Source: a virus
DNA length: 64,000 nt
IMG/VR virus record: IMGVR_UViG_3300032223_002658
Location: 1-64,000 of that record
Reading direction: 5' to 3' (one strand)
In this document: piece by piece, positions 1-64,000 of the stretch
Layout of the letters: each line of letters opens with the position of its first letter
Numbering within the stretch: position 1 is the first letter of the stretch
Notes under the pieces: generated by a model
What the model was told of the DNA's origin: nothing
Database searches by the model: none
The model's input: the letters and a program-made list of their open reading frames with translations, nothing else
Made by a program: the position numbers and the translations under genes

Positions 1-1
1 T

Positions 2-289
2 ATAGACAGAGAGTTCATAAATGAGCACGCACAACAAGCCAAAGATTATTTTAGGGTTGCGCTAATAGAACAAATAGAAAAATATGGTGTTCCAACTAAT
101 GTAACTCGCGCATACGGTGGTGGTCCAATAGAAGCAGTTAAATCAAAAGAGGATTCTTCTGAAAGACAACGCAGAGTAAAAGAAGATCTTGAAGACGCAA
201 TTGCTAAAATATTGAAGAAGGGCGATCCAAAACAAATAGCAGCATTGAAAATTCTTGCGCAAAAAGCTGGCGTTCAACTTAAAATATAG
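2..289 (+). CDS. Hypothetical phage protein, C-terminal part (5' end outside window)
   Basis: An open frame runs in from the left edge and ends with TAG at 287-289. About 95 residues are visible. They are highly charged and helical, with Lys/Glu-rich stretches and an ending AGVQLKI, and show no motif I recognise. It lies 10 nt before the next tail gene in the same direction, so it belongs to the head-tail or neck module by position only. The start codon and N-terminus are outside the window. Confidence 0.7.
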   Translation: MDREFINEHAQQAKDYFRVALIEQIEKYGVPTNVTRAYGGGPIEAVKSKEDSSERQRRVKEDLEDAIAKILKKGDPKQIAALKILAQKAGVQLKI

Positions 290-299
290 GAAAATAAAT

Positions 300-1244
300 A
301 TGCCATTCAGAGACATTAAATATTTAGGACAGTATAGTGCTCGCTCACAAATCCGCGAAAATTTGATTTGGAGATTGAGAGAGGCCTTTACAAATATTGG
401 ATCTTATTATAATGTAAGTTCTGGAACTTATTCTTATGATGGTATAACAGATATGTGTTTATTAAAGCCAGCTTTCAGATCTGAGATATCAAGCACATCT
501 ACTGGATATAAATTTTGGCAAGGCATAAGCCCTGATTGGGTTTGGGAATCTGCTTCCTCTCAATATGATGGTGGAGAAAATCCAATAGTCGTTTCTGGTG
601 TCACAATAAATGGCACTTTTTATCCCACTGGTACAATTGGTCAGTATGCTTTTTATGTTGATTATTCTCGTGGAGGAATTGTTTTTAATAATGAGCTTAA
701 CTCAAATACTCAAATTTACTGCAATAGATCTGAAAGAGCCGTATTTATATATCCAACAAAGTCTTCAAAGTATAAAACTCTTTTTGTTGAGCACTTAAAA
801 AGATTTGAGAATTATACTCCAGGCTCTGGAAATGATTCAATGCCAAACGAATTAAGATCATTTCTACCAGCAGTATTTGTCGATGTCACGCAATCAAATG
901 GAGAGCCTTTCCAACTTGGCGATATAACCAATTTACAACACTACACAATATCACTAGATGTTATTGCAGAAGATGCTGCTTTACATGATACGCTTGTTGA
1001 TGCTACGCTATCGCTAGCAAGCCAAGGAATAAAAATGTTTGATGTAAATCAAGTTGTATCAAACAAAAAAATGCCTTTAAATTATAAAGGTGAGGTTGAG
1101 AACAAAACTACATCTGATGCATTATATACGCTATACCCATGGAAAACTGGAAGATTTGATAATAATCCAGTTGAAATAGAAGGGTATACTGCTCTTCCAC
1201 TATATAAATCTACAGTAACAATAGATTTTGAGATAGTATCATAA
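300..1244 (+). CDS. Probable tail completion / neck protein
   Basis: A 314-aa protein placed directly before the major tail tube gene, where siphoviruses and myoviruses encode tail terminator or completion proteins. I start it at the ATG at 300 (MPFRDIKYLGQ), which follows AGGAAA; the frame is open further upstream from a TTG at 255, but that would overlap the preceding gene. The sequence is Tyr/Ser/Asn-rich with alternating hydrophobic residues typical of beta-rich virion proteins. No enzyme motif or signal peptide is seen. The function is inferred from position. Confidence 0.6.
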   Translation: MPFRDIKYLGQYSARSQIRENLIWRLREAFTNIGSYYNVSSGTYSYDGITDMCLLKPAFRSEISSTSTGYKFWQGISPDWVWESASSQYDGGENPIVVSGVTINGTFYPTGTIGQYAFYVDYSRGGIVFNNELNSNTQIYCNRSERAVFIYPTKSSKYKTLFVEHLKRFENYTPGSGNDSMPNELRSFLPAVFVDVTQSNGEPFQLGDITNLQHYTISLDVIAEDAALHDTLVDATLSLASQGIKMFDVNQVVSNKKMPLNYKGEVENKTTSDALYTLYPWKTGRFDNNPVEIEGYTALPLYKSTVTIDFEIVS

Positions 1245-1246
1245 TT

Positions 1247-1255
1247 GTGTATATT
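1247..1255 (+). promoter_or_regulatory. GTGTATATT promoter for the major tail tube gene
   Basis: GTG followed by the -10-like hexamer TATATT, starting 2 nt after the stop of the preceding gene. The expected start of transcription falls just before AAGGAG at 1259-1264, so the tube gene would have a short leader with a strong Shine-Dalgarno. It belongs to the recurrent GTGTAT family described in the findings. Confidence 0.5.
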
Positions 1256-1275
1256 TACAAGGAGATAAATCTTAA

Positions 1276-2427
1276 ATGGCTGACAACAAAAGACTCTATT
1301 ACGCTACATACGGCGCTGGTATTTCAAGAAATAGCACTAGCGCTGGAATTTCAACAGGCTGGATTCCGGTAAGCGGTCTTCAGACTGTTGGTATAAATAC
1401 TACATTCAACATAGATGAAGTATTCCAGCTTGGTCAATTAGATACTTTTGATAATCCAGAAAACATGCCACAAATAGAATGTACCATGGAACAACTTTTT
1501 TGTGGTTCAACTCTATTACCAATGCTTGCGACTCAAGGTGCTACAACAGGCACTCTTGTTGGTAGATTTTCAAATGAAACATGCAACATTGCTGTAGGTT
1601 TCTGGAGTGACACAACTGATATTATTGGTACTGGCACTGGTTATGGCAATGCTCCAAGCGGAACATGCATAATGAGCGGTATGTATGTAAGCTCAATCAC
1701 TGTAAATATGCCTGTTGATGGAAACATGAGCAACAGTGTGACATTTGTTGGAAACAACAAGCTTTGGGTTTATGGCACTGGTACAGCTGGTCAAGGTCCA
1801 GCCACTGGTTACTATCCAACAAGCTTTGGTGCTGCAATTGAATCAACTGGCGTTCGCAGAAGATTTAGCTTCAATCCAACCGGTTCAATTCTTCCAAGAA
1901 GTGTTGCCGGTGTAAGACCAATTGCTGCATTCAGCGCATCTCTACCAGCATCTGGGCAAAGTGCAACAGGCGAAGATGGCGGATACTTACCAAGAATTCA
2001 ATCTATTCAAATTACCACTGACTTTGGCAGACCAGAGATCTTCCAGCTTGGTAAGCGTTCACCATACTGCCGTTACATCGATTTCCCTGTTGAAGTAAAA
2101 ACAACTATTGAAATTGTTGACCGTGGTGGTGACAAGATCGTTGCTCTTGATAGCCAAACCAACTTGACAAATGAGCCAATCATAATTGGCCTTGAAGATA
2201 ATACAATCTTTGATCTTGGCCTAAAGAACAAACTCACATCAATTTCAAATAGTGGTGGTGACACAGGTAAGGGTAATAGAAAAACTACTTATAACTACAG
2301 CAACTATAACTCTTTCTATATCAGAGATCAAAAAGACATAACAAGCACAAGCATAAAGACACAGCTTCTATCTACTGGTGGAGCTTCAGTTGCAGTCGCT
2401 GGAACCTTCTCTGGAACCCCAACTTAA
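1276..2427 (+). CDS. Major tail tube protein
   Basis: A 383-aa protein rich in Gly, Ser, Thr and Asn with few charged residues, typical of an abundant beta-sandwich tail tube subunit. It precedes the chaperone-like genes and the tape measure, the canonical position of the tube gene. It has the strongest ribosome binding site of the tail region (AAGGAG, 11 nt before the ATG), its own promoter upstream and an intrinsic terminator directly downstream, as expected for a protein made in very high copy. The start MADNKRLYYATYG is clear. It could instead be a sheath-like or decoration protein, but no sheath-like fold motif is visible. Confidence 0.7.
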   Translation: MADNKRLYYATYGAGISRNSTSAGISTGWIPVSGLQTVGINTTFNIDEVFQLGQLDTFDNPENMPQIECTMEQLFCGSTLLPMLATQGATTGTLVGRFSNETCNIAVGFWSDTTDIIGTGTGYGNAPSGTCIMSGMYVSSITVNMPVDGNMSNSVTFVGNNKLWVYGTGTAGQGPATGYYPTSFGAAIESTGVRRRFSFNPTGSILPRSVAGVRPIAAFSASLPASGQSATGEDGGYLPRIQSIQITTDFGRPEIFQLGKRSPYCRYIDFPVEVKTTIEIVDRGGDKIVALDSQTNLTNEPIIIGLEDNTIFDLGLKNKLTSISNSGGDTGKGNRKTTYNYSNYNSFYIRDQKDITSTSIKTQLLSTGGASVAVAGTFSGTPT

Positions 2428-2447
2428 TATAAGTTTTACAACAAAAA

Positions 2448-2478
2448 TAAAGACCCGGCCAAACAGCCGGGTTCTTTC
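2448..2478 (+). terminator. Intrinsic terminator after the tail tube gene
   Basis: ACCCGGC (2453-2459) pairs with GCCGGGT (2466-2472) around a 6-nt loop. The stem extends outward through AAAG and CTTT with a one-base bulge and is followed by TCTTTCT. It lies 20 nt after the tube stop codon, and a new promoter follows immediately at 2479. Confidence 0.8.
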
Positions 2479-2484
2479 TATAAT
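2479..2484 (+). promoter_or_regulatory. TATAAT -10 box exactly 5 nt before a GTG start
   Basis: A perfect TATAAT hexamer at 2479-2484 is followed by ATAAA and then the GTG start codon at 2490. A transcript starting about 6 nt after the hexamer would begin at the start codon, giving a leaderless mRNA. There is no Shine-Dalgarno upstream of this GTG. Confidence 0.6.
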
Positions 2485-2489
2485 ATAAA

Positions 2490-3533
2490 GTGGAATTATC
2501 TTCAGAAAAAATTGCTTCAATTATATCTGGAGAATTTTCTATTTCAGTACATGGAAAAAGTTTTGTATACAAACAACCTGGCTTGATGACCATAAACAAA
2601 GTTTTAAGAAGATATGGAAACATAGAAGAAAACTTAAAAAAAGATGGATTCTTGACAGAAGAGGAAGAGAAAAAACTTCTTTATGAAAAAGGGTTATGGT
2701 CTGATGAGCTTGAAGAAATGGTTCGTTCATCAAAAGAAACAATAATACAATTAAGTTCAGCAATAGTTGATGCGGAGTTCAGATCTGTTGAAAAAAACTT
2801 TTTAACAAATAAAAAAAGAGAGCTAGAAAAACTAATATCAAAGCTTAATTCTGACAAGAATACTTTTATATATCAAACCATTGCGTATAATAAAATAAAA
2901 CTTGAGTATATGTATCTTCTTCCGTACACCATTTTTTTAAATGGCAATAAATACTGGAACACAGTAGAAGAGTTTGATAATGATACGGACTCAGGTTTAA
3001 TAAATGAAATAATAAATGCTGTTTCTGGCTCATTTTATTCAGAGGCAGAAATACGTAAAATGGCTAGATCAGAACCTTGGAGATCAATGTGGAAAACTTA
3101 CTCAAAAGGTGGTGGTCAGCTATTTGATTGTCCAATTGCTGATATGTGCAGATCACAAAGAGACTTATGTTATTGGTCTAATATATATGATAATGTATTT
3201 GATAGTCATGAAAGACCAGATTGGTCAATCATAGATGATGATTCTGAATTGGATATTTGGTTTGAAAATCAATATAATAAAGCCACAAAGACTGCAAGTT
3301 CTGGGCCAATAAGCATGAATCCAAAAATAGCAAATGCAAAAGAAGTATTTGTTGTTGCAGAGACACCAAAAGATGCAGAAAAAGTGTATTCAAAAATGAA
3401 TACGTCGGCAGCTCTTTCAGATATAAAACAAAGGAACAAGACGCTGCTGGATTCTGGAGTAATGGCTGAATATCAATTGCCGGATGTAAAAGTTGATATA
3501 CAAATGCAGCAAAACAGGAACCAAATGCAATGA
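2490..3533 (+). CDS. Tail assembly chaperone-like protein 1
   Basis: A 347-aa protein starting at GTG, a choice supported by the TATAAT box 5 nt upstream. The N-terminal half has a small beta region (VHGKSFVYKQPGL) followed by long charged helices; the C-terminal half is Trp/Tyr/Asp-rich with Cys residues at CPIADMCRSQRDLC. It lies between tail tube and tape measure, the standard place for tail assembly chaperones, and resembles the gene at 3885 in its opening architecture (short beta segment, then G-F..E.E....L.E.GL). It shares ATGA with the next gene, so translation is coupled. Chaperone role is inferred from position. Confidence 0.5.
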   Translation: MELSSEKIASIISGEFSISVHGKSFVYKQPGLMTINKVLRRYGNIEENLKKDGFLTEEEEKKLLYEKGLWSDELEEMVRSSKETIIQLSSAIVDAEFRSVEKNFLTNKKRELEKLISKLNSDKNTFIYQTIAYNKIKLEYMYLLPYTIFLNGNKYWNTVEEFDNDTDSGLINEIINAVSGSFYSEAEIRKMARSEPWRSMWKTYSKGGGQLFDCPIADMCRSQRDLCYWSNIYDNVFDSHERPDWSIIDDDSELDIWFENQYNKATKTASSGPISMNPKIANAKEVFVVAETPKDAEKVYSKMNTSAALSDIKQRNKTLLDSGVMAEYQLPDVKVDIQMQQNRNQMQ

Positions 3534-3907
3534 ATTACAGGGAAGCGCGAGAAAAAATAAAACTAATACAAGCGCAAAGACTAAAAGAACTAAATTGCAA
3601 CAGATGTGAAGAAATATTGAAGAAATCAACAGCTTCTCATGTTGATACAGTATTTGTTGGAGCTGTTTCAAAAATAGAAGAATTCTTTGGTATTTTATGG
3701 GGAGAATCAGAAGAGCTTGAAGAAGAGTCAATGACAGCAGAACAGAAAAAATGGTACAATAAGTTTATGGATTTGCGAGATGCCATTTTTGATCAAGGAA
3801 ATCTTGAAAAAAAGAAAATGCTCAATGAAATTGGATGCTTTAAAATAACACTGAAGGACACTAAAATACATGCAGGAAACAAAAATGGAAAACGTCAAGA
3901 TATTTGA
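3530..3907 (+). CDS. Small helical protein of the tail chaperone cluster
   Basis: A 125-aa Lys/Glu-rich helical protein with one CNRC motif near residue 23 and a Trp-Tyr motif (KKWYNKFMDLRD) near residue 72. The ATG overlaps the stop of the previous gene as ATGA, and its 3' end overlaps the start of the next gene by 23 nt. I do not recognise the family. Its place between tube and tape measure suggests a role in tail assembly. Confidence 0.5.
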   Translation: MNYREAREKIKLIQAQRLKELNCNRCEEILKKSTASHVDTVFVGAVSKIEEFFGILWGESEELEEESMTAEQKKWYNKFMDLRDAIFDQGNLEKKKMLNEIGCFKITLKDTKIHAGNKNGKRQDI

Positions 3908-4550
3908 GTACAACAACCAAAAGTACAAGATAGTAAAGCCATCAAACAAAACTCGCAGAGAAAGCGATGCTGTATATGCTAAAGCTTATAGAGAAGCCAT
4001 AGCAAGTGGTCTATTTCTAGAAGCTGAAATTGAAAAAATTCTAAAAGAACGCGGCCTAGATAGGTATTCTCAAGAAGAGTCAAGAAAAGAAACAGAAAAG
4101 CAAATTGATAGGCTTCTGGTTAAACTAGAACTTTGTAATAAAAAAGAAGATGGGTTGCCAATTGTAGATCAAATAAAAGACTTGCGAAAGATCATGGATG
4201 AAGTTGACAGCGCTAGATATGAGTTGAATTCACAATCAGCGAATCTGTTCGCAGAAAATAAAAGATTTAATTATTATGCTTTTGCTTGCTGCTCAATGGA
4301 ATCAGGCGAAAAGGTTTGGAGTTCATTTAAAGAGTTTGAAGAAGATGATTCTGATTTGGCAAACAAGGCAGCTACAGAAATAATGGCTTTTATCTATGAG
4401 GGCACACAAGAAATTTTAAGACAGATTGAAAAAATGAGACCAGAAAATGAATGGCTTGAGAAGCATGGAGAAAAACCAAACAAGTCATTTATAGATGATG
4501 CAATCAAGGAAAAGACTCCAAAGCAGAAAAAAAAGACCTCAGTTAAATAA
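3885..4550 (+). CDS. Tail assembly chaperone-like protein 2
   Basis: A 221-aa charged, mainly helical protein ending in a Lys-rich tail (KQKKKTSVK). The ATG at 3885 is chosen because AGGA lies 7 nt upstream; another in-frame ATG at 3870 would lengthen it by 5 residues and has no such site. It opens with a short beta segment (KIFEYNNQKYKIVKPS) and then E-rich helices, like the protein at 2490, which suggests the two are distant paralogs. It is the last gene before the tape measure. The role is inferred from position. Confidence 0.5.
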   Translation: MENVKIFEYNNQKYKIVKPSNKTRRESDAVYAKAYREAIASGLFLEAEIEKILKERGLDRYSQEESRKETEKQIDRLLVKLELCNKKEDGLPIVDQIKDLRKIMDEVDSARYELNSQSANLFAENKRFNYYAFACCSMESGEKVWSSFKEFEEDDSDLANKAATEIMAFIYEGTQEILRQIEKMRPENEWLEKHGEKPNKSFIDDAIKEKTPKQKKKTSVK

Positions 4551-4559
4551 AAACCTCTA

Positions 4560-4568
4560 GTGTATAAT
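4560..4568 (+). promoter_or_regulatory. GTGTATAAT promoter for the tape measure gene
   Basis: GTG plus a perfect TATAAT hexamer, 16 nt before the GTG start of the tape measure gene. The promoter sits between the arms of a dyad, CCTCTA at 4554-4559 and TAGAGG at 4572-4577. The right arm also carries the Shine-Dalgarno AGAGG. Confidence 0.55.
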
Positions 4569-4584
4569 ACATAGAGGATTACTA

Positions 4585-7500
4585 GTGGCTGAGGACTTCT
4601 TTTTAAGATTTGGTGCAATAGTTAGCACTGTAAGAATTAATCAAGCGGCGCTTAAAAGCGCTTCTGATGCTATAAAATCTGCTATAGGCACAAAAGCTGC
4701 CGTAGATATAGATGTTAATTTCAAACAAGGTGACGCCAAACTTGTTGTTGACCAGATAAAAAAAATCCAAAAAGAAGCCTCGGATATATTTGGTAAAGCT
4801 CGTGTTGGTGGAGGAAGCGCCACTCCAAAACAAATAGAGCTTCTTGTAAAAAATCTTGAATCTGTACGAGCTGCATCAGTTTCAGTTAATGAAGCTTTAA
4901 AGTTAATAAATATTAATCCATCTTCTTTCAAGGGTGCTGAAAATATAAAAACCGAGCTGCTTAAACTTCAACAAGAGTTGAGGGTTTTAAGAAGAGAGGG
5001 TGAAGCAAAAGTAAAAATAAACTTTGATGAGCAGGCGCTTGACAGAGCATTAGAAAAAACACAAAGACTAAAAACATCCATACAATCAAGACAAAACGTT
5101 TTAGGTTCAGCAATATCTCAATACATCAGAGCGCGCTCAACTCAAGAAGAACAAAGGGTGCAACTTTCACCTGGATATGTACCACAGTCAAGGTTTGATA
5201 TCAGAGCAGAAGCTCTTGCGATGTTTAAACCAAAGTCAGCTAAAGATCTTGATGATGTAAACAATCTAATCAATAAAGTCCGAGCAAAAACGCAGGATGT
5301 AACATCTGCTGTATTTGAACAAACAAAAGCTGTAAAAGAACAATCAAAAGAGGAGAGGATTCGTGTAGCAAATGCAGAGCGCCTATTTGCTATTGAGCAA
5401 CAGATACAAAAAACGATAGAGAGAGAGGTTGCTTCTGAATCCGCACGCGTAAAATTGGCAGCTGCAAAAGGTATTGCATATACGCCAAAAAGTAGAGCAG
5501 ACATAGAGGCGTCTATTAGATCTTCACCAGAAGTAGCTGGAGCTTTAGGGTCTGGACAAGTAAGCAGGCTGCAAACAATGCAAGCAAATGCTGTTTTAAG
5601 AGCGCAACAAGAAACAGCATTAAGATCAGAAAGACAAGCTCTAAAAGAAGTAAATGCTCTTGAATCAAATAAATCAAGATTACTTGATCAAGAAGAAAAA
5701 AAACGCTCACAAATTAGAAAAAATTTGCAAGATGTGTACGATACTCTTTCAAAAATAAATACAATCGCCGCAAAATCTGGCGGTCAATATAATCCACTTT
5801 CAAAAAGAGATCTTGCGCAGAGAGCACTGGATGTATCCGGTCTTAATGGAGTAGACATTTCAACACTTTCTGGTGGCAGGCTTGATTCAACACTGGGAGC
5901 CACAAAAAAGAAAACAAAAGAAGCAAAAGAAGCAATGGCTGAGTTCAAAGACATGCTTCGCGGTGTTGAGCGTGGAACAGTAAGCCCACTGCAATTTATT
6001 TCTCGTTTTGGAGATTCATTTCAGAGACTTGGCGCTCAAGTCACATTGGCAACCCAAAGAATACTTGGTTATGTAGTTGGCGCATCTGCTGTTTATGGAA
6101 CAATAGCATTTATAAGACAATCAACTGAAGAATTTTTTGCTCTTGAGCAACAACTCACAAAAGTCGCTCAAACAATGGAAAGAACTGGAAATGCAAAAGA
6201 AAGAGCAACTCAACTTTCTGGATTTGTAAAATCAACTGGCGCTGAATTAGGAATAGAACCATCAAAATTAGCATCTGGCATCAGTACACTTGCTCAAGCT
6301 GGATATACTGATGTTGCACAAATAGAAGAAGCAATACGCGCTGTATCCGAAGCTCAACTTGGACCAAGTTTTGGAAATCAAGAACAAATAATAGATGGTT
6401 TAATTGCTACTTACAGACAATTTAATTTAACGCTAAGCGATACAAGAACAATTCTTGATGTAATAAATCAGTTTTCAAAAGAATATGCTGTCGAATCAAA
6501 AGACATATTTGAGATAATTAAACGTGGTGGCTCTGCATTTTCTGTTCTTGGTGGATCATTTGAAGGGTTTGTAAAAATTTCATCTGCTTTAAGACAAGAA
6601 ACAAGAGAGTCTGCATCAGCAATAGGAACATCGTTAAAAACAATAACGACTTCTTTATTTAAACCAAAATTTGAAAAATTCTTATTTAAACTTGATCCAA
6701 AAATTCTTGAAGAACTTGACCCTGAAAGAAGATTATTTGCAGTATCAAAAGCATTTGGAAAGTTGAATGGTCCATCAGAAAAAGTTGCTGCAATACAAGA
6801 ATTTATTGATGTCAGAAATGCTCCTAGAGTTCTAGCATTATTTCAAGCATTATCAAAAGAAGCCGACAATTTAAATGAAACAGCTTCTAGAGCTGCAGGC
6901 TCAATACTTAGAGATGCAATTATAAAGCTTGATACAGTTGGTAATGCTATAGACAGGGCAAAAATATCTTTACAAAATGCAGCTATAAATCTTTATGATA
7001 ATCCATTTGCCGTTCAATTTATTAAAACAGTAAGTGGATTCTCTGCTGGAGTTGGAAATTTATTAGCTAGCAAAGTTGTTGGAACTGTAACAGCACCAGC
7101 TATTGCGGGAACTGCAATATATGCTCTTACAAATATAATAAGATCATCTATACAAACATATTTGAATTTAATTAATTCAAATAATAAACTTGCTTTAAAT
7201 CTTGAAAAACTAAATGCAAGCATGGCAATATTAAATAATTCATTTGTCGCATACTCAGGAAAAGGGTCTATTATAGCCGGAGGTGTTGGTGGAGCAGCTG
7301 GTAGTGCTGGTGGTGGAGCAAAAGGAATATTTGGAAAAATAGGTGGGTTTTTTGGAACTAATTTAGGTCAAAGCATAGCGGGATTTGTTGGTTCTTCATT
7401 TATAGATCAAATATCTTCATCGGTTCAAGAATCAAATCCTGGTGCTGCTGGTGGATTAAAAATTGCTTCTGGTGGATTGCAGGGTTTTGCAATAAGCAGG

Positions 7501-10101
7501 GCGCTTGGTTTAGGCACAAAAGGAACAATAGGTGGATCAATAATTGGCGCTGGTATAGAAGCTTATAATCAATATTCTCAAATGCGGGCTACTGCAGAAC
7601 TTGAACAACAGAGAAGACAGCAAGAAATTTTTTCTAGAAGAACTCTTGAAACAAGAAAGTTCATTTCAACTGGATCAGCAGGAAAAAACTTTCAAGCAAC
7701 ATTTGGTCCACAAATAGAAAAGTATTTTATAGATAGAACACAGTCTGATGAAAAGCTTTTGATGTTGATGCAAAGTATTGTAACTCCAACAAAGGGAAGA
7801 ACTGAAACAGAGGCTGACTTAAGAAAATTTTTACCAAAAGTATCTGGAAAAAAATTTAGTGAATCAGAATTAAAAGATATTATAACAAATTTGACAGAAC
7901 CTGGAGGCGAAGGCGCTCAAGCAAAAGAGCTTTTGATGCAAACATATAAATTTGCAGCAATACGCGCTCAACAGAAGGGTCTTTTTGGAAAGGCAAGAGA
8001 GGACGCTGTAAAAGGAGAAATAAACACCCTTTTACAAAGAAGTGGCGTTTCATATAAAACTGAGACAATTGATTCTGTATTTAAATCATTGTCTGAAACA
8101 ATAGGAGATACCACTGGAGTATTGATAAATTTTGAAGAGGCAATGACTGAATTCAAAAACAGTTCAGATATGGCTGCTGCAGCTGTGTTATCATCTCTTA
8201 AAATTTCAACAGATGCTATTGAAAGAAAAAGAGAGCTTCGCGCTGGAAAATTCCTTGGATCAACACAACTTCAAAATATATTTGATAGTCAAAGATTTTT
8301 TAGTGGAGAAGGAGCCTCTCTTCCATCAACGGCTACAACTGGCGATTTAGCAAAATTAGGATTTGGTGGATTGGCAAATCCAGCACTTCAAAGAAGAGCA
8401 TCGTTGATAAATGATTTTGTAAATAAATTTAGAGCAAGTCCAGAATCAGGAGCGCTTCTATCAAGATTTAACAAGAAGTTTTTACAGGGCGTTGAAGGAC
8501 AAGCTACTGAATCAAATATAACAACTAGAACAGATGTCGCTTCAGAAATTCAAGATATCACAACGATTAAAAGAAAAATAGAAGATTATTACGGATTTAT
8601 TAAAAAATTAGCTCCAGATTTTTATGCTGAAATATTAAAAAATCCATTTGCAATAGATTTAGAAGAGCTTGGAAAATTAATTCAGTCTGGAGAAGTTCGT
8701 CCGGGAGAAAAAATGTTGCGTCTTGATGAAATGAGAGCCGCAGCAATAGACAGCATAAATGCGATGATACGAGATCAAAACGACGCGCTGAAACAATCAA
8801 ATGATCTTGCTGAACTAAATCTTCAAAAGAGATTTCAGGCTGTAGATATAGAGATGCAGATAGCAAAAATAAGAAGCGAAGGAGCAATAAGTGGAATTGA
8901 CATCTCTCAATCTGTTGGCTTGCTAGGACAATCTGATGCTGCAAAACAAAAAGCTGGCGCTCTTGGAAATTTAGCAGAATCATTTATGAACACCAGTTTA
9001 TTTACTGGAGGAAAAACAAATATTTCAACAATAAGCTATTTAAATAAAACGCTTGTAGATGTGCAGAAAAATTTTAAAACTCTTTCTGGAAATGTTCAAT
9101 CTAATAGTTATCTTGGAGGACAAAACTCAAATAATTTACTTGGGTTTGCAACATATATAAATTCAGTAATATCAAATTCAAAATTAAATATTAAGGGTGT
9201 AAATGTAAAAGAAACAAATCCTCAAAATCTTCTTGCTGATACTATGCGCGCATTCAATGAGGCCAAGTCAGAAATACCAAAAATTGCTGAGCTTTTCAAT
9301 TCTGGTTTGGATGTAATGAAGCAAAAGATAATGGTGACAGTACAAGATATTCAATCAAGAATACAATCTGGAACAGGATTTATTAAAGATATGTTCTCAC
9401 AAGTTTTTGGTGGAACAATGGAACAAAGCTACACTGCTCAATTTGATATTCAGCAGGCCAGAGATGCAATATCAGGAATAGTAACAGAATTGCAATCAAG
9501 AGGTATAGGACCATCAGATCTTGAAAATCAAAAAAATCTTCTTACCAATACTGGCATCCAATCATTTGCGGAAGATATTGTTTCTAAATTATTCGGATCT
9601 CAAGAGCTTGGAAAAGTTATTGATCTTGCAAAAAGAGCTGGCAGCAATACATTTGGAACAACAGGTTATACCGGGGAAGAAATATTAAATCTAATAACTT
9701 TAGCTGGTGGTAAAAATAAAATTCAAGAAATGACAGGATTTGGTATGGATTTTGCGAGTCTATATACTGATATAGAAACAAGTATAAAAGATCTTGCAAC
9801 AATAACAAATGATCAAATTACAGCGCAAAAAGACGCAATAAATATAATTCAAAATCAAACCACTTTAATATCTGAAAGCACATCAGCTTTAGCTAAAGCT
9901 CTTGAAAGCATACCTGAAACAATTAAGGTGCAAATAAGTGGTGTAGACAAGATTGATCTTACACTTAGAACATCTACAGCAAAAGAAGATATGGACAATA
10001 TAAAAGCTGCGGTTACAGATCAAGTAGTAGAGTATATCAGAAGAGCACTTGAAACATCTGGAATAATGGTTCCAACGCTTGGCGCACCAGGAGTTAAATA
10101 A
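4585..10101 (+). CDS. Tail tape measure protein (TP901-like core)
   Basis: The longest gene of the window, 1838 aa. Such proteins fix tail length and sit inside the tail tube until DNA ejection. Residues 1-450 are long Ala/Lys/Glu/Gln helices. Residues about 450-770 match the TP901-type tape measure core in style, with Q-L-T-K-V and TG...L..FV motifs and LAQAG near residue 570. Two Gly/Ala-rich hydrophobic stretches follow (about 812-858 and 892-990), as expected for segments that insert in the host membrane. The C-terminus is helical. At the usual 1.5 angstrom per residue this predicts a tail near 275 nm. The start is GTG with AGAGG upstream. Confidence 0.9.
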   Translation: MAEDFFLRFGAIVSTVRINQAALKSASDAIKSAIGTKAAVDIDVNFKQGDAKLVVDQIKKIQKEASDIFGKARVGGGSATPKQIELLVKNLESVRAASVSVNEALKLININPSSFKGAENIKTELLKLQQELRVLRREGEAKVKINFDEQALDRALEKTQRLKTSIQSRQNVLGSAISQYIRARSTQEEQRVQLSPGYVPQSRFDIRAEALAMFKPKSAKDLDDVNNLINKVRAKTQDVTSAVFEQTKAVKEQSKEERIRVANAERLFAIEQQIQKTIEREVASESARVKLAAAKGIAYTPKSRADIEASIRSSPEVAGALGSGQVSRLQTMQANAVLRAQQETALRSERQALKEVNALESNKSRLLDQEEKKRSQIRKNLQDVYDTLSKINTIAAKSGGQYNPLSKRDLAQRALDVSGLNGVDISTLSGGRLDSTLGATKKKTKEAKEAMAEFKDMLRGVERGTVSPLQFISRFGDSFQRLGAQVTLATQRILGYVVGASAVYGTIAFIRQSTEEFFALEQQLTKVAQTMERTGNAKERATQLSGFVKSTGAELGIEPSKLASGISTLAQAGYTDVAQIEEAIRAVSEAQLGPSFGNQEQIIDGLIATYRQFNLTLSDTRTILDVINQFSKEYAVESKDIFEIIKRGGSAFSVLGGSFEGFVKISSALRQETRESASAIGTSLKTITTSLFKPKFEKFLFKLDPKILEELDPERRLFAVSKAFGKLNGPSEKVAAIQEFIDVRNAPRVLALFQALSKEADNLNETASRAAGSILRDAIIKLDTVGNAIDRAKISLQNAAINLYDNPFAVQFIKTVSGFSAGVGNLLASKVVGTVTAPAIAGTAIYALTNIIRSSIQTYLNLINSNNKLALNLEKLNASMAILNNSFVAYSGKGSIIAGGVGGAAGSAGGGAKGIFGKIGGFFGTNLGQSIAGFVGSSFIDQISSSVQESNPGAAGGLKIASGGLQGFAISRALGLGTKGTIGGSIIGAGIEAYNQYSQMRATAELEQQRRQQEIFSRRTLETRKFISTGSAGKNFQATFGPQIEKYFIDRTQSDEKLLMLMQSIVTPTKGRTETEADLRKFLPKVSGKKFSESELKDIITNLTEPGGEGAQAKELLMQTYKFAAIRAQQKGLFGKAREDAVKGEINTLLQRSGVSYKTETIDSVFKSLSETIGDTTGVLINFEEAMTEFKNSSDMAAAAVLSSLKISTDAIERKRELRAGKFLGSTQLQNIFDSQRFFSGEGASLPSTATTGDLAKLGFGGLANPALQRRASLINDFVNKFRASPESGALLSRFNKKFLQGVEGQATESNITTRTDVASEIQDITTIKRKIEDYYGFIKKLAPDFYAEILKNPFAIDLEELGKLIQSGEVRPGEKMLRLDEMRAAAIDSINAMIRDQNDALKQSNDLAELNLQKRFQAVDIEMQIAKIRSEGAISGIDISQSVGLLGQSDAAKQKAGALGNLAESFMNTSLFTGGKTNISTISYLNKTLVDVQKNFKTLSGNVQSNSYLGGQNSNNLLGFATYINSVISNSKLNIKGVNVKETNPQNLLADTMRAFNEAKSEIPKIAELFNSGLDVMKQKIMVTVQDIQSRIQSGTGFIKDMFSQVFGGTMEQSYTAQFDIQQARDAISGIVTELQSRGIGPSDLENQKNLLTNTGIQSFAEDIVSKLFGSQELGKVIDLAKRAGSNTFGTTGYTGEEILNLITLAGGKNKIQEMTGFGMDFASLYTDIETSIKDLATITNDQITAQKDAINIIQNQTTLISESTSALAKALESIPETIKVQISGVDKIDLTLRTSTAKEDMDNIKAAVTDQVVEYIRRALETSGIMVPTLGAPGVK

Positions 10102-10104
10102 TCC

Positions 10105-10701
10105 ATGTCAATATGGGGCGTAATATCACCCGGACTTACATATGGAGCATATGGTGTCTCAAGCGGTGTAGCCTCAATAGCAATTTCTGGTGCTGCTGGC
10201 GCAAATTCTGGCGCAATGCCTTTGTACATAGGATCTTACGAGACTCCTATAACCGGCACAACATCTCTGTTTTTGTCTTCTTTAGACCAATGTTTTACAT
10301 GGTCATCTCTTAATCAAGAATGGGTAAGATACAATAATACGACACTTGAATCTTGGAATGTAATGCCAACCAGTTGTTTGCAGGGTGCATACAAAACTCA
10401 GAAGACAACAGTATTTATGTCAGGATCAGCTACAGGAAGATTCACCTGTAGCATGCCTATGTTTGTTTGCAATAGCGGCGATGGCGTTGTTACTTCAACA
10501 ATGACGGCATTTATGTATGCCCCAGCATTTAATAATGCCTCTGGAACACTTTTTCTATCAGGATATAATACCGCCACGACATCAGTTGAAATATTCATTT
10601 CAGGAGAAAACTACTCAAAAGCAGCAAGCGGAACAATATTTACAAAAGGACACGACGAAGCATACATAGAGTCTGAACTGTATATTTTTGGGAAAGAGTA
10701 G
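10105..10701 (+). CDS. Hypothetical tail-associated protein with beta repeats
   Basis: A 198-aa protein 3 nt after the tape measure stop, with CAGGAG upstream. It has no charged patches and repeats a short strand pattern ending in SG (TVFMSGSATG, TLFLSGYNTA, EIFISGENYS), spaced about 30-45 residues apart, which suggests a small beta-solenoid or beta-sandwich virion protein. No enzyme motif is visible. Its position just after the tape measure is that of distal tail or adaptor proteins. Confidence 0.5.
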   Translation: MSIWGVISPGLTYGAYGVSSGVASIAISGAAGANSGAMPLYIGSYETPITGTTSLFLSSLDQCFTWSSLNQEWVRYNNTTLESWNVMPTSCLQGAYKTQKTTVFMSGSATGRFTCSMPMFVCNSGDGVVTSTMTAFMYAPAFNNASGTLFLSGYNTATTSVEIFISGENYSKAASGTIFTKGHDEAYIESELYIFGKE

Positions 10702-10710
10702 GTGTATAAT
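10702..10710 (+). promoter_or_regulatory. GTGTATAAT promoter, leaderless spacing
   Basis: GTGTATAAT, then AAATC, then the ATG at 10716: the hexamer ends exactly 5 nt before the start codon. There is no Shine-Dalgarno between them, so a transcript from this box would start at or beside the ATG. Confidence 0.65.
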
Positions 10711-10715
10711 AAATC

Positions 10716-11558
10716 ATGGGAACATCATTTTCAGGACAAACACCGAGCCAAACTTACAAAGATATATTACAAATATCTAATTCAAATGCTGGTATCCCAA
10801 CTGGGTTACGCGCTGTTTCTGACGGAAATGGCACTGATTCTGCTCTTAAAATATGCACAACTGGCGTTGATGTAAACGGAATATTCAGCATTAGTGGCAC
10901 TGTTCTAACAGCAACAGCAACTCAATTAAATAAGCTAAATAGATCCTCATCTGATGGATATCTTGAGGGTAATAAAGCTGTTGTTGCTGGCAGTAGCAGA
11001 CACCTTTATTTTAATGGTGGTGATGCAAATCTTCTTGGGTCTGGAGTATATCAAAACGGTAATTTAATAAATGCGAATCTTGACAGCATTTCATATGCCG
11101 GATACCAAGTAAGTGCAACAGGATCAACAGCTACTGGTTCATTTGTTGTATATCCAGCAAGCGGTCTTGTTCAAAGAGTAACTCTAAATCAGCCACTAAC
11201 GCAAATATCAATATCTGGATCTGCATATATAAATCAAGACGCAAGCGGAACAGCTGGTTTGCCAGCAACGTACTTTAGAAATTATCATGTAACTCTGGTA
11301 ACAATTCAAGATGCCGCAGGCGCTCGTGAAGTAGATTTCAATTCTTCAATAATTTGGCCAAGAACACAGTGGGCAAGTGGCTATTCAAAGCCAAGACTCA
11401 ACCCAGGCTATAATGCAACTGGAACACAGATGGACATATTTGAGTTTAGAAGTTTTGATTATGGCACTACTTGGTATGGCAACTATGTTGCGTCTGGATT
11501 GGTAAGTTCTTCAGCTGGACCCTTAGCTGAAGCTATAATAGATGGTGGATCTTTCTAG
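10716..11558 (+). CDS. Tail fibre / receptor-binding-like protein
   Basis: A 280-aa protein whose N-terminus (TYKDILQISNSNAGI, then LRAVSDGNGTDSALK) is the style of phage tail-fibre shaft proteins that attach a fibre to the virion. The rest is Gly/Ser/Thr-rich with beta character and a Trp/Tyr-rich C-terminus. It has its own leaderless-type promoter and is followed by distal tail genes. It is probably a minor fibre or fibre-attachment subunit; receptor binding is not proven by the sequence. Confidence 0.6.
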   Translation: MGTSFSGQTPSQTYKDILQISNSNAGIPTGLRAVSDGNGTDSALKICTTGVDVNGIFSISGTVLTATATQLNKLNRSSSDGYLEGNKAVVAGSSRHLYFNGGDANLLGSGVYQNGNLINANLDSISYAGYQVSATGSTATGSFVVYPASGLVQRVTLNQPLTQISISGSAYINQDASGTAGLPATYFRNYHVTLVTIQDAAGAREVDFNSSIIWPRTQWASGYSKPRLNPGYNATGTQMDIFEFRSFDYGTTWYGNYVASGLVSSSAGPLAEAIIDGGSF

Positions 11559-11567
11559 GACTAAAAA

Positions 11568-13175
11568 ATGGCATTAGTTGTATATAACGGAAATTACATT
11601 GTCCCAGCGCCAGTGTTCACACTAACTGAAAACTATGTGCGAGCTGGCGATGGTACACCGCTTTCTGCTTCATATGAACTTGTTTTTAAAGGAACTTTGC
11701 TTCCAGACATTGGATCTCCTAGATCAGATGGTACATTTTCGACAACATACACAGCTGCAAACACAAGAGAAGCATCAATAAATACTGATGACGCAAGATT
11801 TGGATCAATTATTAGAAAACAACTGGCTCTTAGAAATTTATTTGCTATTAATCCAGGAGAAGCAACTACGGCAAGACCTGGTGGATTAGTAAAACCAGAA
11901 TACTTTTTGCAAATACTTACTGATGATGCAAGCAGCACAATTTTAAGATGCAGACCAATGATTGCATCTATATCATTCAGTGATGAAATCAATGTAATAA
12001 AAAATGAATTTACTATTACAATAAATACAAATGAGTTGAACATAACTGGAACTGATGCCCCAATAATAATACAACCATCATTTTCTGACTTTAAAGGATA
12101 TAATTTAAAATCAGCATCAGATTCAATTTCTACATCATTTGATTCTGATTATGAAGGAACTTATACAGTTACAAGATCAGTTTCAGCTCAGTCGTATAAA
12201 GTTTTTTATTCTGAAGCTGCTGGTTCTGGAATAACGGGATCATCTGCAAAAAGCAATAATGCAATGTCTATTGCTAAGTCCTGGGTTGGATCAAGAATAT
12301 CATCAACAGGATTGTATTTGGGAAACTACAGCAATGTAGTTCCTATAACAGGATACGAATTTGCTAATTATACCACAAGTGAGCAGGCAGATGATTTCGC
12401 TGGATCGTATTCAATTCAGCAAAACTGGAAGTATATAAGATCATCTTACAGTGGCGTAACTGATGACTACAGTATATCACTTACAAGCAGAGCCGCTGGC
12501 TCTTATGGAATATCATCAACTAATGGTTTTGACAAAGCTTTTAAAATATCAGGAAGCATAAAAGGTATAGCAACAGGTGTTTATGCTTATACAAAAGCAA
12601 AAAATTATTTTGACAATGTAATTTCTGCTTCTAATTTTGGAGTATTGAAAACAAGAATAGCTGATTCAAATGGAACATTTAATCCATTTATAGTTACAAA
12701 TGGATCAAGTATATATGGTCCTTATACAATGACCATATCTGAAAATAGGCGCGCAGGAACCATAAATTACGATGCAGAATTTAAAGAAAAACCTTTTTCA
12801 CTATCTACATCAAAATTCATAGATCTTGATGTCACGGTAAGTGAAAACAGAAGAGAAAATGTAATAGCTGAAATACCAATACCAGGAAAGTCAACTGGCC
12901 CAGTTATACAAGACATAAATACTACAAACACGGTTAAAAGAAACATAAATGCTAATTTTACTATAGCTACTGGTTTAGCTGGAGTTTATGCAAATATTGA
13001 TGATTACAGAAGCTCAGCAAGAGATTTTTTAAAGACAACGCTTGGAATATATCCCACAGGAACACAGGGAACACATTTTTGGATTTCAAATTTTAGTGAG
13101 TCAGTTGATGTTTCAAAAGGAACATATGTTTTTAACGCTACGGTTCTATTACCTGGCGAGACTGGAACAATTTAA
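11568..13175 (+). CDS. Distal tail / baseplate-like structural protein
   Basis: A 535-aa Ser/Thr/Tyr-rich beta protein with AGGACT upstream of its ATG. It begins with MALVVYNGNYIVPAPVFTL and has no catalytic motif. It overlaps the following large gene by a TAATG junction, implying coupled translation and a shared structure. By position after the tape measure and before the large hub-like gene it fits a distal tail protein. I do not recognise a named family. Confidence 0.5.
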   Translation: MALVVYNGNYIVPAPVFTLTENYVRAGDGTPLSASYELVFKGTLLPDIGSPRSDGTFSTTYTAANTREASINTDDARFGSIIRKQLALRNLFAINPGEATTARPGGLVKPEYFLQILTDDASSTILRCRPMIASISFSDEINVIKNEFTITINTNELNITGTDAPIIIQPSFSDFKGYNLKSASDSISTSFDSDYEGTYTVTRSVSAQSYKVFYSEAAGSGITGSSAKSNNAMSIAKSWVGSRISSTGLYLGNYSNVVPITGYEFANYTTSEQADDFAGSYSIQQNWKYIRSSYSGVTDDYSISLTSRAAGSYGISSTNGFDKAFKISGSIKGIATGVYAYTKAKNYFDNVISASNFGVLKTRIADSNGTFNPFIVTNGSSIYGPYTMTISENRRAGTINYDAEFKEKPFSLSTSKFIDLDVTVSENRRENVIAEIPIPGKSTGPVIQDINTTNTVKRNINANFTIATGLAGVYANIDDYRSSARDFLKTTLGIYPTGTQGTHFWISNFSESVDVSKGTYVFNATVLLPGETGTI

Positions 13176-16100
13176 TGCCAGCAGATGTTAAACTAAACGG
13201 GCCAATCAGATTTCTTGGATGCACAGTAACAAATTTTACTTGTAGTCTTGGTTTAAATTCAAATCCATCTGTAATGGATATACAGCTCGTTGAAGACATA
13301 CAGGATGATTTTAAAGCAGACAATTATGATTCTACTTTATCTACAGAGGCTGCAAGGATAGGATCTATAAAAGGAGGATCTTCATTTTTAGATGGAAATC
13401 CTGGACATTACGATTATTTTCAAAATGGAAATTTTAAATTTGGTGGCGTTGTTACAAGTTGGAGAAGAAATCATTCATCATCTGGAAGATTCATAAATGT
13501 TCAACTTTCAGATCCAAGAATGTTTTTAAAGGATATACCAGTTATTACAGACCACTATCCAACACAATTTGGTATTTCAGATCCATTCGATAACTATAAT
13601 GTATCAACACCGCTTAAAGATTATTCTAATCCAATAGCAGCAAGATGGACACTTGATGGTCTTCCTTGGGCAAGTTTACAAACGCATTTCTCTCTTCTGT
13701 CATTTAGATTTTTTGGAAAAACTTACAATATTTCTTTTGATAGTTCATTTTCTAGCAGAATAGCATATAATTATAGAGTCCCTCTGCAAAATGCATCATT
13801 AGATGAGATGATAAATAGGGCAGCAAGAGACAACAACATGGACTGGTTCGCTGCATGTAATTCAGATGCGGCCACAAATCCAAAGACGATAGTAATATAT
13901 GGAGTTAGAAGAGATAATCAATATTCACTAAATGATACAACTATGACTAATTTCATAGCTGGATTATCATCGAAAATATCAAACTATGAAGTAGGTCGTG
14001 AGCTTAGAACTGATCCAACAAAAGCAATATTTATAGGAGATCATAAAAGAACTCTTCAGGAAATAAGCTCTTTGTATCCAGTTTTTTATATTGGTGCAGA
14101 TGGATATATGTCAGATCAAGCTTTCATCGATTTAAGCTGCATACATAGCGATAGCTCAACTCTTGTTTCAAATTTACCTTCTATAACATTTCCAAATTTA
14201 AAATCTGTTCGGCAAGATGGTTCTGTTAGTTCAACTCAAGTATCAGATCCAACAACATCAAAATCAAGGGCTACAAGTGTTAAAAAAGGATACTTTGTAA
14301 ATGAATATATGTTGCGCGCAGCTCTTCATGGAAAAGAGGCGTGGGCAACTGCAGTATGGTATGGATTTAAATACATTTACACATCATTTACATATAAACT
14401 TTACAGTGCTTTTGATCAAAATAATAACATATTTAATGCATCAGGAAATTCTGTTGTAACCCTTAACAGTGCACAACTTTCCGCAATACCAGCAAAGATG
14501 GGTATATTCGCCCCTCCTTTCAACAGAGAATCACCTAGTTTTAATGATGTTCCAACGACAATAGACTCAACCATTGGAATACCATCACCAGAATCAGAGG
14601 CTATAAAAGAAGCGTGCTATCAAGCGACTCTTAGAGTTGCACAGGATTATTATGGAAGAGTCTTTGTTGGTTATATCGGAGACAGTCCAACTATAAATTC
14701 TATAAAATCAAACGGTGGATCTTATACTTATTTGCATAAAAAAATTCCAATTGAATTTGAAATTTGCGACGCTGCTCCAGCAATATCTGATCCAACAAAT
14801 GATAGCTCATTTATTTCTCTGCCATATGTATTTGCAAATAGTGAGTCTGGAGCATTTAGAAACGAGAACGGCCTATACAGACCATATATAACAATAGATT
14901 ATCAATTTATATCACAAATTTTTTACTCACCTAGAATAGACAACCTTGATCCAACATCATATTTAAAAATAAACAAATCTATTTCTTCAACATCTCAAGC
15001 AACAGATTCTAATTGCTACATAACAAGAGCAGATATTAGTATTGAACAAAATAAATTTGATCCAAGATATGTAACACTTACTCTTAATGAACCAATTTAT
15101 GTTGGTCTTGGCACAAGAAGATTTGGATCTATAACAACTTATAAAGGTGCAGATCCAGAAGTACAGTCAGACCCAAGATATCTTGGAATAACAAAAACTG
15201 CTTCATTTACTGATGGATATTCTGTGAATCCGTTAACCAAAAAAGATAAAAGCGGAGGAACACAAGAATTTATAAGCTGGTTATATTCAGATTATACAAT
15301 TGTGTCTGGTCCATTAACTGATTCAAACAGTAGATTTGTAGACATAGATCCAACAAATAAAAAAATAACTGGAAAAAAATATGTTGAGCTTCAAGGTGGT
15401 TTTTCAAAAGCATTTCAAGAAAAAATTGGTTTTGCAGAAAGCAGATATACTGGTGGAATTAATGGAGCAATGAAACTTGTAATTCCATTAAAATGGAATT
15501 TGTTAAGATATGGTCCATTTTTTGGAACATCATCAGATATAAATACCGCATTCAGACCGACACAAGTTCTTGAAGACACAAATCTTAATCCATGGAATTA
15601 CGGAAGTACTGCCAACATGATAGCTGCTGGAGACATAATGGCTGATAATTCTTCTGGCCAGGCATCTACTGTTGGATATGCATCAATAACAGTTGCTGAT
15701 TTACCAAACTATTCTATTGGATATGCATTAAAAACAGGAAGTGGTAATTCTGAAGCAATAATATCTAATCTTGCTGATATCTCGCTATCATATGGTATGA
15801 GTGGATTTACAACCACGTATAGATTCAAAACATTCTTTGGTCCAACCGGATTTAGAAAAAAGCAAGACATTGACTCAAGCCTTTATAACTCACATCGAAT
15901 AGCTGAATCTAAAAAAGAATTTATAAAACTTGATGCTCTTGTGAAAGATTTTCAGCCAGAATCTGGTAGAAGATTTATATATATTGATAAATCTAAATCA
16001 GTTTTATCTAGCGATAAAACAACTGGACAAGATAAAAACACATCGGTTGATGGATCTTATTTGATGTCAAATGCTGTTGTAAATATGGATGGGAGACCGT

Positions 16101-16423
16101 CTGTAACTGTAATATCAGCTGGCACAATAAAAGAAACAACAAATGCGGATGCTTCAATTCATGAACAATACGCATATTCTGGATTAGGAGAATTATTTAC
16201 TCCTATAACAAGTGCATATCCAGAAGTGACGCAGGCTGGTAGCACCCCACTTCCAAGTGTGCATGGAATACCAATTGGTGGTAGCGTAGCGTTTAATTAT
16301 CAGGCTCTACCATCAAACGTTTCATCTATAAAAGTTGATGCTGATTTAACAGCTGGTTCAGCTGAAATAATTCCTGCAATTGATCAAACTGGTTCTGGAG
16401 AAATTCCGGTAGAGGAAAGATAA
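13175..16423 (+). CDS. Large tail hub / baseplate protein
   Basis: A 1082-aa protein and the largest distal tail component. The N-terminus (KLNGPIRFLGCTVTNF) and the region to residue 400 have the mixed alpha/beta look of tail hub proteins, with a segment DEMINRAARDNNMDWFA around residue 210 that resembles hub domains. The C-terminal third is Ser/Thr-rich and may project outward. It starts at TAATG, coupled to the previous gene, and ends in another TAATG that starts the next gene. The hub assignment rests on size, position and general character, not on a decisive motif. Confidence 0.5.
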   Translation: MPADVKLNGPIRFLGCTVTNFTCSLGLNSNPSVMDIQLVEDIQDDFKADNYDSTLSTEAARIGSIKGGSSFLDGNPGHYDYFQNGNFKFGGVVTSWRRNHSSSGRFINVQLSDPRMFLKDIPVITDHYPTQFGISDPFDNYNVSTPLKDYSNPIAARWTLDGLPWASLQTHFSLLSFRFFGKTYNISFDSSFSSRIAYNYRVPLQNASLDEMINRAARDNNMDWFAACNSDAATNPKTIVIYGVRRDNQYSLNDTTMTNFIAGLSSKISNYEVGRELRTDPTKAIFIGDHKRTLQEISSLYPVFYIGADGYMSDQAFIDLSCIHSDSSTLVSNLPSITFPNLKSVRQDGSVSSTQVSDPTTSKSRATSVKKGYFVNEYMLRAALHGKEAWATAVWYGFKYIYTSFTYKLYSAFDQNNNIFNASGNSVVTLNSAQLSAIPAKMGIFAPPFNRESPSFNDVPTTIDSTIGIPSPESEAIKEACYQATLRVAQDYYGRVFVGYIGDSPTINSIKSNGGSYTYLHKKIPIEFEICDAAPAISDPTNDSSFISLPYVFANSESGAFRNENGLYRPYITIDYQFISQIFYSPRIDNLDPTSYLKINKSISSTSQATDSNCYITRADISIEQNKFDPRYVTLTLNEPIYVGLGTRRFGSITTYKGADPEVQSDPRYLGITKTASFTDGYSVNPLTKKDKSGGTQEFISWLYSDYTIVSGPLTDSNSRFVDIDPTNKKITGKKYVELQGGFSKAFQEKIGFAESRYTGGINGAMKLVIPLKWNLLRYGPFFGTSSDINTAFRPTQVLEDTNLNPWNYGSTANMIAAGDIMADNSSGQASTVGYASITVADLPNYSIGYALKTGSGNSEAIISNLADISLSYGMSGFTTTYRFKTFFGPTGFRKKQDIDSSLYNSHRIAESKKEFIKLDALVKDFQPESGRRFIYIDKSKSVLSSDKTTGQDKNTSVDGSYLMSNAVVNMDGRPSVTVISAGTIKETTNADASIHEQYAYSGLGELFTPITSAYPEVTQAGSTPLPSVHGIPIGGSVAFNYQALPSNVSSIKVDADLTAGSAEIIPAIDQTGSGEIPVEER

Positions 16424-17811
16424 TGGAAATACCAAGAGACACACATGGGCTAGTACCTGGAGATACCACACTAGCAAACCAAAAAACTAGACCAGTTCCA
16501 CAGGGTACTACTCCGGGAACAATTAACCCATTTGCAGCAAGATTTATCGGCTTATCATCACCAGTTGGAATAGCTGGATGGGGATATGATATATTTGGAA
16601 GACCATGCCCAGGAGCAATAAGTCTTCAAAAATTGAATGGGCGTGCGAATTCCGAAGGAACTGATATAAAAGATTATAGCCAAACAAGGTTTATCAGTGC
16701 AAATAGCTCAGCTGGATCAAAATTTCCAGGTGGTGGAGAATCATCACCAATGCATCATGTAGCTGGAATGCTGGATGTACGTTATGATCCAAGACATGGC
16801 CTTTGGAGAACCAATCATTATTTTCTAGCAGAGATAACTGGAGTAGTTTCAACTGGTAATTCTGTTTTTTCAAACAGATATTTGTGGAGAGAAGTTGAGA
16901 TACATAAAATAACAGATCCTGATCCAACAACACGATCATTTGATTCAATCGCAACAAGCCCATTCCCATATCCTGCAAGATCATTTGTTGACGCAAATAA
17001 CGCATTGATAAATTATGCGGTTAATTTATCTGAAAGTTCATCACATCCAAGCGACAGAATATTACATAAAATACCCTCTGGAACAATAGTTCAGATGCGA
17101 GCTATAAATGTAATTAAAAATTATACAGGTGATGATCCATATCTAAATGATTACCAACCGTTGTATATATTTGAGCAACCTGGATATAACAGCGTGTTTA
17201 TCAAAATAATTGGATATGATGGAACTTATCCAGCTCCACTTTCAGAAGGTGATGCAGCACCACTTGGAAATCAAGCTAATTATAACAATGGAAAGATGCA
17301 GAACCGTTGGCTGTACAGAGGAGTAGTTGTAGCATTTAGCGGAGCAAATATATTTAATGGCGGCTCTAGATATACAACTCCATTTGGAAAATTTGTTGAA
17401 GATGAATCAATACCAGAAAGCATTAGAAAAGTTCAATGCATCAATTTGATAGAGATGGGAAATCCAGCTGGAAATAGAGGGATGATATGCCCAGGAGTTG
17501 TTACTGCAACTGGAAATAATTTAACAGCATCAAACATTTGGCCTGATGGCATTCCAGGATCTATATCTCTAGCCGCAAACACAAAGTCCTCTTATCCAAA
17601 AGGTTTTGCGGTTCAGCCTATTTGCAGCGGAACAATAGTAGAGGCACGAAGACTTACATCGCCAAATGGCGTAGGGACATATGGCCCGGTTTATTATTTC
17701 CAAGTTCCTAATGCTCATGATGGTGGATGTTCAAGCGGCATTTGGCCTTTCTTTGGAGCTACAACAGAAGCTCCATTTGAGCCTTCAAATCCAGCAAGGA
17801 CAGGTGTATAA
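16423..17811 (+). CDS. Hypothetical virion protein of the distal tail module
   Basis: A 462-aa protein coupled to the hub gene by TAATG. It is Pro/Gly/Asn-rich with aromatic residues spread throughout and several isolated Cys (for example RPCPGA near residue 60, GGCSSG near 440). No catalytic motif, signal peptide or membrane segment is visible. The order and coupling suggest a partner of the hub protein. Confidence 0.5.
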   Translation: MEIPRDTHGLVPGDTTLANQKTRPVPQGTTPGTINPFAARFIGLSSPVGIAGWGYDIFGRPCPGAISLQKLNGRANSEGTDIKDYSQTRFISANSSAGSKFPGGGESSPMHHVAGMLDVRYDPRHGLWRTNHYFLAEITGVVSTGNSVFSNRYLWREVEIHKITDPDPTTRSFDSIATSPFPYPARSFVDANNALINYAVNLSESSSHPSDRILHKIPSGTIVQMRAINVIKNYTGDDPYLNDYQPLYIFEQPGYNSVFIKIIGYDGTYPAPLSEGDAAPLGNQANYNNGKMQNRWLYRGVVVAFSGANIFNGGSRYTTPFGKFVEDESIPESIRKVQCINLIEMGNPAGNRGMICPGVVTATGNNLTASNIWPDGIPGSISLAANTKSSYPKGFAVQPICSGTIVEARRLTSPNGVGTYGPVYYFQVPNAHDGGCSSGIWPFFGATTEAPFEPSNPARTGV

Positions 17812-17812
17812 T
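17804..17812 (+). promoter_or_regulatory. GTGTATAAT promoter, leaderless spacing
   Basis: GTGTATAAT followed by AAAGT and the ATG at 17818, again 5 nt between hexamer and start codon. It overlaps the last codons of the preceding gene, and no Shine-Dalgarno is present. Confidence 0.65.
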
Positions 17813-17817
17813 AAAGT

Positions 17818-18462
17818 ATGGCAACAGTAACATTTTATGCTAATGAAAGCATTGGAGCGGTAAACAGCGGAAGCCAGAACATGAATGGTTCTGGAATAGG
17901 ATTTTTTGGTAATGGTGGGGCATTTGCCAGCGTAAAAATAAATGAATATCAAGACAGAACTTTTATCTGTGATGCTGGTGGAACTACCGTTGGCGCAGAA
18001 ATAGATAACGTAAAATATGTCAACTCAACTGGTGCGTTGATAAGCAGAGGTGGAACAACTGATGCAACACTATGGGTTAAAAACATACCAAACTATAAAT
18101 CAACGCTTAACATAAGATTTGAACATACTAGCGCTGTAAGAACACAAAATGCTAAAGTTCAAATATATGACAGAAGCAGTATCAGCAATCCACCATCTGG
18201 CGTAATTTGTCAAGTATGCGAGATAGTCCACCCTGAGGTTTCACAATCTGTAACAGGATCTGGTTCTTCTTCATGGACTGCTTGCAGCGGCTCTACATCA
18301 TATGTAAGTTTGATAGCAAGCCCAGGCACTAGCGGAATAAGACCATCTGGTTCAAGCACAACAGATGCGCAGCACGATTGGTATGTAGCTATATCTGCCA
18401 CTCCAACTGGGGTAGGATCGCAAACAAATTTTGGAATATACTTTACAACTGAATATTTATAA
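17818..18462 (+). CDS. Virion surface-like protein, paralog A
   Basis: A 214-aa Ser/Gly/Thr-rich beta protein. It is a paralog of the next gene: both carry GA-(N/D)N-KY, an NIPNY motif, a GSGxxSW motif, an xPGxSG motif and QHDWY followed by SATP near the C-terminus. The pair ends the distal tail module, which suggests tip or fibre-associated subunits. The start is supported by the promoter 5 nt upstream. Confidence 0.55.
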   Translation: MATVTFYANESIGAVNSGSQNMNGSGIGFFGNGGAFASVKINEYQDRTFICDAGGTTVGAEIDNVKYVNSTGALISRGGTTDATLWVKNIPNYKSTLNIRFEHTSAVRTQNAKVQIYDRSSISNPPSGVICQVCEIVHPEVSQSVTGSGSSSWTACSGSTSYVSLIASPGTSGIRPSGSSTTDAQHDWYVAISATPTGVGSQTNFGIYFTTEYL

Positions 18463-19124
18463 TGGTCGCAGCACCATCAACAACCTTAAGACTACAAACA
18501 GCTTCAGGAAGTTCACCATTTTCATCCTCAGAAGCTTTTGCTTTTGGTAATGCGGATAGCATAAACATACTAAGTTATCAAAAAATAGGTGACTACCAAA
18601 CCGCAACATTTTCCTCTCCAACCAAAGGAAATATTTCTGTAGGAGCTAGATTTAACAATATTAAATATCTAACATCATCAACAGCTGAAATATCAGCACT
18701 TGCTGTTGGTACTGGAACTGGTCCTACGTTAAGTTTGATAAATATACCAAATTACTGCGCCTCATTAAATGTGCGAACAACAAGCTCAATAAGCATAAAA
18801 GTAAATAAATGCAATGTTTATTTTCATAATGGAAGCACAAGTGGCGTGTCTCCAACACAGTTTGATATTAAATATTATGAGTGTTTCAATGTTAGTACTG
18901 GAACAGGAGTTTCTGGCTCAGGACTTACATCCTGGGGAACAATCGCTGCTTCATCAACTAGCTTTGTGCCACTGAGGGCAAATCCAGGAGTTTCTGGAAC
19001 AAATGCATCAGGAAGCGTAACGGCTGGAACTCAGCACGATTGGTATTTTTGTTTTTCTGCCACACCAGTCAGAACTTATTCTGCTGTATCATTTAATGTT
19101 TCGTGTATGATTGAATATGTGTGA
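18462..19124 (+). CDS. Virion surface-like protein, paralog B
   Basis: A 220-aa paralog of the preceding protein with the same order of motifs (NIPNYC, GSGLTSW, NPGVSG, QHDWYFCFSATP). It starts at a TAATG junction with the first copy. The N-terminal 40 residues differ most between the copies, so the conserved part is probably the beta core. No enzymatic motif is visible. Confidence 0.55.
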   Translation: MVAAPSTTLRLQTASGSSPFSSSEAFAFGNADSINILSYQKIGDYQTATFSSPTKGNISVGARFNNIKYLTSSTAEISALAVGTGTGPTLSLINIPNYCASLNVRTTSSISIKVNKCNVYFHNGSTSGVSPTQFDIKYYECFNVSTGTGVSGSGLTSWGTIAASSTSFVPLRANPGVSGTNASGSVTAGTQHDWYFCFSATPVRTYSAVSFNVSCMIEYV

Positions 19125-19135
19125 GGGTGTTTCAA

Positions 19136-19345
19136 ATGGAAGATAATGGCTGGATTGAATATAGAAAGCTAGTTATCAGTGAGCTTCAAAGATCAAATGA
19201 TAGATTAACTCGCATTGAGTCTGATATTACTGAAATTAAACAGAGATTGGCCATACTTCAAACAAAAGTCTATTTTGCATCAAGCACTCTTGCATTTTTA
19301 GTTTCTGCAGCAGTTGGAATGTTTACGACATCAATAAAAGGATAA
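19136..19345 (+). CDS. Small coiled-coil plus membrane protein, XhlA-like
   Basis: A 69-aa protein with an N-terminal heptad-rich helix (residues about 8-42) and one hydrophobic segment at residues about 45-65 (VYFASSTLAFLVSAAVGMF). This is the layout of XhlA-type haemolysin/lysis accessory proteins at the end of tail operons. The ATG at 19136 follows GAGGG; a GTG at 19121 is less likely because it overlaps the preceding gene. A lysis role is inferred from architecture and position. A tail-anchored structural protein is the alternative. Confidence 0.45.
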   Translation: MEDNGWIEYRKLVISELQRSNDRLTRIESDITEIKQRLAILQTKVYFASSTLAFLVSAAVGMFTTSIKG

Positions 19346-19346
19346 T

Positions 19347-19613
19347 ATGTCAATAGAAAAATTACTAAAAACACTGGCCGTTTCAATAAATCCAAGACAA
19401 GAAATGCGTGATTCAGAAGATATGCCAGTTAAAATGTGTTGGTGTTGCCAAATGCCAGCAAGCGCAACCGATCTTTTCTACTATGCTGATAATCAAAATA
19501 AATGTTATTTTGCTTTATCTGGAAAGCCAGTTCAAAAGAGATGCGAAGAATGTCATTATCTTGGAGATGATTGGAAGAAAAAAGGTCCAACTTACGTCAA
19601 TAAACAGATGTAA
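19347..19613 (+). CDS. Small Cys-rich protein with MSIEK N-terminal tag
   Basis: An 88-aa protein beginning MSIEKLLKTLAVSI, the same N-terminal tag found at 30358, 30753 and 54774. The body has two Cys pairs (CWCC near residue 32, CEEC near 70) plus further Cys/His, which suggests a zinc-binding fold. It is the last gene of the tail operon and sits 4 nt from the convergent gene at 19618. I do not know the function; the tag suggests a shared destination with the other tagged proteins. Confidence 0.6.
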   Translation: MSIEKLLKTLAVSINPRQEMRDSEDMPVKMCWCCQMPASATDLFYYADNQNKCYFALSGKPVQKRCEECHYLGDDWKKKGPTYVNKQM

Positions 19614-19617
19614 AATT

Positions 19618-20097
19618 TTAAGGTTGGCAACCAACAAACATTTTAATTATAATTTGCTTGCAGATTGATTCAACAACATAAGCCTCAGATACAGTTAAAC
19701 GGTGACCAGCCCAAAAACGCTGGTCACCTTTCTTTGAGCTAATTTCAAATGCAAAGCCATCATCTAATTTATACATTTTCATTATAACATTGCCAGATTT
19801 ATTTTGATGGAAGAAACCTTTTCCTTTTCCGCTTTCATCAGCAGCACCTAAGAACGCTTTTCTTCCAGAAAGAACGCAGGCTATTTCTGCAATTTCTTCT
19901 GTATCAAGCTTGACTGTTTCAGAATCTTCCTTCCAAGAAAAGCGATTATTGCCATCAGAATCTTTTGATGCTTCTTGCTTTGCTACAGTAAGAAAAAAGT
20001 TACATGTTTTTGCGTTCCACTCCCAAGATGAAGCACACCCCTTGGTGTGATCTTTCATATTTGGTTTATAAATTTTGTATGCTGGATTGTATGACAT
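19618..20097 (-). CDS. Possible ssDNA/RNA-binding (PC4/Whirly-like) protein
   Basis: A 159-aa protein with repeated amphipathic strands (SGNVIMKMYKLDDGFAFEIS) and a C-terminal helix (SEAYVVESICKQIIIK), a pattern like PC4/Whirly/PUR-type nucleic-acid binders, where a sheet is followed by a helix. This is a weak call from pattern only. Its ATG shares TAATG with the end of the upstream gene, so the two are made together. Its 3' coding part contains the plus-strand terminator at 19701. Confidence 0.35.
   Translation of the reverse strand: MSYNPAYKIYKPNMKDHTKGCASSWEWNAKTCNFFLTVAKQEASKDSDGNNRFSWKEDSETVKLDTEEIAEIACVLSGRKAFLGAADESGKGKGFFHQNKSGNVIMKMYKLDDGFAFEISSKKGDQRFWAGHRLTVSEAYVVESICKQIIIKMFVGCQP
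19701..19735 (+). terminator. Plus-strand terminator embedded in a convergent gene
   Basis: GGTGACCAGC (19701-19710) pairs perfectly with GCTGGTCACC (19719-19728) around an 8-nt loop, and TTTCTTT follows. It lies about 90 nt after the end of the plus-strand tail operon, inside the coding region of the opposing gene 19618-20097. Confidence 0.8.
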
Positions 20098-20924
20098 TAG
20101 AAAATAACCTCACCTTTAATTTGCTCTGGAATAGATTGACCACCATTCTCAGTTCCTCGACTGAAACCATTTAGTATGTTTATTACTTCGTGTGATTGCT
20201 TATATGTAAGAGTATGCATACTCTCTGTTTGAATTCCACAGAACTTGATTAGCTTTGATTGATCAATTCCCATTCGATTACACATTGTATTAATTACAAT
20301 TTTTGCACTATCTGAAATCGGTCTATTTTCATCAATAACCATTGGATCAAGATCTTCTTTTGCTACTCCCTGATTTACTTCCTCAAGAGCGTAAACTCTA
20401 ACAAGACCAAGAGCCTTTCTCAATGCACGAGCCTCAGCTTTTGTTGATGCTGTAGCAACAGAAGCGTTGCAGTAAGGAAATGGTGTATTATCTGGATTTA
20501 CATCAAAAACATCAGACACATATTCATCTCTTGCAGAAATTACACCATGTCGCTTGAATTGAATGCTGCATCTAACTGTTGCTGTTCTATCTGACATTGT
20601 TGGAGACTTCAAAACATCGATGTCAACGGATACAATTCTTCCAATTAGTTTCTTAAAAATTCTTCGAAGACCATCGCATGTAGGCATTCCATCCTTGCAT
20701 TCCTTGTCAGTCAGTTGTGAAATGACATAATCAGACCATTCTGGATCTGTCTCATCTATTTTCTTTGATCCATCTGCTGATGTTATTTGAATAGCAGGAG
20801 ATACGCTTTCTGCTTCTGCTATCATTTGCTCAAGTGTTTCAATGTCAAGATCGGAAATGAGAACTGCGTCTTTACCAAGATCTACCAAACGTTTAACTAG
20901 TGATTTCTTGCTTTTGCGTGGCAT
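20097..20924 (-). CDS. Possible recombination/annealing-associated protein
   Basis: A 275-aa protein with a basic N-terminus (MPRKSKKSLVKR), a beta-rich centre and a motif ATASTKAEARALRKALGL near residue 165 that resembles the helix following the sheet in phage Rad52/Erf-type annealing proteins. The C-terminal domain is helical (SAKIVINTMCNRMG). It is coupled to the next gene by TAATG and overlaps the upstream gene by 32 nt. The annealing call is tentative, based on that motif and on the neighbouring ssDNA-binding-like gene. Confidence 0.35.
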   Translation of the reverse strand: MPRKSKKSLVKRLVDLGKDAVLISDLDIETLEQMIAEAESVSPAIQITSADGSKKIDETDPEWSDYVISQLTDKECKDGMPTCDGLRRIFKKLIGRIVSVDIDVLKSPTMSDRTATVRCSIQFKRHGVISARDEYVSDVFDVNPDNTPFPYCNASVATASTKAEARALRKALGLVRVYALEEVNQGVAKEDLDPMVIDENRPISDSAKIVINTMCNRMGIDQSKLIKFCGIQTESMHTLTYKQSHEVINILNGFSRGTENGGQSIPEQIKGEVIF

Positions 20925-21438
20925 ATTTAATTAGTCCTATGTAATCCTCTGCTGATTGTGGCAACGCTATAACTGATTTTCCATAATTTTCTGATACGGT
21001 TGAATCAAAAAGTGTCTTAAAAAACTGGTTTGGAAAAACAATCAAATCACACATGCTAAAGTTATATTGAACATTTTGCACCTTTTTTATGCATGACTGT
21101 ATATCTCTAGCAATAAAAATAATTGGACCGGCAAAATTTATTTGTTGTCTCACATCGTCTAGTGCATCATATGAGAATACAAATGTTGGCCCAGTAACTG
21201 AAGATAAATATTGGCTAGTGAACAAAGATGTGGATGGAACAGAAACGACTTTGTTATCACCTCTTGTAAAAAGATTAAATGATACTTGTTTATTTTTGTT
21301 TTTAGCTATAGCCATATTTATTTCATAGTAAGGCTGACTAACACAATTATCAAATAAAAAATTTACATTGCCCCTCTTATATAGAGATCCTACAAAAAAC
21401 GTGTCTAGTATAGCGTTATCATTCATTTCTGCAGTCAT
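20893..21438 (-). CDS. Hypothetical protein of the sugar cluster, partly glycosyltransferase-like
   Basis: A 181-aa protein. I start it at the ATG at 21438 because TAGGAG lies 7 nt upstream; a further ATG at 21459 would overlap the glycosyltransferase. The C-terminal half (CDLIVFPNQFFKTLFD) looks like a strand-helix of a GT-B Rossmann domain, but the protein is too short for a complete glycosyltransferase. It follows the glycosyltransferase genes without a gap. Confidence 0.4.
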   Translation of the reverse strand: MTAEMNDNAILDTFFVGSLYKRGNVNFLFDNCVSQPYYEINMAIAKNKNKQVSFNLFTRGDNKVVSVPSTSLFTSQYLSSVTGPTFVFSYDALDDVRQQINFAGPIIFIARDIQSCIKKVQNVQYNFSMCDLIVFPNQFFKTLFDSTVSENYGKSVIALPQSAEDYIGLIKYATQKQEITS

Positions 21439-21439
21439 A

Positions 21440-22117
21440 TTATCTCCTAAGCATCGCATGTTCTCTTGCGATATCGTTGTTGTGGGCAGTCAAAGTTTTA
21501 TTTTGCCCATGGTTGTAGTATTTGAAAAGAGGGGCTGGGATTCTCATGCACATAAAATTTGCAGCAGATATCCTAAGCCAATAATCGTAGTCTTCAATGA
21601 GTTTTATTGATTCGTTAAAAAGACCTATTTTGTTTACGACAGATCTCTTTATAAATGAATTAGTTGACACAATGCATTGACGCTTCAAAAGACGCTCATC
21701 AAAATCAGGTTTTGAGTTATACATTGTTTTATTTGAAAATACTTCAATATAATCAGAATAGACAAGACCAACCTCAGGAGCTATATCAAGATACTTGATG
21801 CTTATTTCGGCCTTTTGAACATGGTATTCGTCATCGGCATCAAGAAATCCAATATATTCACCTGAAGATTCAAGGATTCCAGCATTTCTAGCACTCGCAG
21901 TACCACCATTTTTCTTTTTAATAAGTCTGATATTTGAATCACCAAATTTATAAATTAATGATTGTGCCAAAAGTAATGAATTGTCTTTGCTGCCATCATC
22001 AACAATGATTATTTCAGTCTCGCTTTTATCGATGGTTTGTGCGACAGCACTAGAAACTGATCTTTCAAGAAAATGACCTTGATTGTAATTTGGTATTATT
22101 ATTGAGCATTTAATCAT
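21440..22117 (-). CDS. Family 2 glycosyltransferase (GT-A fold)
   Basis: A 225-aa enzyme expected to transfer a sugar from a nucleotide-sugar donor. It has the classic GT2 order: SIIIPNYNQGHFLERSV at residues 5-21, IIVDDGSKD near 37, NGGTASARNAG near 68 and the metal-binding DADDEY near 93, followed by IEDYDYWLR near 170. It contains the complete catalytic core and is short at the C-terminus with no membrane helix, so it is probably soluble. Its ATG overlaps the upstream stop as ATGA, in a row of genes with such overlaps. Confidence 0.9.
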   Translation of the reverse strand: MIKCSIIIPNYNQGHFLERSVSSAVAQTIDKSETEIIIVDDGSKDNSLLLAQSLIYKFGDSNIRLIKKKNGGTASARNAGILESSGEYIGFLDADDEYHVQKAEISIKYLDIAPEVGLVYSDYIEVFSNKTMYNSKPDFDERLLKRQCIVSTNSFIKRSVVNKIGLFNESIKLIEDYDYWLRISAANFMCMRIPAPLFKYYNHGQNKTLTAHNNDIAREHAMLRR

Positions 22118-22644
22118 ACGAATGCAATTCTTTTTTGATCTGTATTGAACAACTCTTCCATCATTATATCCTCATAATCTGATATTTTAAATCCACCGTA
22201 TGGTGAAAATCCATCAATATCAGACCTGTGAATAATTTTATCGCTATTTATCTCAAATGACTTCATGATTTGTTCAACTTTATCTCCATTTGTATCACCA
22301 ATCCAAATAAAGTGTTTGTGATCTGAATCTTTGTACTGCATTTTTGGATTCTTCAAATACTCATTCCAAATTAAAAATATTGATGATTCTACACGCTCAA
22401 CAGTAGAAATCATCTTTATGCTTTCGTAGAAAGATGGAACAACTTTTATGAATCTTACGTTTTTATGTTCAGAGTATACTGATTCTTTACATTCAAGCTC
22501 ATCTCCAGATAAACCCATGTCAACAAACATATATTCATGATTGTCATTTATCTCTATGTTTTTTTTGCACTCAGCATTAAAAGTACCAAAATTCATTGGT
22601 CCATCTCTATGCTCTTTAAGCAAAATGCAAACAACACATTTCAT
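22114..22644 (-). CDS. Hypothetical protein of the glycosyltransferase operon
   Basis: A 176-aa protein with no family I recognise. It begins MKCVVCILLKEHRDG and has mixed alpha/beta character with many acidic residues. Both ends overlap neighbours by ATGA, so it is translated in step with the sugar genes. It could be a divergent GT-A domain, but no DxD-type motif in a proper setting is evident (only GDTNGD near residue 115). Confidence 0.45.
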   Translation of the reverse strand: MKCVVCILLKEHRDGPMNFGTFNAECKKNIEINDNHEYMFVDMGLSGDELECKESVYSEHKNVRFIKVVPSFYESIKMISTVERVESSIFLIWNEYLKNPKMQYKDSDHKHFIWIGDTNGDKVEQIMKSFEINSDKIIHRSDIDGFSPYGGFKISDYEDIMMEELFNTDQKRIAFV

Positions 22645-23084
22645 TGTTTAACTGCCTCCATGTTCACGACCCATTGATATGGGCCATACCATGTTTTGGT
22701 AACAGAGAAGCCAGATGACTCAAGAGCGTCTTTCAATGATCCATGATCAAGGTATACATTGTATCCGCTGAATATATTGTTGAAAGTTGGCGTATCCATT
22801 ACTCCATAGGCAAGAGCATTGGATGCACCGACAACATCAACTATTTTTATTTTTAGAACACAGCCGCTATCAGAGAACTGCGCCCATGAATCTATGGTTT
22901 CTTTGACAGGAGCCTTGGTTTGCTCAAGTGCGCCAGGATGAGAAATTATTTCAGTTATCTTTTTTCCATTGATGCTTCTGATTACATAATCATCAACAAG
23001 CTGATCTGTTTTTACCCCGTTTCGTCTTTCTAAATTTATATATCCATCAAGATATGCTTCGCCATGATTAACATTTATTTTCAT
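22641..23084 (-). CDS. Degenerate SAM methyltransferase-like protein
   Basis: A 147-aa protein whose opening (MKINVNHGEAYLDGYINLE) aligns with the LHLGCG...PGYINID start of class I methyltransferases often found beside glycosyltransferases, but the glycine-rich SAM loop is missing. The later part (YNVYLDHGSLKDALESSGF, then KTWYG) keeps the typical H...L...L...GF pattern. It may have lost SAM binding and serve as a partner or structural protein. Coupled by ATGA on both sides. Confidence 0.5.
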   Translation of the reverse strand: MKINVNHGEAYLDGYINLERRNGVKTDQLVDDYVIRSINGKKITEIISHPGALEQTKAPVKETIDSWAQFSDSGCVLKIKIVDVVGASNALAYGVMDTPTFNNIFSGYNVYLDHGSLKDALESSGFSVTKTWYGPYQWVVNMEAVKQ

Positions 23085-24109
23085 AGTATTCCTTCAATTC
23101 TTTTGTTATATGCTTGTTCAAATATAGAATTCCAGCTATTTGCAAAATCCTCTATATTGTAGTTTTCAACTATTCTTTGTCTGCAGTTTGAACCAATATT
23201 ATGGGCGTATTCTTTATCATTGCATATACGCACTATTTGTTTAGCTAGATGCTCAAGATCATTTGAACATATTTCTGGATTATTAATTATTGATGGCACT
23301 TCTTGATTAGCGGTTGACACACATGGCGCACCACAAGACATCGCCTCCATTAAAGACATTGGAACTGGAGACAGCCTAGAAGTATTAAGATAACACGAAC
23401 AGTTATTTATTGCCTGTATTAAATGGGCTTCATTTGAAATAGGCTCGCTAACTCCCGGATTATCACCAATCAATGCAAATTTAATTGTTGGATCTATACT
23501 TTCAACAATAGATTTGACTTTAGTCCATTCTGTATATCCACAAAACTGATCTCTTTGAGCAAGAGCATTAACAATGTATAATACATATTTTGTCTTTCCG
23601 CTTTCAAATGCTCCAGTCCATCCCACAAAGTCATTTGTTCTTATTCCATGCTTAACAACTGTTGCATTTTCAATGCCCCATGATTTTTTGTTATGCTCTG
23701 TTATAAAAACGTTTATATCAGCTTTAAATGAAAGCATTGCTTCCATTGTTCTTTGATCCCAGTTTTTTAACTGTGGTTCAATGTGCTCCAAATGAACTAT
23801 TGGAAGTCTCAAGGCTTTGGCAATTTCTGTGGCAAATTGTATCTGACCAAATCTTTCTTGAGACAGTATGAAATCAATATCATATTCCGTATCAGATATT
23901 GCATTATACTCATATGTTCTTTGTGGAAGTGGCTTAAAACGCCGATCCCACTGTTTTGTTCCAGCCCCCCTGTTTATTAGAAAGAATTCGTGACTAGTTG
24001 CCAAGGCCAAATTTGTTTGGTATGCCTCATGCGTTGCAAAAGTAAGTATCTTATACTTTTTCTTTGGCGTTCTGTTAATTTTATTTGCTATTGTGATTAA
24101 TGGATTCAT
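23081..24109 (-). CDS. GT-B glycosyltransferase (family 4/1-like)
   Basis: A 342-aa protein with the two-domain GT-B pattern: an N-terminal Rossmann half, then VVKHGI near residue 150 and the C-terminal donor half with SPVPMSLMEAMSCGAPCVST near residues 243-262, the place of the E-x7-E nucleotide-sugar motif. It acts on an unknown acceptor. It lies in the middle of the ATGA-coupled cluster, so it probably adds one sugar in a chain built by its neighbours. Confidence 0.85.
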   Translation of the reverse strand: MNPLITIANKINRTPKKKYKILTFATHEAYQTNLALATSHEFFLINRGAGTKQWDRRFKPLPQRTYEYNAISDTEYDIDFILSQERFGQIQFATEIAKALRLPIVHLEHIEPQLKNWDQRTMEAMLSFKADINVFITEHNKKSWGIENATVVKHGIRTNDFVGWTGAFESGKTKYVLYIVNALAQRDQFCGYTEWTKVKSIVESIDPTIKFALIGDNPGVSEPISNEAHLIQAINNCSCYLNTSRLSPVPMSLMEAMSCGAPCVSTANQEVPSIINNPEICSNDLEHLAKQIVRICNDKEYAHNIGSNCRQRIVENYNIEDFANSWNSIFEQAYNKRIEGIL

Positions 24110-25218
24110 TTTGATGACAAAGCCTCTACTAGTTTTGGACCAACAGCCTCATAGGAAAACTTGTTAACCATCTTTGTATAGTTTTCATTTGCGGTGTTTT
24201 TATATTCACCATTTGCTGCCCTACGCATTTTTTCCATCATTTCCCACAAAGATCCTTCCATCCACCATTCTTTATGGGAATAAAGTCCAGGGACAATTGC
24301 ATTTTTGGCCATTGCAAATACCGGTTTCTTGATCATAGATTTGACTGTTGGCTCATAATCCAAGTCAAACATCTTCGATATGCCATTCCAGTGAGTTGCT
24401 ATAACCGGCTTCTTGAATGCCGCTGCATCAAATGCTGGTATGCACTCGCCTTCTCCTCGTGAAGCAGTAACATAACAATCGAAGTTTTGATGCATCCCCA
24501 AGATCTCTCTTTCAGATAAAACGTCTGTCATTACGACTATCTTTGGATAATCTTTTTCAGATCTCTTGATTTCCGACTTTACAGATGATATCGCTTCTTT
24601 TATGAAATGCAAAGACTCTTCTGGATTTTTACCATCAACGTAAGTCTTGATTATAAGAGAAACGTTGTCTCTAGAAGAAAATTCAGACAAAAATGCTGTT
24701 ACGGTACTTGCAATATTCTTTCTGTATGAGTAGTCTGATATCGTATAAAATTTATATGTGTCTTTTATTTCATCTGGAATTGGAGGAGCTTCATATGATT
24801 GGTCGTACTTTGTGAAATCGCTTGGGCGTGTAACCTCTCTAAGAATCGATTTTACACCAGATTCTTGAGCTGCAGCAATTTGATCTTGCGTAGTCATCCA
24901 AACTTCATCCATCAAATTACATGAATACTGCCAACCAGAAGATCTGAACGAGCTGCTCTCCCAATAAAATAAACCAATATTTTTAACTCCAGCTATTCTG
25001 ACAAAACTGTTAGGAATTGTTTGTTGTATCACAACATCCACATTATCAAGATCGCATCTGACTTGAATGTCTTTGTCTATGACAACAGGTCTTGAATTAA
25101 GCGTGAACCATGTTGGAACAACATCAACTCCATATTTTGACATGCACTTTATGAAATCCCTTGCTGAATTTCCATATCCAGTGCCATCACGATAAACAGA
25201 TAAATATGCTACTTTCAT
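24106..25218 (-). CDS. GT-B glycosyltransferase (family 4-like)
   Basis: A 370-aa GT-B enzyme. It opens MKVAYLSVYRDGTGYGNSARDF, the acceptor-domain start with the GNSAR loop, and carries SRGEGECIPAFDAAAFKKPVIAT near residues 247-269, the family 4 donor-binding motif. No membrane segment is visible. It overlaps both neighbours by ATGA. The substrate is unknown. Confidence 0.88.
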   Translation of the reverse strand: MKVAYLSVYRDGTGYGNSARDFIKCMSKYGVDVVPTWFTLNSRPVVIDKDIQVRCDLDNVDVVIQQTIPNSFVRIAGVKNIGLFYWESSSFRSSGWQYSCNLMDEVWMTTQDQIAAAQESGVKSILREVTRPSDFTKYDQSYEAPPIPDEIKDTYKFYTISDYSYRKNIASTVTAFLSEFSSRDNVSLIIKTYVDGKNPEESLHFIKEAISSVKSEIKRSEKDYPKIVVMTDVLSEREILGMHQNFDCYVTASRGEGECIPAFDAAAFKKPVIATHWNGISKMFDLDYEPTVKSMIKKPVFAMAKNAIVPGLYSHKEWWMEGSLWEMMEKMRRAANGEYKNTANENYTKMVNKFSYEAVGPKLVEALSSK

Positions 25219-26876
25219 ATTACCACCGTATTTCTGCTTTTTGTTTGCTGATGACCTTCAGTATTAACCATAAACCTGTGTTGCTCAAACATGTTTCTAT
25301 CATGTATCTCCTTTTGCATGATTTGATTGAGCTTATTTATATCTATGTCGTGATTTGACAAAGCACCATTTTTGTTCATTACATCGGCAATGTTTCCCAT
25401 CTGGAAAGATGTTTTTTGCATTGTTCCAGGCGTGAAATATTGAGAAGCAATTTTACATATTGTAGCCGCATCCATACAATCATCAGCTTGCAAATTGACA
25501 TATTGAGACATCTTTGGTGGCGCAAACCATCTGAATGGATTTTTTGTTTCAATTGAGTCAAATATCCTTGACCATTTTTCAGCAAATCCATCGCTTGAAT
25601 GAAAGTGTTCTGCTGTTTCTCTAGCCAATGAAGACAAGAACTCCTTCTTTTCCTTTGTTTCTTTTAGATATGATGTCATCATTTCAGACAGGTGACTATC
25701 GTCTGGTATTGCTCTTATTTGACTTGTCTCTCTTGTTGACTCCTGTCTCCATCCAGATATGCGGGTTTGTCCATATCCACCACCAAGTCTGGCAAGTTCA
25801 TATGGTGCGGCATAGTCAGTTGATATAACTGGAATGCCGCAAGCTTTCGCTTCTATAATTGGAATTTCAAGAGCGCCAGCAACGCTGTGCTGAATATAAA
25901 GATCTGCAATGTTGTATATTTTTGCAAGCTCTTCTCTTGTTGAGCCATTCGATGTATTTGCCATAGCGCAAGCTTTTTGCCCACACTTTTCACAATATTT
26001 TCTATCACCAGCGTAGAATCCTGGAGTTGATTTTTTGCAAACTTGGCAATAATATGTCACTATTACTCTTGATCCAACGCCATACCGTATTATTTCTTTT
26101 GGTATGTCAAATCCACAATCAGGATTTCCAGTGTGCAAATATAGATATGTCTTGTCAGCTATTTCATTGAGTCCCTGTTTGTATAGGGAATCTATGGTGT
26201 CTGAAAAAGCTTTTATTAGCCCAGGAAAAAGTTTTCTTGGCTGGTTACGCATTACAGTCATTATTATGTTTGCGTCTTCCGATATTCCATACTCAGCACG
26301 TATAGTTTTCTTGTCCATTACTTTGAATGTCTCAAGATCGACACCAGGCATTGTATTTAAAGAGCAAACATTAAGTTTTCCATTGCCATATTTGGACAAT
26401 ACGCTCAAGCCCCAGTCTGTATATGAGGTAAGAAGATCTACTGTTGAGAATGTTGATAGCCATTCATCTCTTGGTGGCTCAGAGTCAACACACACAGACC
26501 AAATATACGTGTAATAAGGTCTTGATGGAGACTTGGTTATAAATTCATCGTGCCAATAATCTCTGTATGAGAAAACTATATCGGGTTTGAATTCGTTTAC
26601 AGCAGCCTCAAATCGCAATGATCCAAACTGAGCTGTTTGATATTCTTGTTGAAATCTCTGCATTTCTGCAGAGCCTTGAGTAGGAACAACTGGAAAAACC
26701 TTCCACGGAAGTGTTTTTACTCTTGGATCATCGTCAGAAATATAAGACGCAAGCTCAGCGACCTCATACTTTCCAGATTTATGAAGTCTAGAAAGCAGAT
26801 CGTATGCCATAACAGAAAAGCCTGTGTTTAACAGGCTGAATTCACTCACTAACAGTATTCTTTTTTTATTGCTCAC
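25215..26876 (-). CDS. GT-B glycosyltransferase with an inserted zinc ribbon
   Basis: A 553-aa glycosyltransferase. The N-terminal half opens KKRILLVSEFSLLNTGFSVMA; the donor half has ADLYIQHSVAGALEIPIIEAK and ACGIPVIST. Between them is an insertion with two Cys pairs, CQVC and CEKC (about 23 residues apart), that looks like a zinc ribbon and is unusual for this family. I start it at GTG 26876, which overlaps the end of the 57-aa gene (GTGAGCAATAA) in keeping with the coupled cluster; an upstream TTG at 26894 is possible. It is the first glycosyltransferase of the row. Confidence 0.85.
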   Translation of the reverse strand: MSNKKRILLVSEFSLLNTGFSVMAYDLLSRLHKSGKYEVAELASYISDDDPRVKTLPWKVFPVVPTQGSAEMQRFQQEYQTAQFGSLRFEAAVNEFKPDIVFSYRDYWHDEFITKSPSRPYYTYIWSVCVDSEPPRDEWLSTFSTVDLLTSYTDWGLSVLSKYGNGKLNVCSLNTMPGVDLETFKVMDKKTIRAEYGISEDANIIMTVMRNQPRKLFPGLIKAFSDTIDSLYKQGLNEIADKTYLYLHTGNPDCGFDIPKEIIRYGVGSRVIVTYYCQVCKKSTPGFYAGDRKYCEKCGQKACAMANTSNGSTREELAKIYNIADLYIQHSVAGALEIPIIEAKACGIPVISTDYAAPYELARLGGGYGQTRISGWRQESTRETSQIRAIPDDSHLSEMMTSYLKETKEKKEFLSSLARETAEHFHSSDGFAEKWSRIFDSIETKNPFRWFAPPKMSQYVNLQADDCMDAATICKIASQYFTPGTMQKTSFQMGNIADVMNKNGALSNHDIDINKLNQIMQKEIHDRNMFEQHRFMVNTEGHQQTKSRNTVVI

Positions 26877-27039
26877 CGGTTGTAAATCCTTCAAATTTTC
26901 CTAAATTTCGAGATGCTTTTGTTTTATTGTCCATCTCTTTTGCAATATCATCAGCCAAAGTATCAAGAAGGCCAGGGGCCTGTAATAAACCCCTGGCCTT
27001 CAAGATCTCAAGAACTTTTAAGATTTTAATTGATGACAT
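26866..27039 (-). CDS. 57-aa hypothetical protein between ssb and the sugar genes
   Basis: A short frame, MSSIKILKVLEILKARGLLQ at the start and EGFTTGEQ at the end, mostly helical with a charged C-terminal half. Its ATG overlaps the ssb stop (TAATG) and its stop overlaps the GTG of the glycosyltransferase, so it fills the junction exactly as a coupled gene would. A 12-bp perfect hairpin lies inside it. The function is unknown; it may matter mainly as the carrier of that hairpin. Confidence 0.6.
   Translation of the reverse strand: MSSIKILKVLEILKARGLLQAPGLLDTLADDIAKEMDNKTKASRNLGKFEGFTTGEQ
26967..27001 (-). other. Perfect 12-bp hairpin inside the 57-aa gene
   Basis: GAAGGCCAGGGG (26967-26978) pairs perfectly with CCCCTGGCCTTC (26990-27001) around an 11-nt loop. 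On the minus-strand RNA it is followed by a moderately U-rich stretch (TTGATACTTT), not a full tract. It sits between ssb and the glycosyltransferase genes and could be an attenuator or processing site rather than a full terminator. Confidence 0.6.
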
Positions 27040-27473
27040 TAGAATGGAATGTCTTCAAGATTCTTTTCACTGCTTTTGCCAGAACTTACCTTCTTTGAAG
27101 GCTTCTGTACTGACTTTTCTGATGACTGAGCGTTATCAGAATTTCTTCTCTGCAGGAATTCAAAATCCTCAATGCTTACGAGAATCTTGCTTCTCTTTTC
27201 ACCGTCCTTGTTTTCCCAATTTTCTTGCTTAAGGTGACCCTCAACGAGAATTGGATCTGACTTCTTGACATACTCAGCGATTACGCCAGCTCTTGGACCC
27301 CACATTTCACAATCAATATACGTGGTGTCTTCCTTCTTTTCGCCAGACTTTGTGGTGTAGCGTCTGTTGATCGCCATTCTAAAGCGAACAACATTATTGC
27401 TTTCACCGATTTCCTTTAGTTCTGGATCTGTTACTAAGTTACCTACTAATACGACTTTGTTGAAATTTGACAT
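27039..27473 (-). CDS. ssb: Single-stranded DNA-binding protein
   Basis: A 144-aa SSB that would coat ssDNA during replication. The OB fold is clear: FNKVVLVGNLVTDPEL at residues 4-19, VVRFRMAINRRY near 28, then strands with the conserved Trp (CEMWGPRA) and LVEGHLKQENW. After residue 110 there is a Ser/Lys/Gln linker and the acidic tip LEDIPF that recruits partner proteins. The length is normal for a short bacterial or phage SSB. A TATAAC box lies upstream (27489-27494). It follows the polymerase half and precedes the sugar genes. Confidence 0.97.
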   Translation of the reverse strand: MSNFNKVVLVGNLVTDPELKEIGESNNVVRFRMAINRRYTTKSGEKKEDTTYIDCEMWGPRAGVIAEYVKKSDPILVEGHLKQENWENKDGEKRSKILVSIEDFEFLQRRNSDNAQSSEKSVQKPSKKVSSGKSSEKNLEDIPF

Positions 27474-27521
27474 GTTTTACCTGTGTTATATTCTAGAACG
27501 ATTATTTGTGTTTTTAATCAA

Positions 27522-29057
27522 TCAATTTATTTCTATTAAAGATTCTACGCACCATCCACTTCCTGTCCCTTTAATTGTCAACTCATATTTACCATCCTTT
27601 CTTATCTTATTTTTATATTTAGCATAAGCGCTTGGAAACATAACCATTCTTATGCTTCCAGTCGCGTCAGCAATATTCAATTGACACATTTCTTGACCAG
27701 GGTTTTCGCCCTTTTTTGTGACAGTGAATTCAACATCAACCACGGATGCTATTACTCTTTTTGCAACACCTCTATTGTTTCTTAGCATCCTATAGCAGTC
27801 CTTACAAGTAAACTCAGTTATATCTTTGTAAGAATCAACGGCGCTGCAAGTCATAGATATTCCAAGAAGCTCCTGCTCATTTAATGCTTTCCAGTCAGAT
27901 GTATCTGTTGATTTTACATCGATGGCCTCGGCTTCAGATTTCACAATCTGCTTTCTTGGCTTTGTACTTACCATAACAGCACAGTCTAACATTGCTTTTT
28001 TAATTATATCAACAGAATTTCCGTCAGAAATATTTTCAATTATGTATTTTGTCTCTCTTACTGTGAGTTGATTCATTGCCGAAACAACATCAAGCATGCA
28101 TTTTCTTGAAAGCCCATAACAATCACATGCACCGCTCTTGATCAAAGACTCCACACCAAGAGATCGAATAGAATCGTTTTCTCTAAAAGAAAGTTTGATG
28201 AACTGAGAGAATGTTGAAGGACGCTCATTATTTATAATAGACCAATCCTTTTCGCCAAATTGTTTGATATGGCAAAGGCCATATATGATTGAGCTTTTAC
28301 CATCTTTATTTAAAATCTTGAAGTCTTTTGATGACTCAATGATTGAGGGTGGTATGATTGATATGCCGTTCATCTTTGCCTCATTAATCATATCATGAAG
28401 CTCTTCTCTTGGCTTTTGTCTAGCTTTAGAATATGTCAAATATGTGCAGTAAAATTCGTAAGGAAAGTTCGCTTTTAGATACGCTGTGCGATATGACCAA
28501 ACAGCATATTTTTTTGCATGAGCATCGTTGAAAGCATATCTTCCTGCGCTCTCAATCATGGAGAACAGCTTTTCAGCCAAATCTTTGTCTTTTCCATTTT
28601 TAATACATCCATTGACAAATTTTTCTCTCAGATCATTAATGACTTTATAGTCTTTTTTACCGATGCCTTTTCTTAGTTTGTCTACAATTACCAATCTATC
28701 AATATATGGAAAATCTCTCCAAGCTATTTCTCCACCAAATTTCATTAGCTGCTCTTGATAAATAAGAACACCCATAGTTGGATTCAAAATGCGATCAACA
28801 TCGTCATCGCCAAATTTATTCGGCGGTTCTTTTCCATTTTTTACTCTAGAATACATTTCAGTCATGCCTGATTCAAGACATGCTGGTCTAATTAAAGCAA
28901 GAACAGCACTAAGCTCATTTATGTTCTTTGGTTTAATCTTTGATGCCCACTGCTTTCCAAGCTCACTTTCAAGTTGAAAAACACCGCCAGTATTTCCAGA
29001 CTGTATGAGCTTCCACGTTTTTTCGTTTTTAAAATTAATTGCGTCTATGTCAAGCAT
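27522..29057 (-). CDS. dnaE (C-half): DNA polymerase III alpha subunit, C-terminal half (fingers to OB fold)
   Basis: A 511-aa protein that corresponds to DnaE from just after the palm: GGVFQLESELGKQW near residue 21, LALIRPACLESGM near 52, GVLIYQEQLMKF near 94, then the fingers motif YAFNDAHAKKYAVWSY near residue 172, a helix-hairpin region and an OB fold at the end (CQLNIADATGSIRM). The three catalytic Asp are not here but in the gene at 39489-41375. The two genes together give 1139 aa, close to a full DnaE. Its ATG overlaps the exonuclease stop by 8 nt. No intein sequence is present at its start. Confidence 0.95.
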   Translation of the reverse strand: MLDIDAINFKNEKTWKLIQSGNTGGVFQLESELGKQWASKIKPKNINELSAVLALIRPACLESGMTEMYSRVKNGKEPPNKFGDDDVDRILNPTMGVLIYQEQLMKFGGEIAWRDFPYIDRLVIVDKLRKGIGKKDYKVINDLREKFVNGCIKNGKDKDLAEKLFSMIESAGRYAFNDAHAKKYAVWSYRTAYLKANFPYEFYCTYLTYSKARQKPREELHDMINEAKMNGISIIPPSIIESSKDFKILNKDGKSSIIYGLCHIKQFGEKDWSIINNERPSTFSQFIKLSFRENDSIRSLGVESLIKSGACDCYGLSRKCMLDVVSAMNQLTVRETKYIIENISDGNSVDIIKKAMLDCAVMVSTKPRKQIVKSEAEAIDVKSTDTSDWKALNEQELLGISMTCSAVDSYKDITEFTCKDCYRMLRNNRGVAKRVIASVVDVEFTVTKKGENPGQEMCQLNIADATGSIRMVMFPSAYAKYKNKIRKDGKYELTIKGTGSGWCVESLIEIN

Positions 29058-29691
29058 TGTTGGTTATCTTGATTTTAGGTCTGATCTTAAAGTTCATAAA
29101 TGACATGTATCGCTTAAACATTTCTGCTGTTATTAGAACATCTTCAAGAGCGTCATGTGTATCTGAAGTGCGCTTCATTCCTAAAAGTTCTGCATAAGTA
29201 TCAAGTCTATTATTTTTCAGATTGTCTCTTCCAAATATTGAAAACATCAGAGGCATCATGTCAAGTTTTATATTTGACCACGGGCAATCGTTTCTGCCAT
29301 TAATGATCTTGTATTTTCTCATCCAATATTCAACAAACTTATCATCAAATCCAGTATTGTTAAAGCCAACAACTATTGGATAGTTCCATGGGTTTTCCGA
29401 TGGGTTCGATATAGCAAGATACTCTTTAAATTTTCTTAGCGCTGTTTTTGGATGCACACCATTTTCTTTTGCATTAGTCCACAGGCTTTCTCCGATTACC
29501 TCTATTGCTTTTGCGTCTGCTTTTTCAGGACTTTGTGGTTGTACGATCACTGTAAATGGCTCAATGGTATTTGAAACCTCATAATCAGAATAGTTCAATG
29601 TTACTGCTGCTATTTGGACTATTTCGGCGCCATTTTCATAATCAAGGCCGCTTGTTTCAATATCATAAACAACGAAATTTCTTTTATTCAC
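29050..29691 (-). CDS. dnaQ-like: DEDDh 3'-5' exonuclease, Pol III epsilon-like
   Basis: A 213-aa proofreading-type exonuclease. ExoI is YDIETSG at residues 9-15, ExoII is GFNNTGFDD near 108-116 and ExoIII is HDALEDV near 178, giving the D-E-D-D-H set. It overlaps the polymerase C-half gene by 8 nt, which strongly suggests that it proofreads for the split polymerase. The GTG start is supported by a TACAAT box exactly 5 nt upstream. It is the first gene of the 10 kb leftward operon. Confidence 0.95.
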   Translation of the reverse strand: MNKRNFVVYDIETSGLDYENGAEIVQIAAVTLNYSDYEVSNTIEPFTVIVQPQSPEKADAKAIEVIGESLWTNAKENGVHPKTALRKFKEYLAISNPSENPWNYPIVVGFNNTGFDDKFVEYWMRKYKIINGRNDCPWSNIKLDMMPLMFSIFGRDNLKNNRLDTYAELLGMKRTSDTHDALEDVLITAEMFKRYMSFMNFKIRPKIKITNNA

Positions 29692-29696
29692 ATTCG

Positions 29697-29705
29697 ATTG
29701 TAGGT
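29697..29705 (-). promoter_or_regulatory. ACCTACAAT promoter of the polymerase/sugar operon
   Basis: On the minus strand ACCTACAAT is followed by CGAAT and the GTG start at 29691, 5 nt after the TACAAT hexamer. The same ACCTACAAT occurs before the genes at 53112 and 54134. It is back-to-back with the plus-strand promoter at 29709. Confidence 0.6.
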
Positions 29706-29708
29706 GTG

Positions 29709-29717
29709 GTGTATTAG
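29709..29717 (+). promoter_or_regulatory. GTGTATTAG promoter, leaderless spacing
   Basis: GTGTATTAG followed by TATTG and the ATG at 29723, 5 nt from hexamer to start codon. It is divergent to the ACCTACAAT box, with 9 nt between the two hexamers. Confidence 0.6.
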
Positions 29718-29722
29718 TATTG

Positions 29723-30349
29723 ATGGGTTCTAGCGATCAAGTCATAAAAAAACATTTAAACGCTGTAGCTAAACAGGTTGTTGGTCCTCCAACTAGAACT
29801 AGACCTGATGAACCAAATATGCCATTAGAAACAAGTCCAGGATCGTGGACAGATACAACACCATCATCGTGGCAATTTTCGATTCAAGATCTTTTGGCGG
29901 CTCTTTATAACGGAATAACATCTTTGAGACTGTATATTGAAAGATGGCTTGTTAGTCTCGGAATGTCAAGAAATGTTGCAAAAATAATAACTCTTAATTT
30001 AACACTAAGCGCAGAAACTATATTTCAGTTTGCTTACTGGGTTATAAGACCACAAACAACAAATCTGCCAAGAGAGTTATTTCTTAGTTTGCTGGGGTCA
30101 ATTTTGGATGCAATAAGTCCAACCGGACGTACTGGGATTGATGATGCCGCATGGGATACGTTTTATTATTTTGATCATAGAGGGGTATTTTTCTTTGGCG
30201 ATATTGTGGCAGCTATACAAAGAGGATGGACAATAAATCAAATAATAGAGTGGCTACAATTTTTGATCTCAAAGGGAAACGACTATTACTATAATTGGCC
30301 AGATACTCCAGAGCAAGCTCAAGAAGAAATGGATTTATACAAAGATTAA
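29723..30349 (+). CDS. Hypothetical accessory protein with a hydrophobic central helix
   Basis: A 208-aa protein with an N-terminal amphipathic segment (MGSSDQVIKKHLNAVAKQVV), a Pro/Thr-rich linker, and helices with hydrophobic stretches (residues about 85-105 and 120-135). It ends with an acidic tail. The start follows the promoter by 5 nt. It leads a plus-strand cassette of tagged Cys-rich proteins. I do not recognise its family. Confidence 0.5.
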   Translation: MGSSDQVIKKHLNAVAKQVVGPPTRTRPDEPNMPLETSPGSWTDTTPSSWQFSIQDLLAALYNGITSLRLYIERWLVSLGMSRNVAKIITLNLTLSAETIFQFAYWVIRPQTTNLPRELFLSLLGSILDAISPTGRTGIDDAAWDTFYYFDHRGVFFFGDIVAAIQRGWTINQIIEWLQFLISKGNDYYYNWPDTPEQAQEEMDLYKD

Positions 30350-30357
30350 GGTAAAAA

Positions 30358-30741
30358 ATGTCAATAGAAAAATCAATAGCAAAGTTTATATCAAAATTAC
30401 AAAATACACCAACTTCTTTGGAAAACACTGGTTCTCAATCTCGTCAGTGTAATAATCCAACAGCTTCTATTAATGAACTAGACAAGATAACGTATCCAAA
30501 CACACCAAGAGGAGCTTGCTGCTCTCTTGGTTTATGTTTTGAAGATACTAGCGCTAAGAGCTGCAGCTGGAGGATTTCGGTACACGGAGCTAGTCAGGGT
30601 TATTGGTTTGAGGGACAGCGTTGCGTTGGAGAATCTATACTTTGTCATAATGCTCTTGAAAATGGTGGAACAATACTGCAGCCAATGACAGAAAAAGAAG
30701 AAAGCGCTTATTTAAGAAATATAGGATGCATAAAATCTTAA
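30358..30741 (+). CDS. Tagged Cys-rich protein with a GACC motif
   Basis: A 127-aa protein with two parts: the MSIEKSIAKFISKL tag at residues 1-14, an Asn/Ser/Thr linker, and a Cys-rich domain beginning RGACCSLGLCFED near residue 51. The spacing GACC...C....C....G.WF.G..C is like the GACC module at 60318. AGGT lies 5 nt before the ATG. The Cys pattern suggests a disulfide-bonded or metal-binding exterior domain. Probably a virion or secreted accessory protein. Confidence 0.6.
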   Translation: MSIEKSIAKFISKLQNTPTSLENTGSQSRQCNNPTASINELDKITYPNTPRGACCSLGLCFEDTSAKSCSWRISVHGASQGYWFEGQRCVGESILCHNALENGGTILQPMTEKEESAYLRNIGCIKS

Positions 30742-30752
30742 CAGGTAAAATA

Positions 30753-31427
30753 ATGTCTATAGAACAATCAATAAACAAATTGGTAAAAGCAGTAAATCAA
30801 ACAGTTTTAGACAAAAAAATAACTCCAGAACAATATTTTGATGTAATTGCTTCGCCTTCATGCAAAAAACTTCTTGGTAAAGATGGTGCTCCAATTAAAA
30901 ATCCGCCTATAAATGATATTTGTGATGCGCTAAATGACAATAATACATGGATTAATCCTAAAAAATGTCCAGCATTTAATCCAATTGGACATAAGTGCTC
31001 TCCATCAGAAGTATTTATGTCAGAAGAAAAAATTCCATCAAATGGAAAATTAATAACATCAAAAGATGTTGCCAGGGCATGTGAAAATTATGCAAATGCA
31101 CAAGTGGCCGCAATAGACACAAGAGGCATGAGCCAATCTCAGATACAAGAAATAAAATCTAAAGCAAAATGCTCGTGCTACGACTATTCATTATATAGTC
31201 AGGAAAATGGCAGCGCTTGGCCAAAGGGAATAAAAGAGGCTTTAACAAATCCTGCGCCAAATAGTTTTATACCAGCTATATATCCAGGGCATTTATCTAT
31301 TCAAACATTAGATGCGTATAAAAATAATTGTAGCGCTTCACAAATTCATGATCTATGTATTGAAAATTCAATAGTGGTTAGAGATTGGAATCGCGCTTGT
31401 GGATTAATTGCAGCGCCAGAAAATTAA
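30753..31427 (+). CDS. Tagged Cys-rich hypothetical protein
   Basis: A 224-aa protein starting MSIEQSINKLVKAV, the third copy of the N-terminal tag. I choose the ATG at 30753 (preceded by CAGGT) over one at 30726, which would overlap the previous gene and hide the tag. The rest has about ten Cys spread along its length and a CSCYDY motif. Its stop codon overlaps the stop of the convergent metalloprotease gene. Function unknown. Confidence 0.6.
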   Translation: MSIEQSINKLVKAVNQTVLDKKITPEQYFDVIASPSCKKLLGKDGAPIKNPPINDICDALNDNNTWINPKKCPAFNPIGHKCSPSEVFMSEEKIPSNGKLITSKDVARACENYANAQVAAIDTRGMSQSQIQEIKSKAKCSCYDYSLYSQENGSAWPKGIKEALTNPAPNSFIPAIYPGHLSIQTLDAYKNNCSASQIHDLCIENSIVVRDWNRACGLIAAPEN

Positions 31428-32059
31428 CTTGATTTAATTATAGTACGCTCAATATCAGCTGGAACTTTTTTAAACTCTCCCCTTAAGGAGGGTTTAATTT
31501 TTCTAAGTATGTTTTTATTTTTTTCCAAAGATTCACCATACCATTTGCCGGTTTTGCACAACAGCAAATAATTGTATAATATTGCGGCGGCTTCTTTTTT
31601 GTATTGCCCAATATTTATTGGTAGGTTAAATTCTTTTATTGTCTTTATTGTGCGTCTTTCACAATTAAGCTCGCACATTATTGTTTTTCTGGTATAGATT
31701 TTTCTTAGTCTTTTATTGTAGGTTGCTTTTCCTGACTCCAGCATGGAAAGGTGGTAGTACGAATCACCACCGTTTCGCATGCTGGTGTCTTTGTATGTTT
31801 TGTCACCCTCTATCCACTGCATCATGTGAGAGTATTCATGAGCAAGCACAGAAACCCATTCTTCCTGAGTCTTTTCACCAGAAGCAACAACTAAAAGTTT
31901 TTTCTTTGGATGGTCATAAAAATATCCAGCACACAGAGAAGTTTCTCCTGGGCCTCGGACATTTTTTGATTTACTTATTTTTAATTTTACGCCGTGATTT
32001 CTAGCAACAGTTTTAACGTGTTTGATGAAGCGAGCGATGTTTTGATCTGCCTCTCTCAC
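31424..32059 (-). CDS. Zinc metalloprotease-like protein (HEYSH)
   Basis: A 211-aa protein with LAHEYSHMMQW at residues 72-82, an HExxH zinc site in a helix, following a strand-rich N-terminus. A third ligand is probably the Glu in MLESGKATYNKR about 30 residues later. No signal peptide is seen, so it would act in the cell or the virion. The GTG start is supported by a TATTAT box 5 nt upstream; an ATG two bases earlier on the same strand is followed at once by TGA. It stands alone between convergent and divergent plus-strand genes. Confidence 0.75.
   Translation of the reverse strand: MREADQNIARFIKHVKTVARNHGVKLKISKSKNVRGPGETSLCAGYFYDHPKKKLLVVASGEKTQEEWVSVLAHEYSHMMQWIEGDKTYKDTSMRNGGDSYYHLSMLESGKATYNKRLRKIYTRKTIMCELNCERRTIKTIKEFNLPINIGQYKKEAAAILYNYLLLCKTGKWYGESLEKNKNILRKIKPSLRGEFKKVPADIERTIIKSS
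31472..31504 (+). terminator. Plus-strand terminator embedded in the metalloprotease gene
   Basis: AAACTCTCC (31472-31480) pairs with GGAGGGTTT (31487-31495) with one G-T pair and a 6-nt loop, followed by AATTTTTCT. It lies 45 nt after the stop of the plus-strand cassette, inside the 3' coding end of the opposing gene. Confidence 0.75.
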
Positions 32060-32064
32060 ATCCT

Positions 32065-32073
32065 ATAATACAC
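32065..32073 (-). promoter_or_regulatory. GTGTATTAT promoter, leaderless spacing
   Basis: On the minus strand GTGTATTAT is followed by AGGAT and the GTG start at 32059, again 5 nt. It is divergent to the tail fibre promoter at 32132. Confidence 0.6.
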
Positions 32074-32131
32074 TTGTGTGTAAATGCACCAAGTTTAAAA
32101 CTCCACATACTTAAAGTTTCTTTTCTAGAAG

Positions 32132-32140
32132 GTGTATTAA
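32132..32140 (+). promoter_or_regulatory. GTGTATTAA promoter of the tail fibre gene
   Basis: GTGTATTAA, 7 nt before the ATG at 32148, with no Shine-Dalgarno between. The 58 nt between this and the minus-strand box at 32065-32073 hold no open frame. Confidence 0.55.
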
Positions 32141-32147
32141 AACTAGT

Positions 32148-33728
32148 ATGACAAAGATCAAGATAAAAAACTCCACGACAGCATCTGGAGTGCCAATAAG
32201 CGGAAGTTTGTTACGGGGTGAGCTAGCAGTAAATATCACAGATAAACTGCTTTTTGTTGGTGACGCATCAGGAAATCCAGTACAAATCACAAACCAGGGT
32301 GGTGCCGGGGCTGGTGTTTCTTCTTTAACTAGTAACCCTAGCGGAGTTTACGTTTCACAATCAAGTGGCGCAGTGACTTTAGGTCTTCAGACAAATGTTT
32401 TTGTGAGTGGTTCTTTAAGTGCAAGCGGAGTTCTTGATGGTGATCAATCTGCCATAAATGTGTACGCTGCACAAGGAACTGGTGGTTATTCTCAATGGAT
32501 GAAATTTAAAGATTACGGTGGGTATTATTCAAAAATAATGGGTTCTTATGATGGTGCAATGTATTTTCAAAACTCAGCCAACACTTGGAATTTTATTCCT
32601 AGCGGTGCTGCTGCTCAATCTGTTTCTTTAGATACTTCTGCGCTTACTGGATATATATTTAATAGCGCAAGTGTTGTGCAAATTGGAAATCAAAACACAA
32701 CCATCATACTCAATTCCACAGGCGTAATTGCTACTGGAGATTTGCGCGCGAATCACTTTATAGGCGACTTGGTTGGTGCTGTTGTTAAAGAGTGTAAGTA
32801 TACCGGAACTGGGACAGTACGAAGAGGAAATCCCATGTATATTACTGGTACTGTTGGTTCCAGCTATGTAATAGAAGTGCAGACTGCTCAGGCGAATGAT
32901 ATTAACAAACTAGCCGCTGTTGGTGTGATAGAACAACCGCTTGCGGCAAATGCTACTGGTCATATAATTCTTAATGGATCATTAAAAGATTTTGATACAT
33001 CATCATTTAACGTGGGGGATCTATTGTATGTTGGCGCAACTGGATGGATTACAAACATAAGACCAACTGGAGCGACACAGTTCGTTCAACCAGTTGGTCG
33101 TGTAGCAAGATCTCACCCAAATTTTGGTGAAATAATAGTAACAGTTCTTTCTGATGAGCAGCAGAATCCAAATACCCTTGCTGCATCTGGAACACTTATA
33201 CTTGGAACTCCAGATATTGTTACTCCACTTGCTGGCACAGGAACTGTGTTTAACACCAATGCCATTGCTATAAATATGGGTGGAGCGGCGTCACAACTTT
33301 CATTTGGCGCGGCATCATCAACATCGACTTTTAAAGGCTCAATAAATGCTACGGGTTCAATTTTCAACAATGGCCCAATCAATACCACAGGATATGTTTC
33401 TGCAGCAAGCGGATATCGTTTCACATCAAGCGCAGTAAACACTCAAACTGGTACTACTTATACTCTGCTATCAACAGATGATGGCAGAGTAATAACGATG
33501 AGCAATGCAAGCACAATAACCGTAACAGTACCAACAGGATTGAATGTTGGTTTTAATACTACAGTTATTCAACTTGGTGCTGGACAAGTAGTATTTGCAA
33601 CAGGAGCAGGAAGCCCAACTCTTAACAGTTACGGATCTGCCTTGAAAATAACTGGTCAATACGGAGCCGCTTCAATTATTTCATACGCATCAAACTCATA
33701 TAATCTAGCTGGAACACTATCAACATGA
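32148..33728 (+). CDS. Tail fibre protein with tropism-determinant-like N-terminus
   Basis: A 526-aa protein. Residues 1-50 (KIKIKNSTTASGVP, LLRGELAVN, KLLFVGDASGNP) resemble the N-terminal attachment module of phage tropism determinants. The middle has repeated Gly/Ser/Thr beta segments and a GDLLYVGATGW motif. The C-terminal 90 residues (YTLLSTDDGRVITM ... ITVTVPTGLNVG) form a beta module common at the ends of phage fibres. It is coupled to the next gene by ATGA. It probably contacts the host or carries a receptor-binding partner. Confidence 0.75.
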   Translation: MTKIKIKNSTTASGVPISGSLLRGELAVNITDKLLFVGDASGNPVQITNQGGAGAGVSSLTSNPSGVYVSQSSGAVTLGLQTNVFVSGSLSASGVLDGDQSAINVYAAQGTGGYSQWMKFKDYGGYYSKIMGSYDGAMYFQNSANTWNFIPSGAAAQSVSLDTSALTGYIFNSASVVQIGNQNTTIILNSTGVIATGDLRANHFIGDLVGAVVKECKYTGTGTVRRGNPMYITGTVGSSYVIEVQTAQANDINKLAAVGVIEQPLAANATGHIILNGSLKDFDTSSFNVGDLLYVGATGWITNIRPTGATQFVQPVGRVARSHPNFGEIIVTVLSDEQQNPNTLAASGTLILGTPDIVTPLAGTGTVFNTNAIAINMGGAASQLSFGAASSTSTFKGSINATGSIFNNGPINTTGYVSAASGYRFTSSAVNTQTGTTYTLLSTDDGRVITMSNASTITVTVPTGLNVGFNTTVIQLGAGQVVFATGAGSPTLNSYGSALKITGQYGAASIISYASNSYNLAGTLST

Positions 33729-34678
33729 TATCAATTCCATCTATAAAACCATTTGCTGTTCCATCGTCAATGTCAGAAAGTGCGACATTCGGAACTAAAA
33801 AATCAACAGGAACTTTTGGTGGGTTAAGTAGCGCTTATATGACATCATCAACAGGTTATTTTAAAGTTGAATGGTGGGATGGAACAAGCACGCAATATGG
33901 ATCTGGAGATCCAAATACAACATATAATATTACTAAATCTGTAGTTGCTCCTTACAATACTTCATCAGAAAAACTTTTCACGATGTATCCAACTGACTCT
34001 TCTGGCAAAAGAAAAGGGTATTTTATAGCTATCTATTTTTCATCCTTAGGTAATTGTCCCGTTTCATCTTCTGATGTTACAAAATGCAGACGTTTAAATA
34101 CTCTCACACTTGTTGGACCACTCACATCATATACTCACAATCCAAACTTACAATACTTAACAATATCAAATAGCTCTTTAACATCTTTGTCATTTTCAAA
34201 GGATACAGTTTTAGACGGCCTTATATTTGTAAGTAATAGTTCTGCGACAAACGTAAATTTAGCGAATTGTCCAGTGCTTACAAGCGTAGATCTTTCAAGT
34301 AATTCATCACTAACATCAATTTCTAATATAACATCTTGCACATATCTTTATTCTTTCATATGCTCTGGAAGCACAGGAATAACATCACTTTCATTCTCTG
34401 GTTTAATGTATTTAGTATGGATAAATGTAAGTAGCTGTGCTCTTACTTCTATCAGAGCAGCAGGATGTAATCTTTATTTGTTATCAAATAATACATATTC
34501 ATCGTGGTTTGGTGGGGCTTGGTTGAGTGCAAATTCTTTAAATGCTGCAGCACTTAATCAATTTTACACAGATATTGGCCCAGCAAATGGAATAATACGT
34601 GTTGATGGAAATCCTGGAACCACATCAGATACTCCAACAATAGCAACAGGAAAAGGTTATACTGTCCTAGGAACTTGA
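33725..34678 (+). CDS. Leucine-rich-repeat-like tail fibre partner
   Basis: A 317-aa protein with about five repeats of 22-23 residues between residues 130 and 260, each with a core like L..L.(I/V).(N/S)SSLTSLSF. This is a leucine-rich-repeat solenoid of the Ser/Thr-rich bacterial type. It is ATGA-coupled to the fibre gene, so it may be the receptor-binding tip or an accessory subunit. The first 120 residues are Ser/Thr-rich without a recognised domain. Confidence 0.65.
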   Translation: MISIPSIKPFAVPSSMSESATFGTKKSTGTFGGLSSAYMTSSTGYFKVEWWDGTSTQYGSGDPNTTYNITKSVVAPYNTSSEKLFTMYPTDSSGKRKGYFIAIYFSSLGNCPVSSSDVTKCRRLNTLTLVGPLTSYTHNPNLQYLTISNSSLTSLSFSKDTVLDGLIFVSNSSATNVNLANCPVLTSVDLSSNSSLTSISNITSCTYLYSFICSGSTGITSLSFSGLMYLVWINVSSCALTSIRAAGCNLYLLSNNTYSSWFGGAWLSANSLNAAALNQFYTDIGPANGIIRVDGNPGTTSDTPTIATGKGYTVLGT

Positions 34679-34679
34679 A

Positions 34680-35330
34680 ATGCCATTATACTTCAAAACA
34701 CCAAACTATAGCATAGCGTTTATACCAAAAGTAGGATGCTCGTCATTATCATTTGCTGTCATTAAATCTTTTCAATCATATGAATCAGATTTAATAGACA
34801 ATGCTCATCTTCCAGATGGATCAACAGCAGAACAAATGATGTGGCAATGCTTAGTTGAACGAGAAAAATGGCCGTCAAAACAAATATTGGCTTTTGTCAG
34901 AGATCCAATAGAGCGATTCAAATCCGCAATGGCGCAAGTCAATCTTTCCGATGTAGATGGAACAATTAATTCAATACTAAATGATGAAAAAATAGAATGT
35001 GGAAAAAATGTTAAAAGGTTAATTTCTCTTAAGAATAATGGACATTTTAAACCGCAAATAATGTGGGTTGATGAAACAACAAAGTTGTATCGATTTCCAG
35101 ATCATATCAGCGAACTTTTTCAAGAGGCTGGAATGACGCAACAAATGCCATTAATAAATCAGAGTTCATTTCCAAAACCACAGTTAACATTTGAACAAAT
35201 AATTAAGCTTCAGGACATTTATGCAGAAGATATAACTCTTTATAACTCAATAACATCTCCAGGAATAATAACTGGAATGGTATCAGCAAATAGGCCTCAA
35301 AAACCAGAGGTCGTAATTGAAGAAGTGTGA
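34680..35330 (+). CDS. Sulfotransferase-family protein
   Basis: A 216-aa protein with the PAPS-binding motifs of sulfotransferases: IPKVGCSSLS at residues 15-24 (the 5'-phosphosulfate loop, usually PKxGxTS/T) and FVRDPIERFKSAM near residue 75 (the 3'-phosphate motif). It would move sulfate from PAPS to a sugar or protein acceptor. The length matches the short Sulfotransfer_2-type enzymes. It starts 1 nt after the LRR gene, so it may act on the fibre proteins or on surface glycans. The substrate is unknown. Confidence 0.8.
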   Translation: MPLYFKTPNYSIAFIPKVGCSSLSFAVIKSFQSYESDLIDNAHLPDGSTAEQMMWQCLVEREKWPSKQILAFVRDPIERFKSAMAQVNLSDVDGTINSILNDEKIECGKNVKRLISLKNNGHFKPQIMWVDETTKLYRFPDHISELFQEAGMTQQMPLINQSSFPKPQLTFEQIIKLQDIYAEDITLYNSITSPGIITGMVSANRPQKPEVVIEEV

Positions 35331-35351
35331 TTTTCGCCTGGATAAAACAAT

Positions 35352-35360
35352 GTGTATTAA
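35352..35360 (+). promoter_or_regulatory. GTGTATTAA promoter
   Basis: GTGTATTAA, 6 nt before the ATG at 35367, with no Shine-Dalgarno between. It starts the next three-gene block. Confidence 0.55.
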
Positions 35361-35366
35361 TTACAT

Positions 35367-35732
35367 ATGGCAGGATTATTCGATATCTTCAAAAACAAAC
35401 TAAACCTTGCGGTTGCTCAAGGTACGATGGAAGATACACAAAAAAACATCGATAATCAGGAGCCTACAACTCCAGAGGAAGATTTATCAGACGGTATGAG
35501 TGAAGGTGTGAATGATGAAACCAGTTATAGTGGAATAGAACCAGGCGATATGGTTCAAAACACAAATACTGAATGTATGCATCATGGTAGCGAGGGGGTA
35601 GTTTTGAAAGTAGAATCACTACCAAATAACACAGGATACGTCATCCATTATCAAGTAACAAACAGTGGCCCAACTTATTCTCCGGGCGACATTTTAACAA
35701 AAACTGAAGATCAATTAGGTAAAATATCATGA
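35367..35732 (+). CDS. SH3-like virion-associated protein 1
   Basis: A 121-aa protein. The first 50 residues are acidic and probably disordered. Residues about 55-115 (GDMVQNTNTECMHHGSEGVVLKV ... YSPGDILTKTEDQL) form a small barrel of the SH3/KOW type seen in large phage capsid and prohead modules. It is ATGA-coupled to a second, shorter SH3-like gene. A structural or scaffold role is inferred. Confidence 0.55.
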   Translation: MAGLFDIFKNKLNLAVAQGTMEDTQKNIDNQEPTTPEEDLSDGMSEGVNDETSYSGIEPGDMVQNTNTECMHHGSEGVVLKVESLPNNTGYVIHYQVTNSGPTYSPGDILTKTEDQLGKIS

Positions 35733-35983
35733 CACCAGATAATTCATCGTACTCAAGTGGTTCATCAAACTCTTACAGCTCATCAGGCTTTGCAATTGGT
35801 GATACAGTAATAAACACAATGGATGGTTCACCAAATATCGGTACATGGGGGAAAGTTGTATCAGTAACTGGTACTGGTTCTAACACTGTAATCGGCTATA
35901 TTGTTGGTAACTCAGAGTACCCATATCAAACAGGTTGGACTGTTTACGATCTTGCTACAAATCTTGAGCTTCATGATGCTTGA
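35729..35983 (+). CDS. SH3-like virion-associated protein 2
   Basis: An 84-aa protein with a Ser/Tyr-rich disordered start followed by a barrel-like segment (GFAIGDTVINTMDGS ... WGKVVSVTG). It resembles the C-terminal domain of the preceding protein in plan and is translated in step with it. Function unknown. Confidence 0.5.
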   Translation: MTPDNSSYSSGSSNSYSSSGFAIGDTVINTMDGSPNIGTWGKVVSVTGTGSNTVIGYIVGNSEYPYQTGWTVYDLATNLELHDA

Positions 35984-36356
35984 AGATATAGATAAGATTT
36001 TTGCTGATGAACAAGCTATCGCCGTGACACATAACGGAAAGAGTGTTACTTTAAATAAACCACACAGAATTGGAAAAGGCGAGCCTGGATACGGAAAAAA
36101 GAAATTTGCTGTTTATGTAAAGAATGATAGTGGAAACGTTGTGCGTGTAACGTTTGGTGATCCAAACATGGAAATAAAGCGAGACAATCCGCAAAGACGA
36201 AAAAACTACAGATCTCGTCATGGATGCGATAAGCCGGGGCCAAAGTGGAAAGCCAACTATTGGTCTTGCAAAATGTGGGAAGCAAAGAAGTCTGTTACAG
36301 ACTACACAAGCAGCCAGTTATTTGATGTTTTTTTAAAAGCTTTGAATAAAGACTAA
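35973..36356 (+). CDS. Capsid-associated DUF6321-like protein
   Basis: A 127-aa basic protein. The segment KKKFAVYVKNDSGNVVRVTFG, DPNMEIKRDNPQRRKNYRSRHGCD and KWKANYWSCKMW is the conserved domain often fused to prohead core or protease proteins in T4-like phages. It is usually linked with capsid assembly or the virion interior. The start is ATG 35973 or 35976; both follow GAG. Its stop overlaps the stop of the convergent membrane gene. Confidence 0.7.
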   Translation: MMLEDIDKIFADEQAIAVTHNGKSVTLNKPHRIGKGEPGYGKKKFAVYVKNDSGNVVRVTFGDPNMEIKRDNPQRRKNYRSRHGCDKPGPKWKANYWSCKMWEAKKSVTDYTSSQLFDVFLKALNKD

Positions 36357-37150
36357 GCATTATTTTGGTTGTTGTCTGCTGGCTGGTTTTCTTTTAGCCA
36401 TACGCCAAGAGCAATAATCATTGCAGCTATTACACCAGCTGGAACACCAATTGATGCTCCAATTCCAGTTAAATCAAGCGCCCCAGAACCTATGGCAAGA
36501 GCAGCGCCAATTGTTATTATTGATGCAGCGCCAAGACCAACAAGCCATCTCACAAGATTCTCATTTGCGCCATTTGCCATAGCCCATACTCTAATTGCAG
36601 CATTTTGAGAGCCAGCTTTGAGATAAAGTGCAGCTATTGCTATTAGCCCATCTTTTGTTGTATTTTTCAACATTTGTTCAAGCTCATCAATAGTTAGACC
36701 TAAATTATCAGAAAGAGTTTTAAGAACTTTCTTTGTGTCTGGCAAATCAAGAAATTTTGCTCTGCAATCTTCATCAAGTTTACCGATTAAATCTTTGAAA
36801 ATTTCAAGTAAAGCAATTCCTTGATCTTCTGATTTAACGGATTTAATTTTTTGTATATTCTTTGCTAAAATTTCAAGGGCTTTTTTAGCACATAAATCAG
36901 ATGGATCGCTTTTTGCTTTATTGATAAGATATTTAACAAGAACTATTGTTGCTGTTATAATAAGACTTGGTACTAAAGAAAGTAGAATTTGCGGTATCCA
37001 AGAGTAATCGATTGGTACTTGCTCTTCTACATCTGTATTTTGTTGCCAATCGGTTTGTGACACATCTTTTTGTGATATATCCTGCAGTTTTGTTGGCTCA
37101 AGCTTTGCTTGTACAATGTGAATTAAAAGATGTTTTTCAAAATTATTCAT
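36353..37150 (-). CDS. Membrane-active protein 3 of a three-gene operon
   Basis: A 265-aa protein, start at ATG 37150 (the next in-frame ATG upstream would overlap the previous gene). Residues 1-20 (MNNFEKHLLIHIVQAK) resemble the start of the next gene. One hydrophobic helix lies near residues 50-75 and a Gly/Ala/Ile-rich hydrophobic region at residues about 205-250. The centre is helical with acidic residues. No enzyme motif. Such C-terminal glycine-alanine hairpins suggest membrane insertion. Confidence 0.5.
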   Translation of the reverse strand: MNNFEKHLLIHIVQAKLEPTKLQDISQKDVSQTDWQQNTDVEEQVPIDYSWIPQILLSLVPSLIITATIVLVKYLINKAKSDPSDLCAKKALEILAKNIQKIKSVKSEDQGIALLEIFKDLIGKLDEDCRAKFLDLPDTKKVLKTLSDNLGLTIDELEQMLKNTTKDGLIAIAALYLKAGSQNAAIRVWAMANGANENLVRWLVGLGAASIITIGAALAIGSGALDLTGIGASIGVPAGVIAAMIIALGVWLKENQPADNNQNNA

Positions 37151-37154
37151 TTTA

Positions 37155-38015
37155 TTAACCAACAGGAATGTATCCATTCTTGGCTAGCCATTGTAAAAGT
37201 TCACCAAGAGATTTAGCGGTTCTTACGGCACCCACTATAGCAGCAACAATTCCACCGATTCCAGTACCAAAACCAACAATTAAAGCCCCAATTGCAAAAA
37301 TTGCTTGTGCAGTATTTAGCAAAGCGTTTAGATCTTCAAAAAATTCTTTTTCTCTGGCTTCTAGTAAAATTGTTGCTGTTATATATATTCCGGCGTACTC
37401 TGCATTGGTAGAATCAAGAGCATTTAATCTTTTGTAAACAGCAACAAGAAGACCAAGACCGTCTGGATCATAAGCAATGTTATCACCTAGCGCTTGACCA
37501 ACCGCTTCAATAAAAGCTTTATCTTGCGCTTGTAATCTATCACCAAGTGCCCTTATTAGCTTTCTTCTAAATTCTGGATCTGATCCATATTCTTTAAGAC
37601 ATGGAAAAAGATCAATTACACTCCCTATTTCTCTTGGTTGAAATAGTGATTCCATAGCAGCAATGGCCGCGGAAATAGATCTTGTCTTCCCTGAATTTTT
37701 TGCTTCTATAAGTGCTTCAGTTGCCTTAACTAATTGTCTTACGAAATCACGACCGCTTTTAGACTCTATTACTTTTCTTATACATTCAATTTCTTTAGCT
37801 GCGCCAGCGCCAAATGCTCTTACAAAAGCAGCAAAAAAACCTAATATTGCCTGCTGATCCTGTGGTTCATTTGCATCATAGTTTAGTTTTGGTTGAACTT
37901 TAGTGTCTTCTTGAACTGGAACTGGAACACCTTCTAAATCTGTCATATGCATTGGTTGTAAAGAAGTTTTTGCTTTAAGTATATGCCGCAATATTATGAT
38001 GTTTTTGTTATTCAT
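37155..38015 (-). CDS. Membrane-active protein 2 of a three-gene operon
   Basis: A 286-aa helical protein starting MNNKNIIILRHILKAK, similar to the start of the protein at 36353. A hydrophobic Gly/Ala/Ile stretch at residues about 235-268 probably spans or inserts into a membrane. It overlaps the preceding gene by ATGA. It may be a distant paralog of its neighbour, based on the same order of elements and the shared N-terminus. Confidence 0.5.
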   Translation of the reverse strand: MNNKNIIILRHILKAKTSLQPMHMTDLEGVPVPVQEDTKVQPKLNYDANEPQDQQAILGFFAAFVRAFGAGAAKEIECIRKVIESKSGRDFVRQLVKATEALIEAKNSGKTRSISAAIAAMESLFQPREIGSVIDLFPCLKEYGSDPEFRRKLIRALGDRLQAQDKAFIEAVGQALGDNIAYDPDGLGLLVAVYKRLNALDSTNAEYAGIYITATILLEAREKEFFEDLNALLNTAQAIFAIGALIVGFGTGIGGIVAAIVGAVRTAKSLGELLQWLAKNGYIPVG

Positions 38016-38968
38016 TGTGGAACCAATTGAACGTTTGGGAAAAGTTTTTGAAGAGCTTGTATGACAGCGGCCAATGTTCCTGCTGCTGCTTCACCAGCTA
38101 AGCCTATAGCTGTTATTGCTGAAGTCAATGCGGATATTGCCGCACTTATTGCTGTGGCTGCGCCTGCAGCTACACCGCCAACGACAGCTATGGCAGCAAT
38201 CGCTATTGCAATTGCTCCACTTAAAGCAACCATTTGTGTGTCTGACATTCCTGAAAGAGCATCAACAGACTGATCTTTTATATATTCAACAATTATTTTT
38301 GCTGCAGCAGATGGATCTGTATATAATACATTTTTTGCCATTTCAATCAGAATGTCACTGAATGATAAAGACTGACTTGATTCCATGAGTGCGTCTATTG
38401 AATTTAAAATTCCTTCACTAACAAAGGTGTTAGGAAGATTAAAGGCATTTCCAAATTGAGCGACAAATAAACCGGCCATCAATGCCATAGCCGCTTTTTT
38501 AATACAGGCCATATGTGACTCAGGAATTTGAAAAGGATATTTTTGAACTACTTTCTTTTTCAATTCAAGATTATAAGTAATATCTTTTATGCTATTTATT
38601 CCTGTGGAAGTATCGGTTGGCGTTACTGGTTTAAACCAAGAAATTATTTCTTTAAAAAAATCTTTTACTTTTTCAAGAATGGTTATATCTAGAGTATTTA
38701 GGCATGGAATTTTTGTTTTTAACCATTTAAGAATAACGGTTAATGTAGTGCCTCCCACAACAGTTATACCAATATCAAGTATAATTTGAGAGAACCATTC
38801 AGCGGGATCTTTAATTTTATCTAGAGTTCTTTCAACAATCCCAGGCTTATTTTCAGATATTGATGGATTTGTTTGTAAATAATTCAATTCAGCATCTTTT
38901 AATGCTATAGCATTCATTGTTTTTATGAATACTCTATCCTGATATCTTACTTCATGCATATACCGCAT
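38012..38968 (-). CDS. Membrane-active protein 1 of a three-gene operon
   Basis: A 318-aa protein with a hydrophobic helix near residues 65-85, another near 165-185, and a very Ala/Gly/Ile-rich C-terminal region at residues about 240-305. There are no catalytic motifs. The ATG at 38968 lies 5 nt after a TATTAT box. Together with the next two genes it forms a membrane-directed operon placed between the two halves of the polymerase. Confidence 0.55.
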   Translation of the reverse strand: MRYMHEVRYQDRVFIKTMNAIALKDAELNYLQTNPSISENKPGIVERTLDKIKDPAEWFSQIILDIGITVVGGTTLTVILKWLKTKIPCLNTLDITILEKVKDFFKEIISWFKPVTPTDTSTGINSIKDITYNLELKKKVVQKYPFQIPESHMACIKKAAMALMAGLFVAQFGNAFNLPNTFVSEGILNSIDALMESSQSLSFSDILIEMAKNVLYTDPSAAAKIIVEYIKDQSVDALSGMSDTQMVALSGAIAIAIAAIAVVGGVAAGAATAISAAISALTSAITAIGLAGEAAAGTLAAVIQALQKLFPNVQLVPQ

Positions 38969-38973
38969 AATTT

Positions 38974-38982
38974 ATAATACAC
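38974..38982 (-). promoter_or_regulatory. GTGTATTAT promoter, leaderless spacing
   Basis: On the minus strand GTGTATTAT, AAATT, ATG at 38968: 5 nt between hexamer and start codon. It overlaps the stop codon of the gene at 38982. Confidence 0.65.
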
Positions 38983-39206
38983 TAATCTTGTAGCACAAAT
39001 AACTTCTTTTTATAGTGCGCATGCTTTGCATACTTGAGTATATCTATTAAAGCATCAATATCACTTATGGTAAATATTGATACGGTGTTTTTATCTTGAA
39101 CTATTTCTATAGCGTGTTCTTTTTCAATGATTGAAATAGTTTTTAGTTGATGAACAGCCATTTCTTTGCCATGATGCTGATTTTTTTGTTCACTCGTCTT
39201 TTTCAT
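38982..39206 (-). CDS. Small hypothetical protein
   Basis: A 74-aa protein, His/Lys-rich at the start (MKKTSEQKNQHHGKEM) with a compact alpha/beta second half (ISIIEKEHAIEIVQDKN). It overlaps the upstream gene by about 17 nt. The start could also be the TTG two codons upstream. No recognised family. Confidence 0.5.
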   Translation of the reverse strand: MKKTSEQKNQHHGKEMAVHQLKTISIIEKEHAIEIVQDKNTVSIFTISDIDALIDILKYAKHAHYKKKLFVLQD

Positions 39207-39381
39207 CGTCAAGGTAGTTTATCTCTATGCCCTCTACCTTTGTATATGTTTTTGCGTAATCAATAGATCTATTCCACAAATCTCTATCTATTTCCTTGAC
39301 GTACTCAGCAAATTTTAAACCAAATATAATCATGGCTTTTGCTAAGCGAGGGTCCATGTCTCTGATATCAATATCTTCCAT
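39190..39381 (-). CDS. Small acidic hypothetical protein
   Basis: A 63-aa protein starting MEDIDIRDMDPRLAKAM, helical and acidic at both ends. The ATG at 39381 follows AAGGAGT at a good distance; an ATG at 39405 lies within the upstream terminator hairpin. It is the first gene after the small structured RNA region. Confidence 0.6.
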   Translation of the reverse strand: MEDIDIRDMDPRLAKAMIIFGLKFAEYVKEIDRDLWNRSIDYAKTYTKVEGIEINYLDDEKDE

Positions 39382-39390
39382 AACACTCCT

Positions 39391-39426
39391 TAAAAAGCCC
39401 ACCATGACATTTAAGACATGATGGGC
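39391..39426 (-). terminator. Minus-strand intrinsic terminator
   Basis: On the minus strand GCCCATCATGTC pairs with GTCATGGTGGGC (one U-G, one U-U) around a 6-nt loop and is followed by TTTTT. It lies downstream of the polymerase N-half gene and 10 nt before the next start codon. Confidence 0.75.
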
Positions 39427-39472
39427 AACTACGCGTAACTCAGACGGGCCTAAGATGCCCGAATAGCGTAAT
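39427..39472 (-). ncRNA. Candidate small structured RNA or structured leader
   Basis: Between the promoter at 39479-39487 and the terminator at 39391-39426 lie 45 nt with a nested fold on the minus strand: outer TACGC (39466-39470) with GCGTA (39430-39434), inner CGGGC (39457-39461) with GCCCG (39445-39449) closing a 7-nt loop. Together with the terminator this would be an RNA of about 80 nt. No open frame fits. It could be a free small RNA or an attenuated leader of the gene at 39381. Confidence 0.4.
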
Positions 39473-39478
39473 CACCAA

Positions 39479-39487
39479 TATATACAC
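39479..39487 (-). promoter_or_regulatory. GTGTATATA promoter before the structured RNA
   Basis: On the minus strand GTGTATATA begins 2 nt after the polymerase stop codon. No start codon follows at 5-7 nt; instead the structured segment and a terminator follow. Confidence 0.5.
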
Positions 39488-39488
39488 T

Positions 39489-41375
39489 TTAATCATAGTA
39501 AGAGAAAGAAAACTCCCCAAACTCAATTTCTTTCAGTCCTTTGTTGACCATTTGTGAGATTTGAAATACTTTTTCCAGGGCGCTAACCCCAAGAATATCA
39601 AACTTAACACCGCCTAAATACTCAATATCCGCCCCTTCAACATCAATAATCATGCTGTCTAGTTTTTCTGAATAAGTCATTGGAAATAAATTGCTTAAAG
39701 GTTGATCTGCAATAATAATGCCTGCAGCGTGAACGCTTTCATTTTTAGCTATTGATTCCATTTTGATGGCAAAATCAAAAGCTTCTTTAAACTGTTCGTA
39801 GTATTCAGCCACAGATTTAATGTGGTCAATATTCCACCTTATGATGCCATAAGAAGGATCATCTTTTTGCATTTCGCTCAAATCGTCAGCAATTTTTGCT
39901 TCTTCTGCAAATTTCTTTGTGATCTGATTTGATGCATCAAAATAATTATCAGTAGGCTTCAACAATTTAAATACTTCTTTGATTGCACCCTTGCCTTTGA
40001 ATCTTGAATGTGTAATGATGTGGCCAACACAGTCAGTGCCATATTTGTTCTTTATATATTCTATAAGCTCTTCTCTAAATGTTGGCGGAACATCTGTGTC
40101 AATATCTGGAAGCGAAACGTTGTCTTTTGTGTTTCTTCCTTCATTATAAAATCTTTCAAACGGCAATTCTCTTTGTGGATCATATCCAAGCGTTGGATCT
40201 GGTCTCATTGGGTCAACAGAAGAAATTCCGAGTAGATATGAAATCATGCAACCAGAAGAAGATCCTCTGATATCTGCTGGAATACCAGATGCACGAACGT
40301 GATTAATTATATCATATACGATCAAAAAATATCCAGACATGTTTGCCTGTTTAAATACGCCAAGCTCATGCTGAATTCTTTTAATATAAGCGTCTTTAAG
40401 AGAAGCATCGGTCTTTAGATCGTTTATAAGACCCGTTGTTTTGAATCCCTTTCGGCACAACTCTTTCAAATGCTCATGTGCATCATCGATTTTGTGATCT
40501 GAAATCTTAAAGACAGGAAGTATTGGCCTTTCTTGAATCGAATAATCCTCAATCAAATCCAATATTTTAAGAGTTTTTTCACCATCTGGAATACTCTTCA
40601 TCAAATGACAATTCGCATATTTAACATCAAATATTCTTGAGTCATCAAGCCCCTTGCAGCAATCAGCAGAAGACTCTTCTTTTGACTGAGTGATGAGTTG
40701 ATGCAAATAATAATCATCTTTATTCAAATAGTGAACATTTACAGATGGGATAGATTCTTGAAATTCTTTCTTTATCATTTTGCCAAGAGCCACACAGCAT
40801 GGTAGAAAAGACAGATCATAATACAAAAACGTATGCTCATATATTTTTGAATAGTTTGAAATTACCTTTTTAACACAATCCTTCCAATCTTCACGAATTA
40901 AAGATTCGCAGTCTTCGACCGAATTTGATTCGTAAGCCATTTCTGGATTTATGTAAGCAGAAAAGTATACTTGACTTCTTAGATCGCCAACAAGACAGAT
41001 GAGACCACCTTTGTGCGAATATAAATCATCCATTTGTGTTCTTGGCATTCCATTAAACGAAAGAGCTTCTTTTGTGCGCGCCAATGAAACTAATTTGACG
41101 ATATTTTTATATCCTGTTTTATTTTTTGCAAGTAGAGTTATTCTTCCAGAAAATACGTCTCCGTTGTATACATCAAGTTCAACACCAATTATTGGTTTTA
41201 TTCCAGCGTCTTTACATTCCTTGAAAAATGGCACTACACCTTTTATGTTGTTATGATCAGTCATGCATATAGCTGGAATGCCATATTCTTTAGCTTTTGG
41301 AACTATGGTTTCAATTGTTGCAGTACTGTCAAGAAGTGACCAAGATGTATGAACGTGAATAGGAATATAACTCAT
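39489..41375 (-). CDS. dnaE (N-half): DNA polymerase III alpha subunit, N-terminal half (PHP, palm)
   Basis: A 628-aa protein. The PHP domain starts it (IPIHVHTSWSLLD at residues 4-16, MTDHN near 39, GVELDV near 62). The palm carries SLPDIDTDVPP near residue 418, with two catalytic Asp, and GGVKFDILGVSALEKV near residue 594, with the third. The protein ends about 20 residues later, just where DnaE continues into the fingers; that part is the gene at 27522-29057. There are no intein-like residues at the end. The gene overlaps its upstream neighbour by 4 nt. Confidence 0.96.
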   Translation of the reverse strand: MSYIPIHVHTSWSLLDSTATIETIVPKAKEYGIPAICMTDHNNIKGVVPFFKECKDAGIKPIIGVELDVYNGDVFSGRITLLAKNKTGYKNIVKLVSLARTKEALSFNGMPRTQMDDLYSHKGGLICLVGDLRSQVYFSAYINPEMAYESNSVEDCESLIREDWKDCVKKVISNYSKIYEHTFLYYDLSFLPCCVALGKMIKKEFQESIPSVNVHYLNKDDYYLHQLITQSKEESSADCCKGLDDSRIFDVKYANCHLMKSIPDGEKTLKILDLIEDYSIQERPILPVFKISDHKIDDAHEHLKELCRKGFKTTGLINDLKTDASLKDAYIKRIQHELGVFKQANMSGYFLIVYDIINHVRASGIPADIRGSSSGCMISYLLGISSVDPMRPDPTLGYDPQRELPFERFYNEGRNTKDNVSLPDIDTDVPPTFREELIEYIKNKYGTDCVGHIITHSRFKGKGAIKEVFKLLKPTDNYFDASNQITKKFAEEAKIADDLSEMQKDDPSYGIIRWNIDHIKSVAEYYEQFKEAFDFAIKMESIAKNESVHAAGIIIADQPLSNLFPMTYSEKLDSMIIDVEGADIEYLGGVKFDILGVSALEKVFQISQMVNKGLKEIEFGEFSFSYYD

Positions 41376-42370
41376 TTTGTGTCCTTAAATACATTTCTTC
41401 TGTTTGAGGTAGACGCTATTTTTTCTTCCAGCTTCTCAGATTTTATCTTGTCTATTGTCAGTATTGTTTTATCTATTCCGTGAGCCAGATTATAGTTATA
41501 GACATTTTCACAAATGCTGCAACCATTTTGAGTTTTTGTTTTTCCAAAATGACAGGTAGATTTACATTTCCATGACTGAGATGGCTCTACTTCTTTTATT
41601 CTTGAAGGAAGATTATTTCCCTTGATGGTATTGAAGTATTTTTTGATTATTTCAAGTGTCTCAGCTCTTTGGGCATCGTCAAAACAAACGGTGAATGGGC
41701 CACCATCATTAACAAAATGAATTGTCAAAAGTCTATTTTTATACTGTGGGAACAGCATATATGTCGCTAAATCATACATGCGTAGCTGTATATCATTAGA
41801 CGCAAAATAATCATAATCTTTTAATTCACCAGTCTCCCATGATTTTCTTGACCCCGTTTTCCAATCTATTATCTCCAGCGTTTCATCTGATACTTTTGTG
41901 ATTAAATCTATCGTTCCGCGAATTTCATAATTTCCAGATGTTGTTTTTTTTGAAAGTACGTCGTAATATTCAAATGTAAAACCAGGCATCGTCAATGGGA
42001 TCCTAAATTGCTTTTCAGTGTGCAAAACATTTAGTTTTGTTGGATTGTAACTTGAATTAATGATTTTTTCTATTGATAAAATACAGAACTTTTTATCTGC
42101 TTTTTCATTTAGATCTATTTTGCCAGCGTTTTCTTTTTTGTATCGATCCCAACAAATTTCAAAAAGCTTTTTGTGATCAGTGAATAGGTCATCTTTGTGG
42201 CCAAGTTTATTTGCTTTTGCCATTATTTCAAGAACATGGTGAACAATAGTTCCAAGAAGAGCTTTTTTTCCAGATCCACTTGGTATTTGCAATATTGATT
42301 CAAGAAAAAATTGAAATTGACAACCCTCGTATGTCTTTATTGATGACGCTCGCAAGTACTGTATGTTCAT
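41372..42370 (-). CDS. RecB/Cas4-like PD-(D/E)XK nuclease with iron-sulfur Cys
   Basis: A 332-aa nuclease. It has TYEGCQFQFFLE near residue 14 with the first Cys, the catalytic core RGTIDLITK...LEIIDWKTGSRKSW near residues 159-180 (D and DxK), and a QLRMYDLATYML helix, then three or four Cys at the end (CKSTC, CSIC). A Cys near the start and a Cys cluster at the end is the 4Fe-4S pattern of Cas4/AddB-type nucleases. ATG 42370 follows AGGAC. It sits between the polymerase and dNMP kinase, so a role in recombination or host DNA breakdown is likely. Confidence 0.88.
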   Translation of the reverse strand: MNIQYLRASSIKTYEGCQFQFFLESILQIPSGSGKKALLGTIVHHVLEIMAKANKLGHKDDLFTDHKKLFEICWDRYKKENAGKIDLNEKADKKFCILSIEKIINSSYNPTKLNVLHTEKQFRIPLTMPGFTFEYYDVLSKKTTSGNYEIRGTIDLITKVSDETLEIIDWKTGSRKSWETGELKDYDYFASNDIQLRMYDLATYMLFPQYKNRLLTIHFVNDGGPFTVCFDDAQRAETLEIIKKYFNTIKGNNLPSRIKEVEPSQSWKCKSTCHFGKTKTQNGCSICENVYNYNLAHGIDKTILTIDKIKSEKLEEKIASTSNRRNVFKDTK

Positions 42371-42371
42371 T

Positions 42372-42836
42372 TTATGTCCTAATCGGGCTATCGCTCTTAT
42401 CAAATTTTAGCATTTTAACATCAATGCTATTTAGATCCTTGATGTTTCTATTTAGAATCATCACTGCATCAGCTGTTTTTTCTATGAAATCCTGCGTTGT
42501 TTTAATTTTTTTTGGCGAATATCCACCCTTGTTTTTTATGAATTTATTTTTTGAAAGACGAAGTATGTCTTTATAAATTTTCTGTATCTGAGGTGGCCAA
42601 CGGTCTTCTATTTTTTCAAATGGCAGATATACAATATATGGTATTTCATTTTCATGACAAGCATATATAAAGTCTATTTCAAATCCCATAGAGGCTCTTG
42701 AAATGCAAATTGAATCATCGTCATTAACATTGCTCAAGTGTGCAGCAATTCTATTCCTAATTGCAATCCTCATTGGATCATTAAGATCATATGCTCCATT
42801 TATATTAACTGCATCAGCTCGTACTCCTATTATCAT
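42372..42836 (-). CDS. SLOG/DUF1273-like protein
   Basis: A 154-aa protein with a Rossmann-like opening (MIIGVRADAVNINGAYDL) and MGFEIDFIYACHENEIPYIVYLPF near residues 50-73, typical of SLOG/YpsA-like proteins, which bind nucleotides or related ligands. The C-terminal ADAVMILNRN fits the fold. It overlaps the dNMP kinase gene by 4 nt. The ligand and role are unknown; such proteins often act as sensors or effectors. Confidence 0.6.
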   Translation of the reverse strand: MIIGVRADAVNINGAYDLNDPMRIAIRNRIAAHLSNVNDDDSICISRASMGFEIDFIYACHENEIPYIVYLPFEKIEDRWPPQIQKIYKDILRLSKNKFIKNKGGYSPKKIKTTQDFIEKTADAVMILNRNIKDLNSIDVKMLKFDKSDSPIRT

Positions 42837-43471
42837 AAATAATACTCAAGCACCTTTTTTATAGCATCATTTTTTTCTTCCATCGTCATATTATCGTTAT
42901 TAATCTTATGAAATTTTTCAATGTTACTAAATGAATAGTTGTCAAGGGCTATTTCACTCTCGTGCTTATTGTGCAGTGTGTTTCTCGTCAACTTTATAAC
43001 TATTGGCCCATAAAAAGTTGCATAGTCTATTTCATTTGGGAATCTTGCGTCGGATATAAGAGCAAAGTCAAGTCCTTCGTCTTTTATCTTTTTTATTGTT
43101 GCTTGAACCCAACAGTCTGGATAAAATGATCTAAATATGTTAGTTCCAAAGACTTGCATGACATCTCTTGCTGTCATATAATCTGTTGATTTTACGCCAA
43201 CTCTGTTTTGCAATAGCCGTCCAATATCAGTACTACACATTGGAAGATCGTCCCACTTAAATCTCGTTGGCGTATTTTTGTCAGAATTCTCTCCCCAGCA
43301 TTGATTGTATTCTAGACCAAGAACATTTGTGCAAATTTGTTTTAGGCTGTCTGCAAATGGATATATTTTTGACGAGAAGCCCTTTTCCTTTAAAAAAGAT
43401 CTTATGTATGAGCAGGCAGTATCTTTTCCGCTTTGTGCTTTTCCAGTCAATATTATGATTTTTGTTTTCAT
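42833..43471 (-). CDS. Deoxynucleoside monophosphate kinase
   Basis: A 212-aa P-loop kinase (GKAQSGKDT at residues 10-18) of the T4 gp1-like type, with FADSLKQIC near 40, an RLLQ...VGV region and a DARFPNEID motif near residue 140. It would phosphorylate dNMPs to dNDPs for DNA synthesis. It overlaps both neighbours by ATGA and lies beside primase and helicase. Confidence 0.88.
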   Translation of the reverse strand: MKTKIIILTGKAQSGKDTACSYIRSFLKEKGFSSKIYPFADSLKQICTNVLGLEYNQCWGENSDKNTPTRFKWDDLPMCSTDIGRLLQNRVGVKSTDYMTARDVMQVFGTNIFRSFYPDCWVQATIKKIKDEGLDFALISDARFPNEIDYATFYGPIVIKLTRNTLHNKHESEIALDNYSFSNIEKFHKINNDNMTMEEKNDAIKKVLEYYL

Positions 43472-44505
43472 TTTGATAGTACCTTTATTTGTGGAACAAT
43501 ATATTTTGTGAACTCTTCTTCTGTCAAACTATCAGGATCTTTTTTATCCATTGATATTTTGTATATCTGTATTTTATCTCCATATATATTTTTTATTCTT
43601 TTAAATGCTGATTGACCAGCTTCATCAGAGTCAAGTGCAATGGCAAGTTTTTTCGCGCCGCACTTTAATAGCATGTTTATTTGATTCAAAGACATTGATG
43701 AACCAAGGATGGCTACGGTATTTTTAAGACCATAAGAGTGAAACCTCCAGCAATCAAATGGGCCTTCAACTATAACTGCCACACCAGACTCATCTATTGA
43801 TGAACATGCGTTTTGAATATTGTATATCTCAATAGATTTATTGAAACCTCGCGGATAGTTTCTCCACTTTACAAATAGTCTTCTAAAATTCTCATCTATT
43901 GTGAAGCTGTCTGGATAATGCCATCCATGCAAATTTTTTTCAAATATTGATCTTCCTGTTATGCCAACAAGATCACCATTTATGTTTCTTATTGGAACCA
44001 TTAGTCTATGGTGATACGTTTTTCCTTTTAAAGAGACTCCTGATTCAAAAAATTTACAAATTGACTCCGTGAATCCTCGTGATTTAATAAATGGATGAAG
44101 TGGATCAAGATTTTTTAAACGATCATCGCGCAAAGGCTGATTAAATGTTTGAGTATTATCAGATCTATTTACTTTGATCTGCTGAAACTCTTCGGACTCT
44201 ATTACTTCCTGAATCCAGTCTATGGTTTCTTGGAAGCTTATTTTCTTCAAACCTCTGACAAGACCAATTATATCATTGCCGTATTTTCTATGACATCCGT
44301 GTGTAAAACAAGACCAACAGCATTTGCCAAGATGATAACTAAATGCTGTTTGGTTATCGCCATCATGAACTGGGCATGAAGATTGTATATTTGAAGATCC
44401 TATTACCTCAAAACCAAGAGCGGATAATATCTTCGTGTCGTTTTCACACGCGATTTTCTTGAACGCTTTTAGTTCATCAGAAGTCAATTTCGTCTTCATC
44501 ATCAT
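43468..44505 (-). CDS. DnaG-type DNA primase
   Basis: A 345-aa primase. The zinc domain is SSCPVHDGDNQTAF near residue 43 with CCWSCFTHGCHRKYG near 62. The TOPRIM domain has VIVEGPFDCWRFHSYG near residue 213 and AIALDSDEAGQSAFKRI near residue 255. It is shorter than bacterial DnaG and lacks the helicase-binding domain. The start is one of three consecutive ATG (44505, 44502, 44499). It overlaps the helicase gene by about 29 nt. Confidence 0.94.
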   Translation of the reverse strand: MMMKTKLTSDELKAFKKIACENDTKILSALGFEVIGSSNIQSSCPVHDGDNQTAFSYHLGKCCWSCFTHGCHRKYGNDIIGLVRGLKKISFQETIDWIQEVIESEEFQQIKVNRSDNTQTFNQPLRDDRLKNLDPLHPFIKSRGFTESICKFFESGVSLKGKTYHHRLMVPIRNINGDLVGITGRSIFEKNLHGWHYPDSFTIDENFRRLFVKWRNYPRGFNKSIEIYNIQNACSSIDESGVAVIVEGPFDCWRFHSYGLKNTVAILGSSMSLNQINMLLKCGAKKLAIALDSDEAGQSAFKRIKNIYGDKIQIYKISMDKKDPDSLTEEEFTKYIVPQIKVLSK

Positions 44506-45925
44506 CTTCGTCAATTGTATTATTTGATTCTAGTATCTCAAAATTGAATTTGCCTTCAACCATTTCAGATCTTTCAAGATTAGATATGACATTTATATAT
44601 TCTGATGTTGAGTCCATTCCCTGACCATATCTTGTCTCAATTACCACAAGCTTTCTATCTCCGTTTGTTTTGCTGTCTCCAGCAGCAACATCTTCATCTG
44701 TTTTTTTCTTGAGATATGCCAGACTTGAGCAAAGCCAAAGAATTCTGTCGCTGCCAGATACGACACTTGTATCTTCTTTATTTATACCATCTCTATTCAA
44801 TTGTACTGTAGCAAGAATTGGAACGTCATATTTAACAGCAAAATTATGCAGCTTAGTAATGAAATCGCCAAGATATTGATACTCTTGAATATCGCCAACA
44901 TCGGACATGTCCATTGTTTTTAAATAGTCAAGCATTACTAGGCAGTCTTTTGTATTTCCACCTTCATCCCTTCCAACAACAGAAGACAGCCATCTTCTTG
45001 TGATAGCCATTATTTCTTCTGGTTTTTTACCGGCAATGCTGATATGGTAAAATGGAAGCCCTTTGATAGATTTCAGGCTTTCGTCAATTGCAAATTTCAT
45101 GTTCTCTTTTTGAGCGAATTGCCCTGTCTCAATTTCATTTTGATTCACTCCAGAATGAAGAGAAACCCACTTGATTGTTTGAGTTTCTTTTTTCATTTCT
45201 GTATCAAGATACAAGACGGGGATATTCTGCTTTGACAGATTAGAAGCAACATTAAGGCAGAATGTGCTTTTACCAACCTTTGGTCTAGCACCAACAACAT
45301 TTACAGTTCCTCTTCTGTATCCACCACCAATGGCCTTGTCATATCTTGGATAACCAGTTGGCAATCCTGCTGATGACACTGGATTTTCAGCTATAAACTT
45401 AATGTGATCTACAGCAAATGAACCAATCTGAACAAGATCATTTTCTCTAGTGATATCTGGAATAAAATCAAATACAGAAGATTCAACTGACGCAGCAACA
45501 TCTACGATGCTTTCATCCCCAGAAAGTGCATCAAGAACTTTTGATGCGCATGAAAGTTTATCTTTAAAAGCTCGTGATAAACTCCAAAACTTAACTTGTC
45601 GTACAAAGTGGTTGTAATCAGATTGATTAGTTTGAAGCTCTGATATATTTGTAATTCTTTGAGTTTCTTTATCTGAAACATTTCCAGTTTTTGATATTTC
45701 GGCAACAAGCATTTGATTGCTTATTTTACCAACAAAACCAGAATCTGCCATATTTTTAATTGCAAAAAAACATCTTCCAAGAAACTTGTCCTTGAAATCA
45801 GTATCCAGTAGATGTATATCAGAACTAAAAACAATCTCTGCACCATTGTTCATGATGCAGGAGATAGTACTTAATTCTGAGGCTTCTTGATTATATGATT
45901 TTACTTTATTCTGCATTTGTTGCAC
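44477..45925 (-). CDS. dnaB-like: Replicative DNA helicase (DnaB family)
   Basis: A 482-aa hexameric helicase. An N-terminal helical domain is followed by the RecA-like motor: VVGARPKVGKSTF near residue 215 (Walker A), VLYLDTEMKKE near 243, LVMLDYLKTM near 335 (Walker B), and PILATVQLNRDG near 370, with an arginine-finger-like region RLVV..TRYG toward the end. The tail is extremely acidic (DEDDDEDEID). The start is GTG 45925 or ATG 45916. It forms the primosome with the overlapping primase gene. Confidence 0.95.
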   Translation of the reverse strand: MQQMQNKVKSYNQEASELSTISCIMNNGAEIVFSSDIHLLDTDFKDKFLGRCFFAIKNMADSGFVGKISNQMLVAEISKTGNVSDKETQRITNISELQTNQSDYNHFVRQVKFWSLSRAFKDKLSCASKVLDALSGDESIVDVAASVESSVFDFIPDITRENDLVQIGSFAVDHIKFIAENPVSSAGLPTGYPRYDKAIGGGYRRGTVNVVGARPKVGKSTFCLNVASNLSKQNIPVLYLDTEMKKETQTIKWVSLHSGVNQNEIETGQFAQKENMKFAIDESLKSIKGLPFYHISIAGKKPEEIMAITRRWLSSVVGRDEGGNTKDCLVMLDYLKTMDMSDVGDIQEYQYLGDFITKLHNFAVKYDVPILATVQLNRDGINKEDTSVVSGSDRILWLCSSLAYLKKKTDEDVAAGDSKTNGDRKLVVIETRYGQGMDSTSEYINVISNLERSEMVEGKFNFEILESNNTIDEDDDEDEIDF

Positions 45926-46401
45926 TTGATCTTAATTGAACTATCGGATTGTAGCAGGCCCGCCGGATACTCTTTATTGAAATCAAATTTTGACCCGCAG
46001 ACTTCGCAGTTTCTAAAATTTGGTTTATATTCATCTCGATATTGCTTTTTTCTTGATCCAAGTTTTTTTACCTCTGATGCATAATTTGGATTTGCATCTT
46101 CTGGTAATTCAAACTCAGAACTTGATATGAAGCGAACATCAGAATCATCAGGTTGATCCTCCTCATAAGAGTCATCCCCATCATTTTTTCCTGTGCCTTC
46201 AATTTCATAACCACGATCATCAATAATGTCGCTCAAAAGAATTTTCTTGATTGCTTGAATTTTTTCCGAGTCTTCTGAGTCTTTTTGTTGGCTTATGATT
46301 ATTGGAGCTGCCTCGCCAAAAATTGTTGAGTAAAATTCTCTAACTGACTCCATGTCATTAGTCATGATTGCTTTTTGTAAAAAACCTTTAAGATCTTTCA
46401 T
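45901..46401 (-). CDS. Hypothetical protein with C-terminal zinc ribbon
   Basis: A 166-aa acidic protein ending with two Cys pairs (CEVC and CNKC) that look like a zinc ribbon. ATG 46401 follows GAGGGG; a TTG at 46422 is less likely. It overlaps the helicase gene by about 25 nt, so it may take part in loading or regulating replication. No known family. Confidence 0.55.
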   Translation of the reverse strand: MKDLKGFLQKAIMTNDMESVREFYSTIFGEAAPIIISQQKDSEDSEKIQAIKKILLSDIIDDRGYEIEGTGKNDGDDSYEEDQPDDSDVRFISSSEFELPEDANPNYASEVKKLGSRKKQYRDEYKPNFRNCEVCGSKFDFNKEYPAGLLQSDSSIKIKCNKCRIK

Positions 46402-46870
46402 TTGGTATTCCCCTCTTTTCAAATGCTAAATTTTTAAGACAAGATGACATAAACTCTATTTTTCTATCTATGTCTTCTATAGATTTTAGCTGAACCTCAC
46501 AAAGAGATTTCACTGAATCAAGTTCTTTTGCGTGAATATCATTTCTTTTAATTATCAAAGATTTTTCAGCAAGTCCATATCCATCAGTGTTCGGTAATTC
46601 TCTTCCTATGATGGAGTTTATGTTTGCATCACACCATGAGATATTTGCTTTAAGTCTGTTTGCTTCTGTCTTTATATAAAGTCCATACTGCGCCAATCTA
46701 ATAGCGTCTATTGCTAGATCTTCTCTTGGAGCTGACTTTAAATACTCACGAGAAAGAGAAAGAAGTCTATCGACCTCTGGTGGAACAATAATAGATGATA
46801 GTTTAAATTTGTCACGAAACTCTGACATCTTTTGCTGTATTTCTCTTTTTTGCATTTCTTCATTTGCCAA
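46388..46870 (-). CDS. Hypothetical coiled-coil protein
   Basis: A 160-aa protein of long charged helices (for example LSLSREYLKSAPREDLAIDAIRL). The TTG start at 46870 follows GGAG at a good distance; ATG 46855 is an alternative. It overlaps both neighbours. Function unknown; the context is the recombination and replication operon. Confidence 0.5.
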   Translation of the reverse strand: MANEEMQKREIQQKMSEFRDKFKLSSIIVPPEVDRLLSLSREYLKSAPREDLAIDAIRLAQYGLYIKTEANRLKANISWCDANINSIIGRELPNTDGYGLAEKSLIIKRNDIHAKELDSVKSLCEVQLKSIEDIDRKIEFMSSCLKNLAFEKRGIPNERS

Positions 46871-47258
46871 AGTATTTCTCCGCTTCTTTGATTGAGTGTA
46901 GTTTCACAAGTCTAATGTTATTTAGTTCACAGAATAGTTCTTTTATTTCGTCTCTTCTTACTTGGTCTTCAAAATCTTGAATTGAATCATGAAAGAAAGG
47001 ATTCATTTCAGAATGCTGCTCACCTTGAATTTCAAAAGCAATCTTTCGTTGTGGCAAATAAAAATCCAATGATAGTCTAGTGTCTGGTATTGTTATATCT
47101 TCAAGAATTGGGTCAAGAGGATATTTTCCAAGTATGAGTTGTCCTATCTGATATTGTATTTTAGATCGGCATGCCGCCTTACTTTTCATTGGCCAAGCAC
47201 CCTTTCGTAAATCCCAACTTATCTTTTTTGTTGGATTATTTACTGATATTACTTGCAT
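46860..47258 (-). CDS. VSR/PD-(D/E)XK-like endonuclease
   Basis: A 132-aa protein with LSLDFYLPQRKIAFEIQGEQH at residues about 62-82: D, then a strand with E-x-Q ending in a conserved QGEQH, the catalytic pattern of small VSR-like or DUF2726-like nucleases. The N-terminal part is basic. It lies next to recA, so it may process recombination intermediates or act like a homing/mobility nuclease without being a free-standing element. Confidence 0.65.
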   Translation of the reverse strand: MQVISVNNPTKKISWDLRKGAWPMKSKAACRSKIQYQIGQLILGKYPLDPILEDITIPDTRLSLDFYLPQRKIAFEIQGEQHSEMNPFFHDSIQDFEDQVRRDEIKELFCELNNIRLVKLHSIKEAEKYFGK

Positions 47259-48229
47259 GGCAATGACATCGTTTCTACTTGAGAGAGCAGTGACTTATAC
47301 AGCTCATTATTCTTTTTGAGCACTTCTACAACGGCCAATTGTCCCTGAAGTTTTTCCTTTACTCCAGAAACAGTGTACCAAGCACCAGCTTTTTGAATCA
47401 GACCAAGTTCACAGCAAACATTGAATAAATCCATGTGCTCATCAACGCCACGACCATAAATGATTGGCACTGTTACCTCAGCCCCTGGTGCGCCAAGAGC
47501 CGAAGCAATAACATTGAAGTGTGCATTTTGACCTATTGTTTTATTAGCAGAATCATTGATATCTTGCTTCCATGCGGCCTCAAGCCATACGGAAGCACCA
47601 TACTGTGGAGCATTTCCACCAACGGCGTAACTTTTCTTACCAGGGCCAGGATTTGGATTTGCAATCATATGTGTCAATGCTATGAAAGTGCTGTGAGTAA
47701 CAGGAAGAATCTGGCTTACTCTCTTGAAAATTTTATACATAAGAGTTGCAGTTCCTGCCATCTTTACAGAATCGCCAATGTTGGAAGAAAGTTCACCTTC
47801 TGGACACAAAGCGGCAATTGAATCAAGTATGCAAATGCATTTCTCATTATCTTTGAGCGTTTGAAAAATTAAATTAAGGTAATCTTCAGCACTCAAGATT
47901 TTTGTGGTATTTGATCTAACAATGTTTAGATTTTCTTTATTTATATCTGGAAAGCACTCAACAAGCTCTGTTCTTAGACGGCCTTCTACATCAAAGAAAA
48001 ATGCTTTCTTCGTTGGGTCTTTTCTATGACACTGCTGTACATAATGCAGGGCCAGTGTTGTTTTACCAATCTTTGGCTTACCGCTTAGCAATACGCTCGT
48101 TGCTTCTGGAATTCCACCAGATAGAGCTATATCAAGAGATATAGTTGTTCTGAAAGTTCTGCCCTGCTCCTCCTTAAGAACTGAGGATGGAATTAAAAAA
48201 TCTTCTATTACTAGCGGTTTGTTGCTCAT
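47249..48229 (-). CDS. RecA/UvsX-family recombinase
   Basis: A 326-aa recombinase. Walker A is GKPKIGKTT at residues 50-58, Walker B is CICILDSIAAL near 113, and FIALTHMIANPNPGPGKKSYAVGGNAP near 175 contains the DNA-binding L2-like loop. The C-terminal domain is short. It would promote strand exchange for repair and recombination-dependent replication. It is ATGA-coupled to the next gene upstream and overlaps the nuclease by 10 nt. Confidence 0.93.
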   Translation of the reverse strand: MSNKPLVIEDFLIPSSVLKEEQGRTFRTTISLDIALSGGIPEATSVLLSGKPKIGKTTLALHYVQQCHRKDPTKKAFFFDVEGRLRTELVECFPDINKENLNIVRSNTTKILSAEDYLNLIFQTLKDNEKCICILDSIAALCPEGELSSNIGDSVKMAGTATLMYKIFKRVSQILPVTHSTFIALTHMIANPNPGPGKKSYAVGGNAPQYGASVWLEAAWKQDINDSANKTIGQNAHFNVIASALGAPGAEVTVPIIYGRGVDEHMDLFNVCCELGLIQKAGAWYTVSGVKEKLQGQLAVVEVLKKNNELYKSLLSQVETMSLPCK

Positions 48230-48684
48230 ACTATGCCTTTCTTCATTTTAGGTTTGCGATCACCAACTTCAAATATTAAAGTTGACTCATCAATCTTGTT
48301 TTGCTTTTTAGTTTCTTTTTCTTTTTCCCATTCAACTTGTTCTAGATACAAATTGTAAATCAGGGATTTTTGTTTTTCAATTGGAAGAAATCGAATAGTT
48401 ATGATGCCTCTTTTTTTGACATACTCGGCAATCACTTTTGGACTAAAAACATGCAAGAGATTTTTTATATAAGTAAGTTCAAGCTTAAATGTCTCTGCAA
48501 GCTTTTGAAGTTCAGGAGTTGTTTGATGAGCTTTGCGCCAAAAAGGGCATATTGGTTTTGAAGCCTTTATGCCCTTAGAAATCTCCCAGTTTATTTTATT
48601 TATGATTATTAGCTCTGTGATATAAGCAGATGTTTTTACTGTGAGTCCTGAGACGAAATTGCTGTCGTGTTCTTGTTCTTGCAT
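48226..48684 (-). CDS. Hypothetical protein upstream of recA
   Basis: A 152-aa mostly helical, basic protein with no motif I recognise. It overlaps recA by ATGA and the upstream gene by 49 nt in another frame. The overlap is long for this compact genome; a later start is possible. The position suggests a recombination accessory role. Confidence 0.45.
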   Translation of the reverse strand: MQEQEHDSNFVSGLTVKTSAYITELIIINKINWEISKGIKASKPICPFWRKAHQTTPELQKLAETFKLELTYIKNLLHVFSPKVIAEYVKKRGIITIRFLPIEKQKSLIYNLYLEQVEWEKEKETKKQNKIDESTLIFEVGDRKPKMKKGIV

Positions 48685-49082
48685 CTTATTAGTGAGAACC
48701 CTGCTTCTTCCGCTGGCCTCTCCTCAAACATGATAGCCTCAAGCTGATTGTTATACCATGTGATTTTCACAGTATCTCCATCAAGGTATCCAGCACCATA
48801 AAGTTCATTCGATGTATTATCACCAAATGTTATTGTTGATTTTTTTGCAAAGAAATAACCTTGCTTGTCCTCTCCTACCTTTATTGAAGTTATATGATGC
48901 TGAGGGACTCTTTTTTGTACCCAGAGTGACATTGAAGTTATGTCTTCTACACCAGATTCAACCGCTGATTGTAGATTAAACCACTCAGCCCCATCTTGAT
49001 TGCTTTTATCAAACCACGCTTTTTCAGACGCTAAATTAACGCTCCAAAAAACTGGAAGAGAAAAATCTATTACTTGATTCAC
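48636..49082 (-). CDS. Hypothetical protein
   Basis: A 148-aa alpha/beta protein with Trp-rich start (PVFWSVNLASEKAWF) and beta segments later (GDTVKITWYNNQLEAIMF). It is coupled to the next gene by ATGA and its end overlaps the downstream gene by 49 nt. No known family. Confidence 0.5.
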   Translation of the reverse strand: MNQVIDFSLPVFWSVNLASEKAWFDKSNQDGAEWFNLQSAVESGVEDITSMSLWVQKRVPQHHITSIKVGEDKQGYFFAKKSTITFGDNTSNELYGAGYLDGDTVKITWYNNQLEAIMFEERPAEEAGFSLIRCKNKNTTAISSQDSQ

Positions 49083-49381
49083 ATTGCCCTCCCGCTTGCA
49101 ACATCAGCCTTTTGAGAGGCACCTTTTTGATGAACATATACACCACCATTTAAAGTATTTTGTGCTCCAGTGCTAACGATATAATCCTTTGATTTTTTAT
49201 CGTCTTGTTTTTTTACATCAACTTGTGGATTTAAAATAATGTCAACTTTATTTTCAAATGCCTCAAACGCTTGATCAAAAAAATCTTTGTCTAGTCCATT
49301 GGCATCGCATATCTTTTTAAAAGCAGCTTTGCATTCTGACAAAACTTTTTTAGATGATACTTTTGTTGTTTTCTTTGACAT
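49079..49381 (-). CDS. Small basic hypothetical protein
   Basis: A 100-aa Lys-rich protein, helical in the first half, with a Gly/Ala-rich end. Coupled downstream by ATGA. Function unknown. Confidence 0.5.
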   Translation of the reverse strand: MSKKTTKVSSKKVLSECKAAFKKICDANGLDKDFFDQAFEAFENKVDIILNPQVDVKKQDDKKSKDYIVSTGAQNTLNGGVYVHQKGASQKADVASGRAM

Positions 49382-49382
49382 G

Positions 49383-49718
49383 TTATCTCTTTGTAGCTAT
49401 TTCAGCTCTCTTAAGAAATGTTGGATTTTTTGTTCTTAAAAACTCAGTATAAAACTCATAGGCGTCTTTAGGTGACTCAACTAAAGAGAAGTCTTTTTCT
49501 GTTCTTCCTGGGAGTTTCTTTGCCATATCATCAATGATTGGATTAAATAACTTTCTTTGAGATATGCTTTGCATTGTGAAATACTTTGCCCCAGATGGAG
49601 ACAGTTGTTTTTTTGCACAAGCCTTGCTTTCATCGCAAGCATTACCATATTGATCTACATAATCGCTCTGTACGAGCGGTTCATTTTTTATGTCTTCTGC
49701 TGATTTAATAAATCTCAT
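49383..49718 (-). CDS. Hypothetical protein
   Basis: A 111-aa protein with two Cys near residues 28 and 34 and a helical second half. It is coupled upstream by ATGA. Function unknown; it belongs to the row of small genes between dUTPase and recA. Confidence 0.5.
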   Translation of the reverse strand: MRFIKSAEDIKNEPLVQSDYVDQYGNACDESKACAKKQLSPSGAKYFTMQSISQRKLFNPIIDDMAKKLPGRTEKDFSLVESPKDAYEFYTEFLRTKNPTFLKRAEIATKR

Positions 49719-50014
49719 TTTGCTTGAATGAAAGCAGTTAGCTTTACATCTCCTCCTATTTCATCTGTCATAAAGTCTACAATTTCAGTATTTGTTCTTG
49801 AGTTTTCTATTGGTGTGCATGATAAAAGACCTTCGATTTTATGCTTTCCAGATCCACAATAAATACCATCAATCCATTTGGCTTCAACGGTTTGCTTTGG
49901 AACATTATCACCAATTATTCTAGCCCAAACATTTATCATTCGCTTGCCAGTGTCATCACAAATAAATGTGTGGCAAATTAATTCATCATCAATTTTATTT
50001 ATTTCAACGCTCAT
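49715..50014 (-). CDS. Hypothetical beta-rich protein
   Basis: A 99-aa protein with regular alternating strands (CHTFICDDTGKRMINVWARI). ATGA overlaps on both sides. No family recognised. Confidence 0.5.
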   Translation of the reverse strand: MSVEINKIDDELICHTFICDDTGKRMINVWARIIGDNVPKQTVEAKWIDGIYCGSGKHKIEGLLSCTPIENSRTNTEIVDFMTDEIGGDVKLTAFIQAK

Positions 50015-50364
50015 GAAGGCATTTTCCCTGTCATAATATAGTCGGTTTTTTGCTGTTGTGTCATTGATGCAATTTTTTTTGCGCGCTTTTGGTTCTCACG
50101 CTTTTTCTTTCTATTTGATTCCCATTCAAGCGCAGACTTTGGAAGCTCTCCCTTTTTAACAGCATCTTCGGTGTTTTTATTTGCAAGATCACCAATGGTC
50201 TTTGGTTGGCTCATATCAATAACAACATTTACGCCAGAAAAATCTCTGCCAAGTTTTCCCTTCACATTGCATTGTGGGCAAGTGTCAGGTCTTTCATCGT
50301 TCATTTTAAGCCATAGGTCAAACTTGTGAGAGCAGTTTTCACATACAAATCCATATATTGGCAT
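50011..50364 (-). CDS. FmdB-type zinc-ribbon protein
   Basis: A 117-aa protein starting MPIYGFVCENCSHKFDLWLK with a second Cys pair CPQC about 26 residues later, the FmdB regulatory/zinc-ribbon pattern. The rest is basic and helical. ATG 50364 or 50367 overlaps the upstream stop. It may bind nucleic acid or a protein partner. Confidence 0.7.
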   Translation of the reverse strand: MPIYGFVCENCSHKFDLWLKMNDERPDTCPQCNVKGKLGRDFSGVNVVIDMSQPKTIGDLANKNTEDAVKKGELPKSALEWESNRKKKRENQKRAKKIASMTQQQKTDYIMTGKMPS

Positions 50365-50732
50365 CATTTGACCTTTATATACTTTTTGAACTTCGGAATA
50401 CTCTTGAAGTCCCAATCTATTATAGCCTCATAAAAGTCGCCATCTCTAACAAGTTTTCCATCTTTAACAAATTCTTCGCATAGCATCACACTATACAGTT
50501 CTTCAACTAAAAAATTATCTTTTGGTTTTAAAATAGCAAGATTGATTGGATAATCAACTTCGCCACTCATGTATTTATGTATAGCTATAGTTTTTTTACA
50601 GGCTTCTTTTTTTGTTGCTGTGTCTATTTTTTTCCTAAAAACATCAGATTCAAACTCTTCGACTGTCATTATCTGTGAATAGATTGAGAGCAGCGAATTA
50701 CGATTATTTGCAACATATTTTTCGGCACTCAT
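50364..50732 (-). CDS. Hypothetical protein
   Basis: A 122-aa alpha/beta protein starting MSAEKYVANNRNSLL. I choose ATG 50732, 6 nt after a TATACA box and GTG, over a TTG one codon upstream. It overlaps the FmdB-like gene by ATGA and probably starts the transcript for the small-gene row. No known family. Confidence 0.5.
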   Translation of the reverse strand: MSAEKYVANNRNSLLSIYSQIMTVEEFESDVFRKKIDTATKKEACKKTIAIHKYMSGEVDYPINLAILKPKDNFLVEELYSVMLCEEFVKDGKLVRDGDFYEAIIDWDFKSIPKFKKYIKVK

Positions 50733-50738
50733 CAATCA

Positions 50739-50747
50739 TGTATACAC
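50739..50747 (-). promoter_or_regulatory. GTGTATACA promoter
   Basis: On the minus strand GTGTATACA, 6 nt before the ATG at 50732. The promoter overlaps the dUTPase stop codon. Confidence 0.5.
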
Positions 50748-51193
50748 TAGACTCCAGTGTGTCCAAATCCTCCAGATCCACGAGATGTTGATGATAAGGA
50801 GTCCTCACCAGCATCAACAAAGTCTACAACAACAATTGTTGCAAAAACCATTTGAGCGATTCTATCACCTTTATTTATTTGAAAGTCTTCATCACTTGAA
50901 TTCAAAAGAATGACACCTATTTCTCCGCGATAGTCTGAATCTATTGTTCCAGGAGCATTCATTACGAACACACCTTTCTTCAAAGCCAAACCACTGCGAG
51001 ATCTTATCTGTGCCTCATAACCAAGAGGCATATCAATTTTTATTCCAGTCTTTATAAGACCCCTTTGACCAGCTCTGATAATCATATCTTCGTTAGATTC
51101 AAGATCTACACCAGAAGATCCAATTGTTGCATATTTTGGTGTGTTTATCGACTCATCTGTTTTTGTGATTTTTATAAGCATGTTCTGTCTCAT
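50747..51193 (-). CDS. dut: dUTP diphosphatase (trimeric dUTPase)
   Basis: A 148-aa enzyme that hydrolyses dUTP to dUMP, keeping uracil out of DNA and feeding dTMP synthesis. All five motifs are present: GSSGVDLES, RSRSGLALKKG, NAPGTIDSDYRGEIG, GDRIAQMVF and RGSGGFGHTG. The ATG at 51193 overlaps the RNR stop as ATGA; an ATG at 51181 is also possible. It is coupled to the ribonucleotide reductase gene. Confidence 0.97.
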   Translation of the reverse strand: MRQNMLIKITKTDESINTPKYATIGSSGVDLESNEDMIIRAGQRGLIKTGIKIDMPLGYEAQIRSRSGLALKKGVFVMNAPGTIDSDYRGEIGVILLNSSDEDFQINKGDRIAQMVFATIVVVDFVDAGEDSLSSTSRGSGGFGHTGV

Positions 51194-53112
51194 TTTGTTG
51201 ATATATCCACTATTTCGCAGGAATTTGCTGTGCATGCAAATGTTTGTGATCCAGATGTATTGTCAGTTTTTTCGTAATTTTTTAGAATAGACCAATCAAT
51301 TGGTGATGGCATTAAAGCAAGTGCCTTTTCATACTCTTCTTTTGAGCAATCTTGATATGGGGCTTGTCTATATGAGTGATCAGAGTGTGGAAGAAATGAT
51401 ATACCACTGATCTCATCAAAGTGAGAGTATACCCATGCACCAACATCCATCCACTCATGTTCTTTAACAGTAACTGTGATTGATGGCTTGTGCTCACACC
51501 AAAATCTTTGATACATTAGCCATGTTTCCAAATGCTCAATTGCTGTGAAAGAATTTCTTGTCAATGAGTCTTCCGCTTTCATCGGGAATGAGAAAACAAC
51601 AGTATGGTCTGGCTTCATTACACATGGTTCATTTGGGATTCCCATGTCGATCATCATTTTGCAAATCGGATCTTTTTTGTCGGCCCTTACAGTTCTTATG
51701 TAATAATTGTTATGTCTTGGGTGTATACCGGATGCAGCATCAACCAATTGAGATACAGTTCCACTTGGCTTAATGCAAGTAATTGCTGCTGCAGGATTTA
51801 TTTTCAATGCCTTTGCATACTTCTTATTTGTATCAACAGCCATTGAACGTAAATCTTTTAGCATTGATGCCAATTCTTCTGTTGGAACTGACATAAACTT
51901 ATTGTCCATTATACCAGTTAAAGAAACGCCAAGCAATGCCTCTTCTTCACAATTGTTCTTCCATTCTGAAGATAGATATGGAAAATTAGTTAGTGATGCC
52001 TGGAATGTTCCAAGAATAGTTGCAAGACGAACTTTGCTTGCTAAAGTTTCTTTTGTGTCAGATGGTCTTACAACTATTTCTGTTAGATTGCAAAACTCAC
52101 GATCTCTCAAAATTATTTCTGAGCATGGGTTTGTTCCAAACTCATAGCTTGCATCACGACGCTCACCAAGTTTTTCAACCGTTTTCTTACATGCTTCACG
52201 ATTGAAGATTCCTCGTTCACCGCTCTTGCTTTTATAAAGAGATATCCATTCTTCCATGAAGATACCAATGTCTGGTCTTTCTTTGTACGCAACGGAGTTG
52301 TTTGCAAGACCGCGTTGGGGATTTTCATTCCACCAAGCTCCTGATTTTGCGTCTCGCATTCTCTCATCAGTAAGATTACTGAGCGATATAAGTGCAGATC
52401 GTCGCACACCTCCAACAACGACAACTTCTGCAATTTTACAGACCAAATCATGGCATTCGATGGAAGTGAGTTTTCTTCCTGCAGCCTTCTTAAAAGTATC
52501 AACAGTGAATCTAAAGAGATCTTCCAATGGCCCCGGGCCAGAAGCACGGCCACCAAATGTCTTGAGTCTTGAGCCAGCAGGACGAACTTTTGAGATGTCC
52601 CATTTTGGAATTTGGCCTCCAATAAGTAGGGATACCAATTCGCGGTATGCCTTTGCCCAACCAGTTTTGCTGTCTTGAACAACAATAGTCGTTTCGCTGT
52701 TTGTAAATTCTTCAGCGATAGTTGGAAGCTTTTCGACGTATTGTCGCTCAACAGAGAATCCAACTCCTGTGCCGCACATGAGAATGTATAATATTTCATC
52801 AAACGCTCTTACTCTGCTAACTGTGACATATGAACAATTATACCCAGCTGTATTGTCTCTACGCAGAGCTTCTCCAGCAGTCATCAACGCTCTCATGCTT
52901 GGCATTATTTCAAGATTAAGAACCGCATCTATTAGTTCTTTCTCTAAATTTGCACTCAAGTCATATCCGCAATTCGACTTTAGATGATCTTTGAAAAAAT
53001 GAAAGTATCTATGTACAGTCTCTTCCCAAGTCTCTCTTCTTCCGATATCATCACGGAATCTTGAGTATCTTGAGAGATGGATAAATTGCTGATATTGTGT
53101 TGGTAAACTCAT
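51190..53112 (-). CDS. nrdJ: Class II (adenosylcobalamin-dependent) ribonucleotide reductase
   Basis: A 640-aa monomeric reductase of the B12-dependent type, acting on ribonucleotides to make deoxyribonucleotides without oxygen or a separate radical subunit. It has the AGYNCSYV active-site Cys near residue 92, GTGVGFSVE, the FGTNPCSEIIL loop near residue 335 with the finger-loop Cys and Glu, KPSGTVSQLVDAA, and the C-terminal pair in FACTANSCEIV. No small NrdB or activase gene is nearby. It is the first gene of the dUTPase transcript and has an ACCTACAAT box upstream. Confidence 0.95.
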   Translation of the reverse strand: MSLPTQYQQFIHLSRYSRFRDDIGRRETWEETVHRYFHFFKDHLKSNCGYDLSANLEKELIDAVLNLEIMPSMRALMTAGEALRRDNTAGYNCSYVTVSRVRAFDEILYILMCGTGVGFSVERQYVEKLPTIAEEFTNSETTIVVQDSKTGWAKAYRELVSLLIGGQIPKWDISKVRPAGSRLKTFGGRASGPGPLEDLFRFTVDTFKKAAGRKLTSIECHDLVCKIAEVVVVGGVRRSALISLSNLTDERMRDAKSGAWWNENPQRGLANNSVAYKERPDIGIFMEEWISLYKSKSGERGIFNREACKKTVEKLGERRDASYEFGTNPCSEIILRDREFCNLTEIVVRPSDTKETLASKVRLATILGTFQASLTNFPYLSSEWKNNCEEEALLGVSLTGIMDNKFMSVPTEELASMLKDLRSMAVDTNKKYAKALKINPAAAITCIKPSGTVSQLVDAASGIHPRHNNYYIRTVRADKKDPICKMMIDMGIPNEPCVMKPDHTVVFSFPMKAEDSLTRNSFTAIEHLETWLMYQRFWCEHKPSITVTVKEHEWMDVGAWVYSHFDEISGISFLPHSDHSYRQAPYQDCSKEEYEKALALMPSPIDWSILKNYEKTDNTSGSQTFACTANSCEIVDISTK

Positions 53113-53122
53113 ATTAGTATTA

Positions 53123-53131
53123 ATTGTAGGT
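53123..53131 (-). promoter_or_regulatory. ACCTACAAT promoter before the RNR gene
   Basis: On the minus strand ACCTACAAT ends 10 nt before the ATG at 53112. A TTAATA hexamer sits 5 nt before the ATG, so the exact -10 box is uncertain. The ACCTACAAT sequence is shared with two other minus-strand promoters. Confidence 0.4.
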
Positions 53132-53138
53132 TTTGCAA

Positions 53139-54134
53139 TTAGCTGTTTTGTGAATACACTTGACCATAAAGATTATTAATCTTGTCTGCATAAATTTCTG
53201 TTGAGTGTTGCTTGTATTTTAAATAGTTCACATTACCAATCTGTTGACGCTCTTCTTTGCTGAGGCTCTGCATTTTTTTTGTTAAATCAACTAGGCCATC
53301 TAGATCATCACAAAGCCATTCATCAGAATCAAAGAGTTCTGGAATTGCGGAGTCCTTATATGAAATTACAGGTTTTTTATTTGCAAAAGCCTCTAGAATT
53401 GAAAAACAAAAAGCTTCATTAGAACTTGGATAGTGGTAGACATCTATCTCATTCATTATTTGCTGTCTTTCATCATCTGTAACAGAACCTTTGATTGTTA
53501 TGTTGTCATTGCCGAAGTACTTGCGATAGGCATTCATTGCTTTAAAATAAGCAGGATCAAGGATTTCTCCAGCAACAATAAATTTGTTTTCTCTGCATTC
53601 GTTCGCACAATACAAAGTGTCGTGAATCATTTTTGATGGACAATAACTAGCTATTCTACCAAACACTGGTATGTCTTTTTGTGCTGATTCAATTTCATTG
53701 CACTCAACTCCATATCTTACAATTTCGTAATTGGAGACATGTGGATTCAAATCAACTTGATATTTTGAACTAAATAAAACTTTATCAAATTGTGTTGTAT
53801 CAAAGCCAATCGTTTGTCCACATAGAACGCTTGCGAACCGCTTGCACTTTGGTAAATAATTAAAGTACCCAAGTCGTTGTTCTCCAGGTATAAAAACATG
53901 TATGACATCTGGATTAAACTTATTTACAAGATCAATAAGATGCATATCGTATTCAAAGTTTTGCGCCCGCACTAAATGCGACTCACCAATACTTGAAAAC
54001 TTTTCTCTAAAAGGACCATCAACAGAGCCATAAAAAGACATCTCGTTTTGAGGACTAAGCTTTTTGGCAAGCTCATAAGCGGCTAGAGATGAACCACCTT
54101 GGTTGTAAAAATTGTTAATGAACGCTATTCGCAT
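53139..54134 (-). CDS. GT-B glycosyltransferase (family 4-like)
   Basis: A 331-aa enzyme. It starts MRIAFINNFYNQGGSSLAAYELA, with an acceptor-domain loop, and has VYHYPSSNEAFCFSILEAFANKKPVIS near residues 233-259, the donor-binding E-x7-E region. The length is near the family's lower end. It stands alone beside the RNR gene, far from the main sugar cluster. The ATG is 5 nt after a TACAAT box. Confidence 0.87.
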   Translation of the reverse strand: MRIAFINNFYNQGGSSLAAYELAKKLSPQNEMSFYGSVDGPFREKFSSIGESHLVRAQNFEYDMHLIDLVNKFNPDVIHVFIPGEQRLGYFNYLPKCKRFASVLCGQTIGFDTTQFDKVLFSSKYQVDLNPHVSNYEIVRYGVECNEIESAQKDIPVFGRIASYCPSKMIHDTLYCANECRENKFIVAGEILDPAYFKAMNAYRKYFGNDNITIKGSVTDDERQQIMNEIDVYHYPSSNEAFCFSILEAFANKKPVISYKDSAIPELFDSDEWLCDDLDGLVDLTKKMQSLSKEERQQIGNVNYLKYKQHSTEIYADKINNLYGQVYSQNS

Positions 54135-54139
54135 GTCTT

Positions 54140-54148
54140 ATTGTAGGT
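54140..54148 (-). promoter_or_regulatory. ACCTACAAT promoter of the glycosyltransferase
   Basis: On the minus strand ACCTACAAT, AAGAC, ATG at 54134: 5 nt between hexamer and start codon. Divergent to the GTGTATAGT box at 54147. Confidence 0.6.
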
Positions 54149-54155
54149 GTATAGT
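54147..54155 (+). promoter_or_regulatory. GTGTATAGT promoter of the plus-strand cassette
   Basis: GTGTATAGT, 14 nt before the ATG at 54170. No Shine-Dalgarno is evident, so the mRNA would have a leader of only about 7 nt. It overlaps the opposing ACCTACAAT box by 2 nt. Confidence 0.5.
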
Positions 54156-54169
54156 AATTTGATAAACCT

Positions 54170-54772
54170 ATGTCTGAAGAACCTAAATACATTTTTACTA
54201 CTCCTGAGGCTGCTGAAAACATGGCAGAGAAGTTAGGTTGCTCTGGACATCAAGAGTTCTACAATATAGATGGAAAACAATCCGGACTAAAAGCAAATAC
54301 TACTTATTATCTTCCATGTTCATCTCGTGATGTGCTGCACAATAGATTAGACGACTATAAAGAAAAGATGGCTAAGTCAGAAGAGCTTGATTTGGATCAG
54401 ATCGACTTTGCTGAATCAGAAGTGCAAGTTTCATTTGACGCTTTCTTGCAATCATATTTTGCTAATGGGTCTGATTCTGTTAGTGACTCTGTTAGAAAGA
54501 CACTGAGTAAAAAAGCTGCTGAGTATAATAAAAACACAAAACACAAAATAAAAACAGCTACTTTGATAACTGTATTCAGACGAGGAGTCGGAGCTTACAA
54601 AACAAACCCAACAAGTGTAAGACCAAATGTTCGCGGTCCTGAGCAGTGGGGTTATGGAAGAGTTAACGGGTTTTTGCACGCTTTAGGAACTGGATCATTC
54701 AAAAGAAAACCTTTTGACACAGATCTTCTTCCATCTAGTCACAGACTCTCATCAAAAAACAAAAAGAAATAA
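54170..54772 (+). CDS. DUF5824-like virion-associated protein
   Basis: A 200-aa protein with a C-terminal domain of the DUF5824 type: LITVFRRGVGAYKTNPTS near residue 126 and EQWGYGRVNGFLHALGTG near residue 157, then DTDLLP. This domain appears in many large phages, often in structural or internal proteins. The N-terminal half is acidic. It starts a small plus-strand cassette. Confidence 0.7.
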   Translation: MSEEPKYIFTTPEAAENMAEKLGCSGHQEFYNIDGKQSGLKANTTYYLPCSSRDVLHNRLDDYKEKMAKSEELDLDQIDFAESEVQVSFDAFLQSYFANGSDSVSDSVRKTLSKKAAEYNKNTKHKIKTATLITVFRRGVGAYKTNPTSVRPNVRGPEQWGYGRVNGFLHALGTGSFKRKPFDTDLLPSSHRLSSKNKKK

Positions 54773-54773
54773 A

Positions 54774-54842
54774 ATGTCAATAGAAAAATTAATAGAGGCA
54801 ATGGTATCTAAATTTGACTATCTAATAGATAGAGTTGTTTAA
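54774..54842 (+). CDS. 22-aa peptide consisting only of the MSIEK tag
   Basis: ATG at 54774, stop TAA at 54840. The peptide starts MSIEKLIEAMVSKF and ends IDRVV, so it is almost entirely the N-terminal tag of the proteins at 19347, 30358 and 30753, and its first 16 nt are identical to those of 19347 and 30358. Hydrophobic residues at positions 3, 7, 10, 11 and 14 are kept. It may be a real short peptide or a remnant of a tagged gene that lost its body. Confidence 0.5.
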   Translation: MSIEKLIEAMVSKFDYLIDRVV

Positions 54843-54855
54843 TAAAGAATAAAAA

Positions 54856-54864
54856 GTGTATTTT
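54856..54864 (+). promoter_or_regulatory. GTGTATTTT promoter
   Basis: GTGTATTTT, 17 nt before the ATG at 54882. A short A-rich leader lies between. Confidence 0.45.
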
Positions 54865-54881
54865 TAAAAGAAAGTTTTAAA

Positions 54882-55277
54882 ATGATTAACTATATATCAA
54901 AGTTAAATATTGCGGCAAATAATTATTTTAATAGTTTAAACAAAACTTTTGCAGGAATGGCTAGACACGCTTGCATTTATTGCAATCATGCTCCTGGAAG
55001 TGGTGGAGGTTCTGGTCTTGTATGGCATCCTGAACAAATTGTTGTTGGTCCAACTGGATCAAGATGCAATACAACACCAACTTTAACTGCTTCATATGAA
55101 ATACCATACAGAACCGGAAATATTTGTGAGTATGTAGCATGTAGTGGAGCTGGAGGGGGTGTAATAAAAACGATAGTAACAACAGCATCATGCACCGCAC
55201 AATTAGCGTCTTATTGGCAAAAAATACCTGATTATACTAACGTAACTCAATCTCTTCCACCACAACAAGAGATTTAA
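54882..55277 (+). CDS. Small Cys-rich hypothetical protein
   Basis: A 131-aa protein with an amphipathic N-terminus (MINYISKLNIAANNYFNSL), a CIYC motif near residue 29, a Gly-rich loop (GSGGGSG) and further Cys. It resembles the other tagged Cys-rich proteins in plan, although the tag sequence differs. No family recognised. Confidence 0.5.
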   Translation: MINYISKLNIAANNYFNSLNKTFAGMARHACIYCNHAPGSGGGSGLVWHPEQIVVGPTGSRCNTTPTLTASYEIPYRTGNICEYVACSGAGGGVIKTIVTTASCTAQLASYWQKIPDYTNVTQSLPPQQEI

Positions 55278-55291
55278 TAAACGTAATTAAA

Positions 55292-55768
55292 TTATAATTT
55301 AAAATATTCTATGGGTTTGAGCGCTGTTTGCTCAAGCCCATATGTTTTTCCATAACCAAGGTCAATTAGATTTTCATCTCTAATTAAATCATCTGCAGAA
55401 CACCAGCCAACTATGTTGTAATTTGGTTTTTGTCCAATAATTAATACGTAAACATCAGATGGATTTTCGTTCTTTGACCATCTTGCTAGCAGCTTGCCGG
55501 TTTTGTATTTCGTGGTTTTGATATCAATTTTATCACCATTCATTATTACATCATCTCCACCTTTTCGTGGGCTAATTGACATGTCTGGATATAAATTCAT
55601 GGCTTTGCAAAAAGCAAACTCACCACATATTCCCTCTAAGTCTGTTTCCTCACATGATTGAGGTCCAATTTTTTTATCAGAAACGCCCCCATTTCTATTG
55701 GAGGCGTATCTATTTTTAGCAATCCATTCACATATTTTTATTTCAGATTGATCAAGTGTTACGTTCAT
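55292..55768 (-). CDS. PD-(D/E)XK nuclease-like protein
   Basis: A 158-aa protein with EGICGEFAFCKAM near residue 45 (helix with Glu), GGDDVIMNGDKIDIKTTKYKTG near residue 69 (D...D-x-K core), a common layout in small phage nucleases. Its 3' coding end contains the plus-strand terminator at 55311. It overlaps the methyltransferase gene by 17 nt. It may cleave host or foreign DNA. Confidence 0.7.
   Translation of the reverse strand: MNVTLDQSEIKICEWIAKNRYASNRNGGVSDKKIGPQSCEETDLEGICGEFAFCKAMNLYPDMSISPRKGGDDVIMNGDKIDIKTTKYKTGKLLARWSKNENPSDVYVLIIGQKPNYNIVGWCSADDLIRDENLIDLGYGKTYGLEQTALKPIEYFKL
55311..55350 (+). terminator. Plus-strand terminator embedded in a convergent gene
   Basis: ATGGGTTTGAGC (55311-55322) pairs with GCTCAAGCCCAT (55330-55341) with one T-G pair and a 7-nt loop, followed by ATGTTTTTC. 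It lies about 34 nt after the plus-strand gene and inside the coding end of the nuclease gene. Confidence 0.8.
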
Positions 55769-56945
55769 AAGGATCTAATTTTAGTATTACCATATTTGGG
55801 CGAGCAGCAATGATCTTTGGATTTCTATAATTTGCAAATTTTACAAAATCAAAAACAGCAACGCTTATATCACCCCAATTAGCATCATCAATAGCAACAA
55901 CAAGACTGTGCTTTATGGTAGATGTGTTGATTAAATCTTGAATTGTGGTAAAATAACTATGCCCACCATCCACAAAAATGAAAGCCGTTTTAGTTTCTTG
56001 TGAATTTATATTAGCTGCCACAGCAGGCATTGACCTTGAAGAATCACCAACAACAATAGCGCAGTCAAATTCATCACCAAAATTTTCCTGTATTCTTGAT
56101 ATTGCCAACTCAGCATTAATTGGAACATCGTTTGGAGGAAGTTCTTCATCTGGCGCCTTTGCAAAAAGATCTAAAAGATATGCTTTTATTGGAAGATGTT
56201 CTTTGAAAAGACCAACTGATGTTTGGCATTTGAATGCGCCAATTTCAACATAATAATCTGGTTTTATTTTCTTATATACATCACATAGAAAATCAAACTT
56301 TACTCCAAGTGTTTTTCTTGGTGAGTCGTCTGTTAGATTTTCTGAATCATATTTTGTATTTACAAACAGAACATCTTTTTGAACTACAGTTCCTTGAAAT
56401 ACATTGTCTTTAATAAATGTGTGTGGCACAAAACCTATACTGTGAAGTTTTTCAATAATTTCATTTGATGAAGCAGCTCCAGCGTTGTACTCTGTAACTG
56501 GAAGTTCAATCAAAAGCCATTTGGTTCTTTTTAGTGTTTCTATACCGCCATTGATTATTGCGCACTCTGAACCTTGAGTATCAATTTTAATTAGATCAAA
56601 ATACTGAGATCCAGTGATGCTGTCAAGAGTTACAGTTGGAACATTTATGACATCAAAATTTCCATCTTTATAATACTCTGTGGTTTCTTTATAAAAAGAT
56701 GCTCCTTGACAAGTTGGCTCATTTTTATTTATATAGAAATTTTTTGACTCTGTATTGTCTCCAAGAGCTAATATTTTATATGTAGCGCCACATTCAATTA
56801 GTGCTTTTTCACACTTGGGATTTGCCTCTATAGATAGAATAGCTGCCTTTTGATTTAATTTTTTATATTCAACAAATGTTTGACCTATGTTTGCACCTAT
56901 GTCAATAATTACACTCGACTCTTTTACAATATCTTCTAAAATCAT
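55752..56945 (-). CDS. Double methyltransferase: FkbM domain fused to a second SAM methyltransferase
   Basis: A 397-aa protein with two methyltransferase-like domains. Residues about 10-180 are FkbM-type (IIDIGANIGQTF, LSIEANP, LIKIDTQGSECAIING). Residues about 225-390 are a second class I domain (YVEIGAFKCQTSVGLF, IVVGDSSRSMP, FIFVDGGHSYFTTIQDL), as in Methyltransf_24-like enzymes. FkbM domains methylate sugar hydroxyls or other acceptors. It is coupled to a glycosyltransferase gene, so it probably modifies a glycan. Confidence 0.85.
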   Translation of the reverse strand: MILEDIVKESSVIIDIGANIGQTFVEYKKLNQKAAILSIEANPKCEKALIECGATYKILALGDNTESKNFYINKNEPTCQGASFYKETTEYYKDGNFDVINVPTVTLDSITGSQYFDLIKIDTQGSECAIINGGIETLKRTKWLLIELPVTEYNAGAASSNEIIEKLHSIGFVPHTFIKDNVFQGTVVQKDVLFVNTKYDSENLTDDSPRKTLGVKFDFLCDVYKKIKPDYYVEIGAFKCQTSVGLFKEHLPIKAYLLDLFAKAPDEELPPNDVPINAELAISRIQENFGDEFDCAIVVGDSSRSMPAVAANINSQETKTAFIFVDGGHSYFTTIQDLINTSTIKHSLVVAIDDANWGDISVAVFDFVKFANYRNPKIIAARPNMVILKLDPYERNT

Positions 56946-57841
56946 ATGTTTCCTTTTATTGACTTAATTGCTGCAACCAAAGCATTATATGAGTTAATGC
57001 TGTGGATTGGATTTGATAAATCAGATATACCAAATGAGCAAGCACCAACATTTTCATTTACTATAAGTCTGCAGCCACACATTGCCGCTTCAACAACTGT
57101 TCTAGCTGATGCCTCTTTCCAGTTTGGCATATGCACAAAATACTTAGATGAATTCATTGCAAACGCAACTTGATCTGGAGTTGCAACGCCAAGATAGTTA
57201 TCTGCATTAATAAGATCTATATTTCCACGACCAATAAATTTTACATTATCGCCAAATATATTTTGTATTTCAACAACACCTTTAGCTTCAGTGATAGCTC
57301 CAACATAAAGAACATTTATTGGGCGCTCAAGATTGGCATTATTGAATATCTCGTTATTTATTTTTTGAAAATATATGAATGATCTTGGTATTTCAAATTT
57401 TGCAAATTTGTTCCATTCACTCAAGTGAAGTGGACTTAAAAATATATTGAATGCAGCTCCAGCCATCATCGTAGCTGTTATAGTTATTAAAGGATTATCT
57501 TCGTATCTTTCCTTTGCATCAATATTCCATCCACCATATTCATGTGGCGTTGCTCCAGTATAAGCGCACTCAGCAACTATATATGGTTTTCTAGAATCAA
57601 TAAATCTTCTCTGTTGTCCAATATCAAACCACTTTGAGCCATTTGGATCATTGAAGACGTCAAAATAAACATTAAGATCAGAATCATCTGGATCAATAAA
57701 AACATCAGTCGGTGTTATTACATTAACATAATATCCTGCGGCTTTTAAAGCCTCAATAACATCTTGACCTGTTGTATGACCACCACTCAAAAATGAATCA
57801 TTTGAAAGCGGACTGACTATTGTATAGTAATTTGCTATCAC
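56942..57841 (-). CDS. GT-B glycosyltransferase-like protein
   Basis: A 299-aa protein with NVLYVGAITEAKGVVEI near residue 177, KYFVHMPNWKEASARTVVEAAMCGCRLIVNENVGA near residue 240 (donor-binding region, E-x-E type) and a shorter acceptor half. The GTG start lies 5 nt after a TATACT box. It is ATGA-coupled to the double methyltransferase. Confidence 0.8.
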   Translation of the reverse strand: MIANYYTIVSPLSNDSFLSGGHTTGQDVIEALKAAGYYVNVITPTDVFIDPDDSDLNVYFDVFNDPNGSKWFDIGQQRRFIDSRKPYIVAECAYTGATPHEYGGWNIDAKERYEDNPLITITATMMAGAAFNIFLSPLHLSEWNKFAKFEIPRSFIYFQKINNEIFNNANLERPINVLYVGAITEAKGVVEIQNIFGDNVKFIGRGNIDLINADNYLGVATPDQVAFAMNSSKYFVHMPNWKEASARTVVEAAMCGCRLIVNENVGACSFGISDLSNPIHSINSYNALVAAIKSIKGNI

Positions 57842-57862
57842 AGTTTAGTATAGCATAAACTG
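57841..57862. repeat. Dyad around a promoter, operator candidate
   Basis: CAGTTTA (57841-57847) and TAAACTG (57856-57862) form a perfect 7-bp dyad with an 8-bp centre. The minus-strand -10 box TATACT (57847-57852) lies across the left arm and the centre. The left arm is not expected in the transcript, so a protein-binding site on DNA is more likely than an RNA hairpin. Confidence 0.5.
57847..57852 (-). promoter_or_regulatory. TATACT promoter, leaderless spacing
   Basis: On the minus strand TGC-TATACT (an extended -10), then AAACT and the GTG start at 57841: 5 nt. It does not carry the GTG prefix of the main promoter family. Confidence 0.55.
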
Positions 57863-57863
57863 A

Positions 57864-58841
57864 TTATTTACCACAAGAGTCTTGTGCTTGTTTAATTTTT
57901 TCTTTTGCGCAGGAAACAAGTATTGAAGCAAGCCATTCATCAGAACTTGACATTATTATTCCACCAGATGATAGGATCATACATGGTCTCTTTGAGTCTT
58001 GAGAATTAGCCCACTCTAATAAACACTGCTCCATTGCTGCTGCAAGCTTTACCTTTGCTATTGATGGACTACCAAAGCCAAGAGCGCCACAAATTTCGCT
58101 GAACAAGTTTGATGCATTAGCATTAGCTATATTAGCTATTCTTACTTTTATATATTCTGGCACATATTTAGCAATGAACTTTTGATTATCTATAGCTCTT
58201 TCAATTATATCTGTTGCTATTTTAGGATCTACTATAGTTGGGTCTGTTAAAACACTTGGTGGCTTTGGAAGTCTTGATATCATGTTTTTTAATCTTACAG
58301 CTATTTGTACTCTTTCAGTTAAAGTGTTTCCACCATCCCTAGCCTTATTGCAATCATAAATATACAAACCAAATTTATTTGAGCTTTTATCAACAAATGG
58401 ATCGTTTGCTGAGAAAATTTTATTATGCTCTTCTCTGTAAGAGACGAAATCATCATTTTGATTTAGTTCTTTCAACCATTCGTTTAAATATTCATCTATG
58501 AATGAACCAATTTTTGAATCCGATAAATTTAGTCCACCACAATAGGGGTTGTTTTGTGAAAAATCTGTTATGCCTTTTTGTATCTTTTCTCTTATTGGGC
58601 CTTCTCTTAATGCTTTAGTGCTTGTTGGTATCTTTGAATTTAAATATGTGCAATACTCACATATTTTTTGTTGTATAATAGATAATGATCCTTGCATGCA
58701 TGGCTGCATGTCTATGGGTAATGTTTCAACTGGAACTTGATTACCACCAAATCCACCACCAGTATCATGAATAGTTGTTCCTGGAGATAGTTTAACACCA
58801 AGAACAAATCTAAGTTTTTTTAATTTATCTGTATACTTCAA
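57864..58841 (-). CDS. Hypothetical protein, possible virion component
   Basis: A 325-aa protein starting at TTG (MKYTDKLKKLRF), with an amphipathic start, a Gly-rich loop and several Cys (for example CEYCTYL near residue 62). It overlaps the previous gene by 17 nt. The gene end lies 2 nt from the dyad at 57841. No family recognised; by context a partner of the Cys-rich protein at 58825. Confidence 0.5.
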   Translation of the reverse strand: MKYTDKLKKLRFVLGVKLSPGTTIHDTGGGFGGNQVPVETLPIDMQPCMQGSLSIIQQKICEYCTYLNSKIPTSTKALREGPIREKIQKGITDFSQNNPYCGGLNLSDSKIGSFIDEYLNEWLKELNQNDDFVSYREEHNKIFSANDPFVDKSSNKFGLYIYDCNKARDGGNTLTERVQIAVRLKNMISRLPKPPSVLTDPTIVDPKIATDIIERAIDNQKFIAKYVPEYIKVRIANIANANASNLFSEICGALGFGSPSIAKVKLAAAMEQCLLEWANSQDSKRPCMILSSGGIIMSSSDEWLASILVSCAKEKIKQAQDSCGK

Positions 58842-60309
58842 ATGAGCACCCCTGATTTTGTACCCAGTCTACATTGCATCCTCTAGAAACTAGATCTTCC
58901 ATTATTTTTACTATTTGTGCTGGTTCTTTTGGCATTGGGTGATCGCTTCCTCCCCAGCCACCAGTATTCATATTGTAAAATACCATACAATTCCAGCATT
59001 TACCATTTGATGGTTGATATCCACCATTTGTATTTGCTCTAGCCATAATAACATAAGTTCCATAGCATGGATCTTGTGGGCTTAAATAATTTCTGCTAAG
59101 AATTGGACCTGTGCATGGACCACCATTTTTTGGAATACCTGTAAGTTTTTCACACGCAACTTTAGGGTTGTATGCTGTCTTAAGCCAAGATGGTTCATTA
59201 GCTGCATCTGGAACGTCACCATTTGAATTAACGTGATCAAATGCTTTATTGATATTTTCACAGAAGCTATTTTCACATTCAACATTTCCAGGGTATTCAT
59301 CGCTTTTTATAACAGGTTTTGTAAAAATGGCGTAATCTTGATCATTTTTACATATTTGTCTAGCTAAGCACGCAAGAGCAAGTCGTCTCTCTGTTCCTGC
59401 TATTCCAGCATCATATGGTCCTTGTCTTTCAAGAGCTGTTCCATTACAAATATTTGACTCAAAACAGTCTGGAAAATGCGCCTTGATCCACTCTATGAAT
59501 TTTGGATTCATGATGGTATTTCGTTCAGAATACCCTCTCCATATACCGCCATCATATGGAGGACCTTTCATTCCAGGAATTACGTGACCATTTGGGCATG
59601 GAGTATCATACCCATAGTCACTATCATTAGAATGTGGGCATGGTACAAGATTTCGTGTGTCAGCATATATTGTTATGAATGGATATGGAATATCAGTTGG
59701 CTCTCCAAGTTTTCCTTGAACAAGAGTTCCACATATATATATACCTTCCCATGGCATTGGTTTTCCAGTAACTGGATCATTGACCGCAAATTGTGGATAT
59801 TTTTTTGCGATCATTTTTTCGTTCATTCTATCGGAATATGGTCTTAATTTATCTTTAAGAGATGGATGCCAACCAAGGTATGGATCACCACATGTATTTC
59901 CACCACCAACAGAAAAAGTTCCACCATTTGGATCTCTTTCAACCCAAGGCCATGGTTGTGGAAATCGTAAACAAGATTTATCATCAGATGCTGTAGTCTT
60001 TATTTCCTTTTCAGATGGCGTATTTTCTATACGATCATATTTAGAAACGAAAACATCTGGCTGTTCCACGCATTTTGAAGTTGCACCAATAACCCCACCG
60101 ATTGCTGAGCAATATTCAGTTGCCATTGCTTCCATGCATTGACCAGGAATTATTGGTTTACCATCAGATCCTTTGAAAGGCATTATGGTGCATGATTTAA
60201 AATCAAGTGGAGAAAAACTGCCGCCTTGATAAGCGACAGTTTTTAGATCAAATGATTTGGATAATTTATCTCGTAAGATGCGTTCTAGCTTTGAAATTTG
60301 ATTGGACAT
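58825..60309 (-). CDS. Large Cys-rich hypothetical protein
   Basis: A 494-aa protein with more than 20 Cys spread through the chain and many Pro/Gly-rich loops, for example GNTCGDPYLGWHP near residue 137 and CWNCMVFYNMNTGGWGG near residue 435. The start MSNQISKLERILRDKL is amphipathic. The pattern fits a disulfide-stabilised extracellular or virion protein. No enzyme motif is clear. Confidence 0.5.
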   Translation of the reverse strand: MSNQISKLERILRDKLSKSFDLKTVAYQGGSFSPLDFKSCTIMPFKGSDGKPIIPGQCMEAMATEYCSAIGGVIGATSKCVEQPDVFVSKYDRIENTPSEKEIKTTASDDKSCLRFPQPWPWVERDPNGGTFSVGGGNTCGDPYLGWHPSLKDKLRPYSDRMNEKMIAKKYPQFAVNDPVTGKPMPWEGIYICGTLVQGKLGEPTDIPYPFITIYADTRNLVPCPHSNDSDYGYDTPCPNGHVIPGMKGPPYDGGIWRGYSERNTIMNPKFIEWIKAHFPDCFESNICNGTALERQGPYDAGIAGTERRLALACLARQICKNDQDYAIFTKPVIKSDEYPGNVECENSFCENINKAFDHVNSNGDVPDAANEPSWLKTAYNPKVACEKLTGIPKNGGPCTGPILSRNYLSPQDPCYGTYVIMARANTNGGYQPSNGKCWNCMVFYNMNTGGWGGSDHPMPKEPAQIVKIMEDLVSRGCNVDWVQNQGCSFEVYR

Positions 60310-60317
60310 AAATCATT

Positions 60318-60665
60318 TTATTGTGCTGGCGGTGTTGCGCTCATTTCTTGTGATGGAGCAGCTGTTTCTGTTGTCTGATTTGCAGCTGTTCCACAATTAT
60401 CTCCACCAATTTGACCACATGTTTTATTTGCATAAAAAGTGCCACCTTGACTTTCACAAGCATCTTTCATAAGATTATCAAGACATTGGTTTGAACCAAA
60501 ACCGCCACCGGGAAGACAGCATGCGCCAACGTTGTCCGGAGGACAATCACCAGGAGTACCCTCGCAGTCTGTTATATCTTTAACAGCCCATTTTACCTTT
60601 GGTTGTGTTTGTGGTGATACAGCCTGTTCAAGAGCCAAAATTAAGTTTTTTAGTGTTTTTGACAT
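60318..60665 (-). CDS. Small protein with a GACC Cys module
   Basis: A 115-aa protein starting MSKTLKNLILALEQAV, with a GACC module: GACCLPGGGFGSNQCLD near residue 46, then ESQGGTFYANKTCG. This spacing (GACC...C....C...GG.F...T.C) resembles the protein at 30358. The GGAG site lies just before the ATG. It may decorate the virion or bind a surface. Confidence 0.55.
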   Translation of the reverse strand: MSKTLKNLILALEQAVSPQTQPKVKWAVKDITDCEGTPGDCPPDNVGACCLPGGGFGSNQCLDNLMKDACESQGGTFYANKTCGQIGGDNCGTAANQTTETAAPSQEMSATPPAQ

Positions 60666-60686
60666 TTTTTATTCTCCTACTATAGT

Positions 60687-61325
60687 TTAGGTATTTCTTT
60701 GATTTATGTAATTTTCTGTTCTAGTTCCTGGGATTACTCTTCTTGCTTTAACGCTAAAAACAACACCTGATGCCTGATCTGGAGTTCCAGTGAAAACTAA
60801 ACCAACAGCTTGGCCTTTAGAAACATATCTAGCAGAATCAGAAATTATAGCACCAGTTGTGACAACGTGGTCAGATAAAGTACCTGTTGCAAGATTCATG
60901 GATGCTGTTATAGCAGTTCCACCAGCAAAACCAGTACCGCTATTAGCTTTATATAGTGTTGCTGTCAAAGCTCCAATATTAACACTGCCTGTTCTGAATT
61001 TAATTGAATCAATCCAGTAATCGTGTTCTGCAATAAACAAACCACCATTACCAGTCTTGCATTCTGTTTCAGAGTTAAACTTATTTGTAAAGATATCGTA
61101 GTTATCATCAACTAGTGATAGTCTTGTTGCGATTGTATCGCCAGGACCAGCGGTTGATGAAACCTGTAGTTTCTTTGGACCTTTAAATGTAGTTAATGCT
61201 TTTGATGGCTGTGTTTGAAATATACCAACTTGTTCTATTGGATTAGCAACTGATAGATCGCCAACACGACCACCATGCTTTAGAACACTTTTGTTGTTGT
61301 TTGGTGAATTTAAATTTGTGCTCAT
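60687..61325 (-). CDS. Virion protein-like, Thr/Ser/Gly-rich
   Basis: A 212-aa protein with an Asn-rich disordered start (NLNSPNNNKSVLK) and a beta-rich C-terminal region (GNGGLFIAEHDYWIDSIKFRTG, ATLYKANSGTG). Such proteins often decorate tails or capsids. AAAGGT lies before the ATG. It is one of a pair with the next gene. Confidence 0.5.
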   Translation of the reverse strand: MSTNLNSPNNNKSVLKHGGRVGDLSVANPIEQVGIFQTQPSKALTTFKGPKKLQVSSTAGPGDTIATRLSLVDDNYDIFTNKFNSETECKTGNGGLFIAEHDYWIDSIKFRTGSVNIGALTATLYKANSGTGFAGGTAITASMNLATGTLSDHVVTTGAIISDSARYVSKGQAVGLVFTGTPDQASGVVFSVKARRVIPGTRTENYINQRNT

Positions 61326-61334
61326 TTTTTACCT

Positions 61335-62060
61335 TTATCCGTTGATATTTCTTGTAAGAGATGATGATTCTGCAATTATCATTACTTTTGGATTTGCTGA
61401 AGCAGAAAGCTTTGTGTAGTATGTCAAACCTTTATTGTTTGAATAGCTTCTCAAGCCTGGAGCAATATCATCATTTGTTGCACCATCAGTAGCTTGAACT
61501 GTGTTCGCTGTAATTTCAGCGTTTGAGTCTCTTGAGTTCAAAAGTCTGATGTTTGAACCATTTACTTCAAGAACTCTACCATACAAATCTATCCATTTTG
61601 TGGCAGCAGTAGTTTTATCAAGTTCACCAAGGGCATATGTCTTAACAAGACTGTAAGTCTTTGTGCCACCAAATTTTGCAAGACCAGCAATACCAGCTAG
61701 TGGTTTAGCTGAAACTAATGCTGAATCGCCCGCATTCTTTCTAAACTGTGTTACGGCAAAACCAGAGTTAACGGCGCCAAATCCAGTTACAGAGCCACCA
61801 CCGTTTGTAGCAAAACCTTTTGCCACATATGGTGTGGTTATTGGGTTGTATGTTGATGGAGAAGATATCTGAGATTTTACGCTACCAAGATTTGTGTTAT
61901 TTGGAAGATTATCAAAAAATCTTGTACCAGCGCCGTCAGATGAGCCAGAAACACGTTTAATGTTAACTGCGTTATTTGACTGGAAATTTTTTGCTACGCC
62001 CTGACCAACAGCTGTGCCGCCGTTTGTTTTAATAACTCTACTAGTGTGCATTGATGGCAT
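61335..62060 (-). CDS. Virion protein-like, Gly/Ser/Asn-rich
   Basis: A 241-aa protein with a Gly/Asn/Ser-rich first half, for example GGGSVTGFGAVNSGF, and a beta-rich end (WIDLYGRVLEVNGSNIRLLNS). AGAGGT precedes the ATG by 8 nt, and a GTGTATTTT box lies upstream. It probably starts the transcript for the Cys-rich and decoration-like genes to its left. Confidence 0.5.
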   Translation of the reverse strand: MPSMHTSRVIKTNGGTAVGQGVAKNFQSNNAVNIKRVSGSSDGAGTRFFDNLPNNTNLGSVKSQISSPSTYNPITTPYVAKGFATNGGGSVTGFGAVNSGFAVTQFRKNAGDSALVSAKPLAGIAGLAKFGGTKTYSLVKTYALGELDKTTAATKWIDLYGRVLEVNGSNIRLLNSRDSNAEITANTVQATDGATNDDIAPGLRSYSNNKGLTYYTKLSASANPKVMIIAESSSLTRNING

Positions 62061-62078
62061 GTTTTTTTACCTCTAAAT

Positions 62079-62087
62079 AAAATACAC
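62079..62087 (-). promoter_or_regulatory. GTGTATTTT promoter
   Basis: On the minus strand GTGTATTTT, 18 nt before the ATG at 62060. The short leader carries the Shine-Dalgarno AGAGG. Confidence 0.5.
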
Positions 62088-62101
62088 TAGTTTGACTTTT
62101 A

Positions 62102-62779
62102 CTACAATTTGTCGTTGAGTATCTTAGATAAACCAGAAGATGGTGTTCCAACTCTTGTGTAGCCCATGTCAAATATGTTTTCTATCAAAGTTAACTTTGG
62201 TGGCAGTGATCCAAAATATTCGTAATTTTCAAAACCAGATATCTTGCAAATTTTTGCGGTTTCTCTTAAAACTTTAGTATCTTTTGGATTTGACAAAAAT
62301 CCAGAAAAAACAAGAATGATGTCATCATAAGCAGCAACTACGCTGAGTATTTTTGACAAGTGCTCTTCTGATTTAATCCAAGAAAATTCTAACGCTACGC
62401 GTTTTTCAATTGTTGAAAGATCTGAAAGCTCAGATAAAAACTCTCTAATTTTTTCATAACTTCCACTTTCAACATCATATTTATCAAGGCTTATTATTGT
62501 ACCCATCGCCCTGCTAGACATAACAGAAAAGGTCTTAACTAAACAGTCAAGAGAGCTGTCTTTGTTAAGACCTTGATATGGGTAGTTTATTGCAATGATT
62601 AGTTTATTTTTATTAGAAAGTCCTGGTTCAAATAAATTAATTGAAGCAGTATCTATAACACATGCATAAAATCCATGCTCATTAATAAATGCGTGATCAT
62701 AAAACACGGCTGATCTATCATGTTTGATTGATAGTGATGTTATTATCAGCCTGTCTATTAATTCCTGCCTTTTCGTCAT
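62102..62779 (-). CDS. DeoC-like TIM-barrel protein, probably inactive
   Basis: A 225-aa protein whose order of strands resembles deoxyribose-phosphate aldolase: GFYACVIDTASI near residue 35, KLIIAINYPYQG near 59, IILVFSGF near 153 and GYTRVGTPSSG near 208. The catalytic Lys expected in the KTSTGF and KASGG positions are replaced (VFSGF, YFGSLPP), so it is probably not an aldolase. It overlaps thyX by 62 nt. The family call is by pattern and is uncertain. Confidence 0.4.
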   Translation of the reverse strand: MTKRQELIDRLIITSLSIKHDRSAVFYDHAFINEHGFYACVIDTASINLFEPGLSNKNKLIIAINYPYQGLNKDSSLDCLVKTFSVMSSRAMGTIISLDKYDVESGSYEKIREFLSELSDLSTIEKRVALEFSWIKSEEHLSKILSVVAAYDDIILVFSGFLSNPKDTKVLRETAKICKISGFENYEYFGSLPPKLTLIENIFDMGYTRVGTPSSGLSKILNDKL

Positions 62780-63482
62780 TCACAAGAGCCTTCCAAGAAG
62801 ATGGGAAATATTGTTTAATTATTATCCCAATTGCCGCAGCATACTGCTGAACTTCCCACTGTGCATGCGAGTCAGCTCTTTGATGATATACACGGGCATA
62901 TGCAGCAAGCGAACCCGTCCACCACCATTCAGTATAGGTGGATTGTGGCAATATTGATCTTGCTTGTTCTGGAGCAACACCATTTTTAATAAGCTCATTG
63001 TATGTGTGCAGAGCTTCTTTTAAAGACATTGCATATATTCTAGTGCAAGTATTATAAGAATCATCTATTGGCATTGGTCCACCAGAACCTTGCTTCATAC
63101 TTTTCTCTGGTGCTGATCTCCAAATTGGACTATAAAAACAAGGTTCATCAGTAACATATCTCCTAGATACCTCATTCTCAGTAAATCCAACCTTATGCTT
63201 GAACAGTTGAGTTCTTACAAAGATAGGGGCTTTGATTCTAAGAGTTATTTGCGGATGAGCAAAAGGAGTCCAGTGCTTATGCTTTGCCAAATAATGAATG
63301 AGTTTTTCATCACGATCTTGAAGCCTTTTATCTATTGGAACACCAGTCCATTTATAATCAGCATCCCAATCGCTTTCTTTGTTGAATGATACTCTTGCGG
63401 CATTAACAACTGTAAGATCATCACCCATGACATCAACTAAATCAACGCTTCCATGATCTAAAACTTTAACACACTCTATCAT
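62718..63482 (-). CDS. thyX: Flavin-dependent thymidylate synthase
   Basis: A 254-aa enzyme that makes dTMP from dUMP using FAD, NADPH and methylene-THF. The signature reads FKHKVGFTENEVSRRYV near residue 92, the phage-type variant of RHRxxSxNExSxR. HWTPFAHPQITL near 70 and an LPQSTYTEWWWTGSLAAY region near 178 support the call. The length is normal. ATGA overlap with the upstream gene. It completes the nucleotide set with RNR, dUTPase and dNMP kinase. Confidence 0.95.
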   Translation of the reverse strand: MIECVKVLDHGSVDLVDVMGDDLTVVNAARVSFNKESDWDADYKWTGVPIDKRLQDRDEKLIHYLAKHKHWTPFAHPQITLRIKAPIFVRTQLFKHKVGFTENEVSRRYVTDEPCFYSPIWRSAPEKSMKQGSGGPMPIDDSYNTCTRIYAMSLKEALHTYNELIKNGVAPEQARSILPQSTYTEWWWTGSLAAYARVYHQRADSHAQWEVQQYAAAIGIIIKQYFPSSWKALVNDEKAGINRQADNNITINQT

Positions 63483-63916
63483 TTTGAATTTTCCAATGCC
63501 TTTCTAGAAACAAAATCTTTATATGTTTTGTTAAATGTTGCTTTTGTTCCAGCCTCATCAAATTGTTCTGCAATCACAACATTCATTCTATATGGGGACT
63601 TTACAAGTATCCTTTCAATTCCATCAATCGCGCCAATGATATTTATCATCTCAACTGTAATTGGATAGTTCACAAAAACAATATATTCATTCGACTTCCT
63701 GAATGCACACTGTGGACTAAATAGTGGCAGTATTTCTCCATTTATTTCAATCGTTTTTGGAAAGCCAGACTCTTCGTCAAACTGCCCATCAAACAATTTC
63801 TTTGTGCTTGGATCATGGCATTTGCTGTATTCGCCAGTTGGTTCGTTGCATATTGGACAAAGTCTTTTTTCCCAGCGGATCTCGGGCTTTTTTGTCCAGT
63901 CTATATTTTTAATCAT
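63479..63916 (-). CDS. Hypothetical protein with an N-terminal CxxC
   Basis: A 145-aa protein with CPICNEPTGEYSKC near residue 20 and a later Cys, a possible zinc knuckle, then a mixed alpha/beta body. The ATG shares TAATG with the upstream gene. No known family; it lies in the thyX transcript. Confidence 0.5.
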   Translation of the reverse strand: MIKNIDWTKKPEIRWEKRLCPICNEPTGEYSKCHDPSTKKLFDGQFDEESGFPKTIEINGEILPLFSPQCAFRKSNEYIVFVNYPITVEMINIIGAIDGIERILVKSPYRMNVVIAEQFDEAGTKATFNKTYKDFVSRKALENSK

Positions 63917-64000
63917 TAGAATCCAATCTCTATATCCATAGACATATCTGATTTATCGCTACAGTCTTTCTTGAAGTTCGGGTTGTTTCTTCTCCACAAA
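63916..64000 (-). CDS. C-terminal fragment of an unidentified protein (5' end outside window)
   Basis: An open frame enters from the right edge and ends at TAA 63916-63918. Twenty-seven residues are visible, ending SDMSMDIEIGF. Too short to identify. It is coupled to the next gene by TAATG. Confidence 0.5.
   Translation of the reverse strand, partial: LWRRNNPNFKKDCSDKSDMSMDIEIGF

Follow-up and report, generated by a model that had tools for sequence, protein, structure and literature searches.

A short N-terminal sequence carried by otherwise different late proteins of a tailed phage may, with about even confidence, be read as a portable docking helix that recruits these proteins to the virion assembly site, most likely inside the prohead. 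The proposal, drawn from sequence, concerns a window of 64 kb (the whole stretch of DNA that was analysed, 64,000 nucleotides), the source of which is a tailed-phage record of 87,471 bases, here called G000. The reading that appears to fit best is a packaging signal similar to the T4 capsid-targeting sequence (CTS), because the tag is conserved across the clade, the promoter-like motif of the terminase-to-tail genes accompanies tagged genes and a GH24 lysozyme is among the tagged proteins. By analogy, the tag is probably a clade-wide docking signal that works like the CTSs of T4 and P1 DarB, and a T4-type protease probably does not cleave it off; for the tagged proteins we infer both a virion location and a docking partner. 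An earlier note on this DNA had suggested a targeting signal, and of that reading one kind of N-terminal signal on different proteins, conserved in relatives, has stood. T4-type processing of the tag has no support.

The tag within the window

Genes were called with a simple custom codon model, giving 121 called genes in G000. The four ORFs that had been said to begin MSIE(K/Q) do so, at 19347, 30358, 30753 and 54774 (tags MSIEKLLKTLAVSI, MSIEKSIAKFISKL, MSIEQSINKLVKAV and MSIEKLIEAMVSKF, respectively), and the hydrophobic positions 3, 7, 10, 11 and 14 are kept in all four, position 11 being Ala in one. The 16-nt identity claimed for three of them is likewise real, as ATGTCAATAGAAAAAT occurs exactly three times in the 87,471-base record and the reversed control pattern zero times; at the DNA level, once up to 3 mismatches are allowed, the pattern does not stand out (7 matches, 3.5 being expected, with 5 of 100 shuffles reaching 7). 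At the protein level, residues 2-4 are common to 4 of the 121 called G000 proteins, which 0 of 2,000 column shuffles reached, and the pair 30358/30753 reaches a score of 30 in an 18-residue comparison, where shuffles average 0.03 pairs at 30 or above.

A cross-genome profile, built only from tags of the relatives G008 and G009 and then applied to G000, gave a score of at least 7 to 11 of the 121 genes against 1.5 in shuffles, and 0 of 200 shuffles reached 11. The genes at 19347, 30358 and 30753 attain this score, and those at 54774, 54882 and 36353 fall below it. Among the weaker relatives that had been suggested, 29723, 57864 (start 58841) and 60318 (start 60665) thus reach 7 and 54882 does not, and 35367 and 38012 are extra matches that had not been listed. 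Three further genes at or above 7 (26866, 32148 and 74438) are excluded from the tagged count, and two others, 58825 (start 60309) and 37155, were unfairly scored because the gene caller placed their starts too far inside the reading frame; in-frame starts further upstream yield MSNQISKLERILRDKL and MNNKNIIILRHILKAK, respectively. Exact MSIE(K/Q) is a local flavour, and the general feature is a looser predicted helix, [I/L]-x-K-[L/H]-[hydrophobic]-x-x-[V/I/L/A]. Judged by eye, a mitochondrial-type or signal-peptide reading was set aside for the acidic residues and the lack of a long hydrophobic core, as was a double-glycine leader, there being no GG end.

The tagged genes of the window differ widely behind this start. 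The 88-aa product of 19347..19613 (+; MSIEKLLKTLAVSIN) has a body with 6 Cys, and its orthologue G001_33162 begins MSLEKLLKALASSIN. At 29723..30349 (+), a 208-aa protein opens with VIKKHLNAVAKQVV and then a Pro-containing linker, and its homologues keep a tag in 5 other records. The protein of 30358..30741 (+; 127 aa), with 8 Cys and a GACC motif in its body, has no body homologue at E 1e-4 in the 13 other gene-called records. The gene at 30753..31427 (+) encodes 224 aa with 10 Cys; other starts within its body cluster are MSIERSIQKLL (G001), MSKLERLIKKHITL (G008) and MNKFEQILRKNIQ (G009), and in the G001 orthologue, the body of which is about 30% identical, 8 of 14 tag residues are conserved. 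A small conserved domain lies behind MAGLFDIFKNKLNLAVAQ in the 121-aa product of 35367..35732 (+); among its homologues, found in 4 records, the tags at the start are of the KIKSALRKLQIA or KVKRALRALQIA type. Hydrophobic segments mark three proteins encoded on the minus strand: the weakly tagged 36353..37150 (265 aa, MNNFEKHLLIHIVQAKL, several segments), whose homologues begin with LFNYIAKVAAK-type tags; the weakly tagged 37155..38015 (286 aa with its start moved upstream, segments C-terminal); and 38012..38968 (315-318 aa, RVFIKTMNAIAL), whose tag resembles FIKTLNQIAL of G008_96521 and for which no body homologue was found at E 1e-4 in the gene-called records. The ORF at 54774..54842 (+; MSIEKLIEAMVSKFDYLIDRVV) has 22 residues only and is a tag without a body, the G008 tagged gene 115089 lying at the equivalent place; at 54882..55277 (+), MINYISKLNIAANNYF begins a 131-aa protein whose homologue G009_82562 begins MKNYIAKLNIAA. 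Cys-rich bodies recur in the minus-strand genes at 57864..58841 (325 aa, KYTDKLKKLRFVLGVKLSP from a TTG start, 10 Cys), 58825..60309 (494 aa) and 60318..60665 (115 aa, MSKTLKNLILALEQAVSP), the GACC Cys-rich module of the last also forming a C-terminal part of larger tagged proteins in G005, G008 and G009.

Promoter context and tagged bodies

A promoter-like motif, GTGTATWW, lies 10-150 nt upstream of 26 of 64 tagged genes, 30 of 92 terminase-to-tail genes (a class assigned by position, which in G000 holds tail genes only) and 37 of 403 other genes. As the motif was first noticed upstream of a gene array in G009, its association with tagged genes in that record involves some circularity; in G000 alone it precedes 4 of 13 tagged genes against 7 of 95 genes (p=0.026). 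Copies stand before 29723 (29709..29716, +), before 35367 (35352..35359, +), before the 38012 gene (38975..38982, -) and between the tag-only ORF and gene 54882 (54856..54863, +). Further copies precede the tape-measure gene 4585 (4560..4567, +) and the tail-tube-like gene 1276 (1247..1254, +), and the latter ties tagged genes to virion genes.

A GH24 lysozyme family is tagged in the relatives G008, G009, G010 and G044; PF00959 (Phage_lysozyme) matches in 4 of 12 records, above the cut-off in 1, and Pfam gave no GH24 match in the window itself. The tagged lysozyme aligns with T4 lysozyme (E=1.3e-6 over about 40 residues) and with the PHROG family 'internal virion lysozyme motif' (E=4.8e-5). 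Within PHROG its strongest match is to an endolysin family (4.3e-7), and there are matches to tail-lysozyme families as well, so a role in lysis or in the tail is possible. The AlphaFold2 model of this lysozyme is poor (mean pLDDT 33.6), as is that of a 363-aa tagged protein (41.7), with which Foldseek returned nothing at E<=0.001. A SleB-type hydrolase (Hydrolase_2) was considered for the latter protein (338-363 aa) and rejected, PF07486 matching in 0 of 12 records and searches of PDB and NCBIfam likewise giving it no support. The 363-aa protein occupies the place where other records have the lysozyme.

It is possible, if unlikely, that the tag instead anchors proteins to the virion exterior or tail, at the surface of the capsid or at a tail or fibre hub, by analogy with the short conserved peptides through which a second receptor-binding protein is attached to a branching protein. 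Cys-rich modules suit an oxidising place, proteins with at least 3% Cys are enriched among tagged genes in 3 of 4 records, and such bodies would fit the exterior or the periplasm as well as they fit head cargo. The promoter motif common to tagged and virion genes and the tail-lysozyme matches would also suit an external location, and PMC6872550 describes short N-terminal docking peptides for phages. However, the proteins with hydrophobic segments (about 260-370 aa) would be odd as surface fibres, and no fibre, tail spike or depolymerase family matched among the approximately 32 of 95 tagged proteins scanned, each against at least one library.

Rather improbable is a localisation signal that would act in the infected cell and not in the virion, placing proteins of lysis, superinfection exclusion or takeover at the host membrane or on a phage assembly platform. 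The late-gene-type promoter would fit lysis functions also, as would the endolysin family that best matches the tagged lysozyme. However, 11 of the 13 window tags carry at least one acidic residue within their first 18 positions, and the specific I-x-K-L-like pattern seen across genomes goes beyond mere amphipathicity.

Conservation of the tag in relatives

Relatives were found in a viral collection with the tail-tube-like protein as query, which is 71-92% identical between G000 and the relatives used; two single-protein searches of the same collection revealed no close relatives of the window's own tagged proteins. The bacterial and archaeal genome collection yielded no confirmed relative. 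Among cultured phages, terminase identity is 22-25% in the 20 matches listed out of 39, and neither protein 300-1244 nor the tagged protein G008_119422 found a match. In G001, a phage major capsid protein is encoded downstream of terminase and portal, and the head genes of relatives include one for a protein of 640-683 aa that precedes the capsid gene.

In these relatives the tag is retained on different bodies, as the earlier note had proposed to check: with G000 included, 95 proteins with such an N-terminal helix, a list partly picked by eye from gene starts and with 13 starts shifted upstream by hand, fall into 9 records and 32 body clusters. Tagged genes number 13-22 in each of four larger records, two relatives of the set, G005 and G008, being closely related and hence not independent. 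Body-cluster, composition, Cys and promoter counts are based on the list of 95 or its four-record subset. Pro makes up 11.7% of residues 19-30 of tagged proteins against 2.8%. Five neighbouring G009 genes begin MSLE(K/N)-x-I-(Q/N)-(K/R)-L over bodies of three clusters, and in the G009 array 8 gene pairs without direct body homology score at least 36, against 0 in 30 shuffles. By the start-anchored pair test, neither G001 nor G008 has an excess and G005 has a single weak pair, and a profile from the window's four tags alone works on G009 and fails on G008 and G005. Four distant relatives gave no clear tag excess, nor any body homologue for 50 tagged queries. These distant controls are not fully flat, with 10 against 5.0 at score 6 in G018 and 2 against 0.35 at score 10 in G027, counts that are partly circular as the seeds came from the same genomes (the G008/G009 profile is the cross-genome version), and with 9 start-similar pairs against 2.3 in G034. 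Unseeded EM motif discovery was over-fitted and uninformative.

A shared start could also be a by-product of DNA, either as recent copies of gene starts or as an A-rich translation-initiation stretch, and have no function in the protein, but this is very improbable. The exact 16-nt identity in three window genes would be expected of recent copying, part of the G009 array is a repeated terminator-promoter-leader-tag block, with the terminator and promoter upstream carried along in two copies, and the window's own four tags carry no purifying signal (pN > pS in 5 of 6 pairs). However, tag codons compared between different genes of relatives differ mainly at silent sites, with pN < pS in 17 of 17 pairs (pairs that are not independent), as do the tags of the five-gene group in G009, and homologues with different DNA retain the helix pattern. 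Least probable is that all tagged genes are paralogues whose bodies have diverged beyond recognition, the tag being the best-kept part of an ancient family; some array bodies are indeed related (G009_7094/7632/7927) and the GACC module links several tagged proteins, but the 32 body clusters include a GH24 lysozyme, the large hydrophobic proteins and a small conserved domain.

A model for recruitment by the tag

A docking helix that serves virion assembly can be cast as the following model. A helix about 15 residues long, in many cases with a Pro-rich linker after it, would bind a surface of scaffold, capsid or portal; whatever body it carries would be packaged along with it and would later leave the particle together with the DNA. 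The set of late proteins recruited in this way would change fast, and all would go to one assembly site. Lysozyme and hydrophobic proteins may assist passage of the DNA through the cell envelope, whereas small Cys-rich proteins may act in or against the host. At repeated tag blocks, bodies would be swapped by recombination and the address retained. As the looser tags in the list of 95 were gathered by eye, a single docking site for all of them stays a proposal.

A more tentative extension, which we consider possible and no better than that, is a plug-in cargo system, in which one uncleaved helix would address at least 13 proteins and terminator-promoter-leader-tag blocks would be the recombination joints for body swaps. 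New bodies (lysozymes, pore-like proteins, Cys-rich effectors) could then be placed behind a constant address, and a changing payload would be delivered with the DNA by a common N-terminal code. Repeated tag blocks would, if so used, help to explain the quick exchange of cargo genes. Outside a few model phages, virion-borne proteins are mostly unknown, since injected proteins evolve fast and resemble no known protein; with an address label that can be read, hypothetical proteins could be recast as predicted cargo. Such a label would also make directly testable whether an uncleaved helix suffices for loading proteins of any kind into a phage head, which, if true, would provide a natural protein-delivery tool.

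Comparison with known targeting systems

No equivalent shared-tag system was found among the matches listed in the open-licence literature, and the closest parallels are partial. The T4 prohead protease has an LxE-like cleavage consensus, and a separate late promoter serves each T-even internal-protein gene. The internal proteins of T-even phages are reported to vary greatly, conservation being confined to the CTS (PMC3012670), and the T4 CTS is described as a propeptide of 10-20 residues that is removed by the prohead protease (PMC5694885). As with the CTS of the T4 internal proteins and Alt, a short N-terminal sequence is here common to several different phage proteins with diverse bodies. 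However, a T4-like cleaved CTS is not supported: an LxE-like motif at residues 6-30 is rarer in tagged representatives (5 of 32) than in other proteins (128 of 393). The letters of the tag are other than those of T4. The Pfam prohead protease families S77 (T4 gp21-like) and S78 each match in 0 of 6 records, although the head genes are absent from G000 and these models could overlook a diverged protease. The tagged genes per record, at 13 to 22 in the four larger records, are a further difference from T4.

In the giant phage SPN3US, several head proteins are proposed to be addressed by the N-terminus, which resembles the present reading, but the propeptides listed for it mostly run to about 80-160 residues and are cleaved, in a genome of 240 kb (PMC5694885). 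Receptor-binding proteins of K1-5, SP6, G7C and Klebsiella phages are described as carrying conserved short N-terminal docking peptides for one adaptor (PMC6872550), which likewise join a short peptide to otherwise different proteins; those proteins are fibres and depolymerases, whereas the bodies here are small and Cys-rich, hydrophobic or lysozyme-like. P1 DarB also has an N-terminal capsid-targeting sequence, its signal being longer than 9 residues and its first 30 residues sufficing to load a reporter into heads, and the account of the Dar proteins reports that BLAST gave no consensus among their N-termini (PMC9024508), whereas here one kind of tag is common to many proteins. If the plug-in reading is true, this phage group would possess an N-terminal code that is larger and more uniform than that of T4 or P1.

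Results

The MSIE(K/Q) start that the earlier note had claimed for four genes (19347, 30358, 30753 and 54774) was borne out, as were the 16 nt identical in three of them, of which the record holds no further exact copies. The sharing lies beyond chance as protein (0/2,000 column shuffles reach it); similarity to the 16 nt as DNA, with three mismatches allowed, does not. Among these four tags, nonsynonymous differences exceed synonymous ones (pN > pS) in 5/6 pairs, and only the pattern is kept, not the letters. Most tags in the window share acidic residues and not E at position 4, and their hydrophobic moment is 0.49 vs 0.37 for other gene starts (p=0.002), a comparison to be read with the same caution as the looser tag, the set having been partly assembled by eye. 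The 22-residue ORF at 54774-54842 is a bare tag with no body and may be either the remnant of a gene or a genuine short peptide; it lies immediately 3' of gene 54170 and shortly 5' of the next GTGTATWW motif, and its position is occupied in the relative G008 by a full tagged gene (115089). Gene 31424-32059 (-), which has a tag-like N-terminus (ARFIKHVKTVARNHG) and its own GTGTATWW motif, was left out of the tagged count; its counterpart in the sister record G001 has a HEYSH motif and by eye appears zinc-peptidase-like.

Other tagged genes in relatives were found in G001, in G009 and in a scan of the viral collection. The G001 orthologue of 30753 begins MSIERSIQKLL on a body ~30% identical, and that of 19347 begins MSLEKLLKALASSIN. 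Five consecutive G009 genes (6381, 6741, 7094, 7632 and 7927) begin MSLE(K/N)-x-I-(Q/N)-(K/R)-L on bodies of three clusters, one of which comprises 7094, 7632 and 7927. Back-translated MS[I/L/M/F]EK-x-I-x-K matched 21 stretches, of which 12 carry an MSLEK tag with a leader of this clade's kind, including all seven stretches with at least two matches; the other nine are unrelated (starts within larger genes, short frames, and one 393-aa gene in two contigs). A looser tag, [I/L]-x-K-[L/H]-[hydrophobic], often followed by a Pro-rich stretch, begins many further genes of the clade. The curated list holds 95 proteins from nine records including the present one (G000), in 32 body clusters defined by BLASTP at E 1e-4: 13 in G000, 14 in G005, 15 in G008, 22 in G009 and the remainder in smaller records.

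A profile of the G008 and G009 tags found 11/121 G000 genes at a score of at least 7 vs 1.5 in shuffles (0/200 reach 11), eight of the 11 being on the curated list; it was weaker on G001 (3 genes vs 0.8, with 10/200 shuffles reaching 3). The profile built from the window's four tags succeeds on G009 and fails on G008 and G005. Start-anchored pair scores lie above chance in G000 (one pair), G004, G007 and G009, with no excess in G001 or G008 and a single weak pair in G005. A clear tag excess is absent from G014, G018, G027 and G034, four distant relatives covered end to end; in each of them the four-tag profile gave a count that at least 49/200 shuffles reach. Individual counts there were not all flat: with the full seed set, G018 gave 10 vs 5.0 at score 6 and G027 2 vs 0.35 at score 10; G034 had 9 start-similar pairs vs 2.3. 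None of 50 tagged queries (54774 having no body) has a body homologue in these four at E 1e-4. Because of these shuffle, profile, pair and distant-control results, we judge the strict MS(I/L)E tag firm, and the looser tag, its set partly assembled by eye, well supported in G000 and G009. In the relatives, pN < pS in 17/17 tag pairs of different genes, pairs which are not independent; mainly silent differences of this kind argue for a peptide function.

Several kinds of body carry the tag. It begins a GH24 lysozyme in G008, G009, G010 and G044, and the G009 protein matches T4 lysozyme at E=1.3e-6 over ~40 residues. The tagged lysozyme ranks first with an endolysin family among PHROGs (4.3e-7), then with an internal virion lysozyme motif (4.8e-5) and tail-lysozyme families; Pfam PF00959 was matched in 4/12 records, above cut-off in one. 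At the lysozyme's place, G002, G004, G005 and G007 have a tagged protein of 338-363 aa, whose look suggested a SleB-type hydrolase, an identity that failed its test. The lysozyme stands beside the array at G008 42520, G009 8459, G010 7288 and 10001 of the further stretch L124, and the 338-363 aa protein at G002 3746, G004 21187, G005 73442 and G007 1120. The two were never seen together in one record in the stretches examined, which suggests functional replacement of one another. Also tagged are hydrophobic-segment proteins of ~260-370 aa (36353, 37155, 38012 and others), a small conserved domain (35367), and Cys-rich proteins of small to medium size, several of which contain a GACC module. 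Proteins with at least 3% Cys are enriched among the tagged ones in G000, G005 and G009; in G008 the difference is not significant.

GTGTATWW stands 12-70 nt 5' of a gene start in 14/20 cases in G000, 24/30 in G008, 28/36 in G009 and 21/28 in G005, against a chance expectation of 0.8-1.5 (0.8 in G000). Window sites, many of them ahead of virion genes, lie at 1247, 4560, 10702, 17804, 29709, 32132, 35352 and 54856 (+) and at 32073, 38982, 49143 and 62087 (-). It precedes tail-tube-like, tape-measure, other tail and head, and tagged genes, an own copy within 10-150 nt being found for 26/64 tagged, 30/92 terminase-to-tail and 37/403 other genes (tagged vs other, p=2.5e-9 in the pooled table and 0.026 in G000 alone). 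The motif thus behaves like a promoter of this phage clade, possibly a late one. Across G009 5902-8459 it occurs in 5/6 intervals, with a near-identical terminator hairpin directly 5' of it in 3/6. A 119-nt repeat running from hairpin into tag is 96% identical ahead of 7094 and 7632, and the hairpin-promoter part recurs ahead of the lysozyme gene 8459, whose tag is different; only part of the array therefore has the full terminator-promoter-tag block. The window has none.

The window is part of an 87,471-base virus record with a tape-measure gene (4585-10101), tail genes and, judged by eye, DNA-metabolism-like and sugar-transfer-like genes; terminase, portal and major capsid protein are present in G001, the nearest sister. 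The tail-tube-like protein (1276-2427) led to 43 loci in the viral collection, 3 at 82-91% identity, 7 at 71-74% and 33 at 31-41%. Cultured phages yielded no close relative: there were 39 terminase matches, and the 20 of them that were listed have 22-25% identity. By eye, a DnaE-type DNA polymerase seems to be divided, with its start and its middle portion in separate genes ~10 kb apart, 27522-29057 (-) and 39489-41375 (-), an exonuclease-like gene lies at 29050-29691, and a sugar-transferase-like block (20097-26810, -) adjoins the tail genes. Just past the window, L004:671-1834 (record 64170-65333) matches the beta-glucosyl-HMC-alpha-glucosyltransferase PHROG (E=1.7e-38), hinting at glucosylated DNA.

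Discussion

The simplest account of these data would be one N-terminal address common to many late proteins. From sequence, genome layout and promoter sharing, we think that this address leads to the virion, and most likely into the prohead, since lysozyme and hydrophobic proteins are in the set and the promoter motif is common to virion genes; the addressed proteins would be released as DNA enters. The main rival is that the tagged proteins sit outside the head, because their bodies include Cys-rich ones and the tagged lysozyme has tail-lysozyme matches. The tag may instead serve a lysis or membrane role. Structure predictions were uninformative, probably owing to shallow alignments (4 sequences each). 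For loading into the virion, T4 and P1 offer tested precedents of N-terminal signals, and such signals are as such already known. No report of such a tag system was found among the papers listed in searches of the open-licence literature. What would be new, if this account is correct, is that one uncleaved-looking helix is shared by 13-22 proteins in each larger record and, in one relative, its repetition in terminator-promoter-tag blocks.

What the first reader, a model, noticed from the sequence alone, without database searches (positions are those of the whole stretch)
27522..41375. DNA polymerase III alpha split into two genes 10 kb apart without an intein
The N-half (39489-41375) holds PHP and palm with all three catalytic Asp; the C-half (27522-29057) holds fingers and OB fold. 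They join at a point just after GGVKFDILGVSAL. Together they have 1139 aa, a normal DnaE length. The known cyanobacterial dnaE split is at a different site (next to YxFNxxH) and uses an intein; neither is seen here. The C-half is coupled to a DnaQ-like exonuclease. The halves must assemble without splicing.
Basis: partly seen in the sequence, partly recalled or inferred. Interest (0 to 1): 0.7.

Follow-up and report, generated by a model that had tools for sequence, protein, structure and literature searches.

The report
Two-chain phage DNA polymerase III
This virus, like hundreds of environmental relatives, encodes its main DNA-copying enzyme as two separate proteins that most likely fit together without being spliced, an ancient and stable variation on an enzyme that bacteria make as one chain.

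Summary
The gene at 39489-41375(-) encodes PHP+palm/thumb with Asp424/426/593; the gene at 27522-29057(-) encodes fingers+HhH+OB. They meet between E. coli DnaE residues 575 and 584, the palm/fingers linker, with no homologous segment missing. It is not a local accident: about 140 fetched viral loci (some contigs fetched twice; a capped scan counted 584 relatives) belong to a clade with the same break, mostly in the tight order N-half, ~55-aa protein, DnaQ-like exonuclease, C-half. Only the window's own lineage has a ~10 kb cassette pushing the N-half away. The split clade is monophyletic (SH-aLRT 100). Fifteen viral records up to 230 kb each carry exactly one palm and one fingers match and no family A or B polymerase, so the pair is probably the sole replicase. 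No intein or known intron lies at the junction, whereas some relatives carry recognisable split inteins at other sites of the same genes. Active-site residues are divided between the chains and conserved in both. Best reading: a non-covalent two-chain Pol III alpha with its own DnaQ-like subunit. Split Pol III alpha has precedents (jumbo phages, phage phiT1), so this is a new variant of a known kind. Assembly is inferred, not shown.

The parts
39489..41375 (-). N-half of Pol III alpha, 628 aa: PHP domain, palm and thumb; catalytic D424, D426, D593
   Evidence: AlphaFold2 pLDDT 86.6, best PDB matches all Pol III alpha
27522..29057 (-). C-half of Pol III alpha, 511 aa: fingers, helix-hairpin-helix, OB fold; conserved R129, K130, F176, N177, H180
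   Evidence: AlphaFold2 pLDDT 90.3, best PDB matches Pol III alpha
29050..29691 (-). DnaQ-like 3'-5' exonuclease, 213 aa, DEDDh residues D10, E12, D116, H179, D184; overlaps the C-half start by 8 nt
   Evidence: RNase_T 2.5e-17; phrog_192 DNA polymerase exonuclease subunit 2.1e-27
27039..27473 (-). Single-strand binding protein, directly downstream of the C-half
   Evidence: Pfam SSB 1.3e-28; same position in relatives
41372..42403 (-). PD-(D/E)XK nuclease, overlaps the N-half start by 4 nt
   Evidence: Pfam PDDEXK_1 1e-19; same position in relatives
43468..44514 (-). DNA primase of the same replication block
   Evidence: phrog_47 6.5e-47; synteny
44477..45925 (-). DnaB-like replicative helicase of the same replication block
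   Evidence: phrog_19 5e-56; synteny
29720..38968 (.). Lineage-specific cassette between the N-half and exonuclease + C-half; mostly plus-strand genes (virion-like protein 32148-33728, sulfotransferase-like 34680-35330) and three minus-strand genes without family matches (36353-38968)
   Evidence: homologous cassette on the opposite strand in the closest relatives, less conserved than the replication genes; families

Best explanation
The two genes encode the two chains of one replicative Pol III alpha. The N-chain (PHP, palm, thumb) carries the catalytic aspartates; the C-chain (fingers, HhH, OB) carries conserved basic residues and the DNA-binding part. They associate through the former intramolecular palm/fingers interface to form one active site, with no protein or RNA splicing, and work with the co-encoded DnaQ-like proofreading subunit. 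The split arose at the palm/fingers linker in the ancestor of a large clade of environmental viruses, with the exonuclease gene (and usually a ~55-aa gene) between the halves. In the window's lineage a gene cassette later separated the N-half from exonuclease + C-half. Shown: the split, its conservation, one clade, purifying selection, no intein at the junction, no other polymerase found in the records. Inferred: assembly and activity.
For: Complete complementary coverage of DnaE, break at E. coli 575/584. Same break across the clade with order N-half, exonuclease, C-half; 38 split forms in one clade, SH-aLRT 100. dN/dS about 0.01-0.08 where it could be computed, for N, C and exonuclease (dS near saturation). 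Active-site residues conserved in both chains. Exactly one palm and one fingers match and no family A or B polymerase in 15 records of 81-230 kb. No room for an intein N-part on the N-half (median tail 11 aa, 95th percentile 24) and no intein C-part on the C-half, while split inteins at other sites of the same genes in relatives are plainly recognisable. Nothing meaningful from Rfam near the junction. Both chains fold confidently alone and match Pol III alpha.
Against: No direct evidence of binding or activity; no complex model could be made. The N/C distance correlation (r = 0.98) is also expected for any co-inherited genes. In the window the halves probably lie in separate transcription units, so matched expression is needed. 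Records may be incomplete, so another polymerase cannot be excluded.
Confidence: 0.85

Rival explanations
1. The halves are covalently joined: protein trans-splicing by an undetected split intein, or RNA trans-splicing by a split group I or II intron.
For: Split inteins do occur in some relatives at other sites of the same two genes, and the cyanobacterial dnaE split uses one. The C-half of many relatives has a 25-30 aa extension with a CGCxF motif at the junction.
Against: N-half tails are far too short for an intein N-part and the C-half extensions lack the intein C-terminal motif and junction residue; the window C-half has no extension at all. No known intron family near either end. The ~165-180 nt gap of relatives encodes a small protein.
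Confidence: 0.03
2. The pair does not form the replicase: the halves have separate roles (for example the N-half as PHP nuclease) or are remnants, and the virus uses the host polymerase.
For: A split polymerase chain can persist for another function; assembly is not shown.
Against: Both halves keep polymerase active-site residues and are under purifying selection; they are in a conserved replication block with helicase, primase, exonuclease and SSB; no other polymerase found.
Confidence: 0.08
3. Sequencing, assembly or pseudogene artefact in this one record.
For: The window itself is a single metagenomic record.
Against: Same break in over 100 loci from many samples, open frames, purifying selection.
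Confidence: 0.01

Closest known systems
Split minimal DNA polymerase III alpha of group 2.2 jumbo phages (PMC7824862)
   Same: Pol III alpha divided into two standalone proteins, encoded by distant genes, proposed by its authors to reconstitute the enzyme without mention of an intein.
   Different: That form is minimal (no other Pol III domains) and accompanies a family B polymerase. Here PHP, HhH and OB parts are present, no family B polymerase is found, all three catalytic Asp are in the N-chain, and a DnaQ-like gene sits at the break. Relation between the two was not tested by sequence.
Rossellomorea phage phiT1 gp20/gp18 (PV767480)
   Same: Same break point: gp20 matches E. coli DnaE 1-574, gp18 matches 584-1052.
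   Different: Halves nearly adjacent with a 49-aa ORF between and no exonuclease between; distant in the tree. A common origin of the split is neither shown nor rejected (p-AU 0.41).
Cyanobacterial split dnaE with split intein
   Same: DnaE encoded by two separate genes.
   Different: Cyanobacterial break is in the fingers next to YxFNxxH and is repaired by a split intein (established knowledge); here the break is at the palm/fingers linker and no intein is present.
Bacillus phage vB_BauM_KLEB27-3 gp166/gp164 (OM634661)
   Same: Phage DnaE in two genes.
   Different: Break inside the fingers (E. coli 612/616) with an HNH endonuclease gene between.
Single-chain DnaE of bacteria and most phages
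   Same: Domain order, catalytic residues, partner proofreading exonuclease.
   Different: One chain; E. coli DnaE also has a C-terminal region past ~1052 that has no counterpart here.

Membership tests
C-family DNA polymerase (DnaE / Pol III alpha) | PHP, palm/thumb, fingers, HhH and OB domains in order | tested here: met
   Pfam and PDB matches over both chains together
C-family DNA polymerase (DnaE / Pol III alpha) | Three catalytic aspartates in the palm | tested here: met
   D424, D426, D593, invariant in 44 aligned N-halves
C-family DNA polymerase (DnaE / Pol III alpha) | Polymerase activity | not testable with these tools
   needs purified chains
Split-intein dnaE (cyanobacterial type) | Intein N-part and C-part at the break | tested here: not met
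   N tails median 11 aa; no intein C-part on the C-half; positive controls at other sites
Split-intein dnaE (cyanobacterial type) | Break next to YxFNxxH | tested here: not met
   motif is intact inside the C-half at 174-180
Split minimal Pol III alpha of jumbo phages (PMC7824862) | Lacks PHP and other accessory domains | tested here: not met
   PHP 1.8e-36 in the N-half, HhH and OB in the C-half
Split minimal Pol III alpha of jumbo phages (PMC7824862) | Accompanied by a family B polymerase | tested here: not met
   no PF00136 match in 15 records, which may be fragments
DnaQ-like proofreading subunit | DEDDh active site | tested here: met
   D10, E12, D116, H179, D184
DnaQ-like proofreading subunit | Binds the polymerase subunit | not testable with these tools
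   no complex prediction available

The most novel reading that the evidence does not exclude
A large virus clade permanently runs a three-chain Pol III core whose polymerase active site is assembled from two polypeptides, and this two-chain state is primitive or regulatory (for example, synthesis starts only when the fingers chain arrives with the exonuclease) rather than a frozen accident of gene breakage.
Probability: 0.08. Interest if true: 0.85.

Novelty: new variant of a known kind. Interest (0 to 1): 0.55.

Why it matters
It is a natural, long-stable experiment in which Pol III alpha is divided exactly between catalytic palm and fingers, so the palm/fingers interface, the order of assembly and the role of the DnaQ-like subunit could be studied with separable parts. 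It also shows that a split dnaE in environmental data does not imply an intein, and that annotating either half alone as a truncated polymerase would be wrong.

Tried and rejected
Intein at the junction: rejected by length and sequence, with positive controls in relatives. Intron or known RNA at the junction: none; the one sub-threshold Rfam match (SOX2OT exon, E 0.79) is chance. Frameshift or bypass: rejected, since complete genes lie between the halves. A second polymerase: none in 15 records. T4-type capsid as a lineage marker: PF07068 rang nowhere, controls included, so it says nothing; the virus lineage was not identified. Relatives of phiT1 in viral contigs: none. Nearest fused relative: L072 was sister to the split clade in one tree but moved in another, so unresolved. 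The small ISCC protein in the window lineage: the search returned no hits at all, so its absence is not shown. Literature searches for an earlier description of this exact form found none, in an open-licence library only.

Full report
Observation. The window is part of an 87,471-base virus record. On the minus strand, 39489-41375 encodes 628 aa with PHP and DNA_pol3_alpha domains, and 27522-29057 encodes 511 aa with the fingers domain and a helix-hairpin-helix. Against solved structures the N-half aligns to E. coli DnaE residues 6-575 and the C-half from residue 584 on, so the break sits in the linker between palm and fingers and no homologous segment is missing. D424, D426 and D593 are in the N-half; R129, K130, Y174, F176, N177 and H180 of the fingers are in the other chain. 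By the alignments, R129/K130 correspond to T. aquaticus R766/R767 and K591 to K616; that these contact the incoming nucleotide is my own knowledge and was not confirmed in the library. The 213-aa exonuclease gene upstream of the C-half overlaps it by 8 nt and keeps its DEDDh residues.

It is an old, widespread arrangement. Scans of the viral collection brought relatives at 73-85%, 54-62% and about 29-36% identity. In the fetched loci the order is N-half, exonuclease, C-half on one strand. In 116 of 144 loci with both genes (some contigs counted twice) the N-half and exonuclease lie within 254 bases, and in most of them that gap encodes a conserved ~55-aa protein with an ISCC motif. The block helicase, primase, nuclease, N-half, exonuclease, C-half, SSB, glycosyltransferase is shared between L193 and the window.

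The 10 kb gap is secondary. In the window's wider lineage the N-half is 0-6 kb from the exonuclease in the 54-62% relatives and about 8-10 kb in the closest ones. The intervening cassette is homologous between the window and its closest relatives, lies mostly on the opposite strand, and is less conserved than the replication genes. N-half and exonuclease + C-half are therefore probably separate transcription units in this lineage (inference).

No splicing at this junction. Over 115 unique N-halves and 90 C-halves, the N tail past E. coli position 566 has median 11 aa and 95th percentile 24 aa, and the C-half extension has a median of about 25 aa. Rfam finds nothing meaningful near the junctions. 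The clade itself provides positive controls. L051, L064 and L153 have the C-half broken at FNK/SHS by recognisable intein N- and C-parts with a ~300-aa ORF between. L066 and L068 have the N-half broken at GPGRG/SAAG in the same way, and L067 shows the matching C-side. L062, L064 and L067 carry an insertion with intein features at RPG/C. The fused viral relative L072 has such an insertion at FNR/SH. Nothing like this occurs at the palm/fingers junction. The intein calls rest on reading the sequences, not on a profile search.

The pair is probably the replicase. Fifteen records of 81-230 kb each have exactly one palm match and one fingers match and no family A or B polymerase match; records may be fragments. 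All three genes are under strong purifying selection, dN/dS about 0.01-0.08 where computable, with dS near saturation. N and C pairwise distances correlate at r = 0.98 over 39 pairs, as expected for partners but also for any co-inherited genes.

Ancestry. In a maximum-likelihood tree of 68 polymerases, 38 split forms make one clade with SH-aLRT 100; bacterial DnaE and most phage DnaE are single chains. The tree is unrooted, so it does not by itself give the direction; a split from a single chain is the simpler reading. Rossellomorea phage phiT1 has the same break point in a distant polymerase; a common origin is neither shown nor rejected (p-AU 0.41). Bacillus phage KLEB27-3 is broken elsewhere, with an HNH endonuclease gene between.

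Structure. Single-chain AlphaFold2 models are confident (pLDDT 86.6 and 90.3); in the N-half only residues 235-241 and the last nine fall below 50. Both match Pol III alpha structures best. No complex could be predicted here, so assembly remains an inference from completeness, conservation and the divided active site.

Literature. The closest precedent found is a minimal Pol III alpha in group 2.2 jumbo phages, split into two proteins encoded by distant genes beside a family B polymerase (PMC7824862). The present form has PHP, HhH and OB parts, no detected family B polymerase, and a DnaQ-like gene at the break. A recent survey of bacterial polymerases showed no passage on split DnaE in a keyword search (PMC12926913). 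The library holds open-licence papers only, so earlier descriptions may be missed.

Verdict. Real, conserved, and not an intein case. It most likely works as a non-covalent two-chain Pol III alpha. New variant of a known kind.

Noticed in passing
L051:12330-15343, L064:12437-15873, L153:13970-16853: The C-half is further broken at FNK/SHS by intein-like N- and C-parts with a ~300-aa ORF between, close to but not identical with the cyanobacterial dnaE intein site.
   Followed up: partly
L066:7656-10735, L067:1-2813, L068:7656-10735: The N-half is broken at GPGRG/SAAG with intein-like parts; L066 and L068 have a 269-aa ORF between.
   Followed up: partly
L062:5093-7249, L064:12437-13843, L067:3661-6021, L072:9977-13528: In-frame insertions with intein features: at RPG/C in L062, L064 and L067, and at FNR/SH in the single-chain L072.
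   Followed up: partly
L194 and L195: Two contigs binned with a Lokiarchaeota genome carry the same N/exonuclease/C arrangement and are almost identical in the tree to viral contig L056; either a virus of that host or a binning error.
   Followed up: no
L024:2781-2956 and the same gap in most loci: A conserved ~55-aa protein with an ISCC motif lies between the N-half and the exonuclease; function unknown.
   Followed up: partly
L024:3640-5256 and other C-halves of the ~34% group: C-halves of this group begin with a 25-30 aa extension containing a CGCxF motif and a further Cys; missing in the window's lineage.
   Followed up: no
L106:4899-9296: Bacillus phage KLEB27-3 DnaE is split inside the fingers with an HNH endonuclease gene between the parts.
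   Followed up: partly
L073:9923-14811: Another viral DnaE in two genes (687 and 510 aa) with a break at a different point.
   Followed up: no
window 36353-38968 (-): Three consecutive genes downstream of the N-half with no Pfam or PHROG match and hydrophobic stretches.
   Followed up: no
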